Assembly (NCBI GenBank): GCA_004362315.1
Contig: SNWL01000006.1
Coordinates: 186,001-250,000 of the forward strand
From: Mycobacterium sp. BK086
GTDB lineage: Bacteria > Actinomycetota > Actinomycetes > Mycobacteriales > Mycobacteriaceae
Length of the DNA: 64,000 bases
Direction of reading: 5' to 3'
Positions 1 to 64,000 of this stretch are shown piece after piece (positions within the stretch are counted from its first letter, which is position 1; each line of letters begins with the position of its first letter). The translations under genes and the position numbers were made by a program. Below the pieces are notes generated by a model. It was given only the letters and a program-made list of their open reading frames with translations. It searched no databases and was not told the DNA's origin.

Positions 1-265
1 ACTTGGCGAAGGTCTGACACGTCAGCACCTTGCGGGCAACCCGTTCGTCGCCGGAAAGCCCCTCGGTACGGCCCATCTCGTAATCACCTGCGGTGCAGGT
101 CGCTACGCAGGTCCCGCAGATCCCGCTCTGGCATTCGTTGACGATCGCGATGCCGTGTTCCTCGGCAGCCTCCAGGATCGACTGGTCCGGCTGGGCCGGC
201 ATCGTCTTCTGTGTCCCATCCGAATACCGCACGGTGATCGTTGGAACGTCCGTAGCCACCTGCAT
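1..265 (-). CDS. [2Fe-2S] ferredoxin-domain protein (3' end cut by window edge)
   Basis: Only the first 88 residues are inside the window. They form a plant-type [2Fe-2S] ferredoxin domain with ligands C45-x4-C50-x2-C53 and C83. The protein should carry electrons to an oxygenase or, if longer, continue into a reductase. The ATG start at 265 is preceded by GGGAGAC. The gene follows the LLM oxidoreductase by 28 bases on the same strand, so the two probably share a transcript. Whether it is a free ferredoxin or the N-terminal part of a ferredoxin-reductase cannot be told because the gene leaves the window. Confidence 0.85.
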   Translation of the reverse strand, partial: MQVATDVPTITVRYSDGTQKTMPAQPDQSILEAAEEHGIAIVNECQSGICGTCVATCTAGDYEMGRTEGLSGDERVARKVLTCQTFAK

Positions 266-293
266 GTCTCCCGTCCTCTCGCGTCGGTCTCGA

Positions 294-1403
294 TCAGACG
301 ATCAACGACGCCGGTTTCTTGGCGATGCGCGCATTCAGCCGCGGCATGACCTCTTCGGCCAGCAGCCGCATGGACTCTTTCCACGGACCCGGATTGTCGA
401 GATAGTCGAAACCGAGGATGAGCAGGTGCCCGAATCCGCCGACCTGGTCGTAGGTGGCTTCGAGCTTGTCGACCACGGTTTCGACCGAGCCGACCACAAA
501 TGTGTTCTCGGCCAAGTACTCCGGTGTCACATCCTCGTCGGGCACCGACGGGTTGTGTTTGTAGAACTTGGTCATGCCGAACATCCGGAACGTCGGAAGG
601 ACGTATTCGCGCATGTTGCGGCCCATCATGCCGTCGACGGCATAGCGGAATGCCTGTTCGTCGGTTTCGGCGACGACGACCTCGCGCACCAGCCGCCAGT
701 CCCGCCGATCCGGTGTCCGCCCGGACCGCTCGGCCCCTTCCAGCACCGCATCCCAGTGAGTGGCAACGTATTCGGCGTTGAGGTCGAGGCTCATCGGCAG
801 GTACCCACGCTCGCCGGCCAATTTCAGAGTCTCGGAGCCCGCACTGAATCCGGTGACGCCGATCGGCGGGTGGGGCGCCTGGAACGGCTTGATATGCCGC
901 TTCATCAAACCCTCGAACATCGGCGCAATTCCGTTGGCATTCCAGTACTTTCCGCGGAACTCCCACGGCTGATCCTCGGTCCAGACCTTCAGCATGATCT
1001 CGAGCGCCTCACGAGTCATCTCGCGGTGCTCACCGTTCTGGCCGTCGACGTCGAACAGCGCCCAGTCCCCGGGAATGCCGCTGGCGCCGACACCAAGCAT
1101 GAACCGACCCTGCGCGAGGTGATCGAGGTACGCCACCCGATGGGCCAGCTCGACCGGATGGTGATAGGGCAGCAGATGCGCGCCGGGAGCGAGCTTGATG
1201 TTCTTGGTCCGCAGCAGCGCCTGAGCCAGTAACAGGTCCGGCGCACAGATCGGCTCCCACGGCACCGTGAAGTGCTCGCCGACCCACGCCTCCACGTAGC
1301 CCAGCTCGTCGGCCAGCGTGATGAGGTCAAGGTCCCACTGGGTCGCGTCGTACAGGCTGCGCTCCGGTGGATGCGCCGGCATCAGGAAAAGTCCGATCTC
1401 CAT
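294..1403 (-). CDS. LLM-class flavin-dependent oxidoreductase
   Basis: This is a 369-residue luciferase-like (bacterial LuxA fold) monooxygenase. The N-terminus MEIGLFLMPAHPP, the WVGEHFTVPWEP segment near residue 40 and GRFMLGVGASGIPGDW near residue 100 are typical of LLM enzymes that use FMNH2 or F420. Length is normal for the family. The ATG at 1403 has an upstream GAGAGGG. It is first in a probable two-gene operon with the ferredoxin, which could be its electron donor or that of a partner oxygenase outside the window. The substrate is unknown. It belongs to a different LLM subgroup from the enzymes at 43-45 kb and 58 kb. Confidence 0.88.
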   Translation of the reverse strand: MEIGLFLMPAHPPERSLYDATQWDLDLITLADELGYVEAWVGEHFTVPWEPICAPDLLLAQALLRTKNIKLAPGAHLLPYHHPVELAHRVAYLDHLAQGRFMLGVGASGIPGDWALFDVDGQNGEHREMTREALEIMLKVWTEDQPWEFRGKYWNANGIAPMFEGLMKRHIKPFQAPHPPIGVTGFSAGSETLKLAGERGYLPMSLDLNAEYVATHWDAVLEGAERSGRTPDRRDWRLVREVVVAETDEQAFRYAVDGMMGRNMREYVLPTFRMFGMTKFYKHNPSVPDEDVTPEYLAENTFVVGSVETVVDKLEATYDQVGGFGHLLILGFDYLDNPGPWKESMRLLAEEVMPRLNARIAKKPASLIV

Positions 1404-1628
1404 CTTGAACCCTCTCGGTAGTGGTCGAGCAAGCGCATGCGATCCGTCGGCTGCGACTTACAACACAGTACTAGCAAGATACTTGATTCGGCGCAAGATC
1501 CATTTTTCTTGCTTGTTTACTGAGCTGGTAGTTTCCCCATGAGCGTATTGGCTATGGACATTTTCGTCGTTGTCCGCGTAGCGTGCTGCATCAGCGGCAG
1601 CCATACGCAGCAACGGAAAGGAGCATTC
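1404..1628. promoter_or_regulatory. Divergent promoter region with repeated GCAAGAT/TCTTGC elements
   Basis: This is the 225-base gap between the LLM gene (minus) and the enoyl-CoA hydratase (plus). GCAAGAT occurs at 1474-1480 and again 19 bases downstream at 1493-1499. The second copy forms an inverted repeat with TCTTGC at 1507-1512 (6-bp arms, 8-base spacer). CAAG-ATA-CTTG at 1475-1485 is a second small palindrome. Such a layout fits a regulator, probably TetR or GntR type, controlling both directions, but no regulator gene lies next to it. Confidence 0.4.
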
Positions 1629-2525
1629 GTGCAGCATTTCGACTACATCGGGTACGAGGTCATCGATGACGGCCGGATCGCCGTGATCACGCTCGATCGC
1701 CCGAAACAGCGCAACGCGCAGAACCGGGGAATGCTCGTCGAGCTCGGGACGGCGTTCGAAATGGCCGAAGAGGACGACGACGTACGGGTCGTCATCCTGC
1801 GCGGCGCGGGCCCCTGCTTCTCCGCGGGCCACGACCTCGGATCCTCCGATGACGTCCGGGAACGCTCCGCAGGCCCCGGCCAGCACCCGACTTACCAATG
1901 CAACGGCGGAACGCTGACCGGCGCCGAAGCCCGGCACCGGCAGGAGTGGCACTACTTCTTCCAGAACACCAAGCGGTGGCGCAACCTGCGAAAGATCACC
2001 ATCGCTGAGGTACACGGACTCGTTGTGTCGGCCGGCCTGATGCTGACCTGGTGCTGCGATCTCATCGTCGCCGCACAGGACACGACCTTCGCCGACGTCG
2101 TCGGGACCCGGCTGGGTATGTGCGGGGTCGAGTATTTCGGTCACCCGTGGGAGTTCGGGCCGCGCAAGGCCAAAGAACTGCTGCTCACCGGCGACTCACT
2201 GAGCGCCGATGACGCGCACGCACTCGGAATGGTCAGCAAGGTCTTCCCGGCCGATGAGCTCTCGGCGCGCACCATCGAGTTCGCCCGCCGGATCGCCAAG
2301 GTGCCGACCGTCGCTTCGCTGCTGATCAAGGAATCGGTGAACCAGACCGTGGACGCCATGGGATTCTCCACCGCCCTGGATGCCTGCTTCTCCCTGCATC
2401 AGCTCAATCACTCGCACTGGGCCGAGATCAACGGCAACCCGCTGGGCATCGGAACCGTCGAGGACGGACTCGAGGATTGGCGGCTGGCTCCGGAAATCCT
2501 GCCCGCCGCCAAGAACCGGCCCTGA
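1629..2525 (+). CDS. Enoyl-CoA hydratase/isomerase family protein
   Basis: This 298-residue crotonase-fold protein acts on acyl-CoA thioesters, probably in beta-oxidation. RGAGPCFSAGHDLGS near residue 58-72 forms the oxyanion-hole loop, and ITLDRPKQRNAQ near the N-terminus is the usual crotonase strand. I chose GTG at 1629 because AAAGGAG ends 5 bases upstream; the frame is open for 30 more codons upstream but without a comparable site. The second catalytic acid of classical hydratases is not obvious (segment GMCGVEYFGHPWEFG), so a different crotonase chemistry is possible. It is the first gene of an operon with two acyl-CoA dehydrogenases and the acyl-CoA synthetase. Confidence 0.88.
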   Translation: MQHFDYIGYEVIDDGRIAVITLDRPKQRNAQNRGMLVELGTAFEMAEEDDDVRVVILRGAGPCFSAGHDLGSSDDVRERSAGPGQHPTYQCNGGTLTGAEARHRQEWHYFFQNTKRWRNLRKITIAEVHGLVVSAGLMLTWCCDLIVAAQDTTFADVVGTRLGMCGVEYFGHPWEFGPRKAKELLLTGDSLSADDAHALGMVSKVFPADELSARTIEFARRIAKVPTVASLLIKESVNQTVDAMGFSTALDACFSLHQLNHSHWAEINGNPLGIGTVEDGLEDWRLAPEILPAAKNRP

Positions 2526-2543
2526 GTCGGGAGCGAAGCACAG

Positions 2544-3758
2544 GTGGACATCGACTATCCCGCCGAAGCAGAGGCATTTCGCGGCGAGATCCGGGCGTTC
2601 CTGGCTGACCATCTGCCCTCTGACTGGGCCGGACCCGGTGCGCAGCCGGCCGAGGAACGTGAAGAGCTCCGGCACCGCTGGCGCAAAGTCCTTGCCGACC
2701 GTGGCCTGGTGGCGGTCTCCTGGCCCAAGGAGTACGGCGGCGGCGGGCTGTCCGTGATCGAACAGGCGGTACTGGCCGAGGAGTTCTCCTGCGGTGGCGC
2801 CCCTGAACGCGACGAGAACGACATGTTCGGCATCGATCTGCTGGGCAATACGCTGATTGCGCTGGGCACCGAGGAGCAGAAGAAGCAGTTCCTGCCGCGG
2901 ATCTTGTCCGGCGAGGACCGCTGGTGCCAGGGATTCTCCGAACCCGAGGCGGGTTCGGATCTCGCGTCCGTCCGTACAAAAGCCGTCCTCGACAATGACG
3001 AGTGGGTGGTCAACGGGCAGAAGATCTGGACGTCGGCTGGCCCGACGGCCAACTGGATCTTCGTTCTGGCCCGAACCGACCCCGACGTGCCGAAGCACAA
3101 AGGCCTGTCGATGTTGTTGGTGCCGGTGGATCAACCCGGGGTCGAGGTGCGGCCGATCGTCAACGCGGCCGGCCACGCGTCGTTTTCTGAGGTCTTCTTC
3201 ACCGACGCCCGCGCCAGGGCCTGCGACGTGCTGGGCGGCGTCGGCGGTGGCTGGGCAACCGCGATGACGGTCCTCGGCTTCGAGCGTGGCTCTCAGATCA
3301 CCACGGCGGCAATCGAGTTCGGCCGCGGGCTGGACTGGCTGCGGCAGCTCGCCAGGGAGCGGGGCCGCAACACCGATCCCCTGATCCGCGACGAGCTGGC
3401 ATGGTGCTACTCGCGCGTGCAGATCCTGCGCTACCAGGGCTACCGGGGCCTGACCACCCTGCTGAACGGACAGCGACCGGGCGCCGAGGCTGCGATCAAC
3501 AAGGTGGTCTGGAGTGAATATTTCCAGCGCTACACCGAGCTGGCCGTCGAGATCCTCGGTGTCGATGCTCTGGTTGCCGACGGCCCGGGAAACGGTGAGG
3601 CACTGATCATTCCGGTCACCGGCACACCGAATTCGGCGGCCTGCTGGCTCGACGAGTTCCTCTACGCACGTGCTTCCACCATCTACGCAGGCAGCTCGCA
3701 GATCCAGCGCAATGTGATCGGCGAGCAGCTGCTCGGACTTCCCAAGGAGCCACGCTGA
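2544..3758 (+). CDS. Acyl-CoA dehydrogenase, catalytic subunit of a heteromeric pair
   Basis: This 404-residue FadE-type flavoprotein should oxidise an acyl-CoA at the alpha-beta bond. [10 protein letters not shown] (131-140) and IWTSAG (161-166) line the FAD/substrate site. E247 in LGFERG sits where mycobacterial heteromeric ChsE-type dehydrogenases carry their catalytic base. The C-terminus [20 protein letters not shown] is typical. Start is GTG at 2544, 18 bases after the hydratase stop. The next gene starts 1 base after its stop and encodes a second, shorter dehydrogenase without that glutamate, so the two probably form an alpha2-beta2 enzyme as known for FadE26/27 and FadE28/29. The substrate is not known. 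Confidence 0.9.
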
Positions 3759-3759
3759 C

Positions 3760-4854
3760 ATGGATTTTCGGTACAACACCGAACAATTGGACTTCCGCGA
3801 TTCGATGCGCGCCTTCCTGCAGGAGGCCACCCCGCTGTCGTGGGTACGCGATATCGCCGGCGCACACGGCCACGACGAGCGGCTGTGGCAGCGACTGTGC
3901 CGCGAGCTGGAATTGCCGGGGCTGGCGGTCCCGACGGAGTACGGCGGAGTCGGCGGCACCCTGGTGGAATCGGCGATCGTCTTCGAGGAGTTCGGCCGCG
4001 CCCTGACCCCGGTTCCACTGGCATCGCATGCTTTTGCCGTCCACGCCGTGCTGAGCATGGGCAGCGAGGAACAGCGTCAGCGCCTTCTTCCCGGTCTGCT
4101 CAGCGGGCAGCGCATCGCGGCCTTTGCGCCCACCGGTCCCGACGCCGCGAACCCCACCTGCGCGACCGTGTCGGCCTCCGATGACGGTGGACGCACCGTG
4201 CTGGACGGTGCGTGCGCGCCGGTTCTGCACGGCCACGTCGCTGGGCTGCTCGTCATCGCCGCACGCGCCGAGGAGTCGGTCGGACTGTACCTGGTCAACA
4301 CCGATACTCCGGGAGTCCACGTCGAACGGCTGCCGTCGTTCGACATCACCCGGCCGGTCGCTCGCGTGACGCTGCGCCAGGCCGTTGCGGAGCCCCTCGA
4401 CGCGGCGCCCGATCAGTTCGAGCAGGTGCTGGACACCGCCCGAGTGCTGCTGGCCGCCGAGATGCTGGGCGGGGCAGAGGCGTGTCTGACACTGAGCGTC
4501 GACTATTCTTGCAGCAGAAGGCAATTCGACCGAGCAATCGGCATGTTCCAAGCGGTCAAGCACATGTGTGCCGAGATGGCGATCGAGATCGACGCGACGA
4601 GGGTGGCGGTGATGTTCGCAGCGATGAGCGCCGAAGATCCCGCTGAGCTGTCCATCGCAGCGCCGTTGGTCAAGGCGCAGGCCGCCGACACGTTCACCCA
4701 GTGCGCGGGTACCGCCACCCAGGTACACGGCGGGATCGCGTTCACCTGGGAACACGACTTGCACCTGTACCTGCGCCGCGCCAAGACCACCGCAGCCTTG
4801 TTCGGCAGTAGCGCCCAGCACCGGGCGCTACTGGCCGACCGGGTCGGCTTATGA
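3760..4854 (+). CDS. Acyl-CoA dehydrogenase, partner (non-catalytic) subunit
   Basis: This 364-residue acyl-CoA dehydrogenase homologue is shorter than usual. It keeps the FAD-contacting [16 protein letters not shown] (253-268) and the C-terminal [22 protein letters not shown] (321-342). In place of the FSEPEAGSD loop it has AFAPTGPD (121-128), and I see no glutamate equivalent to E247 of the neighbouring subunit. This matches the beta subunit of mycobacterial heteromeric dehydrogenases, which supplies FAD contacts only. AAGGAG lies at 3743-3748 before the ATG. Its stop overlaps the next start by 4 bases (ATGA, 4851-4854), indicating translational coupling. Confidence 0.88.
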
Positions 4855-7800
4855 CCACATCCGCCTCGACGGGCATCACCCTCAGCGACGTCCTCGCCCG
4901 GCACGCCCGGGTGCGCCCCAACGCCGTCGCATTCACCGACCCCCGTCGCCGTGCGACCTTCGGTGAGACCGACATCCGAGTGACCCGCCTGGCCAACGCA
5001 CTGGCTGCGCGCGGCATCGGGCGTGGCGATCGGGTGGCGGTGCTGGGCCTGAACAGTCTCGAAGTCGTCGAAACCTGGTTTGCCGCATCGCGTCTGGGCG
5101 CCATCGTGGTTCCGCTGAACTTCCGCTTGGTTGCCGACGAGATCGCCTACCTGCTGACTGACAGTGGTGCGTGCGCGGTCGTCGTCGATCACGCACTGGC
5201 ACCGGTTCTCGAGTCGGCTCAGCCGAGATCGGTTCGCACAGTGCTGACCATCGGGGACGACCTGGAGACGGCCATCGCGGATGCCGGCGACCAACCACTC
5301 GACGTCGTGGTCGGTGACGAGGAGCCCGCGTTCATCATGTATACCTCCGGAACCACCGGATTCCCCAAAGGTGCTGTGCTGACTCAACGCAACCTGTACC
5401 TGCACGCGTTCAGCTCGATCGGGACTCTGGGTCACCGCGCCGACGACGACTGTTGGCTTGGAGTCGCGCCGCTGTTCCACACCGCCGGTGTGTCCGGACT
5501 GCTGCCGGCATTCCTCACCGGCGGCAAGGTCGTCATTCCCTCCTCGGGCGGATTCGACGCCGAGGCGACAGTGCGAACGATCGTCGCGGAACGGGTGACC
5601 TCGTGCTGGATGACCCCGGCGCAGTGGCAGATCGTCTGTGCGCTGGACGGACTCTGCGAGTGGGATCTGTCCGGTCTGCGGCGCATCTGGTGGGGCGCTG
5701 CGCCCGCCTCTACCACCTTGCTGCAGAACATGATCGAGTCTTTCCCCGGCGCGGAGATCGTCGCCGCCTTCGGGCAAACCGAGTGCAGCCCCATCACCTG
5801 CCTGTTGAGCGGTGATGACGCGATCGCGAAAATCGGTTCGGTGGGCACGCCGATGCTCAACGTCGAGGCCCGCATCGTCGACGACGACATGAACGAGGTC
5901 GAGCAGGGCATGGTCGGCGAGATCGTCTATCAAGGCCCACTGGTGATGACCGGATATTGGAACAAGCCGGCCGAGACCGCGGAGGCTTTTCGCGGCGGAT
6001 GGTTCCATTCCGGTGACCTGGTCAGGCAGGATGAGGACGGCTACATCTACGTGGTCGATCGGAAGAAAGACATGATCATTTCCGGCGGAGAGAACATCTA
6101 CAGCGCCGAGGTGGAGAACGTCTTGGCGGCGCACCCCAAAGTCGCCGAGGTGGCCGTCATCGGTGTGCCCGATCCGAAATGGGGCGAGACTCCCCTGGCG
6201 GTGATCGTGCCCCGAGATCCCGCTGATCCGCCCACCGATGACGAGATCGAATCGCACTGCCGCGAACATCTGGCGGCCTACAAGCGCCCGCGTCGCGTCG
6301 CCATCGTCGACACGTTGCCGCGCAATGCGAGTGGGAAGGTACTCAAGACCGTCCTGCGCGAGCGTCACGGCACACCGATGTCGTATTCGGCAGGACCGGA
6401 TAACGTTGCGCTGCTGGACGAGACCATCGGCGGGAACTTCGAACGCACCGCTGCGGCCTATCCCGACATCGACGCATTGGTGGACGTCGCGACCGGTCGG
6501 CGCTGGACCTACGCCGAGTTGAATCGTGAAATCGATTCACTGGCAAGAGCATTGATGTCATCGGGCATCGACAAGGGCGATCGGGTGGGCATTTGGGCAC
6601 CCAACTGCGCGGAATGGACGATGCTCCAGTACGCCACCGCCAAGATCGGCGCGATCCTGGTCACCATCAATCCCGCCTACCGCACCCACGAACTGGCCTA
6701 CGTCCTGCGGCATGCCGGCGTCCGGATGCTGGTGTCGGCGACCGACTTCAAGACTTCCGACTACCGCAGCATGGTCGCCGAGGTGCGCCCCGAGGTGCCG
6801 GGAGTGTCCGAGGTGGTGTTCCTCAACTCCCCGGACTGGGAGGCGCTGCGGCAGCGCGCCGGCCAGACCTCGGTCGACGAGCTGCGCTCCCGGATTGACT
6901 CCCTGACGCCAGAGGATCCCATCAACATCCAATACACGTCCGGCACAACGGGATCCCCCAAGGGCGCGGTGCTCTCCCACCGCAACATTCTCAACAACGG
7001 ATACTTCGTCACCGACCTGATCAACTTCGGCCCGGGTGACCGGTTGTGCATCCCGGTGCCGTTCTATCACTGCTTCGGCATGGTGATGGGCAATCTCGGG
7101 TGCACCACCCACGGCGCCACGATGGTCATCCCGGCCGCCGGCTTCGATCCCGGCGCGACCCTGGCCGCGGTCGAACAGGAACGGTGCACAGCGCTGTACG
7201 GAGTGCCGACCATGTTCATCGCGATGCTCGGTCACCCCGACCTGGCTCACCGTGATGTGTCGTCGCTGCGGACCGGCATCATGGCCGGTGCCCCGTGCCC
7301 GGTCGAGATCATGAAGCGCTGTCTCGAACAGTTGCACATGTCAGAAGTGTCGATCGCCTACGGCATGACCGAAACCTCGCCGGTGTCATGCCAGACATTG
7401 ATCGACGACGACCTCGAACGCCGGACCGCGACTGTCGGACGCGCGCATCCCCACGTCGAGATCAAGATCATCGACCCTGACAGCGGTGCGCTCGTCGAGC
7501 GGGGTGCGACCGGCGAATTCTGCACCCGCGGTTACTCGGTGATGCTCGGCTACTGGAACGACGCCGAGAAGACCGCCGACGCCATCGACGGTGAGGGCTG
7601 GATGCACACCGGCGATCTGGCGGTGATGCGCGAGGACGGCTACTGCCAGATCGTCGGACGGATCAAGGACATGGTGATTCGCGGCGGTGAGAACGTCTAC
7701 CCCAGGGAGGTCGAGGAATTCCTCTACACCCACCCCGATATCGACGATGTCCAGGTGATCGGCGTTCCCGACCCGCGCTATGGGGAAGAGATCTGCGCAT

Positions 7801-8018
7801 GGATCAAGATGCGCGCAGGCGCTGCGCCGTTGGACGCCGCCGCTGTGCAGTCGTTTGCAGCGGGAAAGCTGGCGCACTTCAAGGTTCCGCGGTACGTGCG
7901 GGTTGTCGATGACTTCCCGATGACCGTCACCGGAAAGGTGCGCAAGGTCGAGATGCGAGCCGAGATGATCCGGCTGCTCGACTCGACCGTCAGTGCACCC
8001 CCTCCATCAGCCGGCTGA
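4851..8018 (+). CDS. Tandem fusion of two acyl-CoA synthetases (double FadD)
   Basis: One uninterrupted 1055-residue frame encodes two complete AMP-forming synthetases. Module 1 (about 1-509) has the P-loop [11 protein letters not shown] at 164-174 and the A10 motif with K496. Module 2 (about 510-1055) has a second [11 protein letters not shown] and an A10 lysine at K1029. The join is abrupt: residue 510 is a methionine (ATG at 6378) followed by the kind of N-terminus found on stand-alone FadD35-like enzymes, so the fusion looks like loss of a stop between two neighbouring genes. Both modules keep catalytic motifs. Internal initiation at 6378 is possible but I see no strong ribosome site there. 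Product: acyl-CoA synthetase(s) feeding the dehydrogenase pair upstream. The 3' end overlaps the convergent transporter gene by 29 bases. Confidence 0.88.
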
Positions 8019-9456
8019 CCCGGGGCGCGAACGCCCACACGACCACGCCGACGGCGATGGCGACAGCACCCAGAATGCCGAAGTACGCGAACTCGTCGTC
8101 CGGACTGTAGTAGCCGGACAGCACGCCAGACATCGCCGTGCCAAGACCGACGGAGAAGAAGTACAGCGCCATCATCTGAGCACGAAAAGCATTGGGCGCC
8201 AATTGAGTCGTGACGGACAGCCCGATCGGCGACAGCATGAGTTCGGATATCGCGAAGACGCCCATGACCGCCACGATGAATAGGGCGGGCACGCTTCGGC
8301 CTGTCGTCCCGGCCATCGGCAGGAACAACAGGAACGCCGCTCCCATACCGATCACGCCGTAGGCGAACTTGCGCGGAGTGGTGGGCGCGCGCCGGCCTAG
8401 CTTGGTCCACATCGCGGCAAAAAGCGGTGACAGCAAGATGATCCACACCGGTTCGATGGAACCGATCCAGTTCGACGGTGCTCGCCAGCCGAAGATCGAC
8501 CAGTTCATTCGCTCATCCGAGTAGACCGCGAGCACCGTGAAGATCTGCTGAAACAGCGACCAGAACACGGCATTGGCGATGAACAACGGGATGAATGCGC
8601 GCACCCGGGTGCGCTCCAGCGGCTCGACGCTGGGGCTGCCCAGCATCACCGCGAAGTACCCGACCGACGCGACGATGAGGATCCCGGTGGTCACCTGGGA
8701 CAAGTTGGCCAGCGTGATCAGACCGAACACGAATGCCAGCACGGCAGCGGCAATCACCACCAGTGCGATCCCGGCGGTGCGCCAGAACTCCTTGTGCGAC
8801 AAGGGGTGCGGAACGGTGCGACCATGGCTGCCGAGGTTGCGGCGGAACACCACGTACTGGGTCAGTCCCAGCGCCATGCCGATTGCTGCCGCACCGAACC
8901 CGTAGTGGAATCCGACCTTGGTCTGCAGAAGACCGGTGATCAGGGGGCCGACGAACGACCCGAGATTTATGCCGAGGTAGAACAGCGTGAATCCGCCGTC
9001 GCGACGTGGGTCGCCCTCCTCATAGAGTGTGCCCAACAGGGAGGACGCATTGGCTTTCAGCGCACCCGATCCCAGCGCGATGAGCACCAGACCGACCGCG
9101 ACACCGGTCAGCCCGGGCAGCACCGCCAGCGCGATGTGGCCGCACATGACCACCACTCCGCCGTACAACACGGTGCGTTCCATGCCCAGTAACCGGTCGG
9201 CCACCCAGCCGCCGAGGACCGTGGACAGATAGACCAGACCGCCGTATGCGCCGACGATGCCGGTCGCGGTGGCCTTCGGTAATGCCAGACCACCGTCGGT
9301 GAGCGAGTAGTACAGGTAGTAGCCGAGGATCGTGAGCATCCCGTAATACGAGAACCGCTCCCACAGCTCCACACCGAAAAGGTTGGCCAGGCCGACCGGA
9401 TGCCCGAAAAAGGTTCTTTGCGTGGGCAAGATCTCGGCATCGGACATGGGTGTCAC
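7990..9456 (-). CDS. POT/PTR2-family proton-dependent oligopeptide transporter
   Basis: This is a 488-residue major-facilitator protein of the proton-coupled oligopeptide transporter family. [12 protein letters not shown] near residue 30 is the family's ExxERFxYYG signature, followed by about 12-14 hydrophobic helices; [17 protein letters not shown] near residue 155 is the second family signature. It should import di/tripeptides or related solutes across the plasma membrane. Two starts are possible, GTG at 9456 and ATG at 9447, and I cannot separate them. It is convergent with, and overlaps, the synthetase fusion. It appears to be a single-gene unit unrelated to the catabolic genes around it. 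Confidence 0.9.
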
Positions 9457-9538
9457 GATGCCACATCGTCAACCGCAGTTCAGCGGTTCACCGCCGAGAC
9501 CATTTCCCGGGTCGCTGCGCTCCTGCCCGCCGAAACCG

Positions 9539-10405
9539 TCAAGCCCACTGCTCCCACGGCACGCTCCAGTCACCGTTCTGCCACAGCTGCAGGGGTTTGC
9601 CACCGGTGTTGCGCACCTCGACGACGTCCCCGGGAACCGAGAAGTTGTAGAACCAGATGGCGTTGTCGCGGTTGAGATTCAGACAGCCATGGCTGGTGTC
9701 GGTGTTGCCCTGGGCCCACACCGTCGCGTCCAGCTCGTGCAAATAGACACCGTCACTACTGATCCGCACCGCATAGTTGATCGACTCCTTGTAGCCGAGA
9801 TGGGAGTTGATCGGCAGACCGTACGTGGAGGAGTCCATGATCACCGGATTGCTCTTGTCCAGAACGGTGTAGATGCCCGGCTGAGTCCAGAAGCTCAGGG
9901 TCGTGTTGCCGACCTTCTCGGTACCGCCACGCCCCATCGACGTTGGCATGGTGCGCACCAGCTTTCCGCCGTCGAAGACGGTCACCTGTTTGGTGGCGTC
10001 ATCGGCAATCGACACGTGCGAGGCGCCGATGGTGAACGACAGTGGCGGCCCCGGCCCCGGGGTGACGGTCACGACCGTGCCCGGGTCGTAGTACTGCGGA
10101 GGGCGCCAATGGGCAGTCCGATCATCGACCCAGTGCCAGGCGCCTGCGACTTCCGGCGCTGTGTCGACAGCCAAAGCCTGATCGGCCAGACCCTTGTCGG
10201 CGACCGGACCGTCGAAATGCGCGACGATCACCGTGCCGATGCCGTAGGTCGCGCCGTTTTGCAACGGGGCGCCAGATGTCGTGGTGAAGCGAACATTGGG
10301 CAGCACGTCGTCGGCGTGCGCAAGCGTGGCCGGGCCTGCCTGGAGTCCGATCAGCGCTACCAACAACGCCAACGCAACCCGGGCCGTGCGCCTGACATCA
10401 CCCAT
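9539..10405 (-). CDS. L,D-transpeptidase (YkuD), secreted
   Basis: This 288-residue cell-wall enzyme makes 3-3 cross-links in peptidoglycan. Residues 1-31 are a signal peptide ending in LAHA. An Ig-like domain follows (about 35-128), then a YkuD domain with H223 and the active-site S-H239-G-C241-L-N-L. Length is close to the shorter mycobacterial Ldt proteins with one Ig domain. I see no lipobox cysteine, so it is probably released or held by its N-terminal segment. It is followed upstream on the same strand by a small T/S/P-rich envelope protein at a distance of 52 bases. The paralogue number cannot be assigned from sequence alone. Confidence 0.92.
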   Translation of the reverse strand: MGDVRRTARVALALLVALIGLQAGPATLAHADDVLPNVRFTTTSGAPLQNGATYGIGTVIVAHFDGPVADKGLADQALAVDTAPEVAGAWHWVDDRTAHWRPPQYYDPGTVVTVTPGPGPPLSFTIGASHVSIADDATKQVTVFDGGKLVRTMPTSMGRGGTEKVGNTTLSFWTQPGIYTVLDKSNPVIMDSSTYGLPINSHLGYKESINYAVRISSDGVYLHELDATVWAQGNTDTSHGCLNLNRDNAIWFYNFSVPGDVVEVRNTGGKPLQLWQNGDWSVPWEQWA

Positions 10406-10457
10406 TCACCACTCCGATCGACGGATCAACGGCGTCGATCGTAGACGGCGAACCTGT

Positions 10458-10727
10458 TTATCCCGGCGTTGCCGACGTCGGCGTAGTGGTGATCTGCGGT
10501 GTCGCGACCGACGGAGTCACCGAGCCTTGGCCGGGTGAGGTACTCGTGGTCACCCCGGTTGTCATCGTGACCGTCGACGGTGCGGTGACCGAACCGGGAT
10601 CGGATAGCACTGTCCCCGAACCACGCTCGACGTGTATCGCGGCAAACAGTGCGCCACCAGCCAGTACTGCACCCGCGCCGATGGTCGCAGCCGCCAACGT
10701 CATACGGGCAGGACGGTTTTCTTTCAT
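10458..10727 (-). CDS. Small membrane-anchored Thr/Ser/Pro-rich protein
   Basis: This protein of about 89 residues (MKENRPARM start) has one hydrophobic segment (about residues 10-30, rich in Ala/Gly), then a Thr/Ser/Pro/Val tail with repeated TT, TP and SV pairs. It is likely exported and possibly glycosylated, as known for Pro/Thr-rich mycobacterial envelope proteins. An alternative GTG start at 10736 would add three residues. No function is recognised. It sits just upstream of the L,D-transpeptidase on the same strand. Confidence 0.6.
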   Translation of the reverse strand: MKENRPARMTLAAATIGAGAVLAGGALFAAIHVERGSGTVLSDPGSVTAPSTVTMTTGVTTSTSPGQGSVTPSVATPQITTTPTSATPG

Positions 10728-10825
10728 CTCATACACCCCAGTCGTCGATAGCTCGTCTGGGACCGGTTAACCGAATCGACGATGCGGAAACCTTGTGGTG
10801 TGGCTGTGACTTTCCTGTGTGCGGA

Positions 10826-11782
10826 CTAACGCCGGGTTCTCAGCGCCGCTGCCGCGGCCAGAACCGTGCCGGTCACGGTGTCCATCAGCGGACTGTCGAG
10901 TTTCCAGCACTGCCAGAACAACGGAACATCCAGGTGGACATCGCAGACCTGGACGAAAGACCCGTCGGCGATCGCCGTCGCCGCCGACTGTTCGGGATAC
11001 ATCCCCCACCCCAATCCGGCGCGTACGGCGGCGCCGAACCCCTCCGCAGTCGGCACATAGTGGACGGGCCGATCGATGTCGCGTCGAAAGGTTTTGCGCA
11101 CCAACATGTCCTGCAACGCATCGTCGCGGTTCCACGCCAGCGACGGCGACTGCGCCACCGCATCTGCGGTGAAACCGCTTGGCAGATAGCGCTTTACGTA
11201 GCCGCTGCTGGCCACCGGCAGATATCGCATCACGCCGAGCGGCCGCACCCGGCAGCCTGGCACCGGGGTGCGTTCGGTGGTGACGGCACCCATCACCACG
11301 CCTTCGCGTAGCAGCCGCGCGGAATGATCCTGATCCTCGATCCGGATGTCGAACAACACATCAGGCAGATCCGAGAGCACGCCGGCGAACCACGTCACCA
11401 TCGAATCCGCGTTGACCGCCATCGCAATACGCGGCCGTGGCGACGACTCGCCGCCACCGGCCATCTCGGCGATGGCCTCTGCTTCCAGAATCGCGGTCTG
11501 AGCGGCCAGCCTCAGCAACGGCTTACCGGCCGCCGTTGGTACACAGGGCTTTCCGCGGACCAGAAGTACCTGGCCCACGTATTTTTCGAGCGCCTTGATG
11601 CGCTGGCTCACCGCCGACGGCGTGACGTGCAATCGATCAGCCGCCGCCTCGAAACTGCCGAGTTCGACAATCGCCGCGAAGGCCGCTAACTGGCCCGCGT
11701 CGAGCCGGGCCTCACCGGAGCCGCTCAGTAGCAGGGATCCGAGCCGGGCGTGTAATACGGCACCCCTTGCGGCGTGTAGCAC
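10826..11782 (-). CDS. LysR-family regulator, ArgP/LysG-like
   Basis: This LysR-type activator resembles LysG/ArgP, which controls the LysE amino-acid exporter. The N-terminal winged HTH includes LDAGQLAAFAAIVELGSFEAAADRLHVTPSAVSQRIKALE, and an effector-binding domain follows. The start is uncertain. The family normally begins about 1-2 residues before LDAGQ, but no ATG, GTG or TTG lies there. The nearest in-frame start is GTG at 11782, which would overlap the preceding small secreted-protein gene by 58 bases. No lysE-type exporter gene is divergent from it here, so its target is unknown. Confidence 0.8.
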   Translation of the reverse strand: MLHAARGAVLHARLGSLLLSGSGEARLDAGQLAAFAAIVELGSFEAAADRLHVTPSAVSQRIKALEKYVGQVLLVRGKPCVPTAAGKPLLRLAAQTAILEAEAIAEMAGGGESSPRPRIAMAVNADSMVTWFAGVLSDLPDVLFDIRIEDQDHSARLLREGVVMGAVTTERTPVPGCRVRPLGVMRYLPVASSGYVKRYLPSGFTADAVAQSPSLAWNRDDALQDMLVRKTFRRDIDRPVHYVPTAEGFGAAVRAGLGWGMYPEQSAATAIADGSFVQVCDVHLDVPLFWQCWKLDSPLMDTVTGTVLAAAAALRTRR

Positions 11783-11997
11783 GGTGGCTGACCGGACGCC
11801 GCCTGTGCGGCGGCATCGTCATCGGTCGCCACCGCACCGGCCACCGCGACATCACCGGCGACGTTGGTGCAGCCACCCACATTGACGTGCCGCCCGCCGG
11901 CGTCACCACACACATCGGCTTGCGCGGCCGGTGCGATCATCACCGGTGCCGCGGCCATTGCCATGGCGCTCAACAGCGCCGCTGCCAGCTTCTTCAT
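11725..11997 (-). CDS. Small secreted cysteine-containing protein
   Basis: This is a 90-residue exported protein. Residues 1-27 form a signal peptide (MKKLAAALLSAMAMAAAPVM, cleaved near AQA-D). The mature part has four cysteines (VCGDAGG, GGCTNV, PPCYTP, DPCY), so two disulfides are possible, and a Tyr/Pro-rich tail. I chose ATG 11997 because GGAAGTAGGG lies just upstream. It resembles short secreted proteins common in mycobacteria but I do not recognise a named family. It overlaps the apparent start of the LysR gene. Confidence 0.7.
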   Translation of the reverse strand: MKKLAAALLSAMAMAAAPVMIAPAAQADVCGDAGGRHVNVGGCTNVAGDVAVAGAVATDDDAAAQAASGQPPCYTPQGVPYYTPGSDPCY

Positions 11998-12091
11998 GGT
12001 CCCTACTTCCGCTGTCAGAAACCGACTCAACGGCATTATCGCCGTTGCCGGTCGTTGTCGCGGTGTATTCGCCCGAGAGTGTTCGTCGGCG

Positions 12092-13342
12092 CTACTTCAG
12101 TGAGTAGCGGATCGGCAGGTGCTTGACCCCGCCGACGAATGTGGTGGCCGAGAGTTCCGGCTCGCCAGCCAGTTCGATGGTCTTGATGCGCGGGACGAGT
12201 TCGGAGAAGAAGCTGTTCATCTCCATGCGGGCCAGTGCCGCGCCCAGGCAGAAATGCACTCCGTAGCCGAAGGACAGGTGCTTGTTGGGATCGCGGCCGA
12301 CGTCGAAGCGCATCGGGTCGTCGAAGACCTCTTCGTCGCGGTTGGCCGAAACATAGGACAGCAGAACCGATTCGCCCTTGGCGATGCGGACACCGCGGAC
12401 TTCGGTGTCCGCCTGCGCAGTGCGCATGAATTCCTTGACCGGGGTGACGCAACGGATCATCTCTTCGACCGCGGTGCCCATCAGGCCCGGATCATTTTGC
12501 AGGCGTTGCAGTTCGGCGGGATTGCGTACCAGTTCCAGCAGCCCGCCGGCGATGCCTGCGCTGGTGGTGTCGTGGCCGGCGCTCGCGACGATCACGTAGT
12601 AGGACGCGGTATCCATGTCGGACAACGGCTCGCCGTTGATCGTCGCGTTCGCGATCGCCGACGTTAGATCCTCGGTCGGGTGCTCACGACGGGATGCGGT
12701 CAACGCCGAGAAGTACGTGAAGAAGTCGAGCAGCACCGCGAGCATCGCGTCGCTGGATCCGTCGCGCTGAAACTCGGTGTCATCGCCACCGAACAGTTCC
12801 TGGGTCAGCTTGAGCATGCGAGGAAAGTCGGATTCGGGCAGGCCCAGCAAGGTCAGGATGACGTAGAGCGGGTAGTTGACCGCGATCTCCTGGGAGAAGT
12901 CGAGTTCCGGGCCACGCTCGGCCATCTGGTCGACGTACATCTTGGCCAGCTCGTCGCAGCGAGCCTTCAAGTCCCGCATGGCTTTCGGGCGAAACCAGTC
13001 CGCACCGATCTTGCGCATGTCGCGGTGGTGCGGGTCGTCCATGTGGATCAGCGTGCTCAGCCCGATCCCGGCTTCCCGGTCGGCCATCAGCTTGTCGTCG
13101 AGTTCGCTGGCCACCAGGATCGGCCGCGGGTCGTTGGTGAAGAGGTCGTTCTGCCGCTCGATGTCCATGACGTCGGCATGTTTGGTGATCGCCCAGAACG
13201 GCCGGTAGCCCTCGACGTCGACCCAGGACACCGGCGCGTGCTTGCGCAGATGCGCCAGCGCCGCGTGCAGTTGGGCTTCGTCGGTGTAGGACTGCGGGAC
13301 AGCCAGAGCGCGGCCCGCGTCGTCCATGATCCGTGCGGTCAT
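12092..13342 (-). CDS. Cytochrome P450
   Basis: This is a 416-residue soluble bacterial P450. The I-helix motif AGHDTT is at 255-260, ExxR at 294-297, and the heme loop FGYGVHFCLG has its cysteine at 365. All catalytic elements are present. ATG at 13342 is chosen because AAGGAG lies 6 bases upstream; an in-frame TTG two codons earlier is less likely. It is divergent from the TetR gene at 13399 across a 22-bp palindrome, so it is probably repressed by that regulator and induced by its substrate. No ferredoxin gene is adjacent. The CYP family is not assigned. Confidence 0.93.
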   Translation of the reverse strand: MTARIMDDAGRALAVPQSYTDEAQLHAALAHLRKHAPVSWVDVEGYRPFWAITKHADVMDIERQNDLFTNDPRPILVASELDDKLMADREAGIGLSTLIHMDDPHHRDMRKIGADWFRPKAMRDLKARCDELAKMYVDQMAERGPELDFSQEIAVNYPLYVILTLLGLPESDFPRMLKLTQELFGGDDTEFQRDGSSDAMLAVLLDFFTYFSALTASRREHPTEDLTSAIANATINGEPLSDMDTASYYVIVASAGHDTTSAGIAGGLLELVRNPAELQRLQNDPGLMGTAVEEMIRCVTPVKEFMRTAQADTEVRGVRIAKGESVLLSYVSANRDEEVFDDPMRFDVGRDPNKHLSFGYGVHFCLGAALARMEMNSFFSELVPRIKTIELAGEPELSATTFVGGVKHLPIRYSLK

Positions 13343-13358
13343 CGACAACTCCTTGGAA

Positions 13359-13380
13359 TCTGGAACGAATTCGTTCTAGA
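13359..13380. promoter_or_regulatory. TetR-type operator between P450 and TetR genes
   Basis: The 22-bp site pairs in 10 of 11 positions. Its centre GAACGAATTCGTTC (13362-13375) is a perfect 14-bp palindrome. It lies 16 bases upstream of the P450 start and 18 bases upstream of the TetR start, so one bound dimer could silence both genes. Confidence 0.75.
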
Positions 13381-13398
13381 TTATGACGCACACCACAG

Positions 13399-14025
13399 AT
13401 GGGTCAAGATGTCGTCATGACTGTCGAGGGACGCACCTACGGCGGGCTGAGCTCCGAACAACGCTCACAGGAGCGCCGCGAGCGCCTGCTCGACGCGGCA
13501 CGCGACCTGATTGCCGAGGTCGGCGTCGCGCCACTGACCGTCGACCTGGTGTGTCAGCGAGCCAAACTGAGCAAGCGCTACTTCTACGCCGAATTCACCA
13601 CCAAGGACGATCTTCTGGACGCGTGCGCCGAGGCGCTCTACGACCGGCTCAAGGCGGCGATGGAATTGGTGCTCGTCACCGCTCCCCTACCCGAGCGCGC
13701 CCACGGGGTGCTGAACACGGTGGTGCGCACGTTGGTCGCCAGTGCGGCCGATGCGCGCCTGTACATGGAGTCACCGGGATTTCCGCGGCTGCGCCAGCTC
13801 CAGCAGCGGGAGATCGCCGAGTTCACCGAACGTATCGCCGCCGAGGCAATGCCGTTCGAAGGACAACCCAAGCCGTCGGTGGACCGTCTGCTCGCGACCA
13901 GGGCGATGGTCACCGCCGCGACGGAGCTCATCAGCGCATGGCTACACGGCGATATCGATACCGACGAGGACACTCTCGTCGCCACGTTGACCGCCATCAC
14001 CCTCGGCGCGGCCCGGGCTTCCTGA
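13399..14025 (+). CDS. TetR-family transcriptional regulator of the divergent P450
   Basis: This is a 208-residue TetR repressor. The N-terminal HTH (about residues 20-65) includes RRERLLDAARDLIAEVGVAPLTVDLVCQRAKLSKRYFYAEF, with a variable ligand-binding C-terminal half. Starts at ATG 13399 or ATG 13417 are both possible; neither has a strong ribosome site. The palindrome at 13359-13380 is its likely operator, giving autoregulation and control of the P450. Its stop overlaps the next gene's start by one base (TGATG), so the siderophore-interacting protein may be co-transcribed. Confidence 0.88.
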   Translation: MGQDVVMTVEGRTYGGLSSEQRSQERRERLLDAARDLIAEVGVAPLTVDLVCQRAKLSKRYFYAEFTTKDDLLDACAEALYDRLKAAMELVLVTAPLPERAHGVLNTVVRTLVASAADARLYMESPGFPRLRQLQQREIAEFTERIAAEAMPFEGQPKPSVDRLLATRAMVTAATELISAWLHGDIDTDEDTLVATLTAITLGAARAS

Positions 14026-14828
14026 TGAGCTTCTCGCCCGCGACCGTCCTCGAGACGCTCCAGCTGAGCCCGCGGCTGCGCCGGATCGGCCTGCGTGTCG
14101 AAGACCCCGGTTCGCTGGCCATCCCGGCGGGCGGCGACTGCGCCGTCGGCGTCTACTTCGACCCCACGACTCCCGAGGAAGGCCGCACCTACTCCGTGCA
14201 CAGGCACGACGGCGACCGCATCGACCTCGACATCGTTCTGCACACCGGTGGCCGCGGCAGCACGTGGGCACAAACGGCGGCGGCCGGGGATCGCGTCGGG
14301 CTCGATCACGCCCGCGCCTGGTATCACCCGCCGCCGGGCACCGCACGGCAGCTGCTCGTCACCGACCTCTCCGGCCTGCCGGCCGCCGCCCGCATCATCG
14401 AAGAAGCACCGCCCGCGGTTGCGATCACGGTCCTCGTCGAGGCCGCCGACCATCACGACCTGGACTACCTGCCTGTCCGGCCCGGTGTCGCGATCGTTCC
14501 GAGCCTCGGCACCGGCAACGGGTTGGCGCCGAGCCGGCTGGCGGACCTCGTTCGCCAGGTCGACCTCGCGGCCCACGGCTACTGCTGGTCAGGCTGCGAA
14601 GCAGCGGTGTCGCGCGAGGTCCGCAAATACCTGCGCGGTCACGGCTGGGCCATCGACGAGTACGACGTCACCGGGTACTGGCGATTGGACTCCGAGGCCT
14701 GGGATGCCAGGTTCGCCCTCACCAGTGAGGAGGCCGTGAGGGTGTACCGGCGGGCAATCGCCGACGGCAAGGGCGACAAGCTGGCGTCCGAAGAGTTCGA
14801 CGACGCACTGGAACGGCTCGGTCTCTAA
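14025..14828 (+). CDS. Siderophore-interacting protein (FAD ferric-siderophore reductase family)
   Basis: This is a 267-residue cytoplasmic flavoprotein of the SIP/ViuB family, which uses NAD(P)H to reduce iron in siderophores. RTYSVHR near residue 52 is the FAD-binding loop, followed by the GDRVGL segment, and the C-terminal half (VAITVLVEAADHHD, CWSGCEAAVSREVRKYLRGHG, VTGYWRL) is the SIP domain. It starts at ATG 14025 within the TetR stop codon. The functional link to the P450/TetR unit is unclear; it could serve as a general flavin reductase. Confidence 0.85.
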   Translation: MSFSPATVLETLQLSPRLRRIGLRVEDPGSLAIPAGGDCAVGVYFDPTTPEEGRTYSVHRHDGDRIDLDIVLHTGGRGSTWAQTAAAGDRVGLDHARAWYHPPPGTARQLLVTDLSGLPAAARIIEEAPPAVAITVLVEAADHHDLDYLPVRPGVAIVPSLGTGNGLAPSRLADLVRQVDLAAHGYCWSGCEAAVSREVRKYLRGHGWAIDEYDVTGYWRLDSEAWDARFALTSEEAVRVYRRAIADGKGDKLASEEFDDALERLGL

Positions 14829-14908
14829 AGCAGCCTGGTCGCGCCCGTTTTGTGATCTCCGTCACCTATACTCCGAATGATGAGCCACGTCACACGCGGA
14901 GGTGTTCG

Positions 14909-15112
14909 ATGAACGGCATGCACCCTTCTAGAAGGCCCCTGCCGTCCAGTGCGATCAATCCGCACCGGGGCGTGATGGCTTTCCTGATGATCGTCGTCTT
15001 CATCGCCGGCGTGGTCGGCGTTGTGGTGGCGCTGTCGATGGGCCACTCAGCCGCCGTGCTGAGCATCGTGCTCATCGCCTTCGGACTGATCGCAGCAGCC
15101 GCGATCTGCTAA
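14909..15112 (+). CDS. Small two-helix membrane protein
   Basis: This is a 67-residue protein with a short basic N-terminus (MNGMHPSRRPLPSS) and two hydrophobic segments (about 24-42 and 46-65). GCGGAGG lies 7-13 bases before the ATG. The upstream frame is longer but the ribosome site favours this start. No family is recognised. Confidence 0.6.
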   Translation: MNGMHPSRRPLPSSAINPHRGVMAFLMIVVFIAGVVGVVVALSMGHSAAVLSIVLIAFGLIAAAAIC

Positions 15113-15118
15113 CGGCGG

Positions 15119-15134
15119 CTGCCGTCACCGGCAG
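15119..15134. terminator. Short hairpin between convergent genes
   Basis: CTGCCG and CGGCAG form a 6-bp stem with a TCAC loop in the 22-base gap between two convergent genes. It has no T tract, and the stem is short, so the terminator call is weak. Confidence 0.3.
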
Positions 15135-16658
15135 TCATCGCACCCGATTGAACCGGTCGGGTATGTCGCGGTACTCATCGCGCACAGTCGGCTTATCCAA
15201 CTTGCCGTTCGGCAGTCGCGGCAGTGGGTCCGAGCGGAGCACGATGTACCGCGGCACCTTGTAGTCCGACAGCACCGCTTCGCAATGCGCGACCACCGCG
15301 GATTCGTCGAGACTCGCGCCCGCGGCGACCGTGATGATGGCCGCCGGCGTCTCCCCGAAGCGCGGATCGGGCGCCGCGATGACGGCAACCTCGTCGACCC
15401 CGTCGATCGCTGCGATGGCGGACTCGAGCTCCACCGGTGAGATGTTGATCCCACCCGAGATGATGAGCTCCTTGATGCGATCAAGGAACGTGATCCGGCC
15501 CTGTTCATCGCGCATGCCGACGTCGCCGCTGTGCAACCAGCCGTCGCGAATCGCGGCTGCGGTGGTCTGGGGGTCGTTCCAATAACCCGGCGTGACACCA
15601 GGACCCCGGACCACCAGTTCGCCCGGTTCTCCGGGGCCCGCCAGCGACCCGTCGTCGAGCATCACGTCGACTTCGGTGAAGATCGATCCGCTACCGCAGG
15701 AGTCCGGGTGCTCGAGCGCCTCGGCTTTCAGGGTTGCTGTCGCCACCCCGCCGGCTTCCGTCATCCCGTAGATCTGGCGCAGCAGTACACCCTTGTCGGC
15801 CCAGCGCCGCAACAGGTCGGCAGGCACGGCCGCACCACCGACGATCGCGGTCTGTAGCGAACTCAGATCGGCATCGGCGAACTCGTCGACCCGAGAGAGC
15901 GCCTCGAAGACCAACGGGACACCGAAAAGGGCACGGACCGAATGCTTCTCGATCAGAGTCACTGCCCGCGCCGGGTTGAGCTCCGGTTCGACGACCAGGG
16001 TGCCGCCGAGCACCGAGGTGATCAAAAGGCCGTAGACCAGTCCGGGGGTGAAGGCCAGCGGCAGGACCAACAGAGTGACGGTGCCGGGCCGGAAGCCCTC
16101 CTCGGTGAGGGTGTTCTCCAGCACCATCCCCATCAATGTTCGACTGGTCAGGATCACGCCCTTGGACAACCCGGTCGACCCGCTGGTGAAGATCACCGCG
16201 ATCGGATCCTCGGGTCCGGGCTCGATGACGAAGTCGTCCGGATCACCGTTCCGTTGTGCCTCAACGATATCGAGCGCCCAGATGATGAAATCCCGTCCCG
16301 CACCGCGGGCCTCGTCCAGGCCGTCGATGTGGGCAGGGGCCGCGATCACGGCGCTGATCTCGGCATCGTCGGCGATCTTGCGGATCTCGGCGGGCTTCAA
16401 GCGCGAGTTCAGTGGGACCAACGTCGCCCCGCACTTCATCACCGCCAGCGCGGCGATCGGCCACTGCGGAACATTCGGCGCCAACAGCCCCACCCGGACT
16501 CCGGGTTTGACTCCGTCGTCGGCCAGCTTCCTGGCCAGCCGGCTCGTCCACTCGTGCAATTGGCGATAGCTGATCTGGTCGTCGCCGACGATCACGGCGC
16601 GCTCGTCACCTTTGGTCCTGGCCCACCAGCGCAATGCCGATGCCACGGTCGCGGCCAT
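15135..16658 (-). CDS. Acyl-CoA synthetase (FadD-type, AMP-binding)
   Basis: This is a 507-residue AMP-forming ligase. The P-loop FTSGSTGLSKG is at 157-167, the IYGMTEAGG motif near 290, GWLHSGD near 390, and the C-terminal PRLPNGKLDK holds the catalytic lysine. It activates a carboxylic acid as a CoA thioester. The ATG at 16658 has GAGGAGG upstream. It is the last gene of the eight-gene minus operon that begins with the ferredoxin at 23060, 26 bases after the thiolase-like gene, and probably activates the pathway substrate or an intermediate. Confidence 0.92.
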   Translation of the reverse strand: MAATVASALRWWARTKGDERAVIVGDDQISYRQLHEWTSRLARKLADDGVKPGVRVGLLAPNVPQWPIAALAVMKCGATLVPLNSRLKPAEIRKIADDAEISAVIAAPAHIDGLDEARGAGRDFIIWALDIVEAQRNGDPDDFVIEPGPEDPIAVIFTSGSTGLSKGVILTSRTLMGMVLENTLTEEGFRPGTVTLLVLPLAFTPGLVYGLLITSVLGGTLVVEPELNPARAVTLIEKHSVRALFGVPLVFEALSRVDEFADADLSSLQTAIVGGAAVPADLLRRWADKGVLLRQIYGMTEAGGVATATLKAEALEHPDSCGSGSIFTEVDVMLDDGSLAGPGEPGELVVRGPGVTPGYWNDPQTTAAAIRDGWLHSGDVGMRDEQGRITFLDRIKELIISGGINISPVELESAIAAIDGVDEVAVIAAPDPRFGETPAAIITVAAGASLDESAVVAHCEAVLSDYKVPRYIVLRSDPLPRLPNGKLDKPTVRDEYRDIPDRFNRVR

Positions 16659-16684
16659 CGTCCTCCTCGATCCTCTGAACTCGG

Positions 16685-17851
16685 TCAGATCGTTGCTGCT
16701 GAGCCGAATACGGTGGAACTCACCAATGGTGCCATGGGGCCGCCGATCAGAAGTGAGATGTCGGCGTTGTCCACCGGATTTGGTGAGCCACCGCGGATCT
16801 GACGCACCGCCTCGGCCACCAGCCCGATACCGTGCACGAATCCTTCGGCGATGTTGCCGCCTGCGGTGTTGATCGGCAGACCGTCGCCGCCGACGGTCAG
16901 GTTGCCGACAGTCAGGTAGTCACCTGCCGCCGGACCATTGGGGCACAACCCGTGGTCGATCATTGCGGCGACCGCCGGGCCCGTGAAGTTCTCGTAGACC
17001 TGCGCCACGTCGACCTCCCCGGGGCTGATCTGCGCGTCGGTCCACAGCCGCTGCACCATCGCGGGATGGAAACCTGCGCTGGTGTAGTCGTGTTCGTTCT
17101 CGACGGACTCGTTCCACCCTGCCGCCGCACCCTGCACTCCGGACAGGATGTAGGCAGGCCGGCCGGCATAGTCATCGACGCGGTCGGACCGGACCACAAG
17201 AACGGCTGTGGCCCCATCATTTTCGCGTGAGCAGTCGAACAGCCTCAGCGGTTCGGAGATCAGCCGGCTGCCGTGGTAGCCGTCGTGATCCAGCGGCCGG
17301 CCGTACGCCACCGCCCTCGGATTGGTTTGGGCGTGGTGGTACCCGGCCAGTGCGACCGCCTCGAGCGCCGCAACGGGAACCCGGTCGACCTCCAGGAGCC
17401 GCTGAGTCCGCAGCGCACACACCTGGGCGGGCGCCAGCATGCCGTGCGCCGTGTAGAGGTGGCCCATATGTCCCTTGTTGTAGGCGCCACGCCCGTCGGT
17501 GCCCTCACTGAGACCGCGATAGACCACGACGCAGTCCGCCTGGCCGCTATAGACCGCTGCGGCAGCGCAATTCACGGCCGCGGCAACGCCGCCTCCCCCG
17601 CCACCCCAGACCTGGGTCGACCACCGGACTTCGCGAACGCCCAGTGCGGCGCCCAGCACGAGCCCTTCGCTCGAATCACTGGCGTACGAGACGAATCCGT
17701 CGATCGACCGCGGGTCGGCACCGGCGTCCTCGCATGCTCGCAAGATCGCCTGCAGCACCAGCTGTGCAGACGAGAGCGGGCTCGTTCCGCGCTTGTAGTA
17801 CTCGGTCGCCCCGACCCCGACGACGGCGGTGGCACCGCGGAATCGACTCAT
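16685..17851 (-). CDS. Thiolase-superfamily lipid-transfer protein, Ltp2-like (thiolase or retro-aldolase)
   Basis: This is a 388-residue SCP2-thiolase-like protein. The N-terminus AVVGVGATEYYKRG, the VYENFTGPAVAAMIDHGLCP segment near residue 285 and GGNIAEGFVHGIGLVAEAVRQIRG near residue 335 match the Ltp family. The usual thiolase nucleophile cysteine is replaced by a glycine run (STQVWGGGGGGVAAA). In Ltp2 such proteins are retro-aldolases that shorten CoA-linked side chains and need a DUF35 partner. The gene overlaps the DUF35-protein gene by 4 bases (ATGA), so that reading is likely here. The precise reaction is inferred. Confidence 0.85.
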   Translation of the reverse strand: MSRFRGATAVVGVGATEYYKRGTSPLSSAQLVLQAILRACEDAGADPRSIDGFVSYASDSSEGLVLGAALGVREVRWSTQVWGGGGGGVAAAVNCAAAAVYSGQADCVVVYRGLSEGTDGRGAYNKGHMGHLYTAHGMLAPAQVCALRTQRLLEVDRVPVAALEAVALAGYHHAQTNPRAVAYGRPLDHDGYHGSRLISEPLRLFDCSRENDGATAVLVVRSDRVDDYAGRPAYILSGVQGAAAGWNESVENEHDYTSAGFHPAMVQRLWTDAQISPGEVDVAQVYENFTGPAVAAMIDHGLCPNGPAAGDYLTVGNLTVGGDGLPINTAGGNIAEGFVHGIGLVAEAVRQIRGGSPNPVDNADISLLIGGPMAPLVSSTVFGSAATI

Positions 17852-18594
17852 CGAGGCGTCCCGTCCAGCTGCCAGCGGATCAGCGGCCAGTGCACGTCGT
17901 CGGGCGGTGGATCGATATGGCCGCGCACCGTCGCCCCGATCGTCGGGGTCACACCGTCCGCGTGCGCCAGAACCCCGATCACGCGGCGATCGCCCGCACC
18001 GGGCAGCTCGACGAGCACCACCACGTACGGCAGATGTCCGGTCGCTTCCCTGCCGAACGGCTGCCAGGTTCTGGTCCACGAATAAATGGTGCCCACCGGT
18101 TCGACCTGCTGCCAACGCAATTCAAATGAGTGGCACTGCGGGCAGATCGGTCGGGGTGCCCAGATCCAGCTCGCACAACCGGCGCACTGCTGCAGCAGGA
18201 GTCTGCCGTCGCGCAGTCCGTCCCAGTGCGGTGCGTCGAGCCCGTCCTCGGACGGCCCGGCCATGTCCATCCACGGGGGTGTGTCGGGGATATTGCGGAC
18301 ACTGAACACCCGCCACGTACCGTCCTCGAAAGGCACCCAACGACTGCGCAGTTCGAACCAGTCGTCGTCGGGCTTGGTGTACCGGATCACCGCGTCGTAG
18401 CGGCCCTCGTCGACAGCGGTGATGCTGCGCACCTCGCTTCCCGCCAACCGGGTCGGCACATCGGCCGATGCGATGAGCTGGCCGATGCGGTCCGGGAGGA
18501 AGTCGGACAGCACGGTGTTGTTGTCGGCAGCCGCGACAGCCTTGCCGTGCGCTTCAACAGTCGCGGCAAGTTGTTCTGGCACAACGGTGTTCAC
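17848..18594 (-). CDS. DUF35 (Zn-ribbon/OB-fold) protein with N-terminal NTF2-like domain
   Basis: This is a 248-residue two-domain protein. Residues 1-105 resemble an NTF2/SnoaL-like fold. Residues 115-248 are DUF35, with a zinc ribbon C137-x2-C140 and C151-x2-C154 followed by an OB-fold. DUF35 domains bind acyl-CoA and dock on Ltp-type thiolases/aldolases. GTG at 18594 is supported by GGAGG 8 bases upstream and by a GTGA overlap with the preceding gene; a 4-base overlap also joins it to the thiolase gene. The fused N-terminal domain is less usual than plain DUF35. Confidence 0.85.
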   Translation of the reverse strand: MNTVVPEQLAATVEAHGKAVAAADNNTVLSDFLPDRIGQLIASADVPTRLAGSEVRSITAVDEGRYDAVIRYTKPDDDWFELRSRWVPFEDGTWRVFSVRNIPDTPPWMDMAGPSEDGLDAPHWDGLRDGRLLLQQCAGCASWIWAPRPICPQCHSFELRWQQVEPVGTIYSWTRTWQPFGREATGHLPYVVVLVELPGAGDRRVIGVLAHADGVTPTIGATVRGHIDPPPDDVHWPLIRWQLDGTPR

Positions 18595-19451
18595 CTGTTG
18601 CCTCCGAGTTGGTAGCGCACGTCGGTGCGGTCGTGATGGAAACCGGCCAGTCGGGCGGCGTTGACCAGCCTGGTGTCGCCGGAATCGACATGGATGACCG
18701 CGCCGAACAGACCCGCCTCGGCGGCGACCGCCACGGCACCGTCGAGCAGACGCCGCAGTGCGCCCGGCGGAGCCGCCGGTGCGGCGTCGACGACGTCCAC
18801 GACCGCGCAGTCGCCGAATTCCTCGGACCACACCGGCTGGCGATTGAGCGCCACCGAACCCATGATCCGGCTTCCCTCCCGCAGCGCGTAGCGGGCTCCG
18901 CTCGCAGTGGACCCGCAGGGTTCGAGCACGGGCGCGGCGGTGAGGTCCGATTCGGATTCGGCACCGCGGATCAATTGCCACACCCGCCGGGTGCGCGGAA
19001 TCAGGAATCGGTCGCTGAGCCGGCCGCTGGCCGGATGATTGCCGCGGGCCCAGGAGGTGATGGTGTGCGCCCCGGTCCCCAACCAGCCGTCCGGACCTGA
19101 CGTGGCCAGCCCGACCTGCTCGAGCAGGAGGGTCATGATGCCGATCGAGCGCAGTCCCGGATCGATCACCGCCGTGGCCTCGGCGCACCCGTCCGGCCCG
19201 CCGGTGAGGCGGAGCAGACCGGCGATGCATTCTTCAGCGTTGGGCTCGTCCATCGCGGTGGCGTGCGGCAGCATCCAGATCAACAGGTGCCGATCGGGCG
19301 AATCGTCGATGGCCATCGACTGCGCCACATCGGCGAAGTCGATGGTGTTGTAGCCGGGCTCGGCATCGTAGGCCGCCGCTCTGGTCAGCAGACCCGACAG
19401 TTCGTCGGCCTCGGGCCTGCTCAGCTCGGTGCGCCATTCGTATTTGATCAT
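18591..19451 (-). CDS. GNAT acetyltransferase-like protein, distantly MshD-like
   Basis: This is a 286-residue protein with two GNAT-type halves, as in mycothiol synthase MshD. GLRSIGIMTLLLEQVGL (about 115-131) has the look of an acetyl-CoA loop, and the second half ends with VNAARLAGFHHDRTDVRYQLGG. The family match is weak and I would not assign mycothiol synthesis. The gene sits inside the oxygenase/thiolase operon (7 bases after the Rieske gene, 4-base overlap with the DUF35 gene), which argues for a role in the same pathway, for example acylating an intermediate. Confidence 0.55.
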   Translation of the reverse strand: MIKYEWRTELSRPEADELSGLLTRAAAYDAEPGYNTIDFADVAQSMAIDDSPDRHLLIWMLPHATAMDEPNAEECIAGLLRLTGGPDGCAEATAVIDPGLRSIGIMTLLLEQVGLATSGPDGWLGTGAHTITSWARGNHPASGRLSDRFLIPRTRRVWQLIRGAESESDLTAAPVLEPCGSTASGARYALREGSRIMGSVALNRQPVWSEEFGDCAVVDVVDAAPAAPPGALRRLLDGAVAVAAEAGLFGAVIHVDSGDTRLVNAARLAGFHHDRTDVRYQLGGNR

Positions 19452-19458
19452 CGCGAAT

Positions 19459-20637
19459 CTACGACGGCGGAGCGCCCTCGGCGAGCAGCCTCTTGGTCTC
19501 CCGCCGGAACACCTGATTGGCCGTCTCGTTGCGGCCCAGCAACATCTCTCCGGCGTCGGCACTCCCCATGCCCTGCTGGGAGTTTCGCAGCAACGGGAAG
19601 TCCTCGCTGTGCAACACGGTCAGCAGGATCTCCCAGTTCTTCTCCCAACGATGATTCCAGTGGTCCTCGGCCATACCGGAGACCTCCAATCTGGGAACCA
19701 TCAGCCGCTGTTCCATCCGCGATCTCGTCGGATCGGTCGGATGGGGACGGAATGTCAGCAGCTGGAAGTGATCCGGCTGCCGGAGCAGCGTGCTGTTGGG
19801 CAGCAGGAAATGCGTTTCGGTGACATACGGATCCAGCGAGCGATCGCCCGGATCTTCCTCCAGCCACCGGTCGATCGATTTCCGCGGAGCGATGAAGCGG
19901 CAATGCTTGCCGAAGTCCTCGAACGCCATCACATTGGTGTGAATGATCTTTCCGGCGGAGTTCGGGTGCGCGTACTGAATGTGGTAGCCGTCCAGGAACG
20001 CATCCTGCATGATCTTCCAGTTGGTGGGCTCGTCGAAGCCAGCCGCCCGGAAGCACACCAGATCCGCGAGGTCGTAGCCACCCAGAATGGCATCCATTTC
20101 CGGACCGAGCCATGCCGCGACGTCGATTGTGGCCGAGGCATTGTCGACGATCCAGATGAATCCGTGGCGTTCCTCGCACGGCAGCTCCACCAGGCCCTGC
20201 TTGCTGCGGTCGATATCGCCGAACGTGTTGTCCCGGGTGATCATTCGTAACGAACCATCCGGGTCATAGGACCACCGGTGATACGCGCACGAGAAGACTC
20301 GGCAGCGGCCCTTCTCGTTGTCCTCGAGCAGCGCCCCGCGATGACGGCAGAGATTGACGAATGCCTTGACCCCACCATCCTTCTGGCGCACCAGCAGCAC
20401 GTTGTTCCGCGGCATCTGCACCGTCATGAAGTCGTAGGCCTTGGCGATCTCCGACGAGTGGGCGACGATCGACGGAACCCTCCCGAAGATCAGGTCACGC
20501 TCGCGCTGGGCGAGTTCGGGATCGGTGAACTCGTGTGCGGAGAACGCCACCACATCGTCGAACTTGTCGGTGGTCTCGTTGCGCAGGAGCTCGATCGCTC
20601 GTCGGATTCGATCAGGGCGTGGCAGTGATGTGGTCAT
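19459..20637 (-). CDS. Rieske non-heme iron oxygenase, alpha subunit
   Basis: This is a 392-residue ring-hydroxylating-type oxygenase. The Rieske [2Fe-2S] cluster ligands are C97-x-H99 and C117-x2-H120. The mononuclear iron site is in NWKIMQDAFLDGYHIQYAH, with H219 and H224 as ligands and D216 linking the two centres. It adds oxygen to a hydrophobic substrate using electrons from a ferredoxin, possibly the small one in this operon or one outside. No beta subunit gene is adjacent, as in KshA-like enzymes. It lies 7 bases after the P450 gene, so the two oxygenases are probably co-produced. Confidence 0.92.
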   Translation of the reverse strand: MTTSLPRPDRIRRAIELLRNETTDKFDDVVAFSAHEFTDPELAQRERDLIFGRVPSIVAHSSEIAKAYDFMTVQMPRNNVLLVRQKDGGVKAFVNLCRHRGALLEDNEKGRCRVFSCAYHRWSYDPDGSLRMITRDNTFGDIDRSKQGLVELPCEERHGFIWIVDNASATIDVAAWLGPEMDAILGGYDLADLVCFRAAGFDEPTNWKIMQDAFLDGYHIQYAHPNSAGKIIHTNVMAFEDFGKHCRFIAPRKSIDRWLEEDPGDRSLDPYVTETHFLLPNSTLLRQPDHFQLLTFRPHPTDPTRSRMEQRLMVPRLEVSGMAEDHWNHRWEKNWEILLTVLHSEDFPLLRNSQQGMGSADAGEMLLGRNETANQVFRRETKRLLAEGAPPS

Positions 20638-20644
20638 GACGGCC

Positions 20645-21874
20645 TCACTTCTCTGGTGTGAAAGTGATCGGCATACGGTGGCAACCCCGGACCTGTGTGG
20701 AGTGGAAGATCGGCGGATCGGACTCGACGAGTTGGTAGTCGGGAATGCGCCGATGAAGCTCCTCCAGCGCGATCGTCAGCTCGAGGCGGCCCAGGTGCGA
20801 ACCCAGGCACCGATGCGGCCCGGACCCGAAGGTCAGGTGTCGGTTGGGATGACGGGTCACGTCAAAGGTCGTTGGTGAGTCGAAGTAGTCGGCGTCGCGG
20901 TTGGCGGTGCACAACAGGACGATGAGCTGATCATCCTTGGCCAGGTTCACCCCGCCCAGCGTGGTGTCGCAGGTGGCGCGGCGCCCGGCGGCCACCTGAG
21001 CCTCGATGCGCAGCACCTCTTCGACGGCCCTGGGGATGAGAGCCGGATCGGCGATGATCGCCGCGCGCTGGTCGGGGTTGTTGACGAGGTGCACCACCGA
21101 CCACGCCAGCGAGCCCTGCACGGTGTGCAGTCCGCCCATCAAGAGCAGGAAGAACATCCGGAACAGTTCTTCGTCGGCGAGCAGCCTTGTGCCGTCCGGT
21201 AATTCCACTTCGGTGTTGATCAGTGCCGAGGTGGCGTCCGCACCGGACTTACCCCTGCGCTCGGTGATGACGTCATTGAAGTAGCCGGCGATCGTCATCG
21301 CGGCCATCATCATCACCTGGTCGGATTCCTCTTTGGTTCCGCCGGGCTTGCCGAACAACACGGCGTCGGTGGCCTCGACGAACATCGGCGCATCTTCCAA
21401 CGGCCAATCCATCAGTGCCAGAAAGACCTTCGCCGGCATCTCCCTGGCGAATTCGGAGATGAACTCCGCCTGGCCCCTGGCGGCGAAACGATCGATGAGG
21501 TCGTTGACCACACCACGGATATCGTCGGAGAGCCGCTTCATCCGCTGCGGGCTGAAGAGGGGCTGCAGCGCATGGCGGTAGGCGGTGTGCTCCGGCGGAT
21601 CGAGTTCCAGCGGGATGAATTTGCCGAAGTCGGCAGGGGTGACCAGATTGTTGGGATAGCTGGAGAACGTGGTGGTGTCGGTGAGGACCTGGTGAATCTC
21701 CTTGTACCGCGTCACGATCCAGTGCCCACCGTGCGCGGTCGAGTACACCACAGGCCCCAGCGCGGCCAGCTCGGCCATCTTGTCCTGCATGACGTCCACC
21801 GGCTCTGCCAGGCTCGGGTCATAGACGTCGAAGTCCGTCACCAGATGGGCGGGAACTTTCTCAATGGTGGTCAT
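20645..21874 (-). CDS. Cytochrome P450 with altered I-helix
   Basis: This is a 409-residue soluble P450. ExxR is at 286-289 and the heme loop FGSGPHRCLG has C356. The oxygen-activation motif in the I-helix reads MGGLHTVQ (246-253), so the usual acidic residue is H250; the DNA codon is CAC. The family would normally have GG-x-D-T-V here. ATG 21874 has GAGGAGAC upstream. It lies in an operon with a CxxHxxC ferredoxin and an SDR, a typical P450 system in which the P450 hydroxylates and the SDR oxidises the alcohol. Confidence 0.92.
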   Translation of the reverse strand: MTTIEKVPAHLVTDFDVYDPSLAEPVDVMQDKMAELAALGPVVYSTAHGGHWIVTRYKEIHQVLTDTTTFSSYPNNLVTPADFGKFIPLELDPPEHTAYRHALQPLFSPQRMKRLSDDIRGVVNDLIDRFAARGQAEFISEFAREMPAKVFLALMDWPLEDAPMFVEATDAVLFGKPGGTKEESDQVMMMAAMTIAGYFNDVITERRGKSGADATSALINTEVELPDGTRLLADEELFRMFFLLLMGGLHTVQGSLAWSVVHLVNNPDQRAAIIADPALIPRAVEEVLRIEAQVAAGRRATCDTTLGGVNLAKDDQLIVLLCTANRDADYFDSPTTFDVTRHPNRHLTFGSGPHRCLGSHLGRLELTIALEELHRRIPDYQLVESDPPIFHSTQVRGCHRMPITFTPEK

Positions 21875-21915
21875 CGCAAGGTCTCCTCGGCGGTCGTCGG
21901 GTCCGTGGTGTGCGG

Positions 21916-22782
21916 TCAGGCGACCGGTTGGGGGTTGAGGTCGTCGGGGAACCACATCCCGACGCGGGCCAGCGTCCCGCCGTCGGTCGAACCGAGCACC
22001 GCCCCGGAGATGTATCCCGAGTCGTCGGAAACCAGGAACAGCGCCACCTTCGCGTTGTCCGACAGTGACGGGGGTCGGGGCAGTTTCAGCGGAATGGGCG
22101 ACACGGTCGGGTTCCACGGACCTGCCGACTCCTCGTAGGACATCCCCACCACCGGTGATCCGGGGGGCATGAGGAAGTTGGGTGACATGCCGTGGGTCGG
22201 CGCGATGGCGTTGACGCGGATGCCGTACCGGCCGAGATCCAGGCTGAGTGCCTGCACCAGGCCGTTGACGCCGGCCTTGGTGGCGCAATAGAACGGGATG
22301 CTCGGGTAGGCAACGAGGGATGCCGCCGACGAGGTCGCCAGGATGGTGCCTCCGCCGTTGGCCTTCAGGTGCGGAACGGCGGCCTGAGCGGTATAGATGA
22401 CGCCGGTGAGGTTGACATCGAGGACGTTCTGCCAGTCGGCCTCGGTCATGTCCTCGAAGGCAACCGGATCCTCGAGCCCGAGTGCGGCCGCGCCGCCACG
22501 GGAAACGATCCCGGCGTTGGCCCAGGCGATGTCGAGCTTGCCGTAGTGCTCGACGGTCTGATCGATCGCGGCCGTGATCTGGGCCTTGTCGGAGACGTCG
22601 GCCGTGATCGCGATCGCGTCGCCGCCGTCTTCGGTCACCAGCTTGAGGGTCTGCTCCGCGCGATCGGAGTCGATGTCGACGATCGCGACCTTCGCCCCTT
22701 CGGCGGTGAACAGTTGTGAACAGTGCCGGCCCAGGCCCGAACCAGCCCCGGTGATGACGGCGACTTTGCCCTCGAGCCTCAT
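21916..22782 (-). CDS. Short-chain dehydrogenase/reductase (SDR), NAD-dependent
   Basis: This is a 288-residue SDR. TGAGSGLGR (11-19) binds the dinucleotide and D36 after the second strand favours NAD. The catalytic residues are S152, Y165 and K169 (YCATK). The insertion and long C-terminus resemble mycofactocin-coupled SDRs of actinobacteria, which hold their nicotinamide and pass electrons to mycofactocin; this subgroup assignment is an inference. ATG 22782 has GGAGAAGG upstream. It sits between a ferredoxin and a P450 gene and would oxidise an alcohol made by one of the operon's oxygenases. Confidence 0.88.
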   Translation of the reverse strand: MRLEGKVAVITGAGSGLGRHCSQLFTAEGAKVAIVDIDSDRAEQTLKLVTEDGGDAIAITADVSDKAQITAAIDQTVEHYGKLDIAWANAGIVSRGGAAALGLEDPVAFEDMTEADWQNVLDVNLTGVIYTAQAAVPHLKANGGGTILATSSAASLVAYPSIPFYCATKAGVNGLVQALSLDLGRYGIRVNAIAPTHGMSPNFLMPPGSPVVGMSYEESAGPWNPTVSPIPLKLPRPPSLSDNAKVALFLVSDDSGYISGAVLGSTDGGTLARVGMWFPDDLNPQPVA

Positions 22783-22832
22783 GCCTTCTCCTCTGTCGTC
22801 GGTGCGTCGTGTGACGCAGCACACCTGGGTCA

Positions 22833-22856
22833 AAACCTTACGCGTGTAGGTTTATC
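22833..22856. promoter_or_regulatory. Palindromic element shared with two other sites in the divergon
   Basis: AAACCT and AGGTTT form 6-bp arms around a TACGCGTGT centre (22833-22853), just after the ferredoxin gene and before the SDR gene. The left arm AAACCTTACG recurs exactly at 26996-27005 before the second aldehyde dehydrogenase. It may be an operator for internal control of the operon by the TetR at 28653. Confidence 0.4.
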
Positions 22857-22859
22857 GCG

Positions 22860-23060
22860 TCAATCAGAGCCTTCGTCGATGACCAGAGCGAGCTCCGGAC
22901 AGGACGCCACCCCGGCTCGTGCGGCTTCCACTTCGTCGGCCTCGACGACGCGTTCGTCGAGAATGCAGAAACCTTCGTCGTCGATCGGAAAGATCTCGGG
23001 CGCAACGGCATAGCACTGCGCGTGGCCCGCGCATTTCGAACGAATCAACCGGACCTTCAT
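22860..23060 (-). CDS. Small ferredoxin, CxxHxxC...CP type ([3Fe-4S] expected)
   Basis: This is a 66-residue ferredoxin. The cluster motif is C10-A-G-H13-A-Q-C16 with C54-P55. In mycobacterial P450-associated ferredoxins, the fourth cysteine position is replaced, here by H13, and these usually hold [3Fe-4S] clusters. It is the first gene of the minus operon with SDR, P450 and Rieske genes and is the likely P450 redox partner. ATG 23060 is chosen over the longer frame because it gives the normal family length and the standard MKVRLIRSKC start. Confidence 0.92.
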   Translation of the reverse strand: MKVRLIRSKCAGHAQCYAVAPEIFPIDDEGFCILDERVVEADEVEAARAGVASCPELALVIDEGSD

Positions 23061-23137
23061 CGGTCGCCAACCCCTTCTGTCACCATCAGCTGTAAAACTA
23101 TAGTCTTTAGATATTAGCGACGTAAAAGGAGTGTCCC
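23061..23137. promoter_or_regulatory. Divergent promoter of the two catabolic operons
   Basis: This is the only intergenic space between the ferredoxin operon (minus) and the CoA-transferase operon (plus). ACTATAGT at 23097-23104 is a perfect 8-bp palindrome in an AT-rich tract (AAAACTATAGTCTTT), followed by TTTAGATA at 23106-23113. The TTTAGATA string also occurs in the element at 26996-27018. AAAAGGAG at 23123-23130 is the ribosome site of the plus gene. Confidence 0.5.
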
Positions 23138-25540
23138 GTGCCGATGCCCGATGCACCGCTGACAGGCCTGCGGATTGTCGACCTCACCGCGGGCCCGGCG
23201 GCACAGACAGCACGCATCCTGGCCGATCTCGGCGCGGACGTGCTCCTGGTCGAACCGCCGGCCGGCTCCCCGTCACGGCGAGAAGCGCCGCGCGTCGGCA
23301 CCGAGAGCCTGGCCTTCGCGTTACGCAACGCCAACAAGCGCAGCGTCGTTCTCGACGGCGACGACGAACGCGACCGACTGCGATTCCTCGATCTGGTCGC
23401 GGGCGCCGACATCGTGATCGACAGTGGAAATCCCGGGCAGTCAGCGCTTTTCGGAACCTCGTGCGAGGAGCTCGCCGACACTCACGATCGGTTGGTCGTC
23501 ATGTCGATCACGGATTTCGGTACCACCGGCCCCCGGTCGTCGTGGACGGCGTCCGACCCGGTGCTGTACGCGCTGTCGTCGGTCCTGTCACGGTCAGGCC
23601 CGCCCGGGGGCACGCCGGTGCTTCCGCCGGACGGCATCGCATCCGCCACCGCCGCCGCACAAGCCGCGTGGGCCGTGCTGGTCGCCCACTACCAACGCTT
23701 ACGCACCGGACGCGGCGACTATGTCGACTTCTCCCGCTACGAGGGCGTCTTGCAGGCATTGGACCCGCCGTTCGGCTCGCACGGTCAGGCCGCGGCGGCG
23801 CGGGGTATCAACAACGCCCGCCGCGACCGGCCGAGGGCGCAGGATTCCTATCCGATTTTCGCCTGCCGAGACGGCTGGGTACGGATCTGCATCCTCGCTC
23901 CCCGGCAGTGGCGCGCCATGCGGGCCTGGCTGGGTGAGCCCGAGCAGTTCCAGGATGAGCGCTACGACAGCATCGCCGCGCGGGCAGCCGAATTCGACCA
24001 GATCGGTGCCGCGATCACCGCACTGTTCGCTCAACACAGCATGGCGGAGTTGGTGGCGTCCGGCGCCGAACGCGGCGTGCCGATCGCGGCGGTCCTCACG
24101 CCACGGGACGTACTGTCCCAAGCCCACTTTCAGGTGGCAGACGCGTGGACGGCCCTCGAACTCACGGACGCGGGCACCCTGACCGTTCCCGACGGCTGCG
24201 TTGTGCTGGACGGTGCTCGCGCAGGCATTCGATGGACGGCCCCCGCAGCCGGCAGCAGTGCCCCCGCCTGGCTCGCCGACCGTGTGGCGGTCGCCGCCGA
24301 ACCGGGCGGCGACAGGCCGTTGAGCGGGATCACGATTCTCGACCTGGGGGTCATCGTCGCAGGCGGCGAGCTCGGTCGATTGTTCGGCGATCTGGGCGCT
24401 GAGGTGATCAAGGTCGAGAGTCCCAGCTACCCCGACGGTCTGCGCCAGACCAAGCCCGGTCAGTCGATCAGCGAATCGTTCGCCTGGACCCATCGCAATC
24501 AGAGCGCCCTGGGCATCGATCTCCGAAATAGCCGAGGCACTGCACTTTTCGGAGAACTCGTCGCCAAGGCCGATGCCGTGTTCGCCAACTTCAAGCCGGG
24601 GACATTGACCTCCCTTGGCCTGTCCTACGATGCGCTGGCCGGGTTCAACCCCGAGATCGTGCTGACCGAGAGCAGTGCCTACGGCGACACCGGCCCGTGG
24701 AGCGCACGGTTGGGTTACGGACCCCTGGTGCGATCGTCCACCGGAATCACCCAGCTGTGGCAAGCGGACGGCGCGCATCACCAGTTTTACGACGCAGTCA
24801 CGGTGTTTCCCGATCATCTGGTGGCCAGACTGGCGGCGGTCGCCACCCTCGGCGCGCTGATCCGGCGGGACCGCACCGGTCAGGGTGCACATATCCACCT
24901 GTCCCAGGCCGAGAGCGCGACGAGCCAACTCGACGTCACCTACGCCTCGACGTGGGCGCGCGAGTCGGGCACACCGGTCGTCGACGATCCCGCCGTGCAC
25001 GGCGTGTACCCATGCCAAGGCGACGACGAGTGGTGTGCGATCACCATCGGCGCGGAGGCTGACTGGGCCGTGATCGCATCGGCGTTCGGGCGCGAAGACC
25101 TGGCGGACGATCCACGGTTCGTCACCGCGCCCGGTCGCTGGGAATCCCGTCAGGCGCTTCGCGACATCGTCGCCGAATACACCAGTGGCCGTTCACCTCT
25201 GGAGATCGCGACAGCTCTGCAGCAACTCGGCGTACCAGCGGGACCCATGAACCGGGGAGCGGATGTGCTCGGCGACCCACAGGTGCGCCACCGCCAGCTG
25301 TACACCGAGATGGTCCACCCATTGTTGGATTGGGCGCTGCCGAGCGAGACACGCCCGGCGCTCTACCGCCACATCGCGGCGGCGGACCTGCGACCGGCAC
25401 CGCGCCTGGGCGAGCATACCCGCGAGGTGTGTCTGCGCATGCTCGGACTGAGCGACGACGAGATCGACCAACTGATCACCGACAGGGTGCTGCACGCCGC
25501 ACCGGCCACGACCGCCACGCTCGAAGGGCAACTCCCATGA
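23138..25540 (+). CDS. Tandem family-III (CaiB/BaiF) CoA transferase
   Basis: This 800-residue protein contains two family-III CoA-transferase domains (about 8-380 and 395-785). Both begin with the SGITILDLGVIVAG-type Rossmann strand. Family-III enzymes move CoA between carboxylic acids through an aspartyl thioester. By hand alignment the aspartate is present in domain 2 (FPDHLVARLAAVATL) but its position in domain 1 reads serine (DGIASATAAAQ). Domain 1 may therefore be structural. GTG at 23138 follows AAAGGAG by 7 bases. First gene of the plus operon; it overlaps the aldehyde dehydrogenase start by 4 bases. Confidence 0.88.
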   Translation: MPMPDAPLTGLRIVDLTAGPAAQTARILADLGADVLLVEPPAGSPSRREAPRVGTESLAFALRNANKRSVVLDGDDERDRLRFLDLVAGADIVIDSGNPGQSALFGTSCEELADTHDRLVVMSITDFGTTGPRSSWTASDPVLYALSSVLSRSGPPGGTPVLPPDGIASATAAAQAAWAVLVAHYQRLRTGRGDYVDFSRYEGVLQALDPPFGSHGQAAAARGINNARRDRPRAQDSYPIFACRDGWVRICILAPRQWRAMRAWLGEPEQFQDERYDSIAARAAEFDQIGAAITALFAQHSMAELVASGAERGVPIAAVLTPRDVLSQAHFQVADAWTALELTDAGTLTVPDGCVVLDGARAGIRWTAPAAGSSAPAWLADRVAVAAEPGGDRPLSGITILDLGVIVAGGELGRLFGDLGAEVIKVESPSYPDGLRQTKPGQSISESFAWTHRNQSALGIDLRNSRGTALFGELVAKADAVFANFKPGTLTSLGLSYDALAGFNPEIVLTESSAYGDTGPWSARLGYGPLVRSSTGITQLWQADGAHHQFYDAVTVFPDHLVARLAAVATLGALIRRDRTGQGAHIHLSQAESATSQLDVTYASTWARESGTPVVDDPAVHGVYPCQGDDEWCAITIGAEADWAVIASAFGREDLADDPRFVTAPGRWESRQALRDIVAEYTSGRSPLEIATALQQLGVPAGPMNRGADVLGDPQVRHRQLYTEMVHPLLDWALPSETRPALYRHIAAADLRPAPRLGEHTREVCLRMLGLSDDEIDQLITDRVLHAAPATTATLEGQLP

Positions 25541-26997
25541 CCGCCAACCACACTGACGGCCTGCTGTTCATCGGCGGCGAATTCCGCGCCGCAACCACGA
25601 CCGTCCCGGTGATCGAGGCCGCGACCGAAGAGGTGCTCGGATACGCCGGGTGCGCGAGCGAGTCAGACATCGACGACGCCGTCGCCGCTGCCCATGGCCC
25701 AGACGCGAGAGCCTGGGCGGCCGCCGAACCTGCCGAGCGCGCTCAGGTGCTCAAGCGGTATGCCGCTGCGCTGCACTCCCGCGCGTCGGACACCGCGACG
25801 TTGGTCAGTCGTGAGAACGGAATGCCGATCGCCCTGTCCCGTGGTGTCAACGGAGTTTTTCCCGCCGCACTGATCGGCTACTACGCCAAGCTGGTCACGA
25901 ACTCCGACGTGGAACAGACCCGCCCCGCGTTGATCGGGCACACCATCGTGCGACGGGAGCCGGTCGGGGTGGTCGGTGCGATCACCCCGTGGAATTACCC
26001 GCAGGCCCTTGCGGTGATGAAACTGGCCCCGGCACTGGCCGCCGGATGTCCGGTGGTGCTCAAGCCCGCCCTCGAAACCGCTTTGGATTCACTCGTTTTC
26101 GCCGAGGCCGCCATCGAGGCGGGGCTGCCTGCCGGGGTGCTCAGCATTGCGCCGGGCGATGCCGCGGCCGGCGCGCACCTGGTGAGCCACGGAGGCGTCG
26201 ACAAGGTGGCGTTCACCGGGTCCACCGCCGCCGGACGCATCATCGGGGCGGCCTGCGGACAGCTCATCCGCCCGGTCACCCTGGAATTGGGCGGCAAGTC
26301 AGCGGCGATCGTTCTCGACGACGCGGACACCGAAGCCACCATCTCCGGCCTGCGTTCGGCGTCCTTCGCCAACAACGGGCAGACCTGCCATCTCAGCTCG
26401 CGGATCCTCGTCCCCCGCTCTCGCTACGACGAATTCGTCGACGCCATCGCGGCGCTGGCACGCGGCCTGGTCGTCGGCGACCCGCTCGATGAGCGGACCG
26501 AGATCGGACCACTGGTCAGCGCACGACAGCGTGAGCAGGTGCTCGGACATATCGCGGCAGGAAAGGCCAGCGGAGCGCGACTCGTGGCGGGCGGATCGGC
26601 TCCCGCTGATCAAGATCGCGGATGGTTCGTCGCTCCAACGGTATTCGCCGATGTGGACAATGCCAGCCCGCTGGCACAGGAGGAGATCTTCGGCCCGGTC
26701 CTGGTCGTCATCGCCTACCGCGACGACGCCGAGGCGATCCGAATCGCCAACGACTCACAATTCGGCCTGGCCGGCACGGTGTGGTCTCCGGACGTCGAAC
26801 GCGCCACCGACGTCGCCCGCGCGATCCGTACCGGCTCGATCGGCGTCAACGACTATCAGCTGGACATCCGATCGCCCTTCGGCGGCGTCAAAGCCAGTGG
26901 ACTCGGCCGCGAGCTGGGACCCGAAGGGCTTGAGGCATACCAGGTGAGCAAGTCCATCTACCGGGTGGGCGAACCCATTGCGCCGATTCAGCATTAA
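25537..26997 (+). CDS. Aldehyde dehydrogenase (NAD(P)-dependent)
   Basis: This is a 486-residue ALDH superfamily enzyme that oxidises an aldehyde to the acid. The oxyanion residue is N153 (TPWNYP), the general base E250 (LELGGKS) and the nucleophile C284 (NNGQTC). The coenzyme motif FTGSTAAGR is at 226-234. ATG at 25537 overlaps the CoA-transferase stop (ATGA). It would act on aldehydes made by the divergent P450/SDR genes, delivering acids to the CoA transferase. Confidence 0.92.
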   Translation: MTANHTDGLLFIGGEFRAATTTVPVIEAATEEVLGYAGCASESDIDDAVAAAHGPDARAWAAAEPAERAQVLKRYAAALHSRASDTATLVSRENGMPIALSRGVNGVFPAALIGYYAKLVTNSDVEQTRPALIGHTIVRREPVGVVGAITPWNYPQALAVMKLAPALAAGCPVVLKPALETALDSLVFAEAAIEAGLPAGVLSIAPGDAAAGAHLVSHGGVDKVAFTGSTAAGRIIGAACGQLIRPVTLELGGKSAAIVLDDADTEATISGLRSASFANNGQTCHLSSRILVPRSRYDEFVDAIAALARGLVVGDPLDERTEIGPLVSARQREQVLGHIAAGKASGARLVAGGSAPADQDRGWFVAPTVFADVDNASPLAQEEIFGPVLVVIAYRDDAEAIRIANDSQFGLAGTVWSPDVERATDVARAIRTGSIGVNDYQLDIRSPFGGVKASGLGRELGPEGLEAYQVSKSIYRVGEPIAPIQH

Positions 26998-27018
26998 ACC
27001 TTACGATTTTAGATAAAT
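26996..27018. promoter_or_regulatory. AT-rich element between the two aldehyde dehydrogenase genes
   Basis: The 50-base gap carries AAACCTTACG (26996-27005), an exact copy of the left arm at 22833-22842, followed by TTTTAGATAAA, which resembles the TTTAGATA near 23106. It overlaps the end of the upstream gene. It may be an internal operator or promoter for the second aldehyde dehydrogenase and TetR genes. Confidence 0.35.
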
Positions 27019-27047
27019 CAGCTGTTGACGAGAGCGACGGAGCAACG

Positions 27048-28574
27048 ATGCCTGGCCCGATGATCACTGTCCGGCGACCCCATGACGGCGAAAGGGTCGG
27101 AGAGGTCGCCGATCTCGACGCCGCTCAGGTCGCCGCCCTGTGCGCCGATCTGCGCAAGGCACAGCCGGCATGGGAAGCGCTGGGACCACGGGGCCGCAGC
27201 GCCCACCTCCTGCGCTGGCTCGACTGGTTGCTGGACAACGAACAGCGCCTTCTGAAACTTGTGCAGCAGGAGACCGGCAAGTCGTGGGCCGATGCCGCCA
27301 TGGAGATGTCGGTCGTCGTCGACGTCATCAACTACTTCGCCAAGAATGCCGCAGCGTTCCTCGCGGATCGCGAAGTCAAGCCTGCCGGCCCGGCTAATGC
27401 GTTGCGGCGGTTGCGTGTCCAGGTTCGGCCATACCAGCTGGTCGGTCTCATCACTCCGTGGAACGGTCCGCTGGCCGGCCCGATGATGGACGTGGTGGGG
27501 GCGTTGGTCGCGGGCGCGGCGGTGGTGTCGAAACCCTCGGAAGTCACGCCGTTGACGTGGGCCGAGGCCGTCCGTGGCTGGCGCGAGGAGATCGGGGCTC
27601 CCCCGGTCCTGGCGGCAGCCACCGGATCGGGCGCCACCGGCACGGCGGTCGTCGACCAGGCCGACATGGTGATGTTCACCGGATCGGTGCGGACCGGACG
27701 CGCCATCGCGGTGCGCTGTGCCGAACGACTGATCCCGTGCAGCCTCGAACTCGGCGGCAAGGACGCGTTCATCGTTCTCGCCGATGCCGACCTGGACCGC
27801 GCCGCCGGCGGCGCCGTGTGGGGCGGGATGACCAACTCCGGTCAGGCGTGTATCGGTGTCGAACGCGTCTACGTCGAGGCTCCCGTGTACGACGAATTCG
27901 TCGCCCTGGTCACCCAGAAGGTGAGCGCACTTCGCCAGGGGGTCGACGCTCCCGGCAGTTTCTCGTGTGACATCGGTGCGATGGTGACCGCGTCCCAGGT
28001 CGACATCGTCGCCGCGCACGTCGACGATGCCGTCGCCAAAGGCGCCCGGGTCCTGGTGGGAGGCAAACGGGGGCAGGGCAATTGCTTCGAGCCGACGGTC
28101 CTGGTCGACGTCGACCACAGCATGCGATGCATGCGCGAAGAGACGTTCGGCCCGACCCTGGCGATCATGCGGGTTGCCGATGCCGACGAGGCGATCGACC
28201 TGGCCAACGACTCGGACTACGGATTGAGTTCCAGCCTGTGGACCAGCGACCGGGACAAGGCCGATCGCTTGTCCCGCCGGATCGAAGCCGGCTCGGTGTC
28301 GATCAACAACGCACTCGTCGCCACCTTTCAGCTGCCGATCCCGATGGGCGGCTGGAAGAACTCCGGACTCGGAACTCGGTTCGGCGGAGCGCAGGGAGTG
28401 CTCAAGTACTGCCGCCAGCAGTCGATCGTCGAAGAGCGCGTCACACTGAAATCCGAACCGCTGTGGTATCCGATCGTTCCCGCGCGGTCGCGCCTGATCG
28501 CCCGCGCGGTCCGCCTGCTCGGTGCCCACGATTGGCGGCGGCGCCTGGGACTGGCCGGGAGAGCACCCCGTTGA
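27048..28574 (+). CDS. Aldehyde dehydrogenase, second copy
   Basis: This is a 508-residue ALDH superfamily enzyme with N139 (TPWNGP), base E234 (LELGGKD) and nucleophile C268 (NSGQACIG). It is only distantly related to the ALDH upstream: its C-terminus has an extra basic stretch (RLIARAVRLLGAHDWRRRLG), which may be an amphipathic, membrane-associating tail as seen in some fatty-aldehyde dehydrogenases. GGAG lies about 5 bases before the ATG. Co-occurrence of two ALDHs suggests two aldehydes in the pathway. Confidence 0.9.
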   Translation: MPGPMITVRRPHDGERVGEVADLDAAQVAALCADLRKAQPAWEALGPRGRSAHLLRWLDWLLDNEQRLLKLVQQETGKSWADAAMEMSVVVDVINYFAKNAAAFLADREVKPAGPANALRRLRVQVRPYQLVGLITPWNGPLAGPMMDVVGALVAGAAVVSKPSEVTPLTWAEAVRGWREEIGAPPVLAAATGSGATGTAVVDQADMVMFTGSVRTGRAIAVRCAERLIPCSLELGGKDAFIVLADADLDRAAGGAVWGGMTNSGQACIGVERVYVEAPVYDEFVALVTQKVSALRQGVDAPGSFSCDIGAMVTASQVDIVAAHVDDAVAKGARVLVGGKRGQGNCFEPTVLVDVDHSMRCMREETFGPTLAIMRVADADEAIDLANDSDYGLSSSLWTSDRDKADRLSRRIEAGSVSINNALVATFQLPIPMGGWKNSGLGTRFGGAQGVLKYCRQQSIVEERVTLKSEPLWYPIVPARSRLIARAVRLLGAHDWRRRLGLAGRAPR

Positions 28575-28652
28575 ACCCCCTGCTCCTCGGTATAGTGACG
28601 CCCATGCGACGAGCGGCTGGGCGGTCTCCCCGCAGGCTCAGGGCCACCTGAA

Positions 28653-29306
28653 ATGGCCCGGCCTTCCAAACCGTTGATCAGCCGGACCGCCGCCGTCGAG
28701 GCGTCGATCGACATCATCGATTCCGAGGGGCTGGCCGCCTTCAGCCTCCCGCGTCTGGCGGCGCATCTCGGGGTGCGCGCGCCCTCGCTCTACCACCATT
28801 TCGCGGACAAGAACGAGATCTTGACTGCCGTCGCCCGCCACATCGGCGGCAAGTCAGTGATCAAGCCGCGGCGCCCGCCCGGCCCCGACTGGCCGGAGTA
28901 CTTCGTCAGTCTGGCCTTGAACTTTCGGCAGTCGGTCCTTCGTCACCGCAACGCGGCGTCGGTCCTGATCGAACATCTGCCGCGCGAGACGCTGATCGGC
29001 AGCTTCGAGGACGCGGCCGCGTTCCTCAGCGACTCCGGGGTTCCGGTACACCTGCACGCGCAGATCCTGGACGGCATGGAAACCCTGTGTGTGGGAGCGG
29101 TTCTCACCGAGGCGGTTCGAATGCCCCGTGGCCGTACCGCGCTGTTCCCGCCCTTCGACCCCGAGAAATACCCCAATCTGGCCGACGCGATTCAGGCCAA
29201 TGATCTCACGGTGAAAGAGCTTTTCGCCGACCGGATCCGGAGCTTTCTCTACGGTGTGACCTTGAGCGATTCCTACCGGACCGGCGCCGAGGAAACATCA
29301 GCCTGA
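28653..29306 (+). CDS. TetR-family transcriptional regulator
   Basis: This is a 217-residue TetR protein. The HTH region lies at about residues 13-58 (FSLPRLAAHLGVRAPSLYHHF is the recognition part). The C-terminal half is the ligand pocket. It is the last gene of the CoA-transferase/ALDH unit, 78 bases after the second ALDH. It is the best local candidate to control the divergent operons through the elements at 22833, 23097 and 26996. Its stop is 6 bases from the stop of the convergent FAD oxidoreductase gene. Confidence 0.88.
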   Translation: MARPSKPLISRTAAVEASIDIIDSEGLAAFSLPRLAAHLGVRAPSLYHHFADKNEILTAVARHIGGKSVIKPRRPPGPDWPEYFVSLALNFRQSVLRHRNAASVLIEHLPRETLIGSFEDAAAFLSDSGVPVHLHAQILDGMETLCVGAVLTEAVRMPRGRTALFPPFDPEKYPNLADAIQANDLTVKELFADRIRSFLYGVTLSDSYRTGAEETSA

Positions 29307-29312
29307 CCGCAG

Positions 29313-30698
29313 CTATACAGCGGCAAGACGGCGCGGTAGGCGCAGCAGACCCGCCAAATCGGCAGCGGCCTTCTCGCCGGACACCGTCGCGGTGCACATG
29401 TTCGACGACGAGCGGAAAACCCCCGCCAGCCGGATGCGCGACTTGACCGCGGCCTGCCTGGCCTGGAACTGGCCGAGGTCCTTGTACAGGCCCGGCCTGC
29501 TGTAGACGATCACCTCGTTCCAGCGCGCGATGCGGGTGTAGTCCACGGTGTCGGTCAGCCCGGGGATCACCTTCTCCATCCGGCTCAGGATCTTGTGGCG
29601 GACGGTGTCGTCGTCATCGTCGATGATCTTCTCGGCGAACTCCGTCATGGTCAGGATGTCAAGCAGCCCATGACCTTCCGGTGCACGCCCCGGCGCCTTG
29701 TTGTGCTCGCAGGTGAACCCCATGATGTCGGGATCGACCGGCTCGGGGATGTTGATCACAGACGCGACGATGCCCTTGGGCTTGCGTGTGACTCCGGTGT
29801 TCATGACCACACACTTCGTGTAGCGCAGGCCGCGCAGGAACTGTTCGGAGTACGCGTCGAACCGTCCGGGTGCCATGGCGGGAATCGTGTCACCGCGCGC
29901 GGTCAGAACCGCACCCGAACCGCTGTCGGTGTGGGACACACCGTCGGCGTCGGTCCATATCACCGTGACACCGTCGCGACTCTCCGTGATCTCATGCACG
30001 GTTGCGGACAGCCGAATGTCCAATCCTGTTGACAGGCGGTCGATATACGTCGAGTAGCCATCCCGGAAGGCGTACAGCTTGCTACCCAGGATGTTGTAGA
30101 GCATGAAGAACAGCTCGAGATTGGAGATGGCATCGCCGCGCACACCGAGAACACCGCGGACCGTCGAGTTGATCACATAGTCGTACACCTCGCCGGACAA
30201 TCCGAGATGCAGCGAGCAGTACTCCCGCGGGGTCATGGTGTCGAATGCCGAAGCGCGCGAAAGGTCTTCGTAGTTCAGCAGCTTGCTCGCCCGGGTCGCG
30301 TCGACGCCGAACCGGGCCATCAGCGCCTTCGACTTCAGCGATACCAGCGGGGTCCTGAGGATGTCGGAGAACAGGTGATCCGACCGCAGGTTGTGAATCA
30401 CGTTGTCACGGGCGAATCCGATGATCGAGCCCGCCGGGATCAGGTCGGGTCCACTGCCGATTTCATGGGCGAGCTTCACCACCGGCTCGTAGGCGCTCGG
30501 CAGGATCGTCGCGCCTTCCTCCATGAGGTAGCCCTGCTCGCGGTGGGTGTGGATCATGCCGCCGGTCCGATCGCGCTTCTCCAGGACGACACTCGGAATG
30601 CCTTGTTCGCGAAGGCGATACGCCGCCGTCAGTCCCGATGGGCCGGCTCCGACGATGAAGACCGGCCCGGCATCGACCTGGGCATCGGTGGTGGTCAT
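29313..30698 (-). CDS. FAD-dependent oxidoreductase, amine-oxidase/protoporphyrinogen-oxidase fold
   Basis: This is a 461-residue flavoprotein. The ADP-binding loop is VFIVGAGPSGLTAAYRL (13-29), followed by the GG motif (RTGGMIHT). The segment EHNKAPGRAPEGHG (331-344) is shared almost word for word with the enzymes at 42.1, 50.7, 52.8 and 61.1 kb. The fold is that of PF01593 desaturases/oxidases; substrate unknown. ATG 30698 overlaps the TetR stop by 4 bases. Operon order is AveC-like, TetR, this gene. Confidence 0.87.
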   Translation of the reverse strand: MTTTDAQVDAGPVFIVGAGPSGLTAAYRLREQGIPSVVLEKRDRTGGMIHTHREQGYLMEEGATILPSAYEPVVKLAHEIGSGPDLIPAGSIIGFARDNVIHNLRSDHLFSDILRTPLVSLKSKALMARFGVDATRASKLLNYEDLSRASAFDTMTPREYCSLHLGLSGEVYDYVINSTVRGVLGVRGDAISNLELFFMLYNILGSKLYAFRDGYSTYIDRLSTGLDIRLSATVHEITESRDGVTVIWTDADGVSHTDSGSGAVLTARGDTIPAMAPGRFDAYSEQFLRGLRYTKCVVMNTGVTRKPKGIVASVINIPEPVDPDIMGFTCEHNKAPGRAPEGHGLLDILTMTEFAEKIIDDDDDTVRHKILSRMEKVIPGLTDTVDYTRIARWNEVIVYSRPGLYKDLGQFQARQAAVKSRIRLAGVFRSSSNMCTATVSGEKAAADLAGLLRLPRRLAAV

Positions 30699-31303
30699 CC
30701 TGAGGTTCCCTTCTTGTGGACGACGAGAGATGAGAGAACGAAGTCGGCCACCATGGCGCGTTCGGCCTCGGCGTCGAGGTCTTCCCGCAACATCAGCATC
30801 AGGTAGACACCGCGCAGCCATTCGACGACCCGCTCGTCGCTGACGTCCGGCCGGAGCTCACCCTGCTCACGGCCGCGGCGCAGCATCGGCCCGAGGACGT
30901 CGGCGACGATGGCCTGCATCGCCGAGTCGTGCCCGGTGATCAACCGGTGCAGGGACACCGTCGTCGTGGTGTCGAGCAGGTGATGCAGTTCGGGATCCGA
31001 ACGCGCGGCATCGACGGTGGCGATCGATGTTTCGACGAGCAGCTCTGCGAACGACGCGTCCTGCGCGGCGATGGGTCGGATGCCCTCACCCAGCTCCTGC
31101 AGCCGCCCGACGATTGCGGCCTCGGTGATCTCGGGGCGGGTGAGGCCGAGCCGGTAGACACCGGTGCGGCCGATACCAGCCTCCTTGGCGATGTCGTGCA
31201 TGGTGGTCCGGTCGACCCCGAAGCGAGCGAAGCAGCGACGGGCCGCGGCCACGACGCGACTGAGCAGAACGGGGTCGTGGTTCTCGGCAAGCATGGCAGC
31301 CAT
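30695..31303 (-). CDS. TetR-family transcriptional regulator
   Basis: This is a 202-residue TetR protein. The HTH (about 15-60) reads FGVDRTTMHDIAKEAGIGRTGVYRL. It lies between an AveC-like gene (TAA immediately followed by its ATG at 31303) and an FAD oxidoreductase gene (ATGA overlap), so it is translated as part of the operon it probably controls. A GGAAC-N7-GTTCC element upstream of the operon (32390-32406) is a candidate operator. An in-frame ATG at 31294 is an alternative start. Confidence 0.87.
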   Translation of the reverse strand: MAAMLAENHDPVLLSRVVAAARRCFARFGVDRTTMHDIAKEAGIGRTGVYRLGLTRPEITEAAIVGRLQELGEGIRPIAAQDASFAELLVETSIATVDAARSDPELHHLLDTTTTVSLHRLITGHDSAMQAIVADVLGPMLRRGREQGELRPDVSDERVVEWLRGVYLMLMLREDLDAEAERAMVADFVLSSLVVHKKGTSG

Positions 31304-32371
31304 TTAACCGGCGCCCCCGTACGTGTGTTGCAGTTGATCGAGGTACTGGTTGGGGCAGAGCGGTTTTCCGGGCTGGCCGCAATAGATGCTGCCCTGTTGG
31401 TAGGACGGCAATACCGGGATGCTGTCCACGTCGCCAGTCATCGACATCCAGTCGTTGGGAATCTGGTAGGCGGCCACAGTGGTGAAGCCGGCCCATCCGA
31501 TGACCGCGAGGGTCGACAAACCTGTCTTGGCCTTCGACCCGAGCGCGAGTGCGTCGACATCGCGATCGACCGCACACCGGCCGTTCGCATCCCGGGAGTC
31601 GCGCAGCCAGGTGAACATCAGGCAGTAGGCGGAGATGAAGAGCAGCTCCGTGACGGGCAGCCGGTGCGTCGTATCTGCCCACAGGGTCAACGCATTCGGC
31701 GACGAGATGTAGGTGTAGACGCCGGTGCGATTCCACGTGGTGGCCAGGCACCCGAACACCGCCATGAACGTCACGAGCACGATCGCGTACAGGGCGACGG
31801 TGCTGACCCGCGGCAGCCGTCTGCGTAGGAGATCGAGATAGGCGCAGCCGACGATGGCGGCGCCGACACCGAGCCAGATGTAGGCGGGCATACACCACCC
31901 AAGACTCCAGGCCCAGCGTTCCCCTTGGGGCGCCGCGAATCCGGGAAATTGGGCGGCCCAGGTGCCCAGGTTGAGCGAGTGCGCATTCATCGCCCAGGTG
32001 GGGTTGAACATTTGACACATCACGTCCAGTACCGACGCGAAAAGCCCACCGAGGAAGAGCTTTCCGTCCAATGTCACCGTGCGTGACCGGTATGCGGGCC
32101 GCAGCAACGAGCACCAGAGCAGGAGCACGAACACCGAGAGGCTGAGCCCCTCGGTCAGCCGGATCACCCATTCGAAGGCGTACGGATCGGGGCCCGGATC
32201 GACGGGCCGAGCCTGTGGCGATGTCAGCCAGCCGGCCCAGCACGTGATGGCCAGGCCCACCAGCGCCGCGCCACCGCACGCCCAGACGAACACGGTGCCT
32301 GCCGGCCGCGCACGTCGGGCACCGGTGGCGTCCTGCTCGGCCACCGCGTCCGTCGCATCCGTCACCGCCAC
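31304..32371 (-). CDS. AveC-like (spirocyclase-family) integral membrane protein
   Basis: This 355-residue protein has about six to seven hydrophobic helices and a hydrophilic Cys/Pro-containing tail (SIYCGQPGKPLCPNQY). It resembles proteins annotated as the spirocyclase AveC family, named after the avermectin spiroketal cyclase; related proteins are common in mycobacteria and their reactions are mostly unknown. It is first in an operon with TetR and an FAD oxidoreductase. A second AveC-like gene at 60.0 kb has the same pairing (AveC then FAD oxidoreductase), which points to a shared two-enzyme step in the membrane. Confidence 0.7.
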   Translation of the reverse strand: MAVTDATDAVAEQDATGARRARPAGTVFVWACGGAALVGLAITCWAGWLTSPQARPVDPGPDPYAFEWVIRLTEGLSLSVFVLLLWCSLLRPAYRSRTVTLDGKLFLGGLFASVLDVMCQMFNPTWAMNAHSLNLGTWAAQFPGFAAPQGERWAWSLGWCMPAYIWLGVGAAIVGCAYLDLLRRRLPRVSTVALYAIVLVTFMAVFGCLATTWNRTGVYTYISSPNALTLWADTTHRLPVTELLFISAYCLMFTWLRDSRDANGRCAVDRDVDALALGSKAKTGLSTLAVIGWAGFTTVAAYQIPNDWMSMTGDVDSIPVLPSYQQGSIYCGQPGKPLCPNQYLDQLQHTYGGAG

Positions 32372-32922
32372 CCGGGCAAGGTAGCACGTGGAACAAATAT
32401 CGTTCCGCGTTCCAACGAAACTGACGAGGCTGTATATATGGGGCCGTCACACTCGCCTGACGAGCGATTTCGGCGCGCTAACCGCCGCTGAGCGAACGAA
32501 AGCGCGCCGAATCCGCCAGTCGGCCGCCGCGGAACGGCCAACGCTGCGGGTTTGCGGGGCGCCGGCAGCGCCCATATCGCGAGGCCCGGCCGTTATGCAT
32601 CGGTTGCCCGCCCGAGCAGCTCGGTCTGCTATTTTAGTCAAAAATAGATTAAAATTTATCCGGCACGACCCGCCTTCCGGCCGACGGACGGGCGGGATTA
32701 GAAGCTGCTTTGCACCGGATGCAAGTTGAGGTATCTTTATGAGACGCTACAGCTCTAAATAGCTACGTGCCTGCTCGAGGCCATTTTGAGTGTTGAGTGT
32801 GTGCCGCAGCCGAGGACCATTGCGTAATGGACAAAATATAATGTACGTTCTTTGTTGCATGTAATAGAGACCTGCGTCACACTGTTCCGAAGCCGCAGAC
32901 CACACCACGATCGGAGGTCAAG
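32372..32922. other. 551-base non-coding, AT-rich region upstream of the mce operon
   Basis: I see no convincing gene here; composition departs from the neighbours, with AT-rich tracts at 32390-32410, 32625-32665 and 32740-32860. Contents: GGAAC-N7-GTTCC (32390-32406) close to the divergent AveC operon; CTATTTT-AGTCA-AAAATAG, a 7-bp-arm inverted repeat (32629-32647); and a perfect TATAAT (32837-32842) about 80 bases before the first mce gene, without a clear -35 box. The ribosome site GGAGG is at 32913-32917. It probably contains promoters of both divergent operons; an unannotated small RNA is possible. Confidence 0.6.
32390..32406. promoter_or_regulatory. Candidate operator of the AveC-TetR-FAD operon
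   Basis: GGAAC and GTTCC form 5-bp arms around 7 bases (aaatatc). The site lies 19 bases before the AveC-like start and resembles, with one extra base in the middle, the TetR operator core GGAACGAATTCGTTC at 13361. The co-transcribed TetR at 30695 is the natural candidate binder. Confidence 0.45.
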
Positions 32923-33732
32923 ATGGGGCAAGTTGCTCCGGCAACGCCTCAGCGAAGCCTGGCCCGTGGCGCTGTGTCGGCGGTGTCAAAACCAGCAATC
33001 GCGGTGGGGGGCTTCGTCGCGATGTGTCTGGACACCTTCGTGCTGATGTTCAAGCCGCCGTTCGCCTGGCGTGAGTTCCTATTGCAGAGCTGGTTCGTGG
33101 CACGCGTGTCGATCGTGCCGACCATCATGCTGTCGATACCGTTCACCGTTCTCACGGTGTTCGTGCTGAACATCCTGCTCATCGAGTTCGGTGCCGCCGA
33201 CTACTCCGGCACCGGCACCGCGCTCGGGGCCATCACGCAGATCGGTCCCGTCGTCACCGTGCTCGTGGTGGCCGGCGCCGGCGCCACCGCCATGTGCGCG
33301 GATCTCGGCGCGCGGACCATCCGCGAGGAGCTCGACGCGCTGCGGGTTCTCGGTATCAACCCGATCCAGTCGCTCGTCGTGCCGCGGGTCCTGGCCGCCA
33401 CCGGCGTCGCCCTCCTGCTGAATTCGATCGTGTCGGTCATCGGACTGGGCGGCGGTTTCCTGTTCTCCGTCTTCGTTCAGCACGTGACGCCCGGTGCGTT
33501 CGCCGCCGGGATGACGATCCTCGTCGGTCCGGTCGAAGTGATCGTCGCCCTGTGCAAGGCCGCGGTCTTCGGCCTGGCGGCCAGCCTGATCGCCTGCTAC
33601 AAGGGCATCTCGGTGGGCGGTGGTCCGGCGGGTGTCGGTAATGCGGTCAACGAGACGGTCGTGCTCTCCTTCATGGCCCTGTTCTTCATCAACGTCATCG
33701 CGACCGCCATCGGCGTCGAGGCGGCGAAATGA
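32923..33732 (+). CDS. yrbEA: MCE-system ABC permease, YrbEA
   Basis: This is a 269-residue MlaE/YrbE-type integral membrane permease, the first gene of a complete mce operon. It has the family's EELDALRVLGINPIQSLVVPRVLA segment (about 141-164) between membrane helices. YrbEA and YrbEB form the inner-membrane channel of Mce lipid importers, driven by a separately encoded ATPase (MceG/Mkl). GGAGG precedes the ATG by 5 bases. It overlaps yrbEB by 4 bases. The subtype number of the operon cannot be fixed from sequence alone. Confidence 0.93.
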   Translation: MGQVAPATPQRSLARGAVSAVSKPAIAVGGFVAMCLDTFVLMFKPPFAWREFLLQSWFVARVSIVPTIMLSIPFTVLTVFVLNILLIEFGAADYSGTGTALGAITQIGPVVTVLVVAGAGATAMCADLGARTIREELDALRVLGINPIQSLVVPRVLAATGVALLLNSIVSVIGLGGGFLFSVFVQHVTPGAFAAGMTILVGPVEVIVALCKAAVFGLAASLIACYKGISVGGGPAGVGNAVNETVVLSFMALFFINVIATAIGVEAAK

Positions 33733-34583
33733 CGACGGCTCGGCCCAGCAAGCGATTGGGCAGGCTCAGCGGCGCGGCCAGAGGATTCGGCAAGGGGTGG
33801 GAAGCCGTCGGATTCCAGATGGCGTTCTACACCCGAACCATCGCGGAGATCCGAAACGCGTTCGTACACTACAAACTCGAGATCATCCGGCTCATCGCGC
33901 AGATGAGCTTGGGCACCGGCGCCCTGGCCGTCATCGGCGGAACCGTCGTGATCATCGGATTCCTCACGCTCTCCGCGGGCGCGATCATCGCCGTCCAGGG
34001 CTACAACTCACTGGCCGGTATCGGTGTGGAAGCACTCACCGGCTTCATCTCGGCCTACGCCAACGTCCGGATCATCGCCCCCGTCGTGGCCGGCATCGGC
34101 CTGGCCGCGACGATCGGCGCGGGCGCTACCGCCCAACTCGGCGCAATGCGCATCAGCGAGGAGATCGACGCCCTCGAAGTGATGGGCATCCGGTCGATCG
34201 CCTACCTGGCCTCCACCCGCGTCGTGGCCGGTGTCATGGTCGTCATCCCGCTCTACTGCATCGCGGTGATTGCCTCGTTTTTCGCCGCGCGGATGGGCAC
34301 CACCTTTGGCTACGGGCAGTCCACTGGCGTCTACGACCACTACTTCAATACGTTCCTGCATTCGACCGACCTGATCTGGTCGTTCTTTCAAGCGGTCGTG
34401 ATCGGCATCGTCGTGATGCTGGTGCACACCTACTACGGGTACACGGCCACCGGCGGACCGGCCGGCGTCGGTGAGGCGGTCGGTCGCGCGGTGCGCACCT
34501 CGCTCATCGCCGCCGCATTCGTCTCGGTCATCATCACGCTGTCGGTGTACGGGCAGTCCGGCAACTTCGACCTTTCCGGGTAG
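33729..34583 (+). CDS. yrbEB: MCE-system ABC permease, YrbEB
   Basis: This 284-residue partner permease has the same conserved cytoplasmic segment (ISEEIDALEVMGIRSIAYLASTRV, about 152-175), typical of the MlaE family. It pairs with YrbEA in the plasma membrane. The start overlaps the yrbEA stop (ATGA) and the stop is 2 bases before mceA, so translation is coupled. Confidence 0.93.
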   Translation: MTTARPSKRLGRLSGAARGFGKGWEAVGFQMAFYTRTIAEIRNAFVHYKLEIIRLIAQMSLGTGALAVIGGTVVIIGFLTLSAGAIIAVQGYNSLAGIGVEALTGFISAYANVRIIAPVVAGIGLAATIGAGATAQLGAMRISEEIDALEVMGIRSIAYLASTRVVAGVMVVIPLYCIAVIASFFAARMGTTFGYGQSTGVYDHYFNTFLHSTDLIWSFFQAVVIGIVVMLVHTYYGYTATGGPAGVGEAVGRAVRTSLIAAAFVSVIITLSVYGQSGNFDLSG

Positions 34584-34585
34584 CG

Positions 34586-35920
34586 ATGTTCGACGACCGA
34601 AGGAACATGCGTATCAAGCCGGCCTGGTGGACGGCCATCCTGCTCGCGCTGATCGTCTTTCTGGTGCTGATGACGATCACCTTGTTCACCGGCACATTCC
34701 GCAGCTTCGTAGCGGTGACGCTGACGTCGGACCGATCGGGACTGATCCTGGAATCCGGCGGGAAGGTCAAGCTGCGCGGGGTGCAGGTCGGCCGTATCGC
34801 CTCGGTCACGGGGACCGGCCGCAATGTCTCCGTGCGGCTGAACCTCTTTCCCGAGGCCGTCGCCGACATCCCGCAGAATGTCGGCGCACAGATCAAGGCG
34901 ACCACGGCATTCGGCGCCAAATACGTCGACCTGATCTACCCGGATCACCCTAGTCCACAACGGATTACGGCCGGAACGGTCTTGACGTCTCGCAATGTCA
35001 GCACCGAGGTCAACACCGTCTTCGAGAACCTGAGCAAGTTCATCACGAAGCTCGACCCGATGAAGCTCAACGCCACACTGACCGCCATCGCCGATGGCGT
35101 ACGCGGACAGGGTGAGCGGATCGGCCAGGCGACGGTCGATGCCAACCAGGTCCTGCTCGCGATCAATCCGCGAATGGACACCGTCGCCGAAGACTGGCGC
35201 TCCTTCAAGGGATTTTCCGATGCGTACGCCGGCGCCGCATCGGACATCATGAAGATACTGGACTCGGCCAGCGTCACCAGCACGACGATCACCGATCACT
35301 CCGCGCAGCTCAACACCGCACTTCTCAACAGCATCGGCTTCTCTCAGAGTGGCGCAAATGTGCTCGGCCGCAACGGCAACGATCTGGTGCACCTGATGGA
35401 CACGCTGGTCCCGACAACCGATCTGCTGCACAAGTACGACCCGACCTTCACCTGTACCTTGCAGGGCTCCGTGTGGTTCCTCAACAACGGCGGCCTGGAA
35501 GCGATGGGCGGCAACAAGAAATCGGTCATCCTCGACGCCGCCCTGATGCCGGCCGAGGATCCGTACAAGTACCCGGACAACCTGCCGATCGTCGCCGCCA
35601 AGGGCGGACCGGGCGGCAAGCCGTCCTGCGGGTCCCTTCCCGACCCGAGCAAGAACTTCCCGGTGCGCCAATTGGTGACCAACACCGGCTGGGGTACCGG
35701 CCTGGACTTGCGCCCGAACCCAGGCACCGGCAACCCGTGGCTGTACAACTGGTTCCCGGTCACCAAGGGTGTGCCGGAACCGCCACGGCCGCATGGGGAC
35801 GGCGTTCCGGCGATCGGCCCGGTCCCGTATCCGGGCGCACCGCCCTACGGCGCTCCCCTCTACGGACCAGATGGCGCCCCGCTGTATCCGCCAGGCCCCG
35901 CGTATCCCCCCGGATCCTGA
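34586..35920 (+). CDS. mceA: MceA, lipid-import protein
   Basis: This is a 444-residue Mce protein. A single N-terminal helix (about 14-37) anchors it in the plasma membrane, followed by the MCE domain (FVAVTLTSDRSGLILESGGKVKLRGVQVGRIASV, about 43-76) and a long helical region that forms the hydrophobic tunnel in Mce complexes. The C-terminal about 40 residues are a Pro/Gly/Tyr repeat (PGAPPYGAPLYGPDG), expected to be disordered. Residue 8 is also a methionine, so a slightly shorter start is possible. Confidence 0.92.
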   Translation: MFDDRRNMRIKPAWWTAILLALIVFLVLMTITLFTGTFRSFVAVTLTSDRSGLILESGGKVKLRGVQVGRIASVTGTGRNVSVRLNLFPEAVADIPQNVGAQIKATTAFGAKYVDLIYPDHPSPQRITAGTVLTSRNVSTEVNTVFENLSKFITKLDPMKLNATLTAIADGVRGQGERIGQATVDANQVLLAINPRMDTVAEDWRSFKGFSDAYAGAASDIMKILDSASVTSTTITDHSAQLNTALLNSIGFSQSGANVLGRNGNDLVHLMDTLVPTTDLLHKYDPTFTCTLQGSVWFLNNGGLEAMGGNKKSVILDAALMPAEDPYKYPDNLPIVAAKGGPGGKPSCGSLPDPSKNFPVRQLVTNTGWGTGLDLRPNPGTGNPWLYNWFPVTKGVPEPPRPHGDGVPAIGPVPYPGAPPYGAPLYGPDGAPLYPPGPAYPPGS

Positions 35921-35957
35921 ACCACCCAGCCACGAAGCGCATACCAAGGAGAAGTAG

Positions 35958-36986
35958 GTGCGAGACAACCTGGCAGGCGCCGTCTGGCGACTCGCCATCT
36001 TCGTGATGGTCTGCGTGCTGGGCATTTTCGCGATCTTCGCGATCTTCGCGCAGTTGCGATTCCAGGACGAGGACACCTACCGGGCCGAATTCAGCGATAT
36101 CACCGGGCTGAAGTCCGGTGCCTTTGTCCGGATCGCCGGCGTGGAAGTCGGCAAGGTCAGCGATATCTCGATCCGTCCCGACACGATCGTCACGGTTTCC
36201 TTCACCACCGATCAATCCGTGGTCCTGACGCACGGCTCGCGCGCGGTCATCCGCTGGGACAACCCGCTGGGCGACCGCTACCTCGAACTCCAGGAAGGTG
36301 CCGGCGACACCAAGCGGCTGCTCCCGGGCCAGACCATCCCGGTCAGCCAGACCGCCCCCTCGGTCGACCTCGACGCGCTGATCGGTGGTTTCAAGCCGTT
36401 GTTCCGCGCTCTGGATCCCGAGCAGGTCAATGCCCTTACCGGACAACTGATCCAGGCCTTGCAGGGGCAGGGCGGCACCATCAATTCGTTCCTGAGCCAA
36501 ACGGCGCAGTTCACCAGCACACTGGCCGACCGCGACGATCTGATCGGACAGGTCATCCACAACCTGAACGTCATGCTCGGGTCACTCGCCGAGCAGAACG
36601 GCCAATTCGACAAAGCCATCAAGACCACATCCGAACTCGTGAAGGGGCTGTCCGCCCGGCGCGACGACATCACCAACGCGGTCGCCTACACCAACGCGGC
36701 GACGGGGTCGATCGCCGATCTGATGTCGGCGGCCCGTCCCCCACTGCGCGACACCGTCGAACAGACCGACCGGGTGGCAGGTCTGGCGATGGGCGACTAC
36801 GACTTCCTGGACCACCTGCTCGCCACCCTGCCCGACGCCTACCGCGCGTTGGCCAGGCAAGGCGTGTACGGCGACTTCTTCAGCTTCTACCTGTGCGATC
36901 TCTTCCTGAAGATGAACGGTAAAGGCGGACAACCGGTTTACATTAAAATGGCCGGTCAGGACACTGGGAGGTGTGCGCCCAAGTGA
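35958..36986 (+). CDS. mceB: MceB, lipid-import protein
   Basis: This is a 342-residue Mce protein with an N-terminal membrane helix (about 11-33) and an MCE domain (YRAEFSDITGLKSGAFVRIAGVEVGKVSDI). GTG at 35958 follows AAGGAGAAGTAG. It ends in a GTGA overlap with mceC. It is shorter than the other Mce proteins of the operon and lacks a Pro-rich tail, as usual for MceB. Confidence 0.92.
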   Translation: MRDNLAGAVWRLAIFVMVCVLGIFAIFAIFAQLRFQDEDTYRAEFSDITGLKSGAFVRIAGVEVGKVSDISIRPDTIVTVSFTTDQSVVLTHGSRAVIRWDNPLGDRYLELQEGAGDTKRLLPGQTIPVSQTAPSVDLDALIGGFKPLFRALDPEQVNALTGQLIQALQGQGGTINSFLSQTAQFTSTLADRDDLIGQVIHNLNVMLGSLAEQNGQFDKAIKTTSELVKGLSARRDDITNAVAYTNAATGSIADLMSAARPPLRDTVEQTDRVAGLAMGDYDFLDHLLATLPDAYRALARQGVYGDFFSFYLCDLFLKMNGKGGQPVYIKMAGQDTGRCAPK

Positions 36987-38248
36987 AATCGTTTTCCGAG
37001 CGCAATCCCCTGATCGTCGGAGCCATCGGCGTCACCGTCCTCGGCGTCGTCATGGTCGGGGCACTGCAGTACAAGCAGTTGCCGTTCTTCAACAACGGGC
37101 AGTCCTACTCGGCGTACTTCAGCGAAACCGGCGGTCTGGCAGTCGATTCCCCGGTGCAGGTCTCCGGATTCAAGATCGGTCAGGTCACCGATCTGGAACT
37201 GGAGGGCAACCGCGTCCTCGTCACCTTCGACGTCGACAAGGACATGCCACTGGGCGACCGGACCGAGGCCGCCATCAAGACCCGAACACTGCTGGGCTCC
37301 AAGATCCTCGAAATCACCCCGCGCGGTGAAGGCAGGCTGGACGGCCCCATTCCGGTGGATCGCACCACACCGCCCTACCAGCTTCCCGATGCGTTGGGCG
37401 ACGTGGCGACCGCGATCAGCGGACTGGACACCAATCAGCTCTCCGACTCCCTGACCACCCTTGCGGAAACGTTCAAGGACACCCCGCCTGATCTGCAGGT
37501 CGCCGTGGCGGGAGTGGCGCGGTTCTCCGACACCCTCGGCAAGCGCGACCAGGAGCTCCGCAGCCTGCTGACCAACGCCAACAAGGCGACGACGGTTCTG
37601 GCACAACGCAGTTCCGATGTCGCCAGCCTCATCAACGACACCAATGCACTGCTGGCGACGCTGCGGACCCAGAGCGGATCACTCGATGCGATCGCGGGGC
37701 ATCTGTCGGCGGTCTCCACACAGCTGTCCGGATTCGTCGCCGACAACCGGGGCAAGCTGAAGCCGGCGCTCGAGAAGCTCAACGGCGTGCTGGCGTTGGT
37801 TAACAAGTACAAGGCCAACATCCAGGAATCATTGAAGAATTTGAACGCCTACGCGATGTCGTTCGGCGAGACGCTGTCCTCCGGTCCGTTCTTCAAGGCC
37901 TATCTCGCCAATCTGCTTCCCGGACAGTTTGTTCAACCGTTCATCGATGCCGCATTCTCCGATCTGGGCGTCGACCCCAACGTACTGCTGCCGTCGCAGC
38001 TCGCCGATCCCCAGATCGGCCAGCCGGGGACACCACCTCTGCCGATGCCTTTCCCACGCACCGGCCAGGGCGGCGAACCGAATCAATCACTCCCCGAGGC
38101 CATCACCGGCAACCCCGGTGACCCGCGCTACCCGTATCGTCCGCCGCTGCCTGCTCCGCCGCCGGGTGGACCGCCGCCAGGGCCGCCCGCCGTCGTGGGC
38201 CCGCCGCCGACTCCGCAGCCGTTCCTCGTCGAACCGGGGCAGTCATGA
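36983..38248 (+). CDS. mceC: MceC, lipid-import protein
   Basis: This is a 421-residue Mce protein with a membrane helix (about 10-30), an MCE domain (YFSETGGLAVDSPVQVSGFKIGQVTDL) and a Pro-rich C-terminus with PPGGPPPGPP repeats. I chose GTG 36983 (GTGA overlap with mceB, GGGAGG about 11 bases upstream) instead of GTG 36971, which would leave no room for a ribosome site. Overlaps mceD by 4 bases. Confidence 0.9.
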   Translation: MKSFSERNPLIVGAIGVTVLGVVMVGALQYKQLPFFNNGQSYSAYFSETGGLAVDSPVQVSGFKIGQVTDLELEGNRVLVTFDVDKDMPLGDRTEAAIKTRTLLGSKILEITPRGEGRLDGPIPVDRTTPPYQLPDALGDVATAISGLDTNQLSDSLTTLAETFKDTPPDLQVAVAGVARFSDTLGKRDQELRSLLTNANKATTVLAQRSSDVASLINDTNALLATLRTQSGSLDAIAGHLSAVSTQLSGFVADNRGKLKPALEKLNGVLALVNKYKANIQESLKNLNAYAMSFGETLSSGPFFKAYLANLLPGQFVQPFIDAAFSDLGVDPNVLLPSQLADPQIGQPGTPPLPMPFPRTGQGGEPNQSLPEAITGNPGDPRYPYRPPLPAPPPGGPPPGPPAVVGPPPTPQPFLVEPGQS

Positions 38249-39558
38249 GTAAACGCGGACTGAAGATACTCGTGTCCGTCGCACTGGTGCTGACTCTCGT
38301 CGCCGGTGCCGGATTCCTGCTGCGCACGGTGTTCACCTCGAATCGTGTTCACCTGACTGCCTATTTCGACAACAGCAACGGTGTCTTCCCCGGCGATGAG
38401 ATCCGTATCCTCGGTGTTCCGGTCGGTGCGATCGAGGCCATCGAGCCCCAGCCGGAGTCGGTCAAGGTGACGTTCTGGGTCGACAAGAAGTACAAGGTTC
38501 CCGCCGAAGTTCAGGCGGCGATCTTGTCGCCGTCACTGGTGACCGCGCGGGCAATTCAGCTCACGCCCGCCTACACGAGCGGCCCCGTCATCAAGCCTGG
38601 TGCGGTGATCCCGCTGAACCGGACCCTCGTGCCGGTCGAATGGGACGACCTGCGCGAGCAGCTCGAAAAGCTCACGCAGACATTGCAGCCCAACGAGCCT
38701 GGCGGAGTGAGCCCGTTGGGGGCGTTCCTCAACACCACCGCGGACAACCTGCGTGGCCAGGGCGCCGACATTCGGCAGGCCATCATCAAAATGTCCGAGG
38801 CGTTCTCAGCCCTTGGCGACCACAGCAAGGACATCTTCGGAACAATCAAGAGTTTGTCGACTCTGGTCACCGCCCTGAAAGCCAGCACCGACGTCATGCG
38901 CCAGCTCAACGGAAACCTTTCGGCGGTGAGCGGTCTTGTCGCCAACTCCCCCAACGAAATCGGCCAAGCCGTCGGCGACCTCAACACCGCCGTCACCGAC
39001 GTCAAGGCGTTTCTCACCGAGAACACCGAGACGGTCGGGACGACGTCTGATGAGCTGGCGAAGCTGGCCGCCGCGTTGGGCGAAAGCAGGGACGAGATCC
39101 AGCAGTTCCTGCACATCGGACCGACGACGGTCCAGAATCTCTCCAACATCTACCAGCCCGCGCAAAACGCGCTCACCGGCATTCTCGCCCTGAACAACTT
39201 CGCCAACCCGGTGTCGTTCCTGTGCGGTGCTGTACAGGCGGCGTCCCGGCTGGGCGCCGAACAATCGGCAAAGCTGTGTGTGCAGTACCTCGCCCCGATC
39301 ATGAAGAACCGGCAGTTCAACTTCCTTCCGTTCGGTCTCAACCCGTTCGTCGGCGCCACTGCCCGCCCCAACGAAGTGACGTACAGCGAGGATTGGCTGC
39401 GTCCCGACTACCGGCCGACGCCGCCACCGGACAATCCAGCACCCGCGAATGTCCCGCCGCCCGCGGGCAATCCGGCTCCGCTTCCCGCAGAAGCGGTTCC
39501 GACCAATCCGGACGCCGGGTTGAGCGGCATGATGACCCCGCCGGGAGGTGGCTCATGA
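38245..39558 (+). CDS. mceD: MceD, lipid-import protein
   Basis: This is a 437-residue Mce protein with an N-terminal helix (about 5-30), an MCE domain (YFDNSNGVFPGDEIRILGVPVGAIEAI) and a Pro/Ala-rich C-terminus (PPPDNPAPANVPPPAGNPAP). ATG at 38245 overlaps the mceC stop. The family position (fourth Mce) and Pro-rich end match MceD of mycobacterial operons. Confidence 0.92.
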   Translation: MSKRGLKILVSVALVLTLVAGAGFLLRTVFTSNRVHLTAYFDNSNGVFPGDEIRILGVPVGAIEAIEPQPESVKVTFWVDKKYKVPAEVQAAILSPSLVTARAIQLTPAYTSGPVIKPGAVIPLNRTLVPVEWDDLREQLEKLTQTLQPNEPGGVSPLGAFLNTTADNLRGQGADIRQAIIKMSEAFSALGDHSKDIFGTIKSLSTLVTALKASTDVMRQLNGNLSAVSGLVANSPNEIGQAVGDLNTAVTDVKAFLTENTETVGTTSDELAKLAAALGESRDEIQQFLHIGPTTVQNLSNIYQPAQNALTGILALNNFANPVSFLCGAVQAASRLGAEQSAKLCVQYLAPIMKNRQFNFLPFGLNPFVGATARPNEVTYSEDWLRPDYRPTPPPDNPAPANVPPPAGNPAPLPAEAVPTNPDAGLSGMMTPPGGGS

Positions 39559-40694
39559 GGCGCGCCGGCACGACGATTGCCGCGACCGTCGCACTCTCCC
39601 TCGCGGCCGCGACGCTCTCGGGTTGTTCCGAGTGGGAGGGGGCGAACTCCCTGCCGTTGCCGGGCACCGAGGGCAACGGCCCCGGCTCGTTCGAGGTTCG
39701 CGCCCAGATGCCGGACGTGACGAATATCCAACGCAACCAACGTGTCCGCGTCGGTGACGTCACCGTCGGGCACATCACCGACATCGAACGCCAGGGGTGG
39801 CACGCACTGGTGACGATGCGTATCAACGGCGACGTCGATCTGCCGGAGAACGCCACCGCCAAGGTCGGTATGACGAGCCTGCTCGGTACCCTGCACGTCG
39901 AGTTGGCCTCTCCGACAACCGAACCGCCACGCGGCCACCTTCATCAGGGATCTCTGATTCCACTGTCGTCGGCGGGCAGCTACCCCACCACCGAACAGAC
40001 CCTCGGCTCACTGTCGTTACTCCTCAACGGCGGTGGAATCGGGCAGCTGCAAGACATCACCAAAGCCTTTGCGACGGCGTTCACCGGTCGGGCCGAGGAG
40101 CTTCGCAGTTTCATCACCCAACTCGACATCTTCGTCGGCAAACTGCGCGACCAAACCACCGACATCATCGACGCCAACACCAGTCTCAACAAGCTGGTCG
40201 GACAAATCGCCGAACAGAAGCCGGTACTGGACAACGCCTTACGCACCATCCCCAACGCGCTCGCCGAGCTCGACAAGCAGCGCGACACCCTCATCGAGGC
40301 GATCGACAAGTTCGGCAAGTTCAGCGCTGTGGCCGCCGACGTCACACACCAGACTCGGGACAGCCTGGTGGCCAACCTGCGCAATGTCGCCCCCGTGCTC
40401 AAGTCCCTCGCCGACGCCGGTCCCGATATGACCCGGTCGCTGGGCCAGCTCGCGACGTTCCCGTGGCCGAAGGACAATCTGCTCAATTGGTTCCGGGGCG
40501 ACTACGCCAACCTGACCGCCATCGTCGACCTGACGCTCAGCCGAATCGACTCGTCGATCTTCACGGGCACCCGGTGGGAGGGCGACCTCACCGAGCTCGA
40601 AATGCAGTGGGGCCGCACGATCGGGCAGATGCCCAGCCCCTATACCGCCGGCAATCCGCTGGTGGCGCCCTACCACCTCGACCAGGGACCGTAG
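39555..40694 (+). CDS. mceE: MceE, lipoprotein component
   Basis: This is a 379-residue Mce lipoprotein. The signal peptide ends with the lipobox LSGC, C24 being the lipidated residue, and the MCE domain follows (VRAQMPDVTNIQRNQRVRVGDVTVGHITDI). MceE is the only lipidated subunit (LprK-like) in mycobacterial Mce complexes. ATG 39555 overlaps the mceD stop by 4 bases; mceF follows with no gap. Confidence 0.93.
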   Translation: MRRAGTTIAATVALSLAAATLSGCSEWEGANSLPLPGTEGNGPGSFEVRAQMPDVTNIQRNQRVRVGDVTVGHITDIERQGWHALVTMRINGDVDLPENATAKVGMTSLLGTLHVELASPTTEPPRGHLHQGSLIPLSSAGSYPTTEQTLGSLSLLLNGGGIGQLQDITKAFATAFTGRAEELRSFITQLDIFVGKLRDQTTDIIDANTSLNKLVGQIAEQKPVLDNALRTIPNALAELDKQRDTLIEAIDKFGKFSAVAADVTHQTRDSLVANLRNVAPVLKSLADAGPDMTRSLGQLATFPWPKDNLLNWFRGDYANLTAIVDLTLSRIDSSIFTGTRWEGDLTELEMQWGRTIGQMPSPYTAGNPLVAPYHLDQGP

Positions 40695-42134
40695 ATGCAC
40701 CTGAACAGAGGCATCAAGATCCAGTTGGCCATCTTCAGCGTCGTGAGCCTGATCGCCGCGCTGATCATGGTGTTCGGATACATCAAGCTGCCCGTGCTGC
40801 TCTTCGGTGTCGGTCGCTACACCGTCACAGTGGATCTGCCGCGCTCGGGTGGCCTGTACGCCACGGGCAATGTCACCTACCGCGGCGTCGAGGTCGGCCG
40901 TATCGACAGTGTGAAGGTCACCCCTGACGGTGTCGCGGCCACGTTGTCACTCAAGTCGGGGATCGACATCCCGTCCGACGTCAAGGCCGAGGTGCACAGC
41001 GTCTCCGCGGTCGGCGAGCAGTACGTCGCCCTGATACCACGCAGCGCGGATTCCGCCCCGCTCAAGGACGGCGACGTGATCCCGATGGCCGACACATCGG
41101 TGCCACCGGACGTCAACAGCCTGCTCGACTCGGCGAATTCCGGCCTGGAGGCCATCCCGGGCGACTCGCTGACCACCGTGATCAACGAAAGCTACACCGC
41201 TGTCGGGGGTTTGGGCCCCGAGCTGTCCCGAATCGTCAAGGGCTCGACGGCGCTGGCGACCGACGCGCGGCAGAACCTCGATTCCCTGACGACTCTCATC
41301 GACGAGGCCAAACCGGTTCTGGACTCCCAAGGCGATACCTCCGGCTCGATCGACGCGTGGGCAGCCCAGGTCGCCGACATCACCACCCAGCTCAAGACCC
41401 AGGACCACGCCGTCGCCGATCTCATCGACAACGCCGGACCGGCTGCGGCACAGGGACAACAGCTGTTCGACCGGCTCGACCCCACACTGCCGACGATCCT
41501 TGCCAACCTGTCGGGTATCGCCGATGTCGCCCTGACCTACAACGCCAGCGTCGAGCAACTCCTGGTGCTCGTGCCACAGACCGTCGCGGAGGTGGCCACT
41601 CTCGCGGTGCCCAACCACGACACCAAGCAGGCGATGCGCGGCCTCTATCTGAGCTTCAACCTGAACATCAACATTCCACCGGCGTGCACCACCGGGTACC
41701 TCCCGACCCAGCAACAGCGCACCCCGGATCAACTCGATTTCCCCGATCGCATGCCCGGCGAGATGTACTGCCGCACCGCGCAGGACGCGACGTTCGGTGT
41801 TCGCGGCGTGAAGAACACCCCGTGCCCGACTAAGCCCGGGAAGCGCGCCCCGACCGCGAAGATATGCGAGAGCGACGAGCAGTACGTTCCGCTCAACGAG
41901 GGCGAAAACTGGAAGGGCGACCCGAACGCGACACTGTCCGGTCAGGCCATTCCCCAGCCGCGCGACGGCAGCTCCGCGCCGCCGGCTCCTCAGTCGATCA
42001 ACGCGGTGCCCTATGATCCGGCGACCGGCACCTATATCGGCCCGGATGGAAAGCCGTACACCCAAAGCAATCTCGCACAGAACGCGCCGCAGCATCAGAC
42101 CTGGCAGTCGATGCTGACCCCGCCGGCGGGTTAG
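40695..42134 (+). CDS. mceF: MceF, lipid-import protein (last gene of mce operon)
   Basis: This is a 479-residue Mce protein with a membrane helix (about 9-30), an MCE domain (VDLPRSGGLYATGNVTYRGVEVGRIDSV) and a C-terminal region with four cysteines (CTTGY, YCRTA, PCPTK, ICESD) and PYDPATGTYIGPDGKPYTQ near the end, typical of MceF. It starts directly after the mceE stop. No mce-associated (mas) genes follow; the next gene is convergent and its stop overlaps by 4 bases. Confidence 0.92.
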   Translation: MHLNRGIKIQLAIFSVVSLIAALIMVFGYIKLPVLLFGVGRYTVTVDLPRSGGLYATGNVTYRGVEVGRIDSVKVTPDGVAATLSLKSGIDIPSDVKAEVHSVSAVGEQYVALIPRSADSAPLKDGDVIPMADTSVPPDVNSLLDSANSGLEAIPGDSLTTVINESYTAVGGLGPELSRIVKGSTALATDARQNLDSLTTLIDEAKPVLDSQGDTSGSIDAWAAQVADITTQLKTQDHAVADLIDNAGPAAAQGQQLFDRLDPTLPTILANLSGIADVALTYNASVEQLLVLVPQTVAEVATLAVPNHDTKQAMRGLYLSFNLNINIPPACTTGYLPTQQQRTPDQLDFPDRMPGEMYCRTAQDATFGVRGVKNTPCPTKPGKRAPTAKICESDEQYVPLNEGENWKGDPNATLSGQAIPQPRDGSSAPPAPQSINAVPYDPATGTYIGPDGKPYTQSNLAQNAPQHQTWQSMLTPPAG

Positions 42135-43462
42135 CCCGAGCGGCGAGCCGAGAACAGGCCGGTGGCCAGCAGCCGGTCGGCGGCGCGCAGCCCGGTCGTG
42201 GTGGCGTACTCGATGTTCTGCATGCACTGCGAGTCACCGGCGAGCTGGACCCGATGGTCGGACCGGCACGATTCTCGGAAGCGGCCGAGGTCGCGGTAGC
42301 AGCCCACTGTGTTGAACTCCTGCCGCCAGCGGGTGACGCGGGTGAATTCGGTCTGGGCGACGAGGCCGGGAACCACGTCGTCGATCGCCGCCAGAACGGT
42401 GGCGCTGATGTCGTCGTCGTGATCGTCGCGGTGCTCTTCGCTCCACGAATCCAACAGGGCCACCGTCAAGAGGCCCTTGTCAGCGGGCGCCCGGCCGGGC
42501 GCCTTGTGGTGATCGAACAGGATGCCGGTGAGAAAGGGGTGCGAACTGCGCGGCACCTGGATGTAGGTCGTCTCCTGGGGCGGCCGGGCCCCCAGGGCGA
42601 TGTTGGCCACGATCACGTGACCGTTGCGGACTCGCGTGAGGTAGTCACGGCGCCAATCGTTCATGGCGATAACGATCTTGGCCGTCATCTCCCCCGGCGT
42701 CGCGACGACACAGGCCGCGGCCGAGTCGATGTGGTCACGCCCGTCGGCATCGGTCCACGACACCGTCACTCCGTCGGGCCCTTCCTCGACCTCGTGGACA
42801 TCGGCCTGGAGAACGCAGTCGAACCCCTGCGACAAGCGTTCGGGAAACGAGGCCATCCCATTGCGGAAACCCAACAGGCTCGCACCCGCGAACAACGTGA
42901 TGATCGCGAGGAAGTCGACGCGGGAGGCGTTGTCGCCACTGGTCGCGAAGATTCCCCGCATCGTGGTGTCGGTCAGGTACTCCTGTAGTTCGGCGCTGAG
43001 ATGGGCACGCGCCCACTCGTCGAGCGTCTGGGTGTCGTAGCGTCCGGCCTTGGGCATCTTGTCGTAGTTGGCCAGCCGCGCTCGCACGAGTTCTGGTGCC
43101 AGCTTGACCAGTTCGGCCTTCGCGCGCGACGACAGCAGACCCGTGGCGATGATCGACCGGACCAGCTGCTCGCCATCGAGGTCGTGAACGACCCCCTCGC
43201 GCACCGTGGACAGGACAAACCGTCCGGGCACCAGATCCTCGGCCATCCCGATTTCGGCCGCCAGCGCGCGCAACGTGCGGTATGTGCTCGGAATGAAGAA
43301 GGCGCCGTCATCGATGACGTAGCCGGACTGACGGACGGTCGACATCTTTCCGCCCGTCCGCCCGCTCGCCTCGAGCAGCCGTACCGATAGCCCGGCCCGT
43401 GTCAGTCGGTGCGCGGCAGCCAGTCCCGACGGTCCGCCTCCGACGACGATGACATCGCTCAC
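42131..43462 (-). CDS. FAD-dependent oxidoreductase, amine-oxidase fold (H-x-K-A-P family)
   Basis: This is a 443-residue flavoprotein. The dinucleotide loop VIVVGGGPSGLAAAHRL (4-20) is followed by the GG motif (RTGGKMST), and the family signature DHHKAPGRAP sits at 317-326. It is homologous to the proteins at 29.3, 50.7, 52.8 and 61.1 kb and probably oxidises or isomerises a hydrophobic substrate. GTG 43462 overlaps the LLM stop (GTGA). Operon order is LLM (45515), LLM (44475), this gene. Confidence 0.87.
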   Translation of the reverse strand: MSDVIVVGGGPSGLAAAHRLTRAGLSVRLLEASGRTGGKMSTVRQSGYVIDDGAFFIPSTYRTLRALAAEIGMAEDLVPGRFVLSTVREGVVHDLDGEQLVRSIIATGLLSSRAKAELVKLAPELVRARLANYDKMPKAGRYDTQTLDEWARAHLSAELQEYLTDTTMRGIFATSGDNASRVDFLAIITLFAGASLLGFRNGMASFPERLSQGFDCVLQADVHEVEEGPDGVTVSWTDADGRDHIDSAAACVVATPGEMTAKIVIAMNDWRRDYLTRVRNGHVIVANIALGARPPQETTYIQVPRSSHPFLTGILFDHHKAPGRAPADKGLLTVALLDSWSEEHRDDHDDDISATVLAAIDDVVPGLVAQTEFTRVTRWRQEFNTVGCYRDLGRFRESCRSDHRVQLAGDSQCMQNIEYATTTGLRAADRLLATGLFSARRSG

Positions 43463-44475
43463 CGCTTGAACGCGTCGATGATCTGGAGGTAGCAGTCCTC
43501 GGACTCTTCGGCGGTGAACGGCGGAACGTAGGACGTGTGCAACGCCAGGTGCGGAAGATCGCGGTAGCGGTCCAGCTTCTGCCGGCACTCCTCCGGCGTG
43601 CCCGAGATGGAGAACAGCTCCACCAGTTCTTCGGGGGTGTCCTCGAACGCGGCCGGGCCCTTCTGCATCATCGATACCCGCAGCTCGTTGACCAGATCGA
43701 GCACCCCTTCGATTTCGGCGACGACATCCGAAACCGGGTGCGCGATATAGAAGCCGACGTGCTTTTTCGCCCGGGCCATCGCGATATCGCGGTCCGGGTG
43801 GACACAGCAGATGATCTCGCAGGACAGATCCAGCGTGTCCACGTCACGTCCGGCCGAGCGGGCGCCTTCGGTGACATTTGGCAGCACTATCTGCTCGAAG
43901 AACTTCGGTGTGTAGAGGTAGCCCACCCAGCCGTCCGCCTTGGCACCGACCAGCCTCAATAGGTTGGGCCGCATACCGGCCACCAGGATCGGGATCTGGC
44001 GGGTCGCCGGTTCGCGCAGACCCCACGGGTTGATCGGCGGCGCAGCGAACTGGTAGTGCTTGCCTTCGAAGTTGGCGACCTGCTCGCCCGCCAGATAATC
44101 CCAGGACCGGCGGAGCACCTCGACGTATTCGCTCAGACGGCCGATCGGCGTCTTGAAGTCAGTCGAGTGGAACGCACCGAGGAACTCCGGAACACCGGTG
44201 CCCAGGCCGAGTCTCATTCGGCCGCCGGATAATTCATCGACATCGGCGGCGGCGTTGGCCGCCTCGAACGGCGAGCGGGTGAAGGCGGTCGCCAGGCCTG
44301 TGCACAGCTCGGCACGCGAGGTGGCCATGGCCGAGGTCGCCAACATGACAAAGGGGTTGCGATAGAGCTCGTAGGTCCAGATGGATTCGAAACCGGCGTC
44401 ATCGGCCAGCTTGGCGTACTCCGGGATCCGCTCCAGCGGAGCCGTCCGGCTCGGCATGGTGATTCCAAGTTTCAT
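43459..44475 (-). CDS. LLM-class flavin/F420-dependent oxidoreductase
   Basis: This is a 338-residue luciferase-like enzyme. LADDAGFESIWTYELYRNPF near the N-terminus and GGRMRLGLGTGVPEF near residue 84 are LLM features. The protein is a paralogue of the enzyme at 58.2 kb; both end with LHT-x-YVPP-x-T-(A/G)-x-ES. Cofactor could be F420 or FMN. It overlaps neighbours by 4 bases on each side, so all three genes of this operon are translationally coupled. Confidence 0.88.
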   Translation of the reverse strand: MKLGITMPSRTAPLERIPEYAKLADDAGFESIWTYELYRNPFVMLATSAMATSRAELCTGLATAFTRSPFEAANAAADVDELSGGRMRLGLGTGVPEFLGAFHSTDFKTPIGRLSEYVEVLRRSWDYLAGEQVANFEGKHYQFAAPPINPWGLREPATRQIPILVAGMRPNLLRLVGAKADGWVGYLYTPKFFEQIVLPNVTEGARSAGRDVDTLDLSCEIICCVHPDRDIAMARAKKHVGFYIAHPVSDVVAEIEGVLDLVNELRVSMMQKGPAAFEDTPEELVELFSISGTPEECRQKLDRYRDLPHLALHTSYVPPFTAEESEDCYLQIIDAFKR

Positions 44476-45515
44476 CTCGACACCTCTCGGGTTGTGGTCA
44501 GGGCGGGTAAGACGGTTTGCGCGAAACGCTTTTGGTTGGCCAGAGCGGTCTCGGACGAGAGGTTGCCGAACGCCGAGACCACGATCAGTCCACCGGCATT
44601 CGTCCGCCGGACGGTCTCGCGAATCTGGTCGATCACCTCGTCCGGCGTTCCCCAGGGCTGCAGATCGGCAAGGAATCGCGCGAAGGTCTCCCGGCCGTTC
44701 TTCTCGATGTTGCGCGCGATGTTGCCGTAGTACTCGTATCCGGGGATGGTCGCCATCGCGGGATCGGCGAACCCGTAGTGGTCGATCGTCGAGCGGTAGT
44801 ACGCGACGATCTGCTCGTAGAGATCGGCTGCGGCCGAACGGTCTTCGTGACATGCGTTGAAGACGACGACCATCGGCTTGGGCGGATCGATGCCCTGATG
44901 CAGGCGGTATTGCTCGGTGTACCGCTCGACATCGCCGATCGTCTGTTCCCAGGGCTTCTGCAGGAAGATCATCATCCCGGCGCCGACTCGTGCCAGCGTC
45001 TCGGCCGACGCCGGTGAGATCGAGGACGCGTAGACCCGGCCACGCAGCGGCGCCAGTGGTCGTGGGCGTAGCTCGACGTCACCGATCCGACCGGATTCGA
45101 ACGCGTCGAGGATGTCGGCGGCGTAGCGATCGAACAGCTCGCGCGACTGATCCATCGGCACGCCGAAACCGTCGAACTCCATGCGTGCCAGTCCGCGGCC
45201 CATACCCAGGATCAGCCGACCGCCGGAGAGGTGGTCGAGCACGCAGATGTGTTCGGCGAGGCGGACGGGGTCGTGCCAGGGCAGTACCGACACCATGGTG
45301 CCGAGTTGCACGGTGGTGGTGCGGCCTGCGACCCACGTCAGGAACTGCAAGGGGTCGGTCGACATCGAATACCCGGCGAAATGGTGTTCCACCGCCCACA
45401 CCGAGTCGAACCCGAAGCTCTCAGCAGTATCGGCCAGCGCCATCTCGGTACGCCACACCTCATGGTCTGAGCGGCCATCCAGGTTCTGGAAGAAGTGCCC
45501 GTGCCCGATACGCAT
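44472..45515 (-). CDS. LLM-class flavin/F420-dependent oxidoreductase
   Basis: This is a 347-residue luciferase-like enzyme of another subgroup (MRIGHGHFFQNLDG start, FDSVWAVEHHFAGYSMSTDP near residue 35, SGGRLILGMGRGLARMEFDGFG near residue 100). These features resemble alkanal monooxygenase-like proteins. I chose ATG 45515 because it gives the standard LLM start; the frame is open to 45581. It is the first gene of the LLM-LLM-FAD operon, with a palindrome at 45532-45551 just upstream. Confidence 0.87.
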   Translation of the reverse strand: MRIGHGHFFQNLDGRSDHEVWRTEMALADTAESFGFDSVWAVEHHFAGYSMSTDPLQFLTWVAGRTTTVQLGTMVSVLPWHDPVRLAEHICVLDHLSGGRLILGMGRGLARMEFDGFGVPMDQSRELFDRYAADILDAFESGRIGDVELRPRPLAPLRGRVYASSISPASAETLARVGAGMMIFLQKPWEQTIGDVERYTEQYRLHQGIDPPKPMVVVFNACHEDRSAAADLYEQIVAYYRSTIDHYGFADPAMATIPGYEYYGNIARNIEKNGRETFARFLADLQPWGTPDEVIDQIRETVRRTNAGGLIVVSAFGNLSSETALANQKRFAQTVLPALTTTREVSR

Positions 45516-45531
45516 TCCGTCGACGCTTTCG

Positions 45532-45551
45532 TTGTTAACGTACGTGCACAA
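45532..45551. promoter_or_regulatory. 20-bp palindrome, probable operator (recurrent motif copy 1)
   Basis: TTGTTAACGTACGTGCACAA pairs in 8 of 10 positions. It shares its outer TGT-n-AACG arms with the AACGATCGTT elements at 49.7, 52.75 and 59.27 kb but has GTAC in the centre. It lies 16 bases upstream of the LLM operon start. Confidence 0.55.
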
Positions 45552-45560
45552 ATCTTCAGA

Positions 45561-45577
45561 TCGTGCCTTTTGCACGA
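45561..45577. promoter_or_regulatory. Inverted repeat in divergent promoter
   Basis: TCGTGC-CTTTT-GCACGA is a perfect 6-bp-arm inverted repeat in the middle of the 121-base divergent gap between the LLM operon and the DUF1295 gene. It may be another operator or a transcript hairpin. Confidence 0.35.
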
Positions 45578-45603
45578 CCATAGCAGTCAGGTTCCATTTT
45601 GTG

Positions 45604-45613
45604 ACCGATCGTT
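45604..45613. promoter_or_regulatory. Recurrent motif copy 2 (ACCGATCGTT)
   Basis: One base differs from the AACGATCGTT core found in other promoters of the cluster. It lies 23 bases upstream of the DUF1295 gene start, in the position of an operator over the promoter. Confidence 0.5.
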
Positions 45614-45636
45614 ATCATTCTTGCTAGGGTCGCAAC

Positions 45637-46545
45637 ATGGACCAGCTAGTGAGCCACCTCGGTGTGGACCCGTCGAGCAACCTGAGCGTGTTCGTCTTCT
45701 GCACGATCTTCACCTTCGCCGTCGTGACGGCACTCTGGGTGATCGGTCTGCTGCAGGGCAATCACTCGATGATGGACGGCTGGTACGGGTTCTCCTTCGC
45801 GGTGCCCGCTCTGCTCGCCTACGTGATCGTCGGAGCCCAGTCGGTCACCGCGGCACTGCTGCTGTTCATGGTGATGCTGCACGGCGGGCGTCTCGGCTGG
45901 TATCTGGCCGCCCGCTGGCGCCGATATGTGCCCAAGTACGGTGGCGATCCGCGCTATCTGGGCTTCGTCGAGCAGATGAGCCCCGGTTACTGGTGGAAGA
46001 GCTTCTTCCGGGTCATGGAACCGCAGGCGGTCGTCATTGTGCTGATCGGCATGCCCGCGGTCGTCGGCATCCTGGCCAACCGCGAGCCCAGTGGCGGCAT
46101 CGGCCTGCTCGCCTTCGCCGGCCTGGTGGTGTTCGGCATCGGGTTCTACTTCGAGACCGTGGCCGATGCGCAGCTTCAGTCGTTCCTCGCGCTGAGCGAG
46201 CGCCCCCGCTATCTCAACACCGGCGTGTGGACGCACAGCCGGCATCCGAATTACTTTGGCACCACCACGGTCTGGTGGGGAATGTGGCTGGTCGCGGTCG
46301 CCGGAAATCCCGACTACTGGTGGACCGTGGTGGGCCCGATCCTCAACACCATCATGCTGACGTCGGTACTGGGGTCGGCGTTCCAGGACAACTACATGGG
46401 GTCGCGGCCGGAATACCAGGAACTGATGGTGCGCACCCGCAAGTTCCTGCCGCTCCCGCTGTCCCGGGAGGCCATGGCGCGCAACCACGATCGGCTGATT
46501 GCAGTGCGCGCGAACAGCAAACTCTCCGACAGCAATTCGGCGTGA
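45637..46545 (+). CDS. DUF1295 / steroid-5-alpha-reductase-fold membrane protein
   Basis: This 302-residue polytopic membrane protein has about six to seven helices. The signature GVWTHSRHPNYFG (196-208) marks the DUF1295/ICMT/steroid-reductase fold, in which the conserved R202, H203 and N205 bind the cofactor. The DUF1295 match would normally have E after the G, here T209. A reductase acting on an isoprenoid or steroid C=C bond is the likely role, but methyl transfer is possible in the same fold. It is followed by an FAD phytoene-desaturase-like enzyme with TGATG coupling. Confidence 0.82.
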   Translation: MDQLVSHLGVDPSSNLSVFVFCTIFTFAVVTALWVIGLLQGNHSMMDGWYGFSFAVPALLAYVIVGAQSVTAALLLFMVMLHGGRLGWYLAARWRRYVPKYGGDPRYLGFVEQMSPGYWWKSFFRVMEPQAVVIVLIGMPAVVGILANREPSGGIGLLAFAGLVVFGIGFYFETVADAQLQSFLALSERPRYLNTGVWTHSRHPNYFGTTTVWWGMWLVAVAGNPDYWWTVVGPILNTIMLTSVLGSAFQDNYMGSRPEYQELMVRTRKFLPLPLSREAMARNHDRLIAVRANSKLSDSNSA

Positions 46546-48101
46546 TGTACGACGCGATCATCGTCGGTGGCGGCCATCACGGTCTGACCTGCGCGGCGTA
46601 CCTGGCCAAGGCCGGTAAACGCGTGGTCGTGCTGGAGAGCAAGCCATGGCTCGGTGGCATGACCTACTCGCAGGAGACGGTCACGGCGGCACCGGGCTTC
46701 GTGATGAATCCGTGTGCCGTGGACCTGCTGTTCACCAACCTGGAGCCGTCGATCATCACCGAGCTCAGGCTGGAGTCGTTCGGCCTGCGCCAGGCAACCC
46801 CGGAACCCTGGGGCTCGTACCTGGGACCCGAGGGCGAGTCGATCGGCCTGTGGCGCTCGCTGGACCGCACGGTCGACGAGATCCGCCGGTACTCCAAGCG
46901 TGACGCCGCCAAATTCGCTGAGCTGTGCGGGATGTGGTGCGACTTCTGGTACGTCGCGGCGCCCTATCTCATGGATCACCCCACCCGCCCCCGCGCCCGG
47001 ACGGTGGCGGAGCTGGGCTGGCGGGTGCTGCGCAAACGTAAATCGCTCGCGCCGGTGGTCCGCATGCTGATGGCATCTCCGCACCAACTCATCGAGACCC
47101 TCTTCGAATCCGACGCCGTCAAATCACTGCTGGCCGTGTATGCGTCGGGCTCGGAAGCGCCACTACGCGAACCGGGTTCGGGTGCCGTACTGGGCGTCAT
47201 CATGATGCACATCGGCTGGGGCATCAAACGCCCCATCGGCGGGATGGCGGAGTTCACCAAGGCGTTGACCGCATGCGTACACCACCACGGCGGTGAAACC
47301 CGAACGGGCGCTGCGGTCGAGGAGATCATCGTTCGCGGCGGGATCGCGACGGGGGTGCGTCTCAAAGACGGTCAGACCCTGATGGCGCACCAGGTCGTCG
47401 GGGCGATCGACCCTGTCACGCTGATGTGTGGTCTGGTCGATTCCGCCCACGTCGCCGACACCGTCCTGGACGAGGTGCGCAATATCCGCATCAACGGCTG
47501 GGGTATCAACAACACCAAAATCGATGTGGCGCTGAAGAATCGACCCTCGCTGTTGTGCAATAGGCCCGAACTGTGGGGCAGCTACATGCTGATCGCCGAC
47601 GACCGGGCGTACGTCGATCGCGCGTTGGACGGCGCGATGCGCGGTGTTCTTCCCGCCGAGACGCCGATGTGGGCGTTGATGCCCTCGGCGGCGGACCGCT
47701 CACAGGTTCCTGCGGGCAGCGTCGGCGACACCATGTATCTGTTCTGCACCGCGGTGCCGGACAGCTTCGCCGACGGCAGCGACTGGGCGGTGCACCGTGA
47801 ACCCTTTGCCGATCAGGCGATCCGCACGTTCGACGCGGTGGCACCCGGGTTCGCCGACGCCGTCATCGGGAGCTGGGTCAAGAGCCCCAACGAGCTTCGG
47901 CAGATGACGCACGACGGCAGCTATGTGGTCGTGGACATGTCGCTGAATCAGATGGGGCCGAACCGGCCGACGCCTGCATTGTCGGGATACCGCACGCCGA
48001 TACCTGGACTGTGGCATACCGGGGCGGGTGCGCACCCGATGGGTGGCGTGCACGGCTGGGCCGGCCGGACCACCGCACGGCAGGTGCTGAAGGTTCTATA
48101 G
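46545..48101 (+). CDS. Phytoene-desaturase-like FAD oxidoreductase
   Basis: This is a 518-residue flavoprotein of the CrtI/phytoene dehydrogenase-related group. The loop IIVGGGHHGLTCAAYLAKAG is at 5-24 and the C-terminal FAD loop GLWHTGAGAHPMGGVHGWAG lies near 485-504. It is a paralogue of the truncated gene at 63289 (both share DRT-x2-EIRR(Y/F)S near residue 105). The CrtI group desaturates or isomerises isoprenoids. The start overlaps the DUF1295 stop by one base, so reductase and desaturase are made together. Confidence 0.85.
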   Translation: MYDAIIVGGGHHGLTCAAYLAKAGKRVVVLESKPWLGGMTYSQETVTAAPGFVMNPCAVDLLFTNLEPSIITELRLESFGLRQATPEPWGSYLGPEGESIGLWRSLDRTVDEIRRYSKRDAAKFAELCGMWCDFWYVAAPYLMDHPTRPRARTVAELGWRVLRKRKSLAPVVRMLMASPHQLIETLFESDAVKSLLAVYASGSEAPLREPGSGAVLGVIMMHIGWGIKRPIGGMAEFTKALTACVHHHGGETRTGAAVEEIIVRGGIATGVRLKDGQTLMAHQVVGAIDPVTLMCGLVDSAHVADTVLDEVRNIRINGWGINNTKIDVALKNRPSLLCNRPELWGSYMLIADDRAYVDRALDGAMRGVLPAETPMWALMPSAADRSQVPAGSVGDTMYLFCTAVPDSFADGSDWAVHREPFADQAIRTFDAVAPGFADAVIGSWVKSPNELRQMTHDGSYVVVDMSLNQMGPNRPTPALSGYRTPIPGLWHTGAGAHPMGGVHGWAGRTTARQVLKVL

Positions 48102-48134
48102 CGCCGAGCGTGACTCTGGTGTCACGCTCGGCGC
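48101..48134. terminator. Bidirectional hairpin terminator
   Basis: Two 14-bp arms (48101-48114 and 48121-48134) are perfectly complementary around a 6-base loop (TCTGGT), in the 46-base gap between two convergent genes; the stem begins at the last base of the upstream stop codon. There is no T tract, as is common for mycobacterial hairpins. Confidence 0.8.
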
Positions 48135-48147
48135 CAACCGGCACGGG

Positions 48148-49644
48148 TCAGCGGAAGTCCATCCAATGCCCGTGCGGCGTCCACCCCATGTGGAACGGCA
48201 GTTCGATCTTGCAGATGGGTCCGGCGGTGATGTCGTCGGTGTCGAAGATCTGGAACTCACCCTTGCGGTCGGCCCACCAGGCCACCGGCACGATGATGTA
48301 CCCGTCACCTTCGGCGGAATCCTTGGTGCGCGGCGCGAACGAGCCCTCCAGGACCGCGGCCAGCGCCTTGTCATCGCGGATTTGATAGACCTCTTCGGTG
48401 CACTTCTCGACGTCGTTGCGGATCAGGCTGTCCATCCGCATACCGCGGCGCTTGGGCTGCCCACCGATCTGGAATCCGTAGCGGTGTCCCTTGCCGTAGA
48501 AGCGCTGATCCACCTTCCCGATCTCCGACGGCAGATCGGACAGCTGTTCTGACGTGGTCGCACCGGTCGTGAGGTCGACGGTCCAGCGGCCCAGATAGCT
48601 TGCCGCGTTGGAGAAGAACAGCGCCGCCTGATCGCCCTCGTTGAAATTATTCTCCATCGGGAACGGCGGTTCCTGGAAGATCGGCGCGTCGAGCACGAGC
48701 TTGTCACCGCGCACGTTGGCGGTCATCGTGTGCATGACGTACTGGGGCGGCAGCCCGGTGTTGATCCAGCGCACCTCGCCGTTGATGTCGTGCCGCGGGA
48801 TCAGTGCGAGTGTGATGGGCAGGTCGACTTCCCAGCCGAAGACCGGCAGGCCCTTCGCGGTGCGGTTGGCATCGATGATGAACGGCTGGAACGGCATCAC
48901 CACCCACTCGGGCGTCAGCCAGATGTCATGGGCCACAGTGTTGTACGGGGCATCATTCAGGGCCCGTGACTGCACCGTGCCGTCGGGATGGATGTAGTGC
49001 ATGGTGACGTAGGGTGCCTGGTCGCTGTAGGTCCAGCCGTACATGATCCCGCTGTCCTCGTCCCACTTCGGGTGGGCACAGAACGCGCCGTCGCCGTACG
49101 CGACCTTGTCGTGGATGCCTCGCGACAGTGCGGGCGCCCAGTCGACAATGCCCTTGGTCTCCAAGGTGATCGGATCGATCACGTTGGGCGGACCGCCGAG
49201 TTCACCGGAGGCGATGAGCTCCCCGCGATGCGGAAAGATGTTGATGAAGTTGGTGCCCTGCGGGGTATGCGCGTTTTCCGGCGTCCGCTTGACCGTGCCG
49301 TAGCCGTAGTCGCGGTAGTCACCGAACCCGCCATCGGAGTACTCGAACATGCTCCGGCCGTACTTCTCCTCGAGCAGGTACTTCGGCGTGCGGATCCAAC
49401 GGTTGCGGAAGTCGGCACGGCCGTTCTCGAAGACGAGGCCCTGCACCATTCCGTCCATCGCGAGAAGCGGGGTGCCGCCCTGTGCGAACGGACGCTTCCA
49501 GCACGGCCCGGTCCGGTAGAGACCGCCGGCCAGATCCTTGGGGATCTCGCCATGGGTGACGATGCACTCTTCCACGGTCGCTTCGAAACGCATCGGCGCG
49601 AAGGGCCCCTTGGTGGTCACCGAGTCCGGTAGCGCGTAGCTCAT
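48148..49644 (-). CDS. Carotenoid oxygenase (RPE65/lignostilbene dioxygenase) family protein
   Basis: This is a 498-residue seven-bladed-propeller iron dioxygenase. The four iron-binding histidines are visible: H191 (FCAHPKWDE), H239 (NTVAHDIWL), H305 (QYVMHTMT) and H491 (TPHGHW). It should cleave a C=C bond in a carotenoid, apocarotenoid, stilbene or similar conjugated substrate with O2. N-terminal sequence lacks a signal peptide. It is a single-gene unit with two copies of the recurrent motif upstream (49727-49744 and 49889-49898), linking it to the FAD/LLM genes around. Confidence 0.9.
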   Translation of the reverse strand: MSYALPDSVTTKGPFAPMRFEATVEECIVTHGEIPKDLAGGLYRTGPCWKRPFAQGGTPLLAMDGMVQGLVFENGRADFRNRWIRTPKYLLEEKYGRSMFEYSDGGFGDYRDYGYGTVKRTPENAHTPQGTNFINIFPHRGELIASGELGGPPNVIDPITLETKGIVDWAPALSRGIHDKVAYGDGAFCAHPKWDEDSGIMYGWTYSDQAPYVTMHYIHPDGTVQSRALNDAPYNTVAHDIWLTPEWVVMPFQPFIIDANRTAKGLPVFGWEVDLPITLALIPRHDINGEVRWINTGLPPQYVMHTMTANVRGDKLVLDAPIFQEPPFPMENNFNEGDQAALFFSNAASYLGRWTVDLTTGATTSEQLSDLPSEIGKVDQRFYGKGHRYGFQIGGQPKRRGMRMDSLIRNDVEKCTEEVYQIRDDKALAAVLEGSFAPRTKDSAEGDGYIIVPVAWWADRKGEFQIFDTDDITAGPICKIELPFHMGWTPHGHWMDFR

Positions 49645-49933
49645 TGGGCTGTCCTGTTCGTCGAGGTGATCGGAACGTCCGGCACCGGACGTCGCTGGTG
49701 TCGATGCTAGTCAGCAGTCGACAAAATGTAAACGATCGCTCACACAGTCCTCGGCGGACGGGCCGGAGGCGCGCTCGTCGGGCAAATTCAAGTCCTGGAC
49801 GAATACGCAGGTTGGGATAGATATTTATGAGCGCCTGGAGGCATCGGCCGGATATCTGAGCACGCGCGGCGTAGCCGACATCACATTCCGTAAACGATCA
49901 CTCTCGCGATGAGCTCGTGACCCCGCACGGGCG
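49645..49933. promoter_or_regulatory. 289-base promoter region of the carotenoid-oxygenase gene
   Basis: The gap upstream of the carotenoid-oxygenase gene holds an 18-bp palindrome at 49727-49744 (TGTAAACGA and TCGCTCACA, 7 of 9 pairs) and a half-matching element GTAAACGATC at 49889-49898. The region 49790-49850 is comparatively AT-rich. I see no gene in it. Confidence 0.5.
49727..49744. promoter_or_regulatory. Recurrent motif copy 3, probable operator
   Basis: TGTAAACGATCGCTCACA pairs in 7 of 9 positions and matches the consensus TGT-n-AACGATCGTT-n-ACA. It lies 82 bases upstream of the carotenoid-oxygenase start. Confidence 0.55.
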
Positions 49934-50671
49934 CTACCCGACCGCCGCCGCGTGCCGCCCGTCGGCGACTATCTCCGCCCGGTCGCGCAGGATCGCCCGC
50001 CGAAGCATGAGGAAGCAGACAATGAAGAACCCGCCGAACGCGACGACTGGGATCCACAGCCCGAACACACCGTTCCACGCAAACGGTCCGCCATGGAAGA
50101 AGAACAGCAACTGGTCGGGAATCACCGCGAGGATGATCCAGATATTGGCGTAGCCGAACCACCTCGGAAAGGTCGGCTCATTGCTCTTGTCGCAGAGCGA
50201 GGCAATCGCCAGCGCGAGTGGCATCGCCAGAAAAATGGTTGCCCCGCCGATGAATTGCAGCCACGCCATATCGTTCACGAGGTAGATCTGTTCGGCCCCG
50301 CGGTCGGGCCGGTACGCCGCGGTCAGCCACCAGATCGCGGGATAGAAGGTCAGTGCCATATTGCCCGCAGCGCCCAAAAGGAGTGTGTAGGTGAGGATTC
50401 CCGCGCCACCTTCAATGCGCGCGACATAGTGTGCGGCAGCGGCGGCGTACGGGATGAAGACGAGCGCTGCCAACATCACCAGGACCATGCCGATCCTGAT
50501 CCGCGTGTGATCGCTCTGGATGAGGGCCGCGACATGCTCCGCCCCAGCTGACGGTGGGGTCGGAGGCAAGAACCCGGCCACCGCACCCCAGCCGAGGAAC
50601 AGCAGGACGAGATAGCCGATCGCACCCCACGCACCGGCCATCTGCACACGAGACTTCGTCAATGCGTCCAT
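49934..50671 (-). CDS. Small polytopic membrane protein, paralogue 1 (GPFAWNG family)
   Basis: This is a 245-residue protein with about six to seven hydrophobic helices. The N-terminus has GWGAVAGFLPPTPPS and IRIGMVLVMLA, the C-terminal part LLFFFHGGPFAWNGVFGLWIP. The same features recur in the proteins at 52.0 and 57.5 kb, so these form one family. I do not recognise a named function. ATG 50671 follows GGAGCAACCG. It is the last gene of the operon that runs from 52727 through an FAD oxidoreductase. Confidence 0.8.
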   Translation of the reverse strand: MDALTKSRVQMAGAWGAIGYLVLLFLGWGAVAGFLPPTPPSAGAEHVAALIQSDHTRIRIGMVLVMLAALVFIPYAAAAAHYVARIEGGAGILTYTLLLGAAGNMALTFYPAIWWLTAAYRPDRGAEQIYLVNDMAWLQFIGGATIFLAMPLALAIASLCDKSNEPTFPRWFGYANIWIILAVIPDQLLFFFHGGPFAWNGVFGLWIPVVAFGGFFIVCFLMLRRAILRDRAEIVADGRHAAAVG

Positions 50672-50682
50672 CGGTTGCTCCT

Positions 50683-52008
50683 TCAGTTCACCCGGGTAGC
50701 GGTGGCCAGCGGACCGGCCAGGAGGTTCTGCGCCGCACGGCGTCCGAACTCGACGGCGGTGTTCTGCCCGGCGGCCGACATGAAGTCGGCGGCGTACTGG
50801 ACCGGCGAGCGCGGATCGAGGGCGGCGTTGAGCCGGCCGATCTCGCGATAGGCGCCGATGCGCGTGAACGGCAGGGCACGTCGCCACCGCGTGACATGCG
50901 TGTAGTCGACGGTCCCCCGGAGTTCGGGAAACGATGCGTACACGCTCTTCAGCGTGTGTTCGATCAGTAACTCGTCGGGAAGATCGATCATCCTCTCGGA
51001 TGCGCCGGCCTCCCACAGGCAGCTCAGCAAGCCCCGCCCGGCAGGCGCGCGATCCGGTGCCTTGTTGTGGTCCAGGAACATCAGGGCAATGTCGGGGCTC
51101 TCCGTCGACGGGAACATCAGCAGAAACGCGGGGCAATCCGGGGCTCGCGTCGTGCCTACCGCGACACTGACGCACATTGTGTAATCGAGACTGCGCGAGA
51201 GAGATTCGAGCACGGCGCGGTCATCAGGGCAGAGTGCAACCGCCTCGGGGAGCACACAATTCACCACGGCGGCGTCGTAGTCGGAGACCTCCCCCTTCCG
51301 CGTGACTCGCACACCACCAGGCAGCCGTCGGACCTCCGTAACGGGTGTTCGCAATTGAACATCGAGACGTTCGCACAGCGCGTCCACCATCCGGCCCTGC
51401 CCGCCGGCCACGGTCTGGATCTTCGCCGTGAAGATATTGGCGATACCCGAGAACAGTTCCACCTTGGACACTTTGTCGGTATCCGCGATGAGCATGGTCC
51501 GCACGATCGGCTCACACAGGTAGCTGTCGAGCTCCCGGCTCAGTGCTCTCACGGCGTAGCCTCGGGCACTCTCGGTGTCCAGCGGCGCGGCCTTCGCCAT
51601 ATCGGCATAGTCCAGCCGACCACGCAGCTTCGCCATCGCGACGTCCACCGCCAGCCGGGCGACCCGCGCCTTACCGCCCAGCGAGAGCAGCCGCGTCTGT
51701 AAGCCGGTGCGCGCCATATGATTCATGTCCAGAAGGTGGATCGCGCCATCGCGTTGGATGCCGACATGCGGTGCGGTATCGATGATCTCGACGCCCAGCT
51801 CCGCGGCCAGCGCGAGATAGCCGTGATACGTGGAACCCAGGGCGGACGCTCCGGTATCCATCGAGAACCCCCGGTCCCGCACGGTCTGCACCCGTCCGCC
51901 CGCAACATCGCTCGCCTCGAAGACGTCGACGTCGCAGCCGGCCTGCTGCAGTCGGTATGCAGCGGTCAGCCCGCCCAGCCCGGCTCCGACAACCGCGACA
52001 CGTGTCAC
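50683..52008 (-). CDS. FAD-dependent oxidoreductase, amine-oxidase fold (H-x-K-A-P family)
   Basis: This is a 441-residue flavoprotein. It has VAVVGAGLGGLTAAYRLQQAG (4-24), GG motif VAGGRVQT (35-42) and signature DHNKAPDRAP (313-322). Closest in the window to the protein at 52.8 kb. GTG at 52008 is preceded by AAAGGATTCC and overlaps the stop of the upstream membrane-protein gene (GTGA). It is flanked on both sides, in one operon, by two paralogous small membrane proteins, which suggests it works at the membrane with them. Confidence 0.87.
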   Translation of the reverse strand: MTRVAVVGAGLGGLTAAYRLQQAGCDVDVFEASDVAGGRVQTVRDRGFSMDTGASALGSTYHGYLALAAELGVEIIDTAPHVGIQRDGAIHLLDMNHMARTGLQTRLLSLGGKARVARLAVDVAMAKLRGRLDYADMAKAAPLDTESARGYAVRALSRELDSYLCEPIVRTMLIADTDKVSKVELFSGIANIFTAKIQTVAGGQGRMVDALCERLDVQLRTPVTEVRRLPGGVRVTRKGEVSDYDAAVVNCVLPEAVALCPDDRAVLESLSRSLDYTMCVSVAVGTTRAPDCPAFLLMFPSTESPDIALMFLDHNKAPDRAPAGRGLLSCLWEAGASERMIDLPDELLIEHTLKSVYASFPELRGTVDYTHVTRWRRALPFTRIGAYREIGRLNAALDPRSPVQYAADFMSAAGQNTAVEFGRRAAQNLLAGPLATATRVN

Positions 52009-52727
52009 GCTGGAATCCTTTCGCGGGTATCAGCCAGGCGCGGCAGTGCCTTGCGAATCGTGTACGTCATCACGAAGAACCACACCCAGAACGTCACAAA
52101 CGGCAGGTAGAACCCGAACAGCCCGTTCCACGCGAACGGGCCTGTCTTGAAAAAGAAGATGATGCTCAACGGGATGAGGTCGAGCATGAAGAACACGTTG
52201 AACCAGCCGACCCACCTCGGGATCAGCGGGTCGGGATCCGAGTCGGCGAAGGACGCGTAGATCAGCGACAGGACGACGAAGTAGAACGGCGCGATCACGC
52301 CGAGGAATTGCAGCCAGGCAATATCGTTGAGCAGCAGTACCAAATCCGGCGATCGGTCACCGCGGAACGCTGCCGTCAGCCACCAGCCCGCCGGATAGGC
52401 GGTGAGCAAAACATTGGTGGTTCCTGCGATCAGTTGACACATCGTCAGCAGCCCTACCCGACCCTCCACGCCGGCGATGAGCTTGGCCAGGATCGCCGTC
52501 CACGGCACGTAGAACATCGACCCGACGAGCACCAGCACCATGCCCATCTTGATCAGCAGCGAATTGTCTTGGTAAATCTCAGCGATCTGCGCTGCACCCC
52601 AGCTCGGCGGTTGCGACGGAAAGAACCGGGCCAACGGGAGGATGCCCACCATCAGGAAGGCGATGTAGACGAATCCGCTCCACGAAGCCCGGCGCAGTAA
52701 TCGAAGGTTTGCCTCTGGCGACATCAT
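52005..52727 (-). CDS. Small polytopic membrane protein, paralogue 2 (GPFAWNG family)
   Basis: This is a 240-residue protein with about six to seven helices; it has GILPLARFFPSQPPSWGAAQIAEIYQDN near the N-terminus and IIFFFKTGPFAWNGLFGFYLP near the C-terminus, as in the 49.9 and 57.5 kb proteins. It is the first gene of the operon. GGAGGG lies 7 bases upstream of ATG 52727. Function unknown; a membrane enzyme or a subunit anchoring the FAD oxidoreductase would fit. Confidence 0.8.
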   Translation of the reverse strand: MMSPEANLRLLRRASWSGFVYIAFLMVGILPLARFFPSQPPSWGAAQIAEIYQDNSLLIKMGMVLVLVGSMFYVPWTAILAKLIAGVEGRVGLLTMCQLIAGTTNVLLTAYPAGWWLTAAFRGDRSPDLVLLLNDIAWLQFLGVIAPFYFVVLSLIYASFADSDPDPLIPRWVGWFNVFFMLDLIPLSIIFFFKTGPFAWNGLFGFYLPFVTFWVWFFVMTYTIRKALPRLADTRERIPA

Positions 52728-52750
52728 GACCGCACCCTCCAGGTTTCGGA

Positions 52751-52770
52751 GTGTTAACGATCGTTGACGC
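52751..52770. promoter_or_regulatory. Recurrent motif copy 4, operator between divergent operons
   Basis: This element, with the perfect 10-bp palindrome AACGATCGTT at 52756-52765 and outer GTG/GAC arms, pairs in 8 of 10 positions overall. It lies 24 bases upstream of the minus operon and about 70 bases upstream of the plus operon, so one regulator may control both. Confidence 0.65.
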
Positions 52771-52840
52771 TACTGCATTTATAGCGTTACTGTCTCAAAA
52801 AACAAACTGCTCGCAGAACCACAACGGGGTGAACGCTGGA

Positions 52841-54223
52841 GTGGACACCGCCACGGCCGCACCGCACGCAGTGATCGCCGGCGCAGGAATCGCCGGTCTC
52901 ACGGCGGCATACCGCCTGCACCAAGCCGGGTGGCACGTCGACGTGTTCGAGGCTGCCGAACAGGCCGGCGGCCGGGTCGAAACGGTCCACGAACACGGCT
53001 ACGTCATCGACACCGGAGCTACCGCGCTGGCCGCCCGATATCCGATGGCTGCGCAGCTGGCCGAGGAATTGGGAATCGAGAGGGTCTGGACAGCACCGTA
53101 TCTCGGCATCTACCGGAACAGCCGAGTCCGGATTCTCCGCCTGGACAGGCTCATCCGATCAGGTCTGAGAACCGATCTCCTCGGGTGGTCGACGAAATTG
53201 CGGATGAGCCGCGTCCTTGCCGACGTCCTGCGCGCAAGCGCCAAAGGAATGCTGTCCTACGAAGACCTCCGCGCAGCGGCACCCCTGGATACGGAGACCG
53301 CTCGCGACTACCTCACCAGGACCGTCGGCACCGAGGCGGACGCGTTCTTCGGTGAGCCCCTGACCCGTGCCCTGCTGTTGGCGAACTCCGACCAGGTCAG
53401 CCGAGTGGAACTGATGTCCGGTCTGGTGAACGCCGTGGCGGGCAGGTTGTCGACACTGGCCGGCGGACAGGGACAGCTCATCACCGAACTGGTCTCCCGA
53501 CTCCCCGGCGTTCGGCTGCGCGCGCCGGTTCGATCAGTGGAGCGAACGCGCCGGGGTGTGCGGGTGAGCTATGACGACCCCGACGGCTCCACGGCGACGA
53601 TCGACGCCGACGCGTGCGTGGTGGCCACCCCTCTGCCCGCTGCCGCTGCCATCTGTGGCCCTGAGTCACCGGGTTTGACCCGGCTTGCCGAGAGATTGCG
53701 GTTCACCCAGGCCATCAACGTTGCCGTCGGAACCACCCGTCAGCCCGACACCCCCGCATTCCTGGTGCAGTTGCCGTCGATCGAGGACCCCGAGATCGCG
53801 ATGATCATCGTGGAGAACAACAAGGCACCCGATCGAGCGCCTCACGGGCATGGCCTTCTCTCGGTTTCCTGGGAGATGTCGGCCGCAGCGACGTGGCTCG
53901 ATCGCGGCGACGATGCGCTCGTTGAACGGTCTCTGCACACCGTGTTTCGGGTCTTCCCCGAACTGCGCGGCACCGTCGACTTCACCTACGTTCGCCGCTG
54001 GCCGTTGGCACTCCCGCACACGCGCGTCGGCGCCTATCGCGAGATCGCGGCGTTCGCCTCGACGATCGATCCACAGTGCCCCATCCAGTTCGCCGGCGAC
54101 TACCTGTCACAGACCGGCCAGAACACCGCGGTCTCCTGGGCCAACCGCGCAGCGGCGAACCTAATTGTAAACCAGGCCATTCAGCTTTCCCGGCAACAGA
54201 ATTCACGAGGAGTACCGACATGA
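52841..54223 (+). CDS. FAD-dependent oxidoreductase, amine-oxidase fold (H-x-K-A-P family)
   Basis: This is a flavoprotein of about 460 residues. It has HAVIAGAGIAGLTAAYRLHQAG, QAGGRVET and the signature ENNKAPDRAPHGHGLL near residue 330, the first histidine position here being N. It is most similar to the protein at 50.7 kb. The frame is open to 52751, but the operator at 52751-52770 makes those starts unlikely; GTG 52841 and GTG 52829 are the candidates. The stop overlaps the kinase start (ATGA). First gene of a five-gene operon ending at 58192. Confidence 0.85.
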   Translation: MDTATAAPHAVIAGAGIAGLTAAYRLHQAGWHVDVFEAAEQAGGRVETVHEHGYVIDTGATALAARYPMAAQLAEELGIERVWTAPYLGIYRNSRVRILRLDRLIRSGLRTDLLGWSTKLRMSRVLADVLRASAKGMLSYEDLRAAAPLDTETARDYLTRTVGTEADAFFGEPLTRALLLANSDQVSRVELMSGLVNAVAGRLSTLAGGQGQLITELVSRLPGVRLRAPVRSVERTRRGVRVSYDDPDGSTATIDADACVVATPLPAAAAICGPESPGLTRLAERLRFTQAINVAVGTTRQPDTPAFLVQLPSIEDPEIAMIIVENNKAPDRAPHGHGLLSVSWEMSAAATWLDRGDDALVERSLHTVFRVFPELRGTVDFTYVRRWPLALPHTRVGAYREIAAFASTIDPQCPIQFAGDYLSQTGQNTAVSWANRAAANLIVNQAIQLSRQQNSRGVPT

Positions 54224-55320
54224 CAGAAGCTTCTGCCAGCGACCTGGTATCACCGACCGATGACATTCAATCGGTGCTCGACTCCGTCATCGGAGCCGGC
54301 AAGTCCGCCGTACACCGGATCGGTGCTGACGAGGTTCGACGACTCGCCGAGCATCAAGTCGATGTCCGCGGCGAGGTGCGCATCACCGTGACCGGTGACG
54401 GCGGCGAGGTCGGCGCGTCCAACGGCATCGTCGTCTTCGACGCCGAATGGGACTCAGCGGACGGCCCGGTTTCGCGCGAACTGGTTCTGCGCCACGCCCC
54501 GGGAAGCGACCGGCGACTGTTCTTCGAATACGACCTCGCCCGCCAATTCACCGTCCAGCAGGCGCTCTTCGGCACAGGTATTCCAGTCCCGCAACCACTT
54601 TGGCTCGACACCGACGGCCGATGGCTGGGGGTTCCCGGCTACGTGATGTCGCGCACCGAAGGTATTGCGCCCTCACCCGCGGCATTCGTCCGGGGGCCGC
54701 TGGCCGATGCATCCGAAGCCGACCGCGAGGAGATGATCGGCCAGATCATGCGGACACTGGTCAGGATCCACAGGACCGACGTCGCCGCCAGCGGTCTTTC
54801 CGACTTCGTGATGAATGCGCCTGGCTCCACGCCGTTGGAACGCTGCATCAACTGGTACTGGCGGACCTGGGATTGGATCGCGCTACCGCACCGCGAACGA
54901 CTGGTTTCGGTTCGCGAAGCCCTGCTGAAGCACGCCCCATCTGGGGAACCCGAACTCCTGCACGGGGATACGACTCTGCAGAACTATCTGTTCAACGGGA
55001 CGCAATTGGTGGCAGTACTCGACTGGGAGATGTCGACACTGGGCCGCGCCGAAGCCGATCTCGCACTTCAATGTCTGAGCAATGAATTGTTCGCCCCGCC
55101 TGTCGGCAGCCCCTTCGCCCAGCCACCCAGCGAGGCGGAGTGGCTGGACCGCTACCGCGACGCCGGCGGGCGCTCGCTTCGCGATTTCGGCTACTACAAG
55201 AAGTTGGCCGCCTACATGGTGATCGTGGCAGTCAGTGCCCTGCAACGAAATATGTCCGAGGAGGAACGCAGCGCGCATGAACCGCTGCTGCGTCCGTGCT
55301 GGAAGTTGGTGGCAGAATGA
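54220..55320 (+). CDS. APH/ChoK-type phosphotransferase, ACAD10/11-kinase-like
   Basis: This is a 366-residue kinase-fold protein. The catalytic loop is H248-G-D250-x4-N255 and the metal-binding motif D268-W-E. Related proteins next to acyl-CoA dehydrogenases resemble the kinase domain of ACAD10/ACAD11 and LvaA, which phosphorylate hydroxyacyl-CoAs. An acyl-CoA dehydrogenase gene (56333) is in the same operon, so the pair may be a split version of that system. Antibiotic resistance is unlikely. GAGGAG lies before the ATG; both ends overlap neighbours by 4 bases. Confidence 0.82.
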   Translation: MTEASASDLVSPTDDIQSVLDSVIGAGKSAVHRIGADEVRRLAEHQVDVRGEVRITVTGDGGEVGASNGIVVFDAEWDSADGPVSRELVLRHAPGSDRRLFFEYDLARQFTVQQALFGTGIPVPQPLWLDTDGRWLGVPGYVMSRTEGIAPSPAAFVRGPLADASEADREEMIGQIMRTLVRIHRTDVAASGLSDFVMNAPGSTPLERCINWYWRTWDWIALPHRERLVSVREALLKHAPSGEPELLHGDTTLQNYLFNGTQLVAVLDWEMSTLGRAEADLALQCLSNELFAPPVGSPFAQPPSEAEWLDRYRDAGGRSLRDFGYYKKLAAYMVIVAVSALQRNMSEEERSAHEPLLRPCWKLVAE

Positions 55321-56336
55321 CCGCCGAACTCGGAAGCAAGGCCTTCTGGGACGAGAAGAACACCTCGTTCATCCCCGGCACACCCGAGTGCGATCTCCTG
55401 CATCCAGAACATCGGGCCACGAACTCGTCGCCCGCGCTGAGTGAGACTCAGTACTTCGGCTTTTCGATCCCTGAACACGATGTCCATGCGATGACCTACC
55501 TCTGGCATCATCCGAACCTCGGCGTCGCCACCGGTGGCGCGTGGGCGTGGCGTGGCTGCAAGACTGACGTGCTGCAATCGGAGTTGTTCGCGTGGAACGC
55601 ATTTGCCGATGACGGCATGCTCGCCGGCGACCTGTGGGACTACCAGTTCGAGAACGGCTATCACGTGCAGACGATCGAGCCGTTGCGCCGGCACCGGTTG
55701 CGTTATGCCGATCCCGCACGCGGCAATGCGTTCGACATCGAGACCGAAGCCCTGATGGAACCCATGGTGCTCGAGACCGGCCTGCACTTCGAACAGGCGG
55801 TGCGGGTGCGCGGCTCACTCACGCTGCGCGGCGACACCTACGAGGTGGATTGCACCAACGTGCGGGACCGCTCGTGGGGTCAGTCGCGCAGCGAAGCACA
55901 CGCGCCGACTCCCCCGATGGACTGGATGACCGGGGTGTTCGGCGACGATTTCATGTTCGGCGCAACCGCATTCGACGACCCCGATCTCGATCCGGACTGG
56001 ACGGGCCATTTCGCGGTGCCCGGCGGCGAGGCGACGAAGGGCGGCTGGGTGCTACGGGATGGTCAGCTGATCCCCCTCATACGCGTCCAGAAGGTCACCC
56101 GCCGAGACCCGTCAACGCTGATGCCGAGATCGGCCGAAGCGGTGATCACCGATGCCACCGGCGGCGAGTACCGGATCCAGGGTCAGGTGGTGGCGGCCAA
56201 TCGCATCTCGGCGTGGCCGACGATGAACACCTGGGTCTGCCTGGTCCGTTGGGAATGCGAGGGCCGGTCCTGTTACGGGGACCTCCAGGAGGTCCAGTGG
56301 CATGACTTCACCCGGGCGCTGCTGAGTTCACGATGA
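55317..56336 (+). CDS. CrtC/AttH-like (lipocalin-type) protein of unknown function
   Basis: This is a 339-residue protein rich in beta-strand with no signal peptide. The motif R183-D-R-S-W-G188 and the later WxCLVRWECEG segment resemble CrtC/AttH and related hydratase-like families, in which a D-x-x-W-G motif is conserved. CrtC hydrates C=C bonds of carotenoids, so a hydratase acting on an isoprenoid is a reasonable but unproven guess. It is coupled by 4-base overlaps to the kinase and the acyl-CoA dehydrogenase genes. Confidence 0.55.
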   Translation: MTAELGSKAFWDEKNTSFIPGTPECDLLHPEHRATNSSPALSETQYFGFSIPEHDVHAMTYLWHHPNLGVATGGAWAWRGCKTDVLQSELFAWNAFADDGMLAGDLWDYQFENGYHVQTIEPLRRHRLRYADPARGNAFDIETEALMEPMVLETGLHFEQAVRVRGSLTLRGDTYEVDCTNVRDRSWGQSRSEAHAPTPPMDWMTGVFGDDFMFGATAFDDPDLDPDWTGHFAVPGGEATKGGWVLRDGQLIPLIRVQKVTRRDPSTLMPRSAEAVITDATGGEYRIQGQVVAANRISAWPTMNTWVCLVRWECEGRSCYGDLQEVQWHDFTRALLSSR

Positions 56337-57481
56337 CCGCCGCCTCCGCACCGGAGTTGGCCGCGATCCGATCAGCGGTGCGGCAACTCGTCGAGTCATT
56401 CGGCGCCGCCGACTACTACCAAGCACAGGTCGACCAGGGCGGGCACTGCGCGGAGCTGTGGAATGCCCTGGGCGCCAGCGAATATCTCGGGGTCCACCTG
56501 CCGACGGAGTACGGTGGCGGCGGCCTGGGGCTCGGCGAGCTGGCGACCGTCGTCGAAGAGACGGCGTTCGCGGGCTGCCCCCTGCTGGCACTGTTGTTTT
56601 CCGCGGGCGTCACCGGCACCATCCTGGACCGCAGCGCCAGCCCCGGGCAGAAAGAGCGGTGGCTACCCGGTATCGCCACCGGCAGCACCCGGTTGTCTTT
56701 CGCGATCACCGAGCCGGGCGCCGGTTCCAATGCTCACCGGATCTCGACCAGCGCAGTCCGTTCCGGCGATCGGTACATCCTCAACGGTCAGAAAGTGTTC
56801 ATCACCGGTATGGAGTCCGCGGACTGGGTGATGGTGGTGGCCGCGACCGCGGAGTCAGGGCCGGGCCGGCTGTCGGTGTTCATGGTGGCGACGTCGACAC
56901 CGGGACTGACCTGGACCCCGATCCGCACCGTGATGAACCAACCCGACCGCAGTCATCAGGTGTTCTTCGATGACGTCGAAGTGCCCATCGACCACCTCAT
57001 CGGTGACGAGGGCGCGGGCTTGAAGGTCGCGTTCACGGGGCTCAATACCGAACGCATCCTGACGAGTTCGATCTGCACGGGTGTGGGCCGATACGCGCTG
57101 CGCCGCGCGGTGGACTACGCAAAGCAGCGCCAGGTGTGGGACCGGCCGATCGGTGCGCATCAAGCCGTGGCGCACCCGCTGGCCGCCGCCCACATGCGCA
57201 TCGAAGCCGCCCGCGCCGTCACCGACCGCGCATGTGCGGGATACGACGATGACCGGGAAGTCGGTGAATTGGCCAACATGTCAAAGTATCTCGGTGCGGC
57301 CGCCGGATTGGAGGCTCTCGATGCGGCGGTCAACACGCTCGGCGGCAACGGCGTGACCTACGAATACCGGCTGGCGCCCTACTACTGGCTGGTCCGCATG
57401 CTCAACATGGGCCCGGTCTCGAAAGAGATGATCCTGAACTTCGTCGCGGAGCGATCTCTCGGACTACCTAGGAGCTACTAG
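56333..57481 (+). CDS. Acyl-CoA dehydrogenase
   Basis: This is a 382-residue flavoprotein with the FAD/substrate loop FAITEPGAGSNA (123-134), VFITGM (155-160), and E240 in GLNTERIL as the likely catalytic base (isovaleryl-CoA dehydrogenase-type position). The C-terminal GGNGVTYEYRLAPYYW and ERSLGLP complete the FAD contacts. It is single-gene, unlike the heteromeric pair at 2.5-4.9 kb. Its neighbours (kinase, CrtC-like protein) suggest a CoA-thioester step after oxidation by the FAD enzyme. Confidence 0.9.
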   Translation: MTAASAPELAAIRSAVRQLVESFGAADYYQAQVDQGGHCAELWNALGASEYLGVHLPTEYGGGGLGLGELATVVEETAFAGCPLLALLFSAGVTGTILDRSASPGQKERWLPGIATGSTRLSFAITEPGAGSNAHRISTSAVRSGDRYILNGQKVFITGMESADWVMVVAATAESGPGRLSVFMVATSTPGLTWTPIRTVMNQPDRSHQVFFDDVEVPIDHLIGDEGAGLKVAFTGLNTERILTSSICTGVGRYALRRAVDYAKQRQVWDRPIGAHQAVAHPLAAAHMRIEAARAVTDRACAGYDDDREVGELANMSKYLGAAAGLEALDAAVNTLGGNGVTYEYRLAPYYWLVRMLNMGPVSKEMILNFVAERSLGLPRSY

Positions 57482-57484
57482 CCA

Positions 57485-58192
57485 ATGGAATACAGAGTTC
57501 AACGCGTTCTCATCTGGACCGGGCCCGCGATGCTGGTGCTCTGGCTGGGGGCATTCGTGTTCATCGCGGGGTTCATGCCGCCCTCGGCCCCGAGTGACTC
57601 TGCCGCACAGGTGGTTGCGCGCTACGCCCGCGACCACACCGGCATCAAGATCGGCATGGTGATCTCCATGCTCGGTTCGGCGTTGCTGGTGCCCTGGGCG
57701 GTGGCGATCAGTGGCCAGCTCAAGCGGATCCCCGGCGCCAAGGCACTCGCCGACGTCCAGATGGTCTCGTGTGCACTGCTGTCATTGGAGTTCATCACCC
57801 CGATCGGGGTTTGGATGGCCGCCACATTCCGGTACGACGATCGCGGACCGGAGATCACGCAGGCCCTGCACGATCTCGGCTGGATCCTGTTCGTCACCGT
57901 CATCTGGTCGCTGTGGGTTCAGCTGATCGCGATCGGAGCCGCCATCCTCATCGATCGATCCGCGGAACCGGTGCTACCTCGATGGCTCGGATACCTGCAG
58001 ATCTGGGTCGCGATGCTGATCCTCCCCGCAGGGGTGGTGCTGTTCTTCAAGACCGGGCCATTCGCCTGGAACGGCCTCGTCGGCATCTACATACCACTGG
58101 TCGGCTACGCGACCTGGATGATCGTGACGACGGTCGTGATCGACCGCGCGCTGGTCAAACAGATCCGCCAGGCCGCAGCAGCGGCGAGCTGA
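57485..58192 (+). CDS. Small polytopic membrane protein, paralogue 3 (GPFAWNG family)
   Basis: This is a 235-residue protein with about six helices; FIAGFMPPSAPSDSAAQVVARYARDHTGIKIGMVISMLGSALLVPWA and GVVLFFKTGPFAWNGLVGIYIP match the proteins at 49.9 and 52.0 kb. It is the last gene of the 52.8-58.2 kb operon, 3 bases after the dehydrogenase. Function unknown. Its presence in this operon reinforces the link between this membrane family and the FAD oxidoreductases. Confidence 0.8.
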   Translation: MEYRVQRVLIWTGPAMLVLWLGAFVFIAGFMPPSAPSDSAAQVVARYARDHTGIKIGMVISMLGSALLVPWAVAISGQLKRIPGAKALADVQMVSCALLSLEFITPIGVWMAATFRYDDRGPEITQALHDLGWILFVTVIWSLWVQLIAIGAAILIDRSAEPVLPRWLGYLQIWVAMLILPAGVVLFFKTGPFAWNGLVGIYIPLVGYATWMIVTTVVIDRALVKQIRQAAAAAS

Positions 58193-58196
58193 CGGT

Positions 58197-59222
58197 TCAG
58201 CGGGCGAAGGTCGCGACCATATTCCTAAACGCCGCATCGCTTTCCGCGCCGGTGATCGGCGGCACGTAGGGAGTGTGCAGCACGATGTGCTCGAGTAGAC
58301 CGTCGAAGCGCGCGAACTGCTCCCGCGCCTCGTCAGGCGTGCCGCTGATCGCGAAGGTCTCCAAGAGTGCGTCCGATGTCGCCTTCTCCAAGGCGGCCGG
58401 GCCCTCGGTGAACAACGCTTGGACCGCAGCGTCTCGGTCGTCCTGCAGTCCCATGAACTCGATCACGGTGGAACTGACCGGGAACGCCACGTAGTTGCCG
58501 ACGTTGATGCGGGCGATGCGACGCGCCTGCTCACGGTCTTCGGAAACACTGCACAGGATCAGCGACGCGATATCGATGTCGGCGGGATCCCGCCCTGCCT
58601 TTTGAGCTCCCGCAGCGATATTGGGCCGCACATGTTCGCTGACGAAGCTCGGTGTGTTGAGGTAGCCGAGCACCCCGTCCGCCACCTCGCCCGCCATCTG
58701 CAGCATGGCCGGCTTGAGCGAGCCCAGGTAGATCGGTATCCGCGGGCGGACCAATGCTCGCCCTCCCCATGGATTGAAGGGGGGTTGGGCCAGCTGCAGG
58801 AAGCGGCCTTCGTGCTCGATCGGTTCACCGGTTTCGAAGTGCCGCCATACCTTGCGAACCGCGTCGATGTACTCCCGCATTCGCGGCAGTGGATGGCTGA
58901 TATCGGCGCCGTTGTATACGTCTGTCCATCCGGCCCCGCCCGTACTGATCCCAAGAATCGTTCGCCCACCGGATATTTCGTCGACGTCGGCGGCGGCGTT
59001 CGCCATCTCGAACGGAGTGCGACTGGCGGCCGTCGCGATTCCGGTCGCCAGCTTGATCCGCGAGGTTGCCCTGGCGTTGAGCGCGTGGGTGATGAACGGG
59101 TTGCGGAAGAATTCGTAGTCCCACAACGAATCGAACCCGGCATCGTCGGCGAGGGCGGCGAGTTCTGGGTAGCGGTCGTATGGCTGGTTGAGCATCGGCA
59201 GCGAGACACCGATACGACTCAT
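58197..59222 (-). CDS. LLM-class flavin/F420-dependent oxidoreductase
   Basis: This is a 341-residue luciferase-like enzyme, paralogous to the one at 43.5 kb (both have LADDAGF-x-S-(I/L)W-x-YE near residue 28 and an LHT-x-YVPP tail). ATG 59222 is chosen with GGAGG 6 bases upstream, over GTG 59228. It is convergent with the membrane-protein gene (4-base gap). An AACGATCGTT element lies 46 bases upstream. Confidence 0.88.
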   Translation of the reverse strand: MSRIGVSLPMLNQPYDRYPELAALADDAGFDSLWDYEFFRNPFITHALNARATSRIKLATGIATAASRTPFEMANAAADVDEISGGRTILGISTGGAGWTDVYNGADISHPLPRMREYIDAVRKVWRHFETGEPIEHEGRFLQLAQPPFNPWGGRALVRPRIPIYLGSLKPAMLQMAGEVADGVLGYLNTPSFVSEHVRPNIAAGAQKAGRDPADIDIASLILCSVSEDREQARRIARINVGNYVAFPVSSTVIEFMGLQDDRDAAVQALFTEGPAALEKATSDALLETFAISGTPDEAREQFARFDGLLEHIVLHTPYVPPITGAESDAAFRNMVATFAR

Positions 59223-59267
59223 GAGCACCTCCGAATTGGTCGGTGGAGGTGACTATAGCGACTCGTG

Positions 59268-59277
59268 AACGATCGTT
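59268..59277. promoter_or_regulatory. Recurrent motif copy 5 (AACGATCGTT), probable operator
   Basis: This is a perfect 10-bp palindrome, identical to the core at 52756-52765. It lies 46 bases upstream of the LLM start and just after the end of the TetR gene at 59302. Confidence 0.6.
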
Positions 59278-59301
59278 GTCAGGCTATCGGCCTCGCCGAT
59301 G

Positions 59302-59916
59302 TCACGTGCTCGCGTACTGCGCAGCGATGCGGTCCCGGAATGCCCGGATCTCGCCGGTGAAGTCATAGTCGTCGCGGCGCAGCGCCGATCGGAAGCACAG
59401 CCCGATCGCATACGACACGAAGACCTCCGCCTCGCGCGCCGGGTCGAGATCCGGCCGGACCGAACCGTCGCGCTGCCCGGTCGCCAGGTGGGCCGCCAGC
59501 TCGGATTCATACTCGGCGATCAACCGATCGAACCAGCCCGCGAACGTCTGCAACGGGCCCGGGGTCTCGAAGGTCAGCACGATCATCGCGCGCATGGTCT
59601 CCGGTTCCCGCTCGACGGCACCGAGCAGATCGTCGAGTTGCCCGAGAACATGGTCCAGACCAGTTCCCGTCCGTTCGCCACGCACCGCAGGCAGCAGCTG
59701 GCGGGCGAACTGCTCGAAGACCGTCTGCAGCAGGGCGTCTTTCGAGCCATACCGATCACGCACCATATTGCGGCTGAAGCCGGCGTTGGTCCCGATCTCG
59801 GCGGCGGTGGTCCGCTCATAACCCTGCTTCGCGAACAACTCGATGGCGGACGCGACCAGCGCGAGGGTGGATTCCTCGACGCGTTCCCGGTTCGACTTGG
59901 GCTGGCGCTTCACCAT
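59302..59916 (-). CDS. TetR-family transcriptional regulator
   Basis: This TetR protein has about 204 residues. The HTH region (about 15-60) reads ELFAKQGYERTTAAEIGTNAGFSRNMVRDRYG. ATG 59916 is preferred over GTG 59925. It is divergent from the AveC-like gene at 60022, and the gap has three overlapping or adjacent palindromes built from CTGTT/AACAG, so this regulator very likely represses itself and the AveC-FAD operon. The AACGATCGTT sites are unlike these, so they probably belong to a different regulator. Confidence 0.88.
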   Translation of the reverse strand: MVKRQPKSNRERVEESTLALVASAIELFAKQGYERTTAAEIGTNAGFSRNMVRDRYGSKDALLQTVFEQFARQLLPAVRGERTGTGLDHVLGQLDDLLGAVEREPETMRAMIVLTFETPGPLQTFAGWFDRLIAEYESELAAHLATGQRDGSVRPDLDPAREAEVFVSYAIGLCFRSALRRDDYDFTGEIRAFRDRIAAQYAST

Positions 59917-59955
59917 GGCGACCACGCACAGAGCCTACCGCACGATCTGTCATGC

Positions 59956-60000
59956 AACAGATATCTGTTCAGAAACAGAAAACGTCTGTTCACGAACAGA
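59956..60000. promoter_or_regulatory. Operator array for the TetR at 59302 (three palindromes)
   Basis: AACAGATATCTGTT (59956-59969) is a perfect 14-bp palindrome. TCTGTTCAGAAACAGA (59964-59979) overlaps it and shares its right arm. TCTGTTCACGAACAGA (59985-60000) has perfect 7-bp arms around two bases. The array lies between the divergent TetR and AveC-like starts. Confidence 0.75.
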
Positions 60001-60021
60001 CGATGATGTTATCGTCGTCAC

Positions 60022-61128
60022 ATGCCCAATGAACGGCCGTTAACAGCGGGCGTATCCACCCCGGTCGCGGCCGGCCCGAATCCCGATGATGCTGCCCGCA
60101 ATTGGGCCAAGGTATGGGTCGTCCACGGCTTCCTGTGGCTGGCGTTGATCGCCTACTGCTGGTCGATGTGGGTGCTGTCCGGCGATTTCACGCCCAACAC
60201 CCTGGGCCGGGGCCAGGAGCCCACGTGGTACGTCATCCTGGTTCGCTGCGTCGAGGTGGTCTTCGGGATCCTCATCACCGGCTGGATCCTGTGGCACTTC
60301 GTGATCGGGCCCAAACTCCGCACCGGCCGATTCAGTTTCGACGGCCTGTTCTTCCTCGCCGGCTGGCTCATGTTCTTCCAGGAGCCCTGGATCAACATGA
60401 TCACCTACCAGTTCCAGTACGCGACGACGTTCGTCAACTTCGGCAGCTGGCTTCCCCACATCCCCTGGTGGAGCGCGGGCAACGGCCAGCTGATCCCGGT
60501 TCCCATGGTGTACTTCACCGCCTATCTCTGGATGTGCGCCATGTCCGGGTACGCGGGCTCGCGCTACATGACATACCAGCGCCGCAAAGATCCGTCGCGC
60601 AGCGCGCTGCGCCTGATATTGCAGACCTACGGCGTGATGATCATCGGCGACATCATCGTCGAGTTGATCATGACCAGAACCCAGCTGATCAGTTACTCGT
60701 CGACGATTCCGGCGCTGACGATCTTCGCGGGCACCGACCATCAGTGGCCCCTCTACGAGATGTTCAGCTGGCCAGGAACTTTCATCATTTTGTCCTGCCT
60801 GCACTTCTTCCGCGACGACACCGGCCGGTCGTGGCCCGAGCGCGGTATCGACAAGCTCAACTTCAAACGTGAAGGCGTCAAGACGTTCGCGAGGTTCTGC
60901 GCCATCGCCGGCTACTGCCAGCTCGCCATCCTCATCGCCTTCAACATCCCCTACTCGCTCTATGCACTTCATTCGGGACCGATGCCCAAGCCGTTCATCG
61001 AACGGGAATGGCGCAACGGCGGCGTATGCGGACCCACGACCGCATACGACTGCCCCGACCCGGCCAAGCCCATCTCGCGGGAGTCCGCTCCCGAACGTCC
61101 CGAGCTCTTACCCGAGAGGAATCCATGA
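60022..61128 (+). CDS. AveC-like (spirocyclase-family) integral membrane protein
   Basis: This is a 368-residue protein with about six to seven helices and a cytoplasmic-looking tail containing VCGPTTAYDCPDP. It resembles the AveC-like protein at 31.3 kb (aromatic-rich helices, W/F-P pairs, two-cysteine tail) and is likely of the same family. It is first in an operon with an FAD oxidoreductase (4-base overlap), another membrane protein and a phytoene-desaturase-like enzyme. The reaction is unknown. Confidence 0.7.
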   Translation: MPNERPLTAGVSTPVAAGPNPDDAARNWAKVWVVHGFLWLALIAYCWSMWVLSGDFTPNTLGRGQEPTWYVILVRCVEVVFGILITGWILWHFVIGPKLRTGRFSFDGLFFLAGWLMFFQEPWINMITYQFQYATTFVNFGSWLPHIPWWSAGNGQLIPVPMVYFTAYLWMCAMSGYAGSRYMTYQRRKDPSRSALRLILQTYGVMIIGDIIVELIMTRTQLISYSSTIPALTIFAGTDHQWPLYEMFSWPGTFIILSCLHFFRDDTGRSWPERGIDKLNFKREGVKTFARFCAIAGYCQLAILIAFNIPYSLYALHSGPMPKPFIEREWRNGGVCGPTTAYDCPDPAKPISRESAPERPELLPERNP

Positions 61129-62480
61129 CAGTGCACAGCACGGCGGCGGTGATCGGTGGCGGCGCTGCCGGTATGGCGGCCGCCTACGAACTCAAGAAGG
61201 CCGGCTTCGCGGTCACCGTGTTCGAAACCCGCGACCGGGTCGGTGGCCGCATCTGGACCGTCCGCAAGGGTGACTTCGTCATGGACCTGGGCACCGCGGT
61301 GTATCTGGGCACCTACCGCGAAGCGGTCGCGATGATCCACGAGGTGGGCCTGACAGGCGAATTCGTCGAGACGCCGGTGATGTTCGGAATGCCACGGCAG
61401 GGCAAACAGCACTATCTCGACCTCGCCAAGCCGATCCGCTCGAGTGTCTCGACTCAGGTGATCTCCTGGCCCGCGAAGATCAAGGCGCTCCGGCTCTTCG
61501 CCGACGTCTTCAAGCATCGGGCGTCGCTGGGCTACGACACGTACGACGGACTGGCAGAAATCGACACCGAGACGGTGCTCGACTACAGCCAGCGGGTGCT
61601 GAACACCGAACTCGCACGCTATATTTCGGCGCCTTTGGTCAGCGGTACCTGGGTGCACGACGACCACGACACCTCGGTAGCCCTGTTGCACTGGACCGTC
61701 CGCAACATGCTGGTGAAATCGGTGTTCAACCTGACATCCGGTGTCGCCGGCCTGCCGGTGAAGCTCGCGACCCTGGTCGACACGCGACTCGAGCACACCG
61801 TCACCAATGTCACCGACTCCGGTAGTGCGGTGGAGGTGACCTACACGTCGCCGGCGGCGAGCGGCGAGCGCACCGAGACGTTCGACACGGTCGTCATCGC
61901 GACGACGGCAGCTCCGGCTCTGTCGATGTACCCACAGATGGACTCCAACCACCGCGGACTCTACGAGACCGCCCGCTATCACCGCCTCGGCAATGTCTCG
62001 CTTGGCTTTTCGGCCAGACCTGATGACCCGGGCACGTTTTCGATGATCTCGCCGTACGACGATCCCGACACCATTGCGGTGATCGCCGATCACAACAAGG
62101 CGCCCGGACGCGCGCCGGCGGGCAAGGGCCTCATCTCCGTCTTGCTGTCACCGTCCTATCTCGACCGCACCGATGACAAGGACGACCAGCACCTCCTCGA
62201 CCATGCCCTGGAACGCGTGGCCTACTACTACGGGAGCCTGCCCGGCACACTCGAGGAGTACGCGCTCATGCGCTGGCCCGAATCGGTTCCGGTACTGGGC
62301 AAGGGCCGCTTCAAAGTCATCGCCGACTTCCGCAAGAAGATCGATCACGGGGCGCGCGTGCAGTTCGCCAGCGACCTCGACCGCATCCCGGGCCTCAACG
62401 GCGCATTGGTCAGTGGGCAGGAAGCGGCAGCCAGGGTCAACCGGCTGTTCGCCAGTCGCAGGGCGGTACCGGTCAAATGA
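61125..62480 (+). CDS. FAD-dependent oxidoreductase, amine-oxidase fold (H-x-K-A-P family)
   Basis: This is a 451-residue flavoprotein. The dinucleotide loop AAVIGGGAAGMAAAYELKKAG is at 7-27, GG motif RVGGRIWT at 37-44, and signature DHNKAPGRAPAGKGL near residue 324. It is the fifth copy of the family in this window. ATGA overlaps join it to the AveC-like gene before and the membrane-protein gene after, as in the 29-32 kb operon where AveC is also paired with this family. Confidence 0.87.
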   Translation: MTVHSTAAVIGGGAAGMAAAYELKKAGFAVTVFETRDRVGGRIWTVRKGDFVMDLGTAVYLGTYREAVAMIHEVGLTGEFVETPVMFGMPRQGKQHYLDLAKPIRSSVSTQVISWPAKIKALRLFADVFKHRASLGYDTYDGLAEIDTETVLDYSQRVLNTELARYISAPLVSGTWVHDDHDTSVALLHWTVRNMLVKSVFNLTSGVAGLPVKLATLVDTRLEHTVTNVTDSGSAVEVTYTSPAASGERTETFDTVVIATTAAPALSMYPQMDSNHRGLYETARYHRLGNVSLGFSARPDDPGTFSMISPYDDPDTIAVIADHNKAPGRAPAGKGLISVLLSPSYLDRTDDKDDQHLLDHALERVAYYYGSLPGTLEEYALMRWPESVPVLGKGRFKVIADFRKKIDHGARVQFASDLDRIPGLNGALVSGQEAAARVNRLFASRRAVPVK

Positions 62481-63292
62481 CAACCACCAATCTGGCCATC
62501 GCCGAACCACCGTGGACGATGACCACACCGGCCACACCGCAGCTCGTCATCACCGTGATCCTCGGGATCGTCGTGGCCGCGTTCGTCATCGCGGCACTGA
62601 TCGAATGGCGGCGCTCCGGTCGTCCGATCTTCCTGCTGATGCTCGTCGGCGGCTACGTCTGTTCGTTCAACGAGGCCACTGTCGACGTGCTCGGGCACTG
62701 TTACTTTCCCGGTGATGGCGCGATCGCCTACCGGTTCCTGGATCGCAGTGTGCCGGTGTGGGTGGTGCTGGCCTACGTCGTGTTCTTCGGCGGGCTGTCC
62801 TACGTGATGGCCAAGGCATTCCAGAAGGGCGCCAGCCGGTCTCAAATGTGGTCGGGCATCGCGGTATTCGGTGTGCTGAACGTGCTGCTCGAGATCCCGA
62901 TGCTGTCCTCGGGGCTGTACGTCTATTACGGCGACCAGCCCTTCACCGTGGCCGGCTTCCCGATCAGCTGGTTGGTGATCAACAGCCTGGGGTCGCTGTT
63001 CGGCGCAGTGGTGGTGACGAGGCTGGACTGGCTGTTCACCGGGGTGCGCCAGCTGTTCGTGGCGTTCATACCGTTCACCACATACATGGCGTCGTGGGCG
63101 CTGGCGATACCGTACTTCGCCATCACGAACACCGACGCCCCCGGCAGCGTACGGATGATCGCCGCCGCGGTCAGCATCGTGCTCGGCCTGCTCGCCACCG
63201 ACGTCCTGATCCGGTTCGGCACCGGCGAGATGCGTCTGATTCCCCCGCCCCAGAACGCCACGACCAACCCTGAGATGGTGCAATCACGATGA
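62477..63292 (+). CDS. Polytopic membrane protein of unknown function
   Basis: This is a 271-residue protein with about seven hydrophobic helices, an N-terminal soluble stretch of 20 residues and a short tail. The FNEATVDVLGHCYFPGDGAIAYRFLDR segment in the loop after the second helix has potential metal or substrate contacts. It is not clearly in the GPFAWNG family. It may be a membrane cyclase or transporter. Four-base overlaps with both neighbours make it part of the AveC-FAD-desaturase operon. Confidence 0.7.
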   Translation: MTTTNLAIAEPPWTMTTPATPQLVITVILGIVVAAFVIAALIEWRRSGRPIFLLMLVGGYVCSFNEATVDVLGHCYFPGDGAIAYRFLDRSVPVWVVLAYVVFFGGLSYVMAKAFQKGASRSQMWSGIAVFGVLNVLLEIPMLSSGLYVYYGDQPFTVAGFPISWLVINSLGSLFGAVVVTRLDWLFTGVRQLFVAFIPFTTYMASWALAIPYFAITNTDAPGSVRMIAAAVSIVLGLLATDVLIRFGTGEMRLIPPPQNATTNPEMVQSR

Positions 63293-64000
63293 CCAACAAC
63301 ACTTTCGACTACATCGTCATCGGGGCCGGCCACAATGGTCTCTCCGCCGCGTGCACGCTCGGTGAAGCCGGGCAATCGGTTGTCGTCGTCGATCAGTTGC
63401 CGTTCATCGGCGGCCTCTCCGCGAGCCGGGCTTGGGTACCTGAGGCACCCAACCACCTGTTGTCCGTCGGAGCGATGGACGACATGCTGATGGCCCAGAC
63501 ATCGTTGACTCAGGAACTCGGCCTGAAGAAGCATGGCTACGAGCCGATTCCGTTGGACGCGCCATACGGCTGGATCAACGAAGACGGCGACACGCTCCTG
63601 CTGTTCCGCGACTTTGACCGGACGCTCAAGGAGATCAGGCGCTTCTCGAACAAGGATGCGGCGACCTACGCCGAGATCCGGCCGACCCTGGATCTCATCA
63701 TGGACCTGGTCGAAAAGCTGGTGGTGCAATTCCCCTCACTCGGCAAGGCCGAGCTGGCCAGGCTTGCGCTCAAGCTGATGCGGGACAAGAAGTCCCGGGC
63801 ACTACTGCAGAAGATGTTGAAGCTCAGCGTCTTCGAGATGATCTCGGAAACCTTCGAAAGCGATGCCATGCGAGGGCTGTGGGCGTACTGGACGTCCATG
63901 CTCGGGCCTGCCGATTTGGAGGGCACCGGGGTCTACCTGATGGGGTATCACGCCACCCACCGCAAACAGGGCATCCTGCGCCCGCGGGGTGGCATGACCG
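63289..64000 (+). CDS. Phytoene-desaturase-like FAD oxidoreductase (3' end cut by window edge)
   Basis: 237 residues are visible. The dinucleotide loop DYIVIGAGHNGLSAACTLGEAG starts at residue 7, followed by GGLSASR and the DRTLKEIRRFSNKDAATYAEI segment shared with the enzyme at 46.5 kb. It is the last visible gene of the operon beginning at 60022 (ATGA overlap with the membrane protein). It probably desaturates or isomerises an isoprenoid-type substrate. Confidence 0.85.
   Translation, partial: MTNNTFDYIVIGAGHNGLSAACTLGEAGQSVVVVDQLPFIGGLSASRAWVPEAPNHLLSVGAMDDMLMAQTSLTQELGLKKHGYEPIPLDAPYGWINEDGDTLLLFRDFDRTLKEIRRFSNKDAATYAEIRPTLDLIMDLVEKLVVQFPSLGKAELARLALKLMRDKKSRALLQKMLKLSVFEMISETFESDAMRGLWAYWTSMLGPADLEGTGVYLMGYHATHRKQGILRPRGGMT

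Follow-up and report, generated by a model that had tools for sequence, protein, structure and literature searches.

Introduction

In mycobacteria, the Mce4/KstR regulon serves the uptake and catabolism of cholesterol. The locus described here resembles it in that a Mce importer lies near acyl-CoA ligase, acyl-CoA dehydrogenase (ACAD), ChsH2-like, Rieske and P450 genes, but it differs in being dominated by GPF (GPFAWNG-family) and AveC/AveD membrane proteins, HKAP flavoproteins, and NorE-, NorF-, NorQ- and NorD-like genes. A second point of comparison is the cNOR operon norCBQDEF of Paracoccus, with which the locus shares a NorQ-type ATPase (PF08406), a NorE-like COX3 protein and a NorF-like COX4 protein; a putative NorD-like partner has a sub-threshold VWA score. 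Unlike in the cNOR operon, no heme-copper subunit I adjoins these genes, and GPF or AveC stands at the place of the catalytic subunit. AveC itself is the spirocyclase of avermectin synthesis. Proteins encoded at our locus score above the Pfam AveC_like cut-off, whereas their surroundings are of a catabolic type and include AveC-NorD-NorQ runs. NorE and NorF are reported to be without a known function (PMC13036017), and in the open-access literature searched only a taxonomy paper and one unrelated paper use the terms for AveC-like proteins.

Results

Organization of the window

The window is the whole 64,000-nucleotide stretch analysed (Mycobacterium sp. BK086, contig SNWL01000006.1, positions 186,001 to 250,000). 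Its gene starts come from a codon-bias caller made for this analysis and are approximate; operons were defined by a gap rule of 150 bp. The features are:

29313..30698, minus strand: HKAP flavoprotein 1 (PF01593; EHNKAPGRAP; start at 30698 by codon bias)
30695..31303, minus strand: TetR-type regulator between HKAP 1 and AveC (by eye and by our own TetR HMM)
31304..32371, minus strand: AveC-like membrane protein (PF17198, 81 bits versus a cut-off of 26.6)
32923..42134, plus strand: YrbE-YrbE-Mce(6) import operon of eight genes (first gene starting at 32923 or 33004)
42131..43462, minus strand: HKAP flavoprotein 2 (PF01593; DHHKAPGRAP; operon with two LLM oxidoreductases)
43459..45581, minus strand: two luciferase-like (LLM) oxidoreductases (PF00296)
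45637..46545, plus strand: DUF1295 membrane protein (Pfam)
46545..48101, plus strand: CrtO/CrtI-type flavoprotein (under the CrtO cut-off)
48148..49644, minus strand: enzyme of the carotenoid/lignostilbene-oxygenase family (RPE65), with all four His positions conserved
49934..50671, minus strand: GPF membrane protein (no Pfam family; scanned as the longer frame 49934-51175)
50683..52008, minus strand: HKAP flavoprotein 3 (PF01593; DHNKAPDRAP)
52005..52727, minus strand: GPF membrane protein (no Pfam or NCBIfam family)
52829..54223, plus strand: HKAP flavoprotein 4 (PF01593; ENNKAPDRAP)
54274..55320, plus strand: APH-type phosphotransferase (PF01636)
55317..56336, plus strand: DUF7064/DUF7065 protein (Pfam)
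56333..57481, plus strand: acyl-CoA dehydrogenase (Pfam)
57485..58192, plus strand: GPF membrane protein (used for an AlphaFold model)
58197..59222, minus strand: LLM oxidoreductase (Pfam)
59302..59916, minus strand: TetR-type regulator transcribed away from the core operon (by eye and by our own HMM; orthologues in L016-L018)
60022..61128, plus strand: AveC-like membrane protein at the head of the conserved core operon (PF17198, 143.2 bits versus 26.6)
61125..62480, plus strand: HKAP flavoprotein 5 (PF01593; DHNKAPGRAP)
62477..63292, plus strand: AveD-type membrane protein (AveC-related by alignment)
63289..64000, plus strand: CrtO-type flavoprotein (Pfam), running past the window (L001:289-1860)

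An earlier, sequence-only reading of this DNA had singled out five PF01593 flavoproteins by a shared motif, and all five do carry it at the places given; when all six frames of the window were scanned for H.KAP or [DE]..KAP, the five flavoproteins and no others came up. Four had been placed in operons with AveC-like or GPF proteins and the fifth with two LLM genes, with the mce operon lying among them. Under the 150 bp rule this arrangement holds, the window's operons being HKAP-TetR-AveC; HKAP-LLM-LLM; GPF-HKAP-GPF; HKAP-APH-DUF7064-ACAD-GPF; and AveC-HKAP-AveD-CrtO-GPF and onward. The accompanying carotenoid-oxygenase-family enzyme, DUF1295 protein, CrtC/AttH-like protein and desaturase-like flavoproteins are likewise present, as RPE65, DUF1295, DUF7064/DUF7065 (55317..56336) and CrtO-like proteins, respectively. 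What that reading had missed is that the cluster extends past the window, and that NorE-, NorF-, NorQ- and NorD-like proteins are recurrent partners. Beyond the CrtO gene at 63289, the core operon continues with GPF, AMP ligase, ACAD, ACAD, ECH, GPF and APH; seven HKAP paralogues lie within 50 kb and an eighth in a second cluster.

The locus encodes a Mce import system, a single operon in which two YrbE genes stand with six Mce genes. Three of the eight genes were scanned and gave MlaE, Mce4_CUP1 and MlaD Pfam matches, the other five being assigned by position and by our own HMM labels; the Mce4_CUP1 match alone is not proof of Mce4 orthology or sterol transport. Several of the frames submitted to Pfam lay on the wrong strand or in the wrong frame and matched no family, among them 93-1232, 2196-4058, 4503-6368, 9383-10444 and 62926-63729.

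The HKAP flavoproteins

Against PF01593 the five HKAP proteins score 122-162 bits, with a gathering score of 19.8. They resemble protoporphyrinogen oxidase in family and in the position of the motif, which aligns with NKKWPHAAPEGK of such an oxidase (PDB 3i6d). By this alignment, the motif belongs to the superfamily as a whole and has here the form seen in protoporphyrinogen oxidase. It was therefore rejected as a private signature or proof of a new family, and a tree was used in its place; the strict pattern is present in 28 of 53 sequences. Unlike protoporphyrinogen oxidase, the HKAP proteins fall in their own clade (FastTree support 0.845), and the three of five tested scored 79.1, 74.5 and 69.1 bits against the equivalog TIGR00562, below its cut-off of 97.85. 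The clade of 55 tips was defined post hoc, after the tree had been inspected and G135 154844, G147 6096462 and the G478 protein removed, and two of its tips (L028 and L030) repeat loci already included. The first two of the removed proteins carry the HKAP label but lie outside the clade and are without the motif. From the tree, five of 57 HKAP-labelled segment genes were omitted for length (outside 390-500 aa), as were two of 20 outgroup loci with fewer than 400 residues between stops.

Next to a membrane-protein gene stand 41 of the 57 HKAP genes, a count that includes the two off-clade proteins, compared with a null mean of 16.9 and a maximum of 28 in 2000 draws. The type of neighbour follows the flavoprotein tree, with five label changes versus a shuffled mean of 22. 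From one genome to the next, each HKAP subfamily largely retains its characteristic neighbours, and the idea of flavoprotein/membrane-protein pairs as repeated modules gains support, since adjacency exceeds the local background and tracks the tree.

Recurrence across genomes

Close HKAP relatives occur in 13 of 248 sampled Mycobacterium genomes and GPF in 214 of 248; GPF and AveC are found genus-wide, mostly without HKAP flavoproteins. In the seven of these 13 genomes that have large clusters, the GPF and AveC families are expanded too. HKAP, AveC and GPF stand together in seven large Mycobacterium clusters, four of which have a Mce operon inside. The order AveC-HKAP-AveD-CrtO-GPF, then AMP-ligase-ACAD-ACAD, was found in all seven of those mapped, some of which have further genes inserted (one more AveD, GPF or HKAP, or a P450 on the opposite strand). 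When the 150 bp rule is applied, the order forms a single operon in G000, G135 and G322 and is broken in the other four. Labels in these maps come from HMM profiles built from the source genome's own proteins.

Two actinobacterial families that are only distantly related, and one betaproteobacterium, have much of the gene set as well. G414 has HKAP, AveC, GPF and Mce, spread over several contigs, with an HKAP-AveC operon and a run of AveC, AveD, one gene and YrbE-YrbE-Mce. In G478 a single stretch includes AveC, GPF and Mce (three Mce operons, RPE65, two AveC, AveD, CrtO, D7064 and two GPF-COX3-COX4 units); its flavoprotein lies outside the HKAP clade. In Diaphorobacter we found HKAP (7e-122), two CrtO, GPF-COX3-COX4, APH, D7064 and Rieske genes, with no AveC and no Mce within the 45 kb read. 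GPF and AveC were detected in the same four of 198 sampled genera (eight and seven of 296 genomes, respectively), and GPF also lies on plasmids of Alpha- and Betaproteobacteria. In 23 of these 296 further genomes the HKAP-like proteins are all more distant ones, and 22 of the 23 are without GPF or AveC.

MceA orthologues of at least 84% occur in G135, G159, G212 and G322, whereas G246, G278 and G161 have a different Mce operon within about 10 kb of GPF. The sequence-only reading had proposed testing whether the flavoproteins co-occur with AveC or GPF genes and with this mce subtype, and the outcome is mostly in its favour. The first part is upheld by the seven clusters; the second is not, as the subtype is present in only five of 13 carriers of close HKAP relatives, and Mce was rejected as an obligatory part of the cluster on this ground. 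The proposal of a single system is accordingly supported in part: the gene set recurs, but GPF and AveC mostly occur without these flavoproteins and the Mce subtype is patchy.

Membrane proteins and their NOR-like partners

GPF matched no family in the Pfam and NCBIfam scans and has no solved sequence relative, and the fold of the AlphaFold model of 57485..58192 matches none above helical background. Among 161 sequences no His or Cys is conserved at 75%, so a metal site within GPF itself appears unlikely. The AveD-type protein (62477..63292) hits no Pfam family at E 0.1, AveC_like included, and aligns with AveC proteins at a common E...Y.Y...P pattern.

Each of the 17 COX3 genes in the cluster segments has COX4 after it, and 14 have GPF as a neighbour. 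In plasmid records COX3 lies at most 1 kb from GPF in 16 of 19 (15 by HMM, one by annotation); it is absent near GPF in two of the 19 plasmid contexts and in eight of 17 further GPF loci. One pair was scored against Pfam, giving 44.1 bits for PF00510 (cut-off 23.8) and 49 bits for PF03626 (28.9), as expected of norE/norF products. The genetic partnership of GPF with orphan COX3/COX4 (NorE/NorF-like) genes is thus conserved in several phyla.

The genome as a whole has one COX1 and seven COX3 genes. At E 1e-5 the COX1 gene (C1:1074706-1076034) is the only PF00115 gene of the genome; it lies far from the clusters, some 83 kb away from where the C1 stretch studied begins, and no norB adjoins the NOR-like genes. 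A NorQ-like protein is present (CbbQ/NirQ/NorQ C-terminal domain, PF08406, 74.4 bits versus 20.6); the NorD-like protein scores 22.7 bits for VWA_2, below the cut-off of 27, and its gene adjoins NorQ in all six Mycobacterium stretches where it was found. AveC-NorD-NorQ runs occur in G000, G135, G159, G278 and G246, and in G414 with one gene intervening, while G322 has COX3-COX4-GPF-NorD-NorQ in one run. Two ties are new observations, that of GPF to COX3/COX4 and that of a NorQ/NorD-like pair to AveC or GPF, though the genome's one heme-copper subunit I lies elsewhere.

Proposed function and alternatives

The cluster combines the Mce importer, HKAP and CrtO-like flavoproteins, GPF and AveC/AveD with an acyl-CoA ligase, acyl-CoA dehydrogenase, hydratase, thiolase, Rieske and P450 oxygenases and a carotenoid/stilbene-type dioxygenase. 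We judge, with a probability of about one half, that the window holds part of one large catabolic system for Mce-linked, membrane-based oxidative catabolism of a compound that may be a hydrophobic ring compound or an isoprenoid. Mce would import the compound, large and hydrophobic, and the flavoproteins would dehydrogenate membrane-held intermediates. Each flavoprotein step would have its own GPF or AveC/AveD partner, which would bind the intermediate in the bilayer and perhaps isomerise, cyclise or open it. GPF, NorE and NorF could form a stable membrane complex, and the NorQ/NorD-like AAA+ chaperones might remodel a membrane partner or load metal into it; acyl-CoA steps would then degrade the opened product. 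More tentatively, and with considerable doubt, GPF and AveC/AveD may be two new classes of membrane-embedded enzymes or substrate-presenting proteins, some NorQ/NorD-matured and some NorE/NorF-complexed, in which case the NOR accessory toolkit would serve more generally for membrane enzymes with greasy substrates, and the cluster would be a Mce-fed assembly line of flavoprotein/membrane pairs in the bilayer.

The COX3/COX4 families belong to respiratory oxidases, and GPF-COX3-COX4 could instead be mainly an electron-transfer or proton-coupling unit that links flavoproteins and mycofactocin-dependent enzymes to the respiratory chain, whatever the substrate. In Streptomyces NBC_00080, GPF follows mycofactocin genes mftR-G-A-B-C-D-E-F, a hydroxylase and a flavin reductase, and in Novosphingobium mftR lies about 5 kb from GPF; MftG is reported as a bridge from mycofactocin oxidation to respiration (PMC11778925). 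We consider this link unlikely, since GPF conserves neither a His nor a Cys that could bind heme or copper, the genome's only COX1 is far from the clusters, and just one full mycofactocin adjacency was seen among the 19 plasmid contexts.

It is less probable still that the cluster is biosynthetic and yields a specialised lipid or terpenoid, with AveC-like proteins as cyclases, as in avermectin synthesis, and Mce moving the lipid. The AveC family name, the CrtO/CrtI- and HpnE-like flavoproteins, and a GPF-COX3-COX4 unit after PKS and P450 genes in Streptomyces CA-256286 would fit such a role, but among the Pfam-scanned proteins (a subset of the genes) PKS, terpene synthase and prenyltransferase families were not found, and CoA ligase, ACAD, hydratase, thiolase and Rieske genes recur. 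A catabolic island in which horizontal transfer gathered several lipid and aromatic pathways, sharing a region and no single function, is also improbable: a single 200 kb stretch of G135 has 22 genes labelled TetR, which suggests many separate signals, and the Mce operon differs between lineages, but distant lineages have much of the family set in common and operons mix flavoproteins with membrane partners.

Judged against the open-access literature checked, the assembly of GPF/AveC with NorEF/NorQD-like proteins is what is new, the Mce and acyl-CoA parts being of known kinds. GPF is family-less in Pfam and NCBIfam as tested, yet widespread and genetically tied to orphan COX3/COX4, and the GPF-COX3-COX4 set offers a denitrification-free setting for finding a NorE/NorF function. 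If the catabolic reading is true, the cluster would encode a large route for the breakdown of some compound class, spread by horizontal transfer, and its repeated flavoprotein/membrane pairs would be a new way of handling hydrophobic intermediates.

Other enzymes and a candidate regulator

The CrtO/CrtI-type flavoprotein at 46545..48101 scores 269.4 bits against the beta-carotene ketolase CrtO equivalog of NCBIfam, versus a cut-off of 1000. The RPE65-family enzyme (48148..49644) is a superfamily member by Pfam (285.4 bits versus 27) and, like the lignostilbene and carotenoid cleavage dioxygenases, has four aligned His positions, which we take to be the iron ligands. It was rejected as a canonical lignostilbene dioxygenase, with 244.5 bits against an NCBIfam equivalog cut-off of 800; unlike LSD-I, it has a glycine at the position of K134, presumably a lysine with a functional role in that enzyme. 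The DUF1295 protein (45637..46545) presumably resembles steroid reductases. The TetR-type protein at 59302..59916 may regulate the core operon, from which it is transcribed away.

HKAP flavoproteins and their membrane partners

Gene calling and Pfam searches bore out the elements named in the sequence-only reading, and a six-frame scan found its five motif-bearing flavoproteins to be the sole H.KAP or [DE]..KAP sites in the window. These HKAP flavoproteins are PF01593 members of 441-464 aa. Their top profile match among solved structures was protoporphyrinogen oxidase 3i6d (E 2.8e-42), in which NKKWPHAAPEGK is the aligned counterpart of the HKAP motif. The motif is a family version of an older one, and for this reason a tree was built. 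In it, 55 HKAP tips representing 53 distinct loci grouped in a single clade (FastTree support 0.845), apart from 18 more distant homologues; two more HMM-labelled HKAP proteins and a flavoprotein of genome G478 fell outside the clade. Two HKAP homologues, G155:C1:1013250 and G159:C149:127393, have an in-frame stop within the match.

The proposed pairing of flavoproteins with membrane proteins exceeded random placement. In the fetched segments, 41 of 57 HKAP-labelled genes adjoin a GPFAWNG protein (GPF), an AveC-like protein (AveC) or an AveC-related protein (AveD), whereas 2000 random draws averaged 16.9 and never exceeded 28; since the genomes are related, this excess is not a probability. 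On the HKAP tree, partner type changed 5 times among 42 labelled tips, against a shuffled mean of 22.1 and minimum of 16, a low count to which the shared synteny of close genomes contributes.

Extent of the system

The system extends beyond the window (C4:186001-250000). At E 1e-10, 8 HKAP paralogues were counted in the genome: C4 carries 7 of them, from 215 kb to 265 kb, and C1 the other, at 1208 kb. By purpose-built HMMs, a 223 kb stretch of C4 holds 14 GPF, 8 AveC (one ~90 kb from the next), 1 AveD, 7 HKAP, 3 CrtO-type flavoproteins (CrtO) and 2 pairs of NorE/NorF-like genes (COX3-COX4). An 80 kb stretch of C1 adds 10 GPF, 4 AveD, 2 AveC, 4 CrtO, 1 HKAP and 2 COX3-COX4 pairs. In genome G135 the counterparts of both parts are joined in one 200 kb stretch, labelled likewise, with 29 GPF, 10 AveC, 7 AveD, 7 CrtO, 4 COX3-COX4 pairs, a carotenoid/lignostilbene-oxygenase-family gene (RPE65), one Mce operon and 9 HKAP-labelled genes (7 inside the clade, 1 outside, 1 not in the tree).

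Membrane proteins of one more family, labelled M7 and with no Pfam family over cut-off, occur at L001:17259-18002, L002:8984-9712 and near 27651-28388 of L106, a Diaphorobacter locus; the match in Diaphorobacter is weak (2e-7).

COX3-COX4 and NorQ/NorD-like genes

COX4 follows COX3 in 17/17 cases in Mycobacterium segments, with GPF as upstream neighbour in 14 (10 same strand, 4 divergent). COX3-COX4 lies beside GPF at 9 of 17 further GPF loci, including GPF-GPF-COX3-COX4 in ordinary mycobacteria and, in a second genus, the same unit divergent from a Mce operon; it was not found beside GPF at seven G414 loci and one own-genome locus. Among 19 plasmid records, some nearly duplicating one another (2 of Pseudonocardia, 3 of Sphingobium and 2 of R. 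koreensis), COX3 is within 1 kb of GPF in 15 by HMM and one more by annotation, 2.6 kb away in one and absent nearby in two. A GPF-COX3-COX4 unit lies immediately upstream of a Mce operon in Rhodococcus ZPP and ~4.5 kb downstream of one in R. oxybenzonivorans. Seven COX3 genes share the own genome with a single COX1, so most COX3 copies lack their own subunit I. GPF-COX3-COX4 very probably forms one functional unit. On the Streptomyces NBC_00080 plasmid (L114), a GPF at 8980-9726 follows a mycofactocin cluster, a hydroxylase and a flavin reductase, with COX3/COX4 absent nearby.

The cluster also holds a NorQ/CbbQ-type ATPase adjoining a VWA-like protein (labelled NorD). The order AveC-NorD-NorQ occurs in G000 (own genome), G135, G159, G278 and G246; G414 has one gene between NorD and NorQ, G478 has AveC-NorD with a NorQ 14 kb off, and G322 has COX3-COX4-GPF-NorD-NorQ. 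The arrangement was not found in the stretches from G161, G147, G273 and G155. Passages of PMC9976466 and PMC13036017 give iron insertion into cNOR as the role of NorQ/NorD.

Distribution across genomes

Across 121 genomes (31 genera) of the family, HKAP occurred at E 1e-40 in three and at 1e-100 in the own genome only. Among 248 genomes of the genus, with at most 6 candidates scored per genome, 24 had HKAP at 1e-30 and 13 (carriers) at 1e-100. GPF occurred in 214/248 and AveC-like proteins in 181/248, mostly with 1-5 matches. The expected co-occurrence held in that AveC and GPF are both multiplied in seven large HKAP carriers (G000, G135, G159, G161, G246, G278, G322; at least 11 GPF and 10 AveC matches each). 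A strict link did not hold: GPF is also numerous in G147 (at least 11) and G273 (10), each with one strong HKAP, while G254 (9 GPF matches) and G356 (8 AveC matches) have no strong HKAP, and these genomes count against it. HKAP 5 (61125..62480) is 87-96% identical in M. vinylchloridicum, M. pinniadriaticum, M. triplex and M. rhodesiae JS60.

A wider sample of 296 Actinomycetota genomes from 198 genera had GPF in 8 and AveC-like proteins in 7, all within those 8. Both share the same four genera, for which chance is 1.6e-8 in a calculation ignoring relatedness. HKAP reached 1e-100 in 2/296 (own, G414); weaker homologues (1e-40) occurred in 23 others, of which 22 had neither GPF nor AveC.

Recurrence in distant lineages

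The system is real and recurrent, and was not described in the open-access literature searched. G414, a genome from a different family, carries an HKAP-AveC operon, its HKAP nested in a Mycobacterium subclade, and a run of AveC, AveD, one gene and YrbE-YrbE-Mce, as well as CrtO and DUF7064/DUF7065 genes (D7064), spread over various contigs. This small, distant actinobacterial genome (3.5 Mb, 290 contigs) has at least 9 GPF and 7 AveC-like matches. Within 147 kb, G478 has two GPF-COX3-COX4 units, RPE65, two AveC, AveD, CrtO, D7064, a Rieske gene and three Mce operons. On a plasmid of the betaproteobacterium Diaphorobacter, from a beetle source, HKAP (E 7e-122) lies in ~33 kb with two CrtO, GPF-COX3-COX4, APH and D7064, as well as hydratases and three genes labelled Rieske; Mce and AveC were not found in the 45 kb read.

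PPDK-type and PEP-utiliser genes adjoin GPF genes at L053:2121-7393. Both Diaphorobacter (L106) and M. branderi (L116) have pairs of like annotation, and by eye a PPDK-like start follows GPF-COX3-COX4 in G414 (L157).

Mce operons and a catabolic reading

The sequence-only reading proposed testing whether the cluster's genes co-occur with its Mce subtype. They do in 5/13 carriers, the own genome and G135, G159, G212 and G322, which have MceA orthologues at 84% or above, but not in the other 8, which like 17 non-carriers had no MceA match above 64% to the window's. A different Mce operon lies close to GPF in G161, G246 and G278.

We favour catabolism because the membrane modules are repeatedly accompanied by genes for CoA ligase, acyl-CoA dehydrogenase, hydratase, thiolase and ChsH2-like proteins, and because Mce operons adjoin them in several lineages. 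The odds that all of it forms one catabolic system are about even (roughly 0.5). The substrate may be of a sterol, triterpenoid, carotenoid or stilbene-like class. In alignment, the window's RPE65-family enzyme keeps the four histidines and not the LSD-I lysine.

Window positions 15135-28574 hold AMP ligase, thiolase, ChsH2-like, Rieske, P450, SDR / CaiB, ALDH and ALDH genes, an order that both G135 and G159 preserve next to the Mce operon. A POT/PTR2 family transporter (7990-9447) and a siderophore-interacting protein (14025-14828) are seemingly unrelated to the system.
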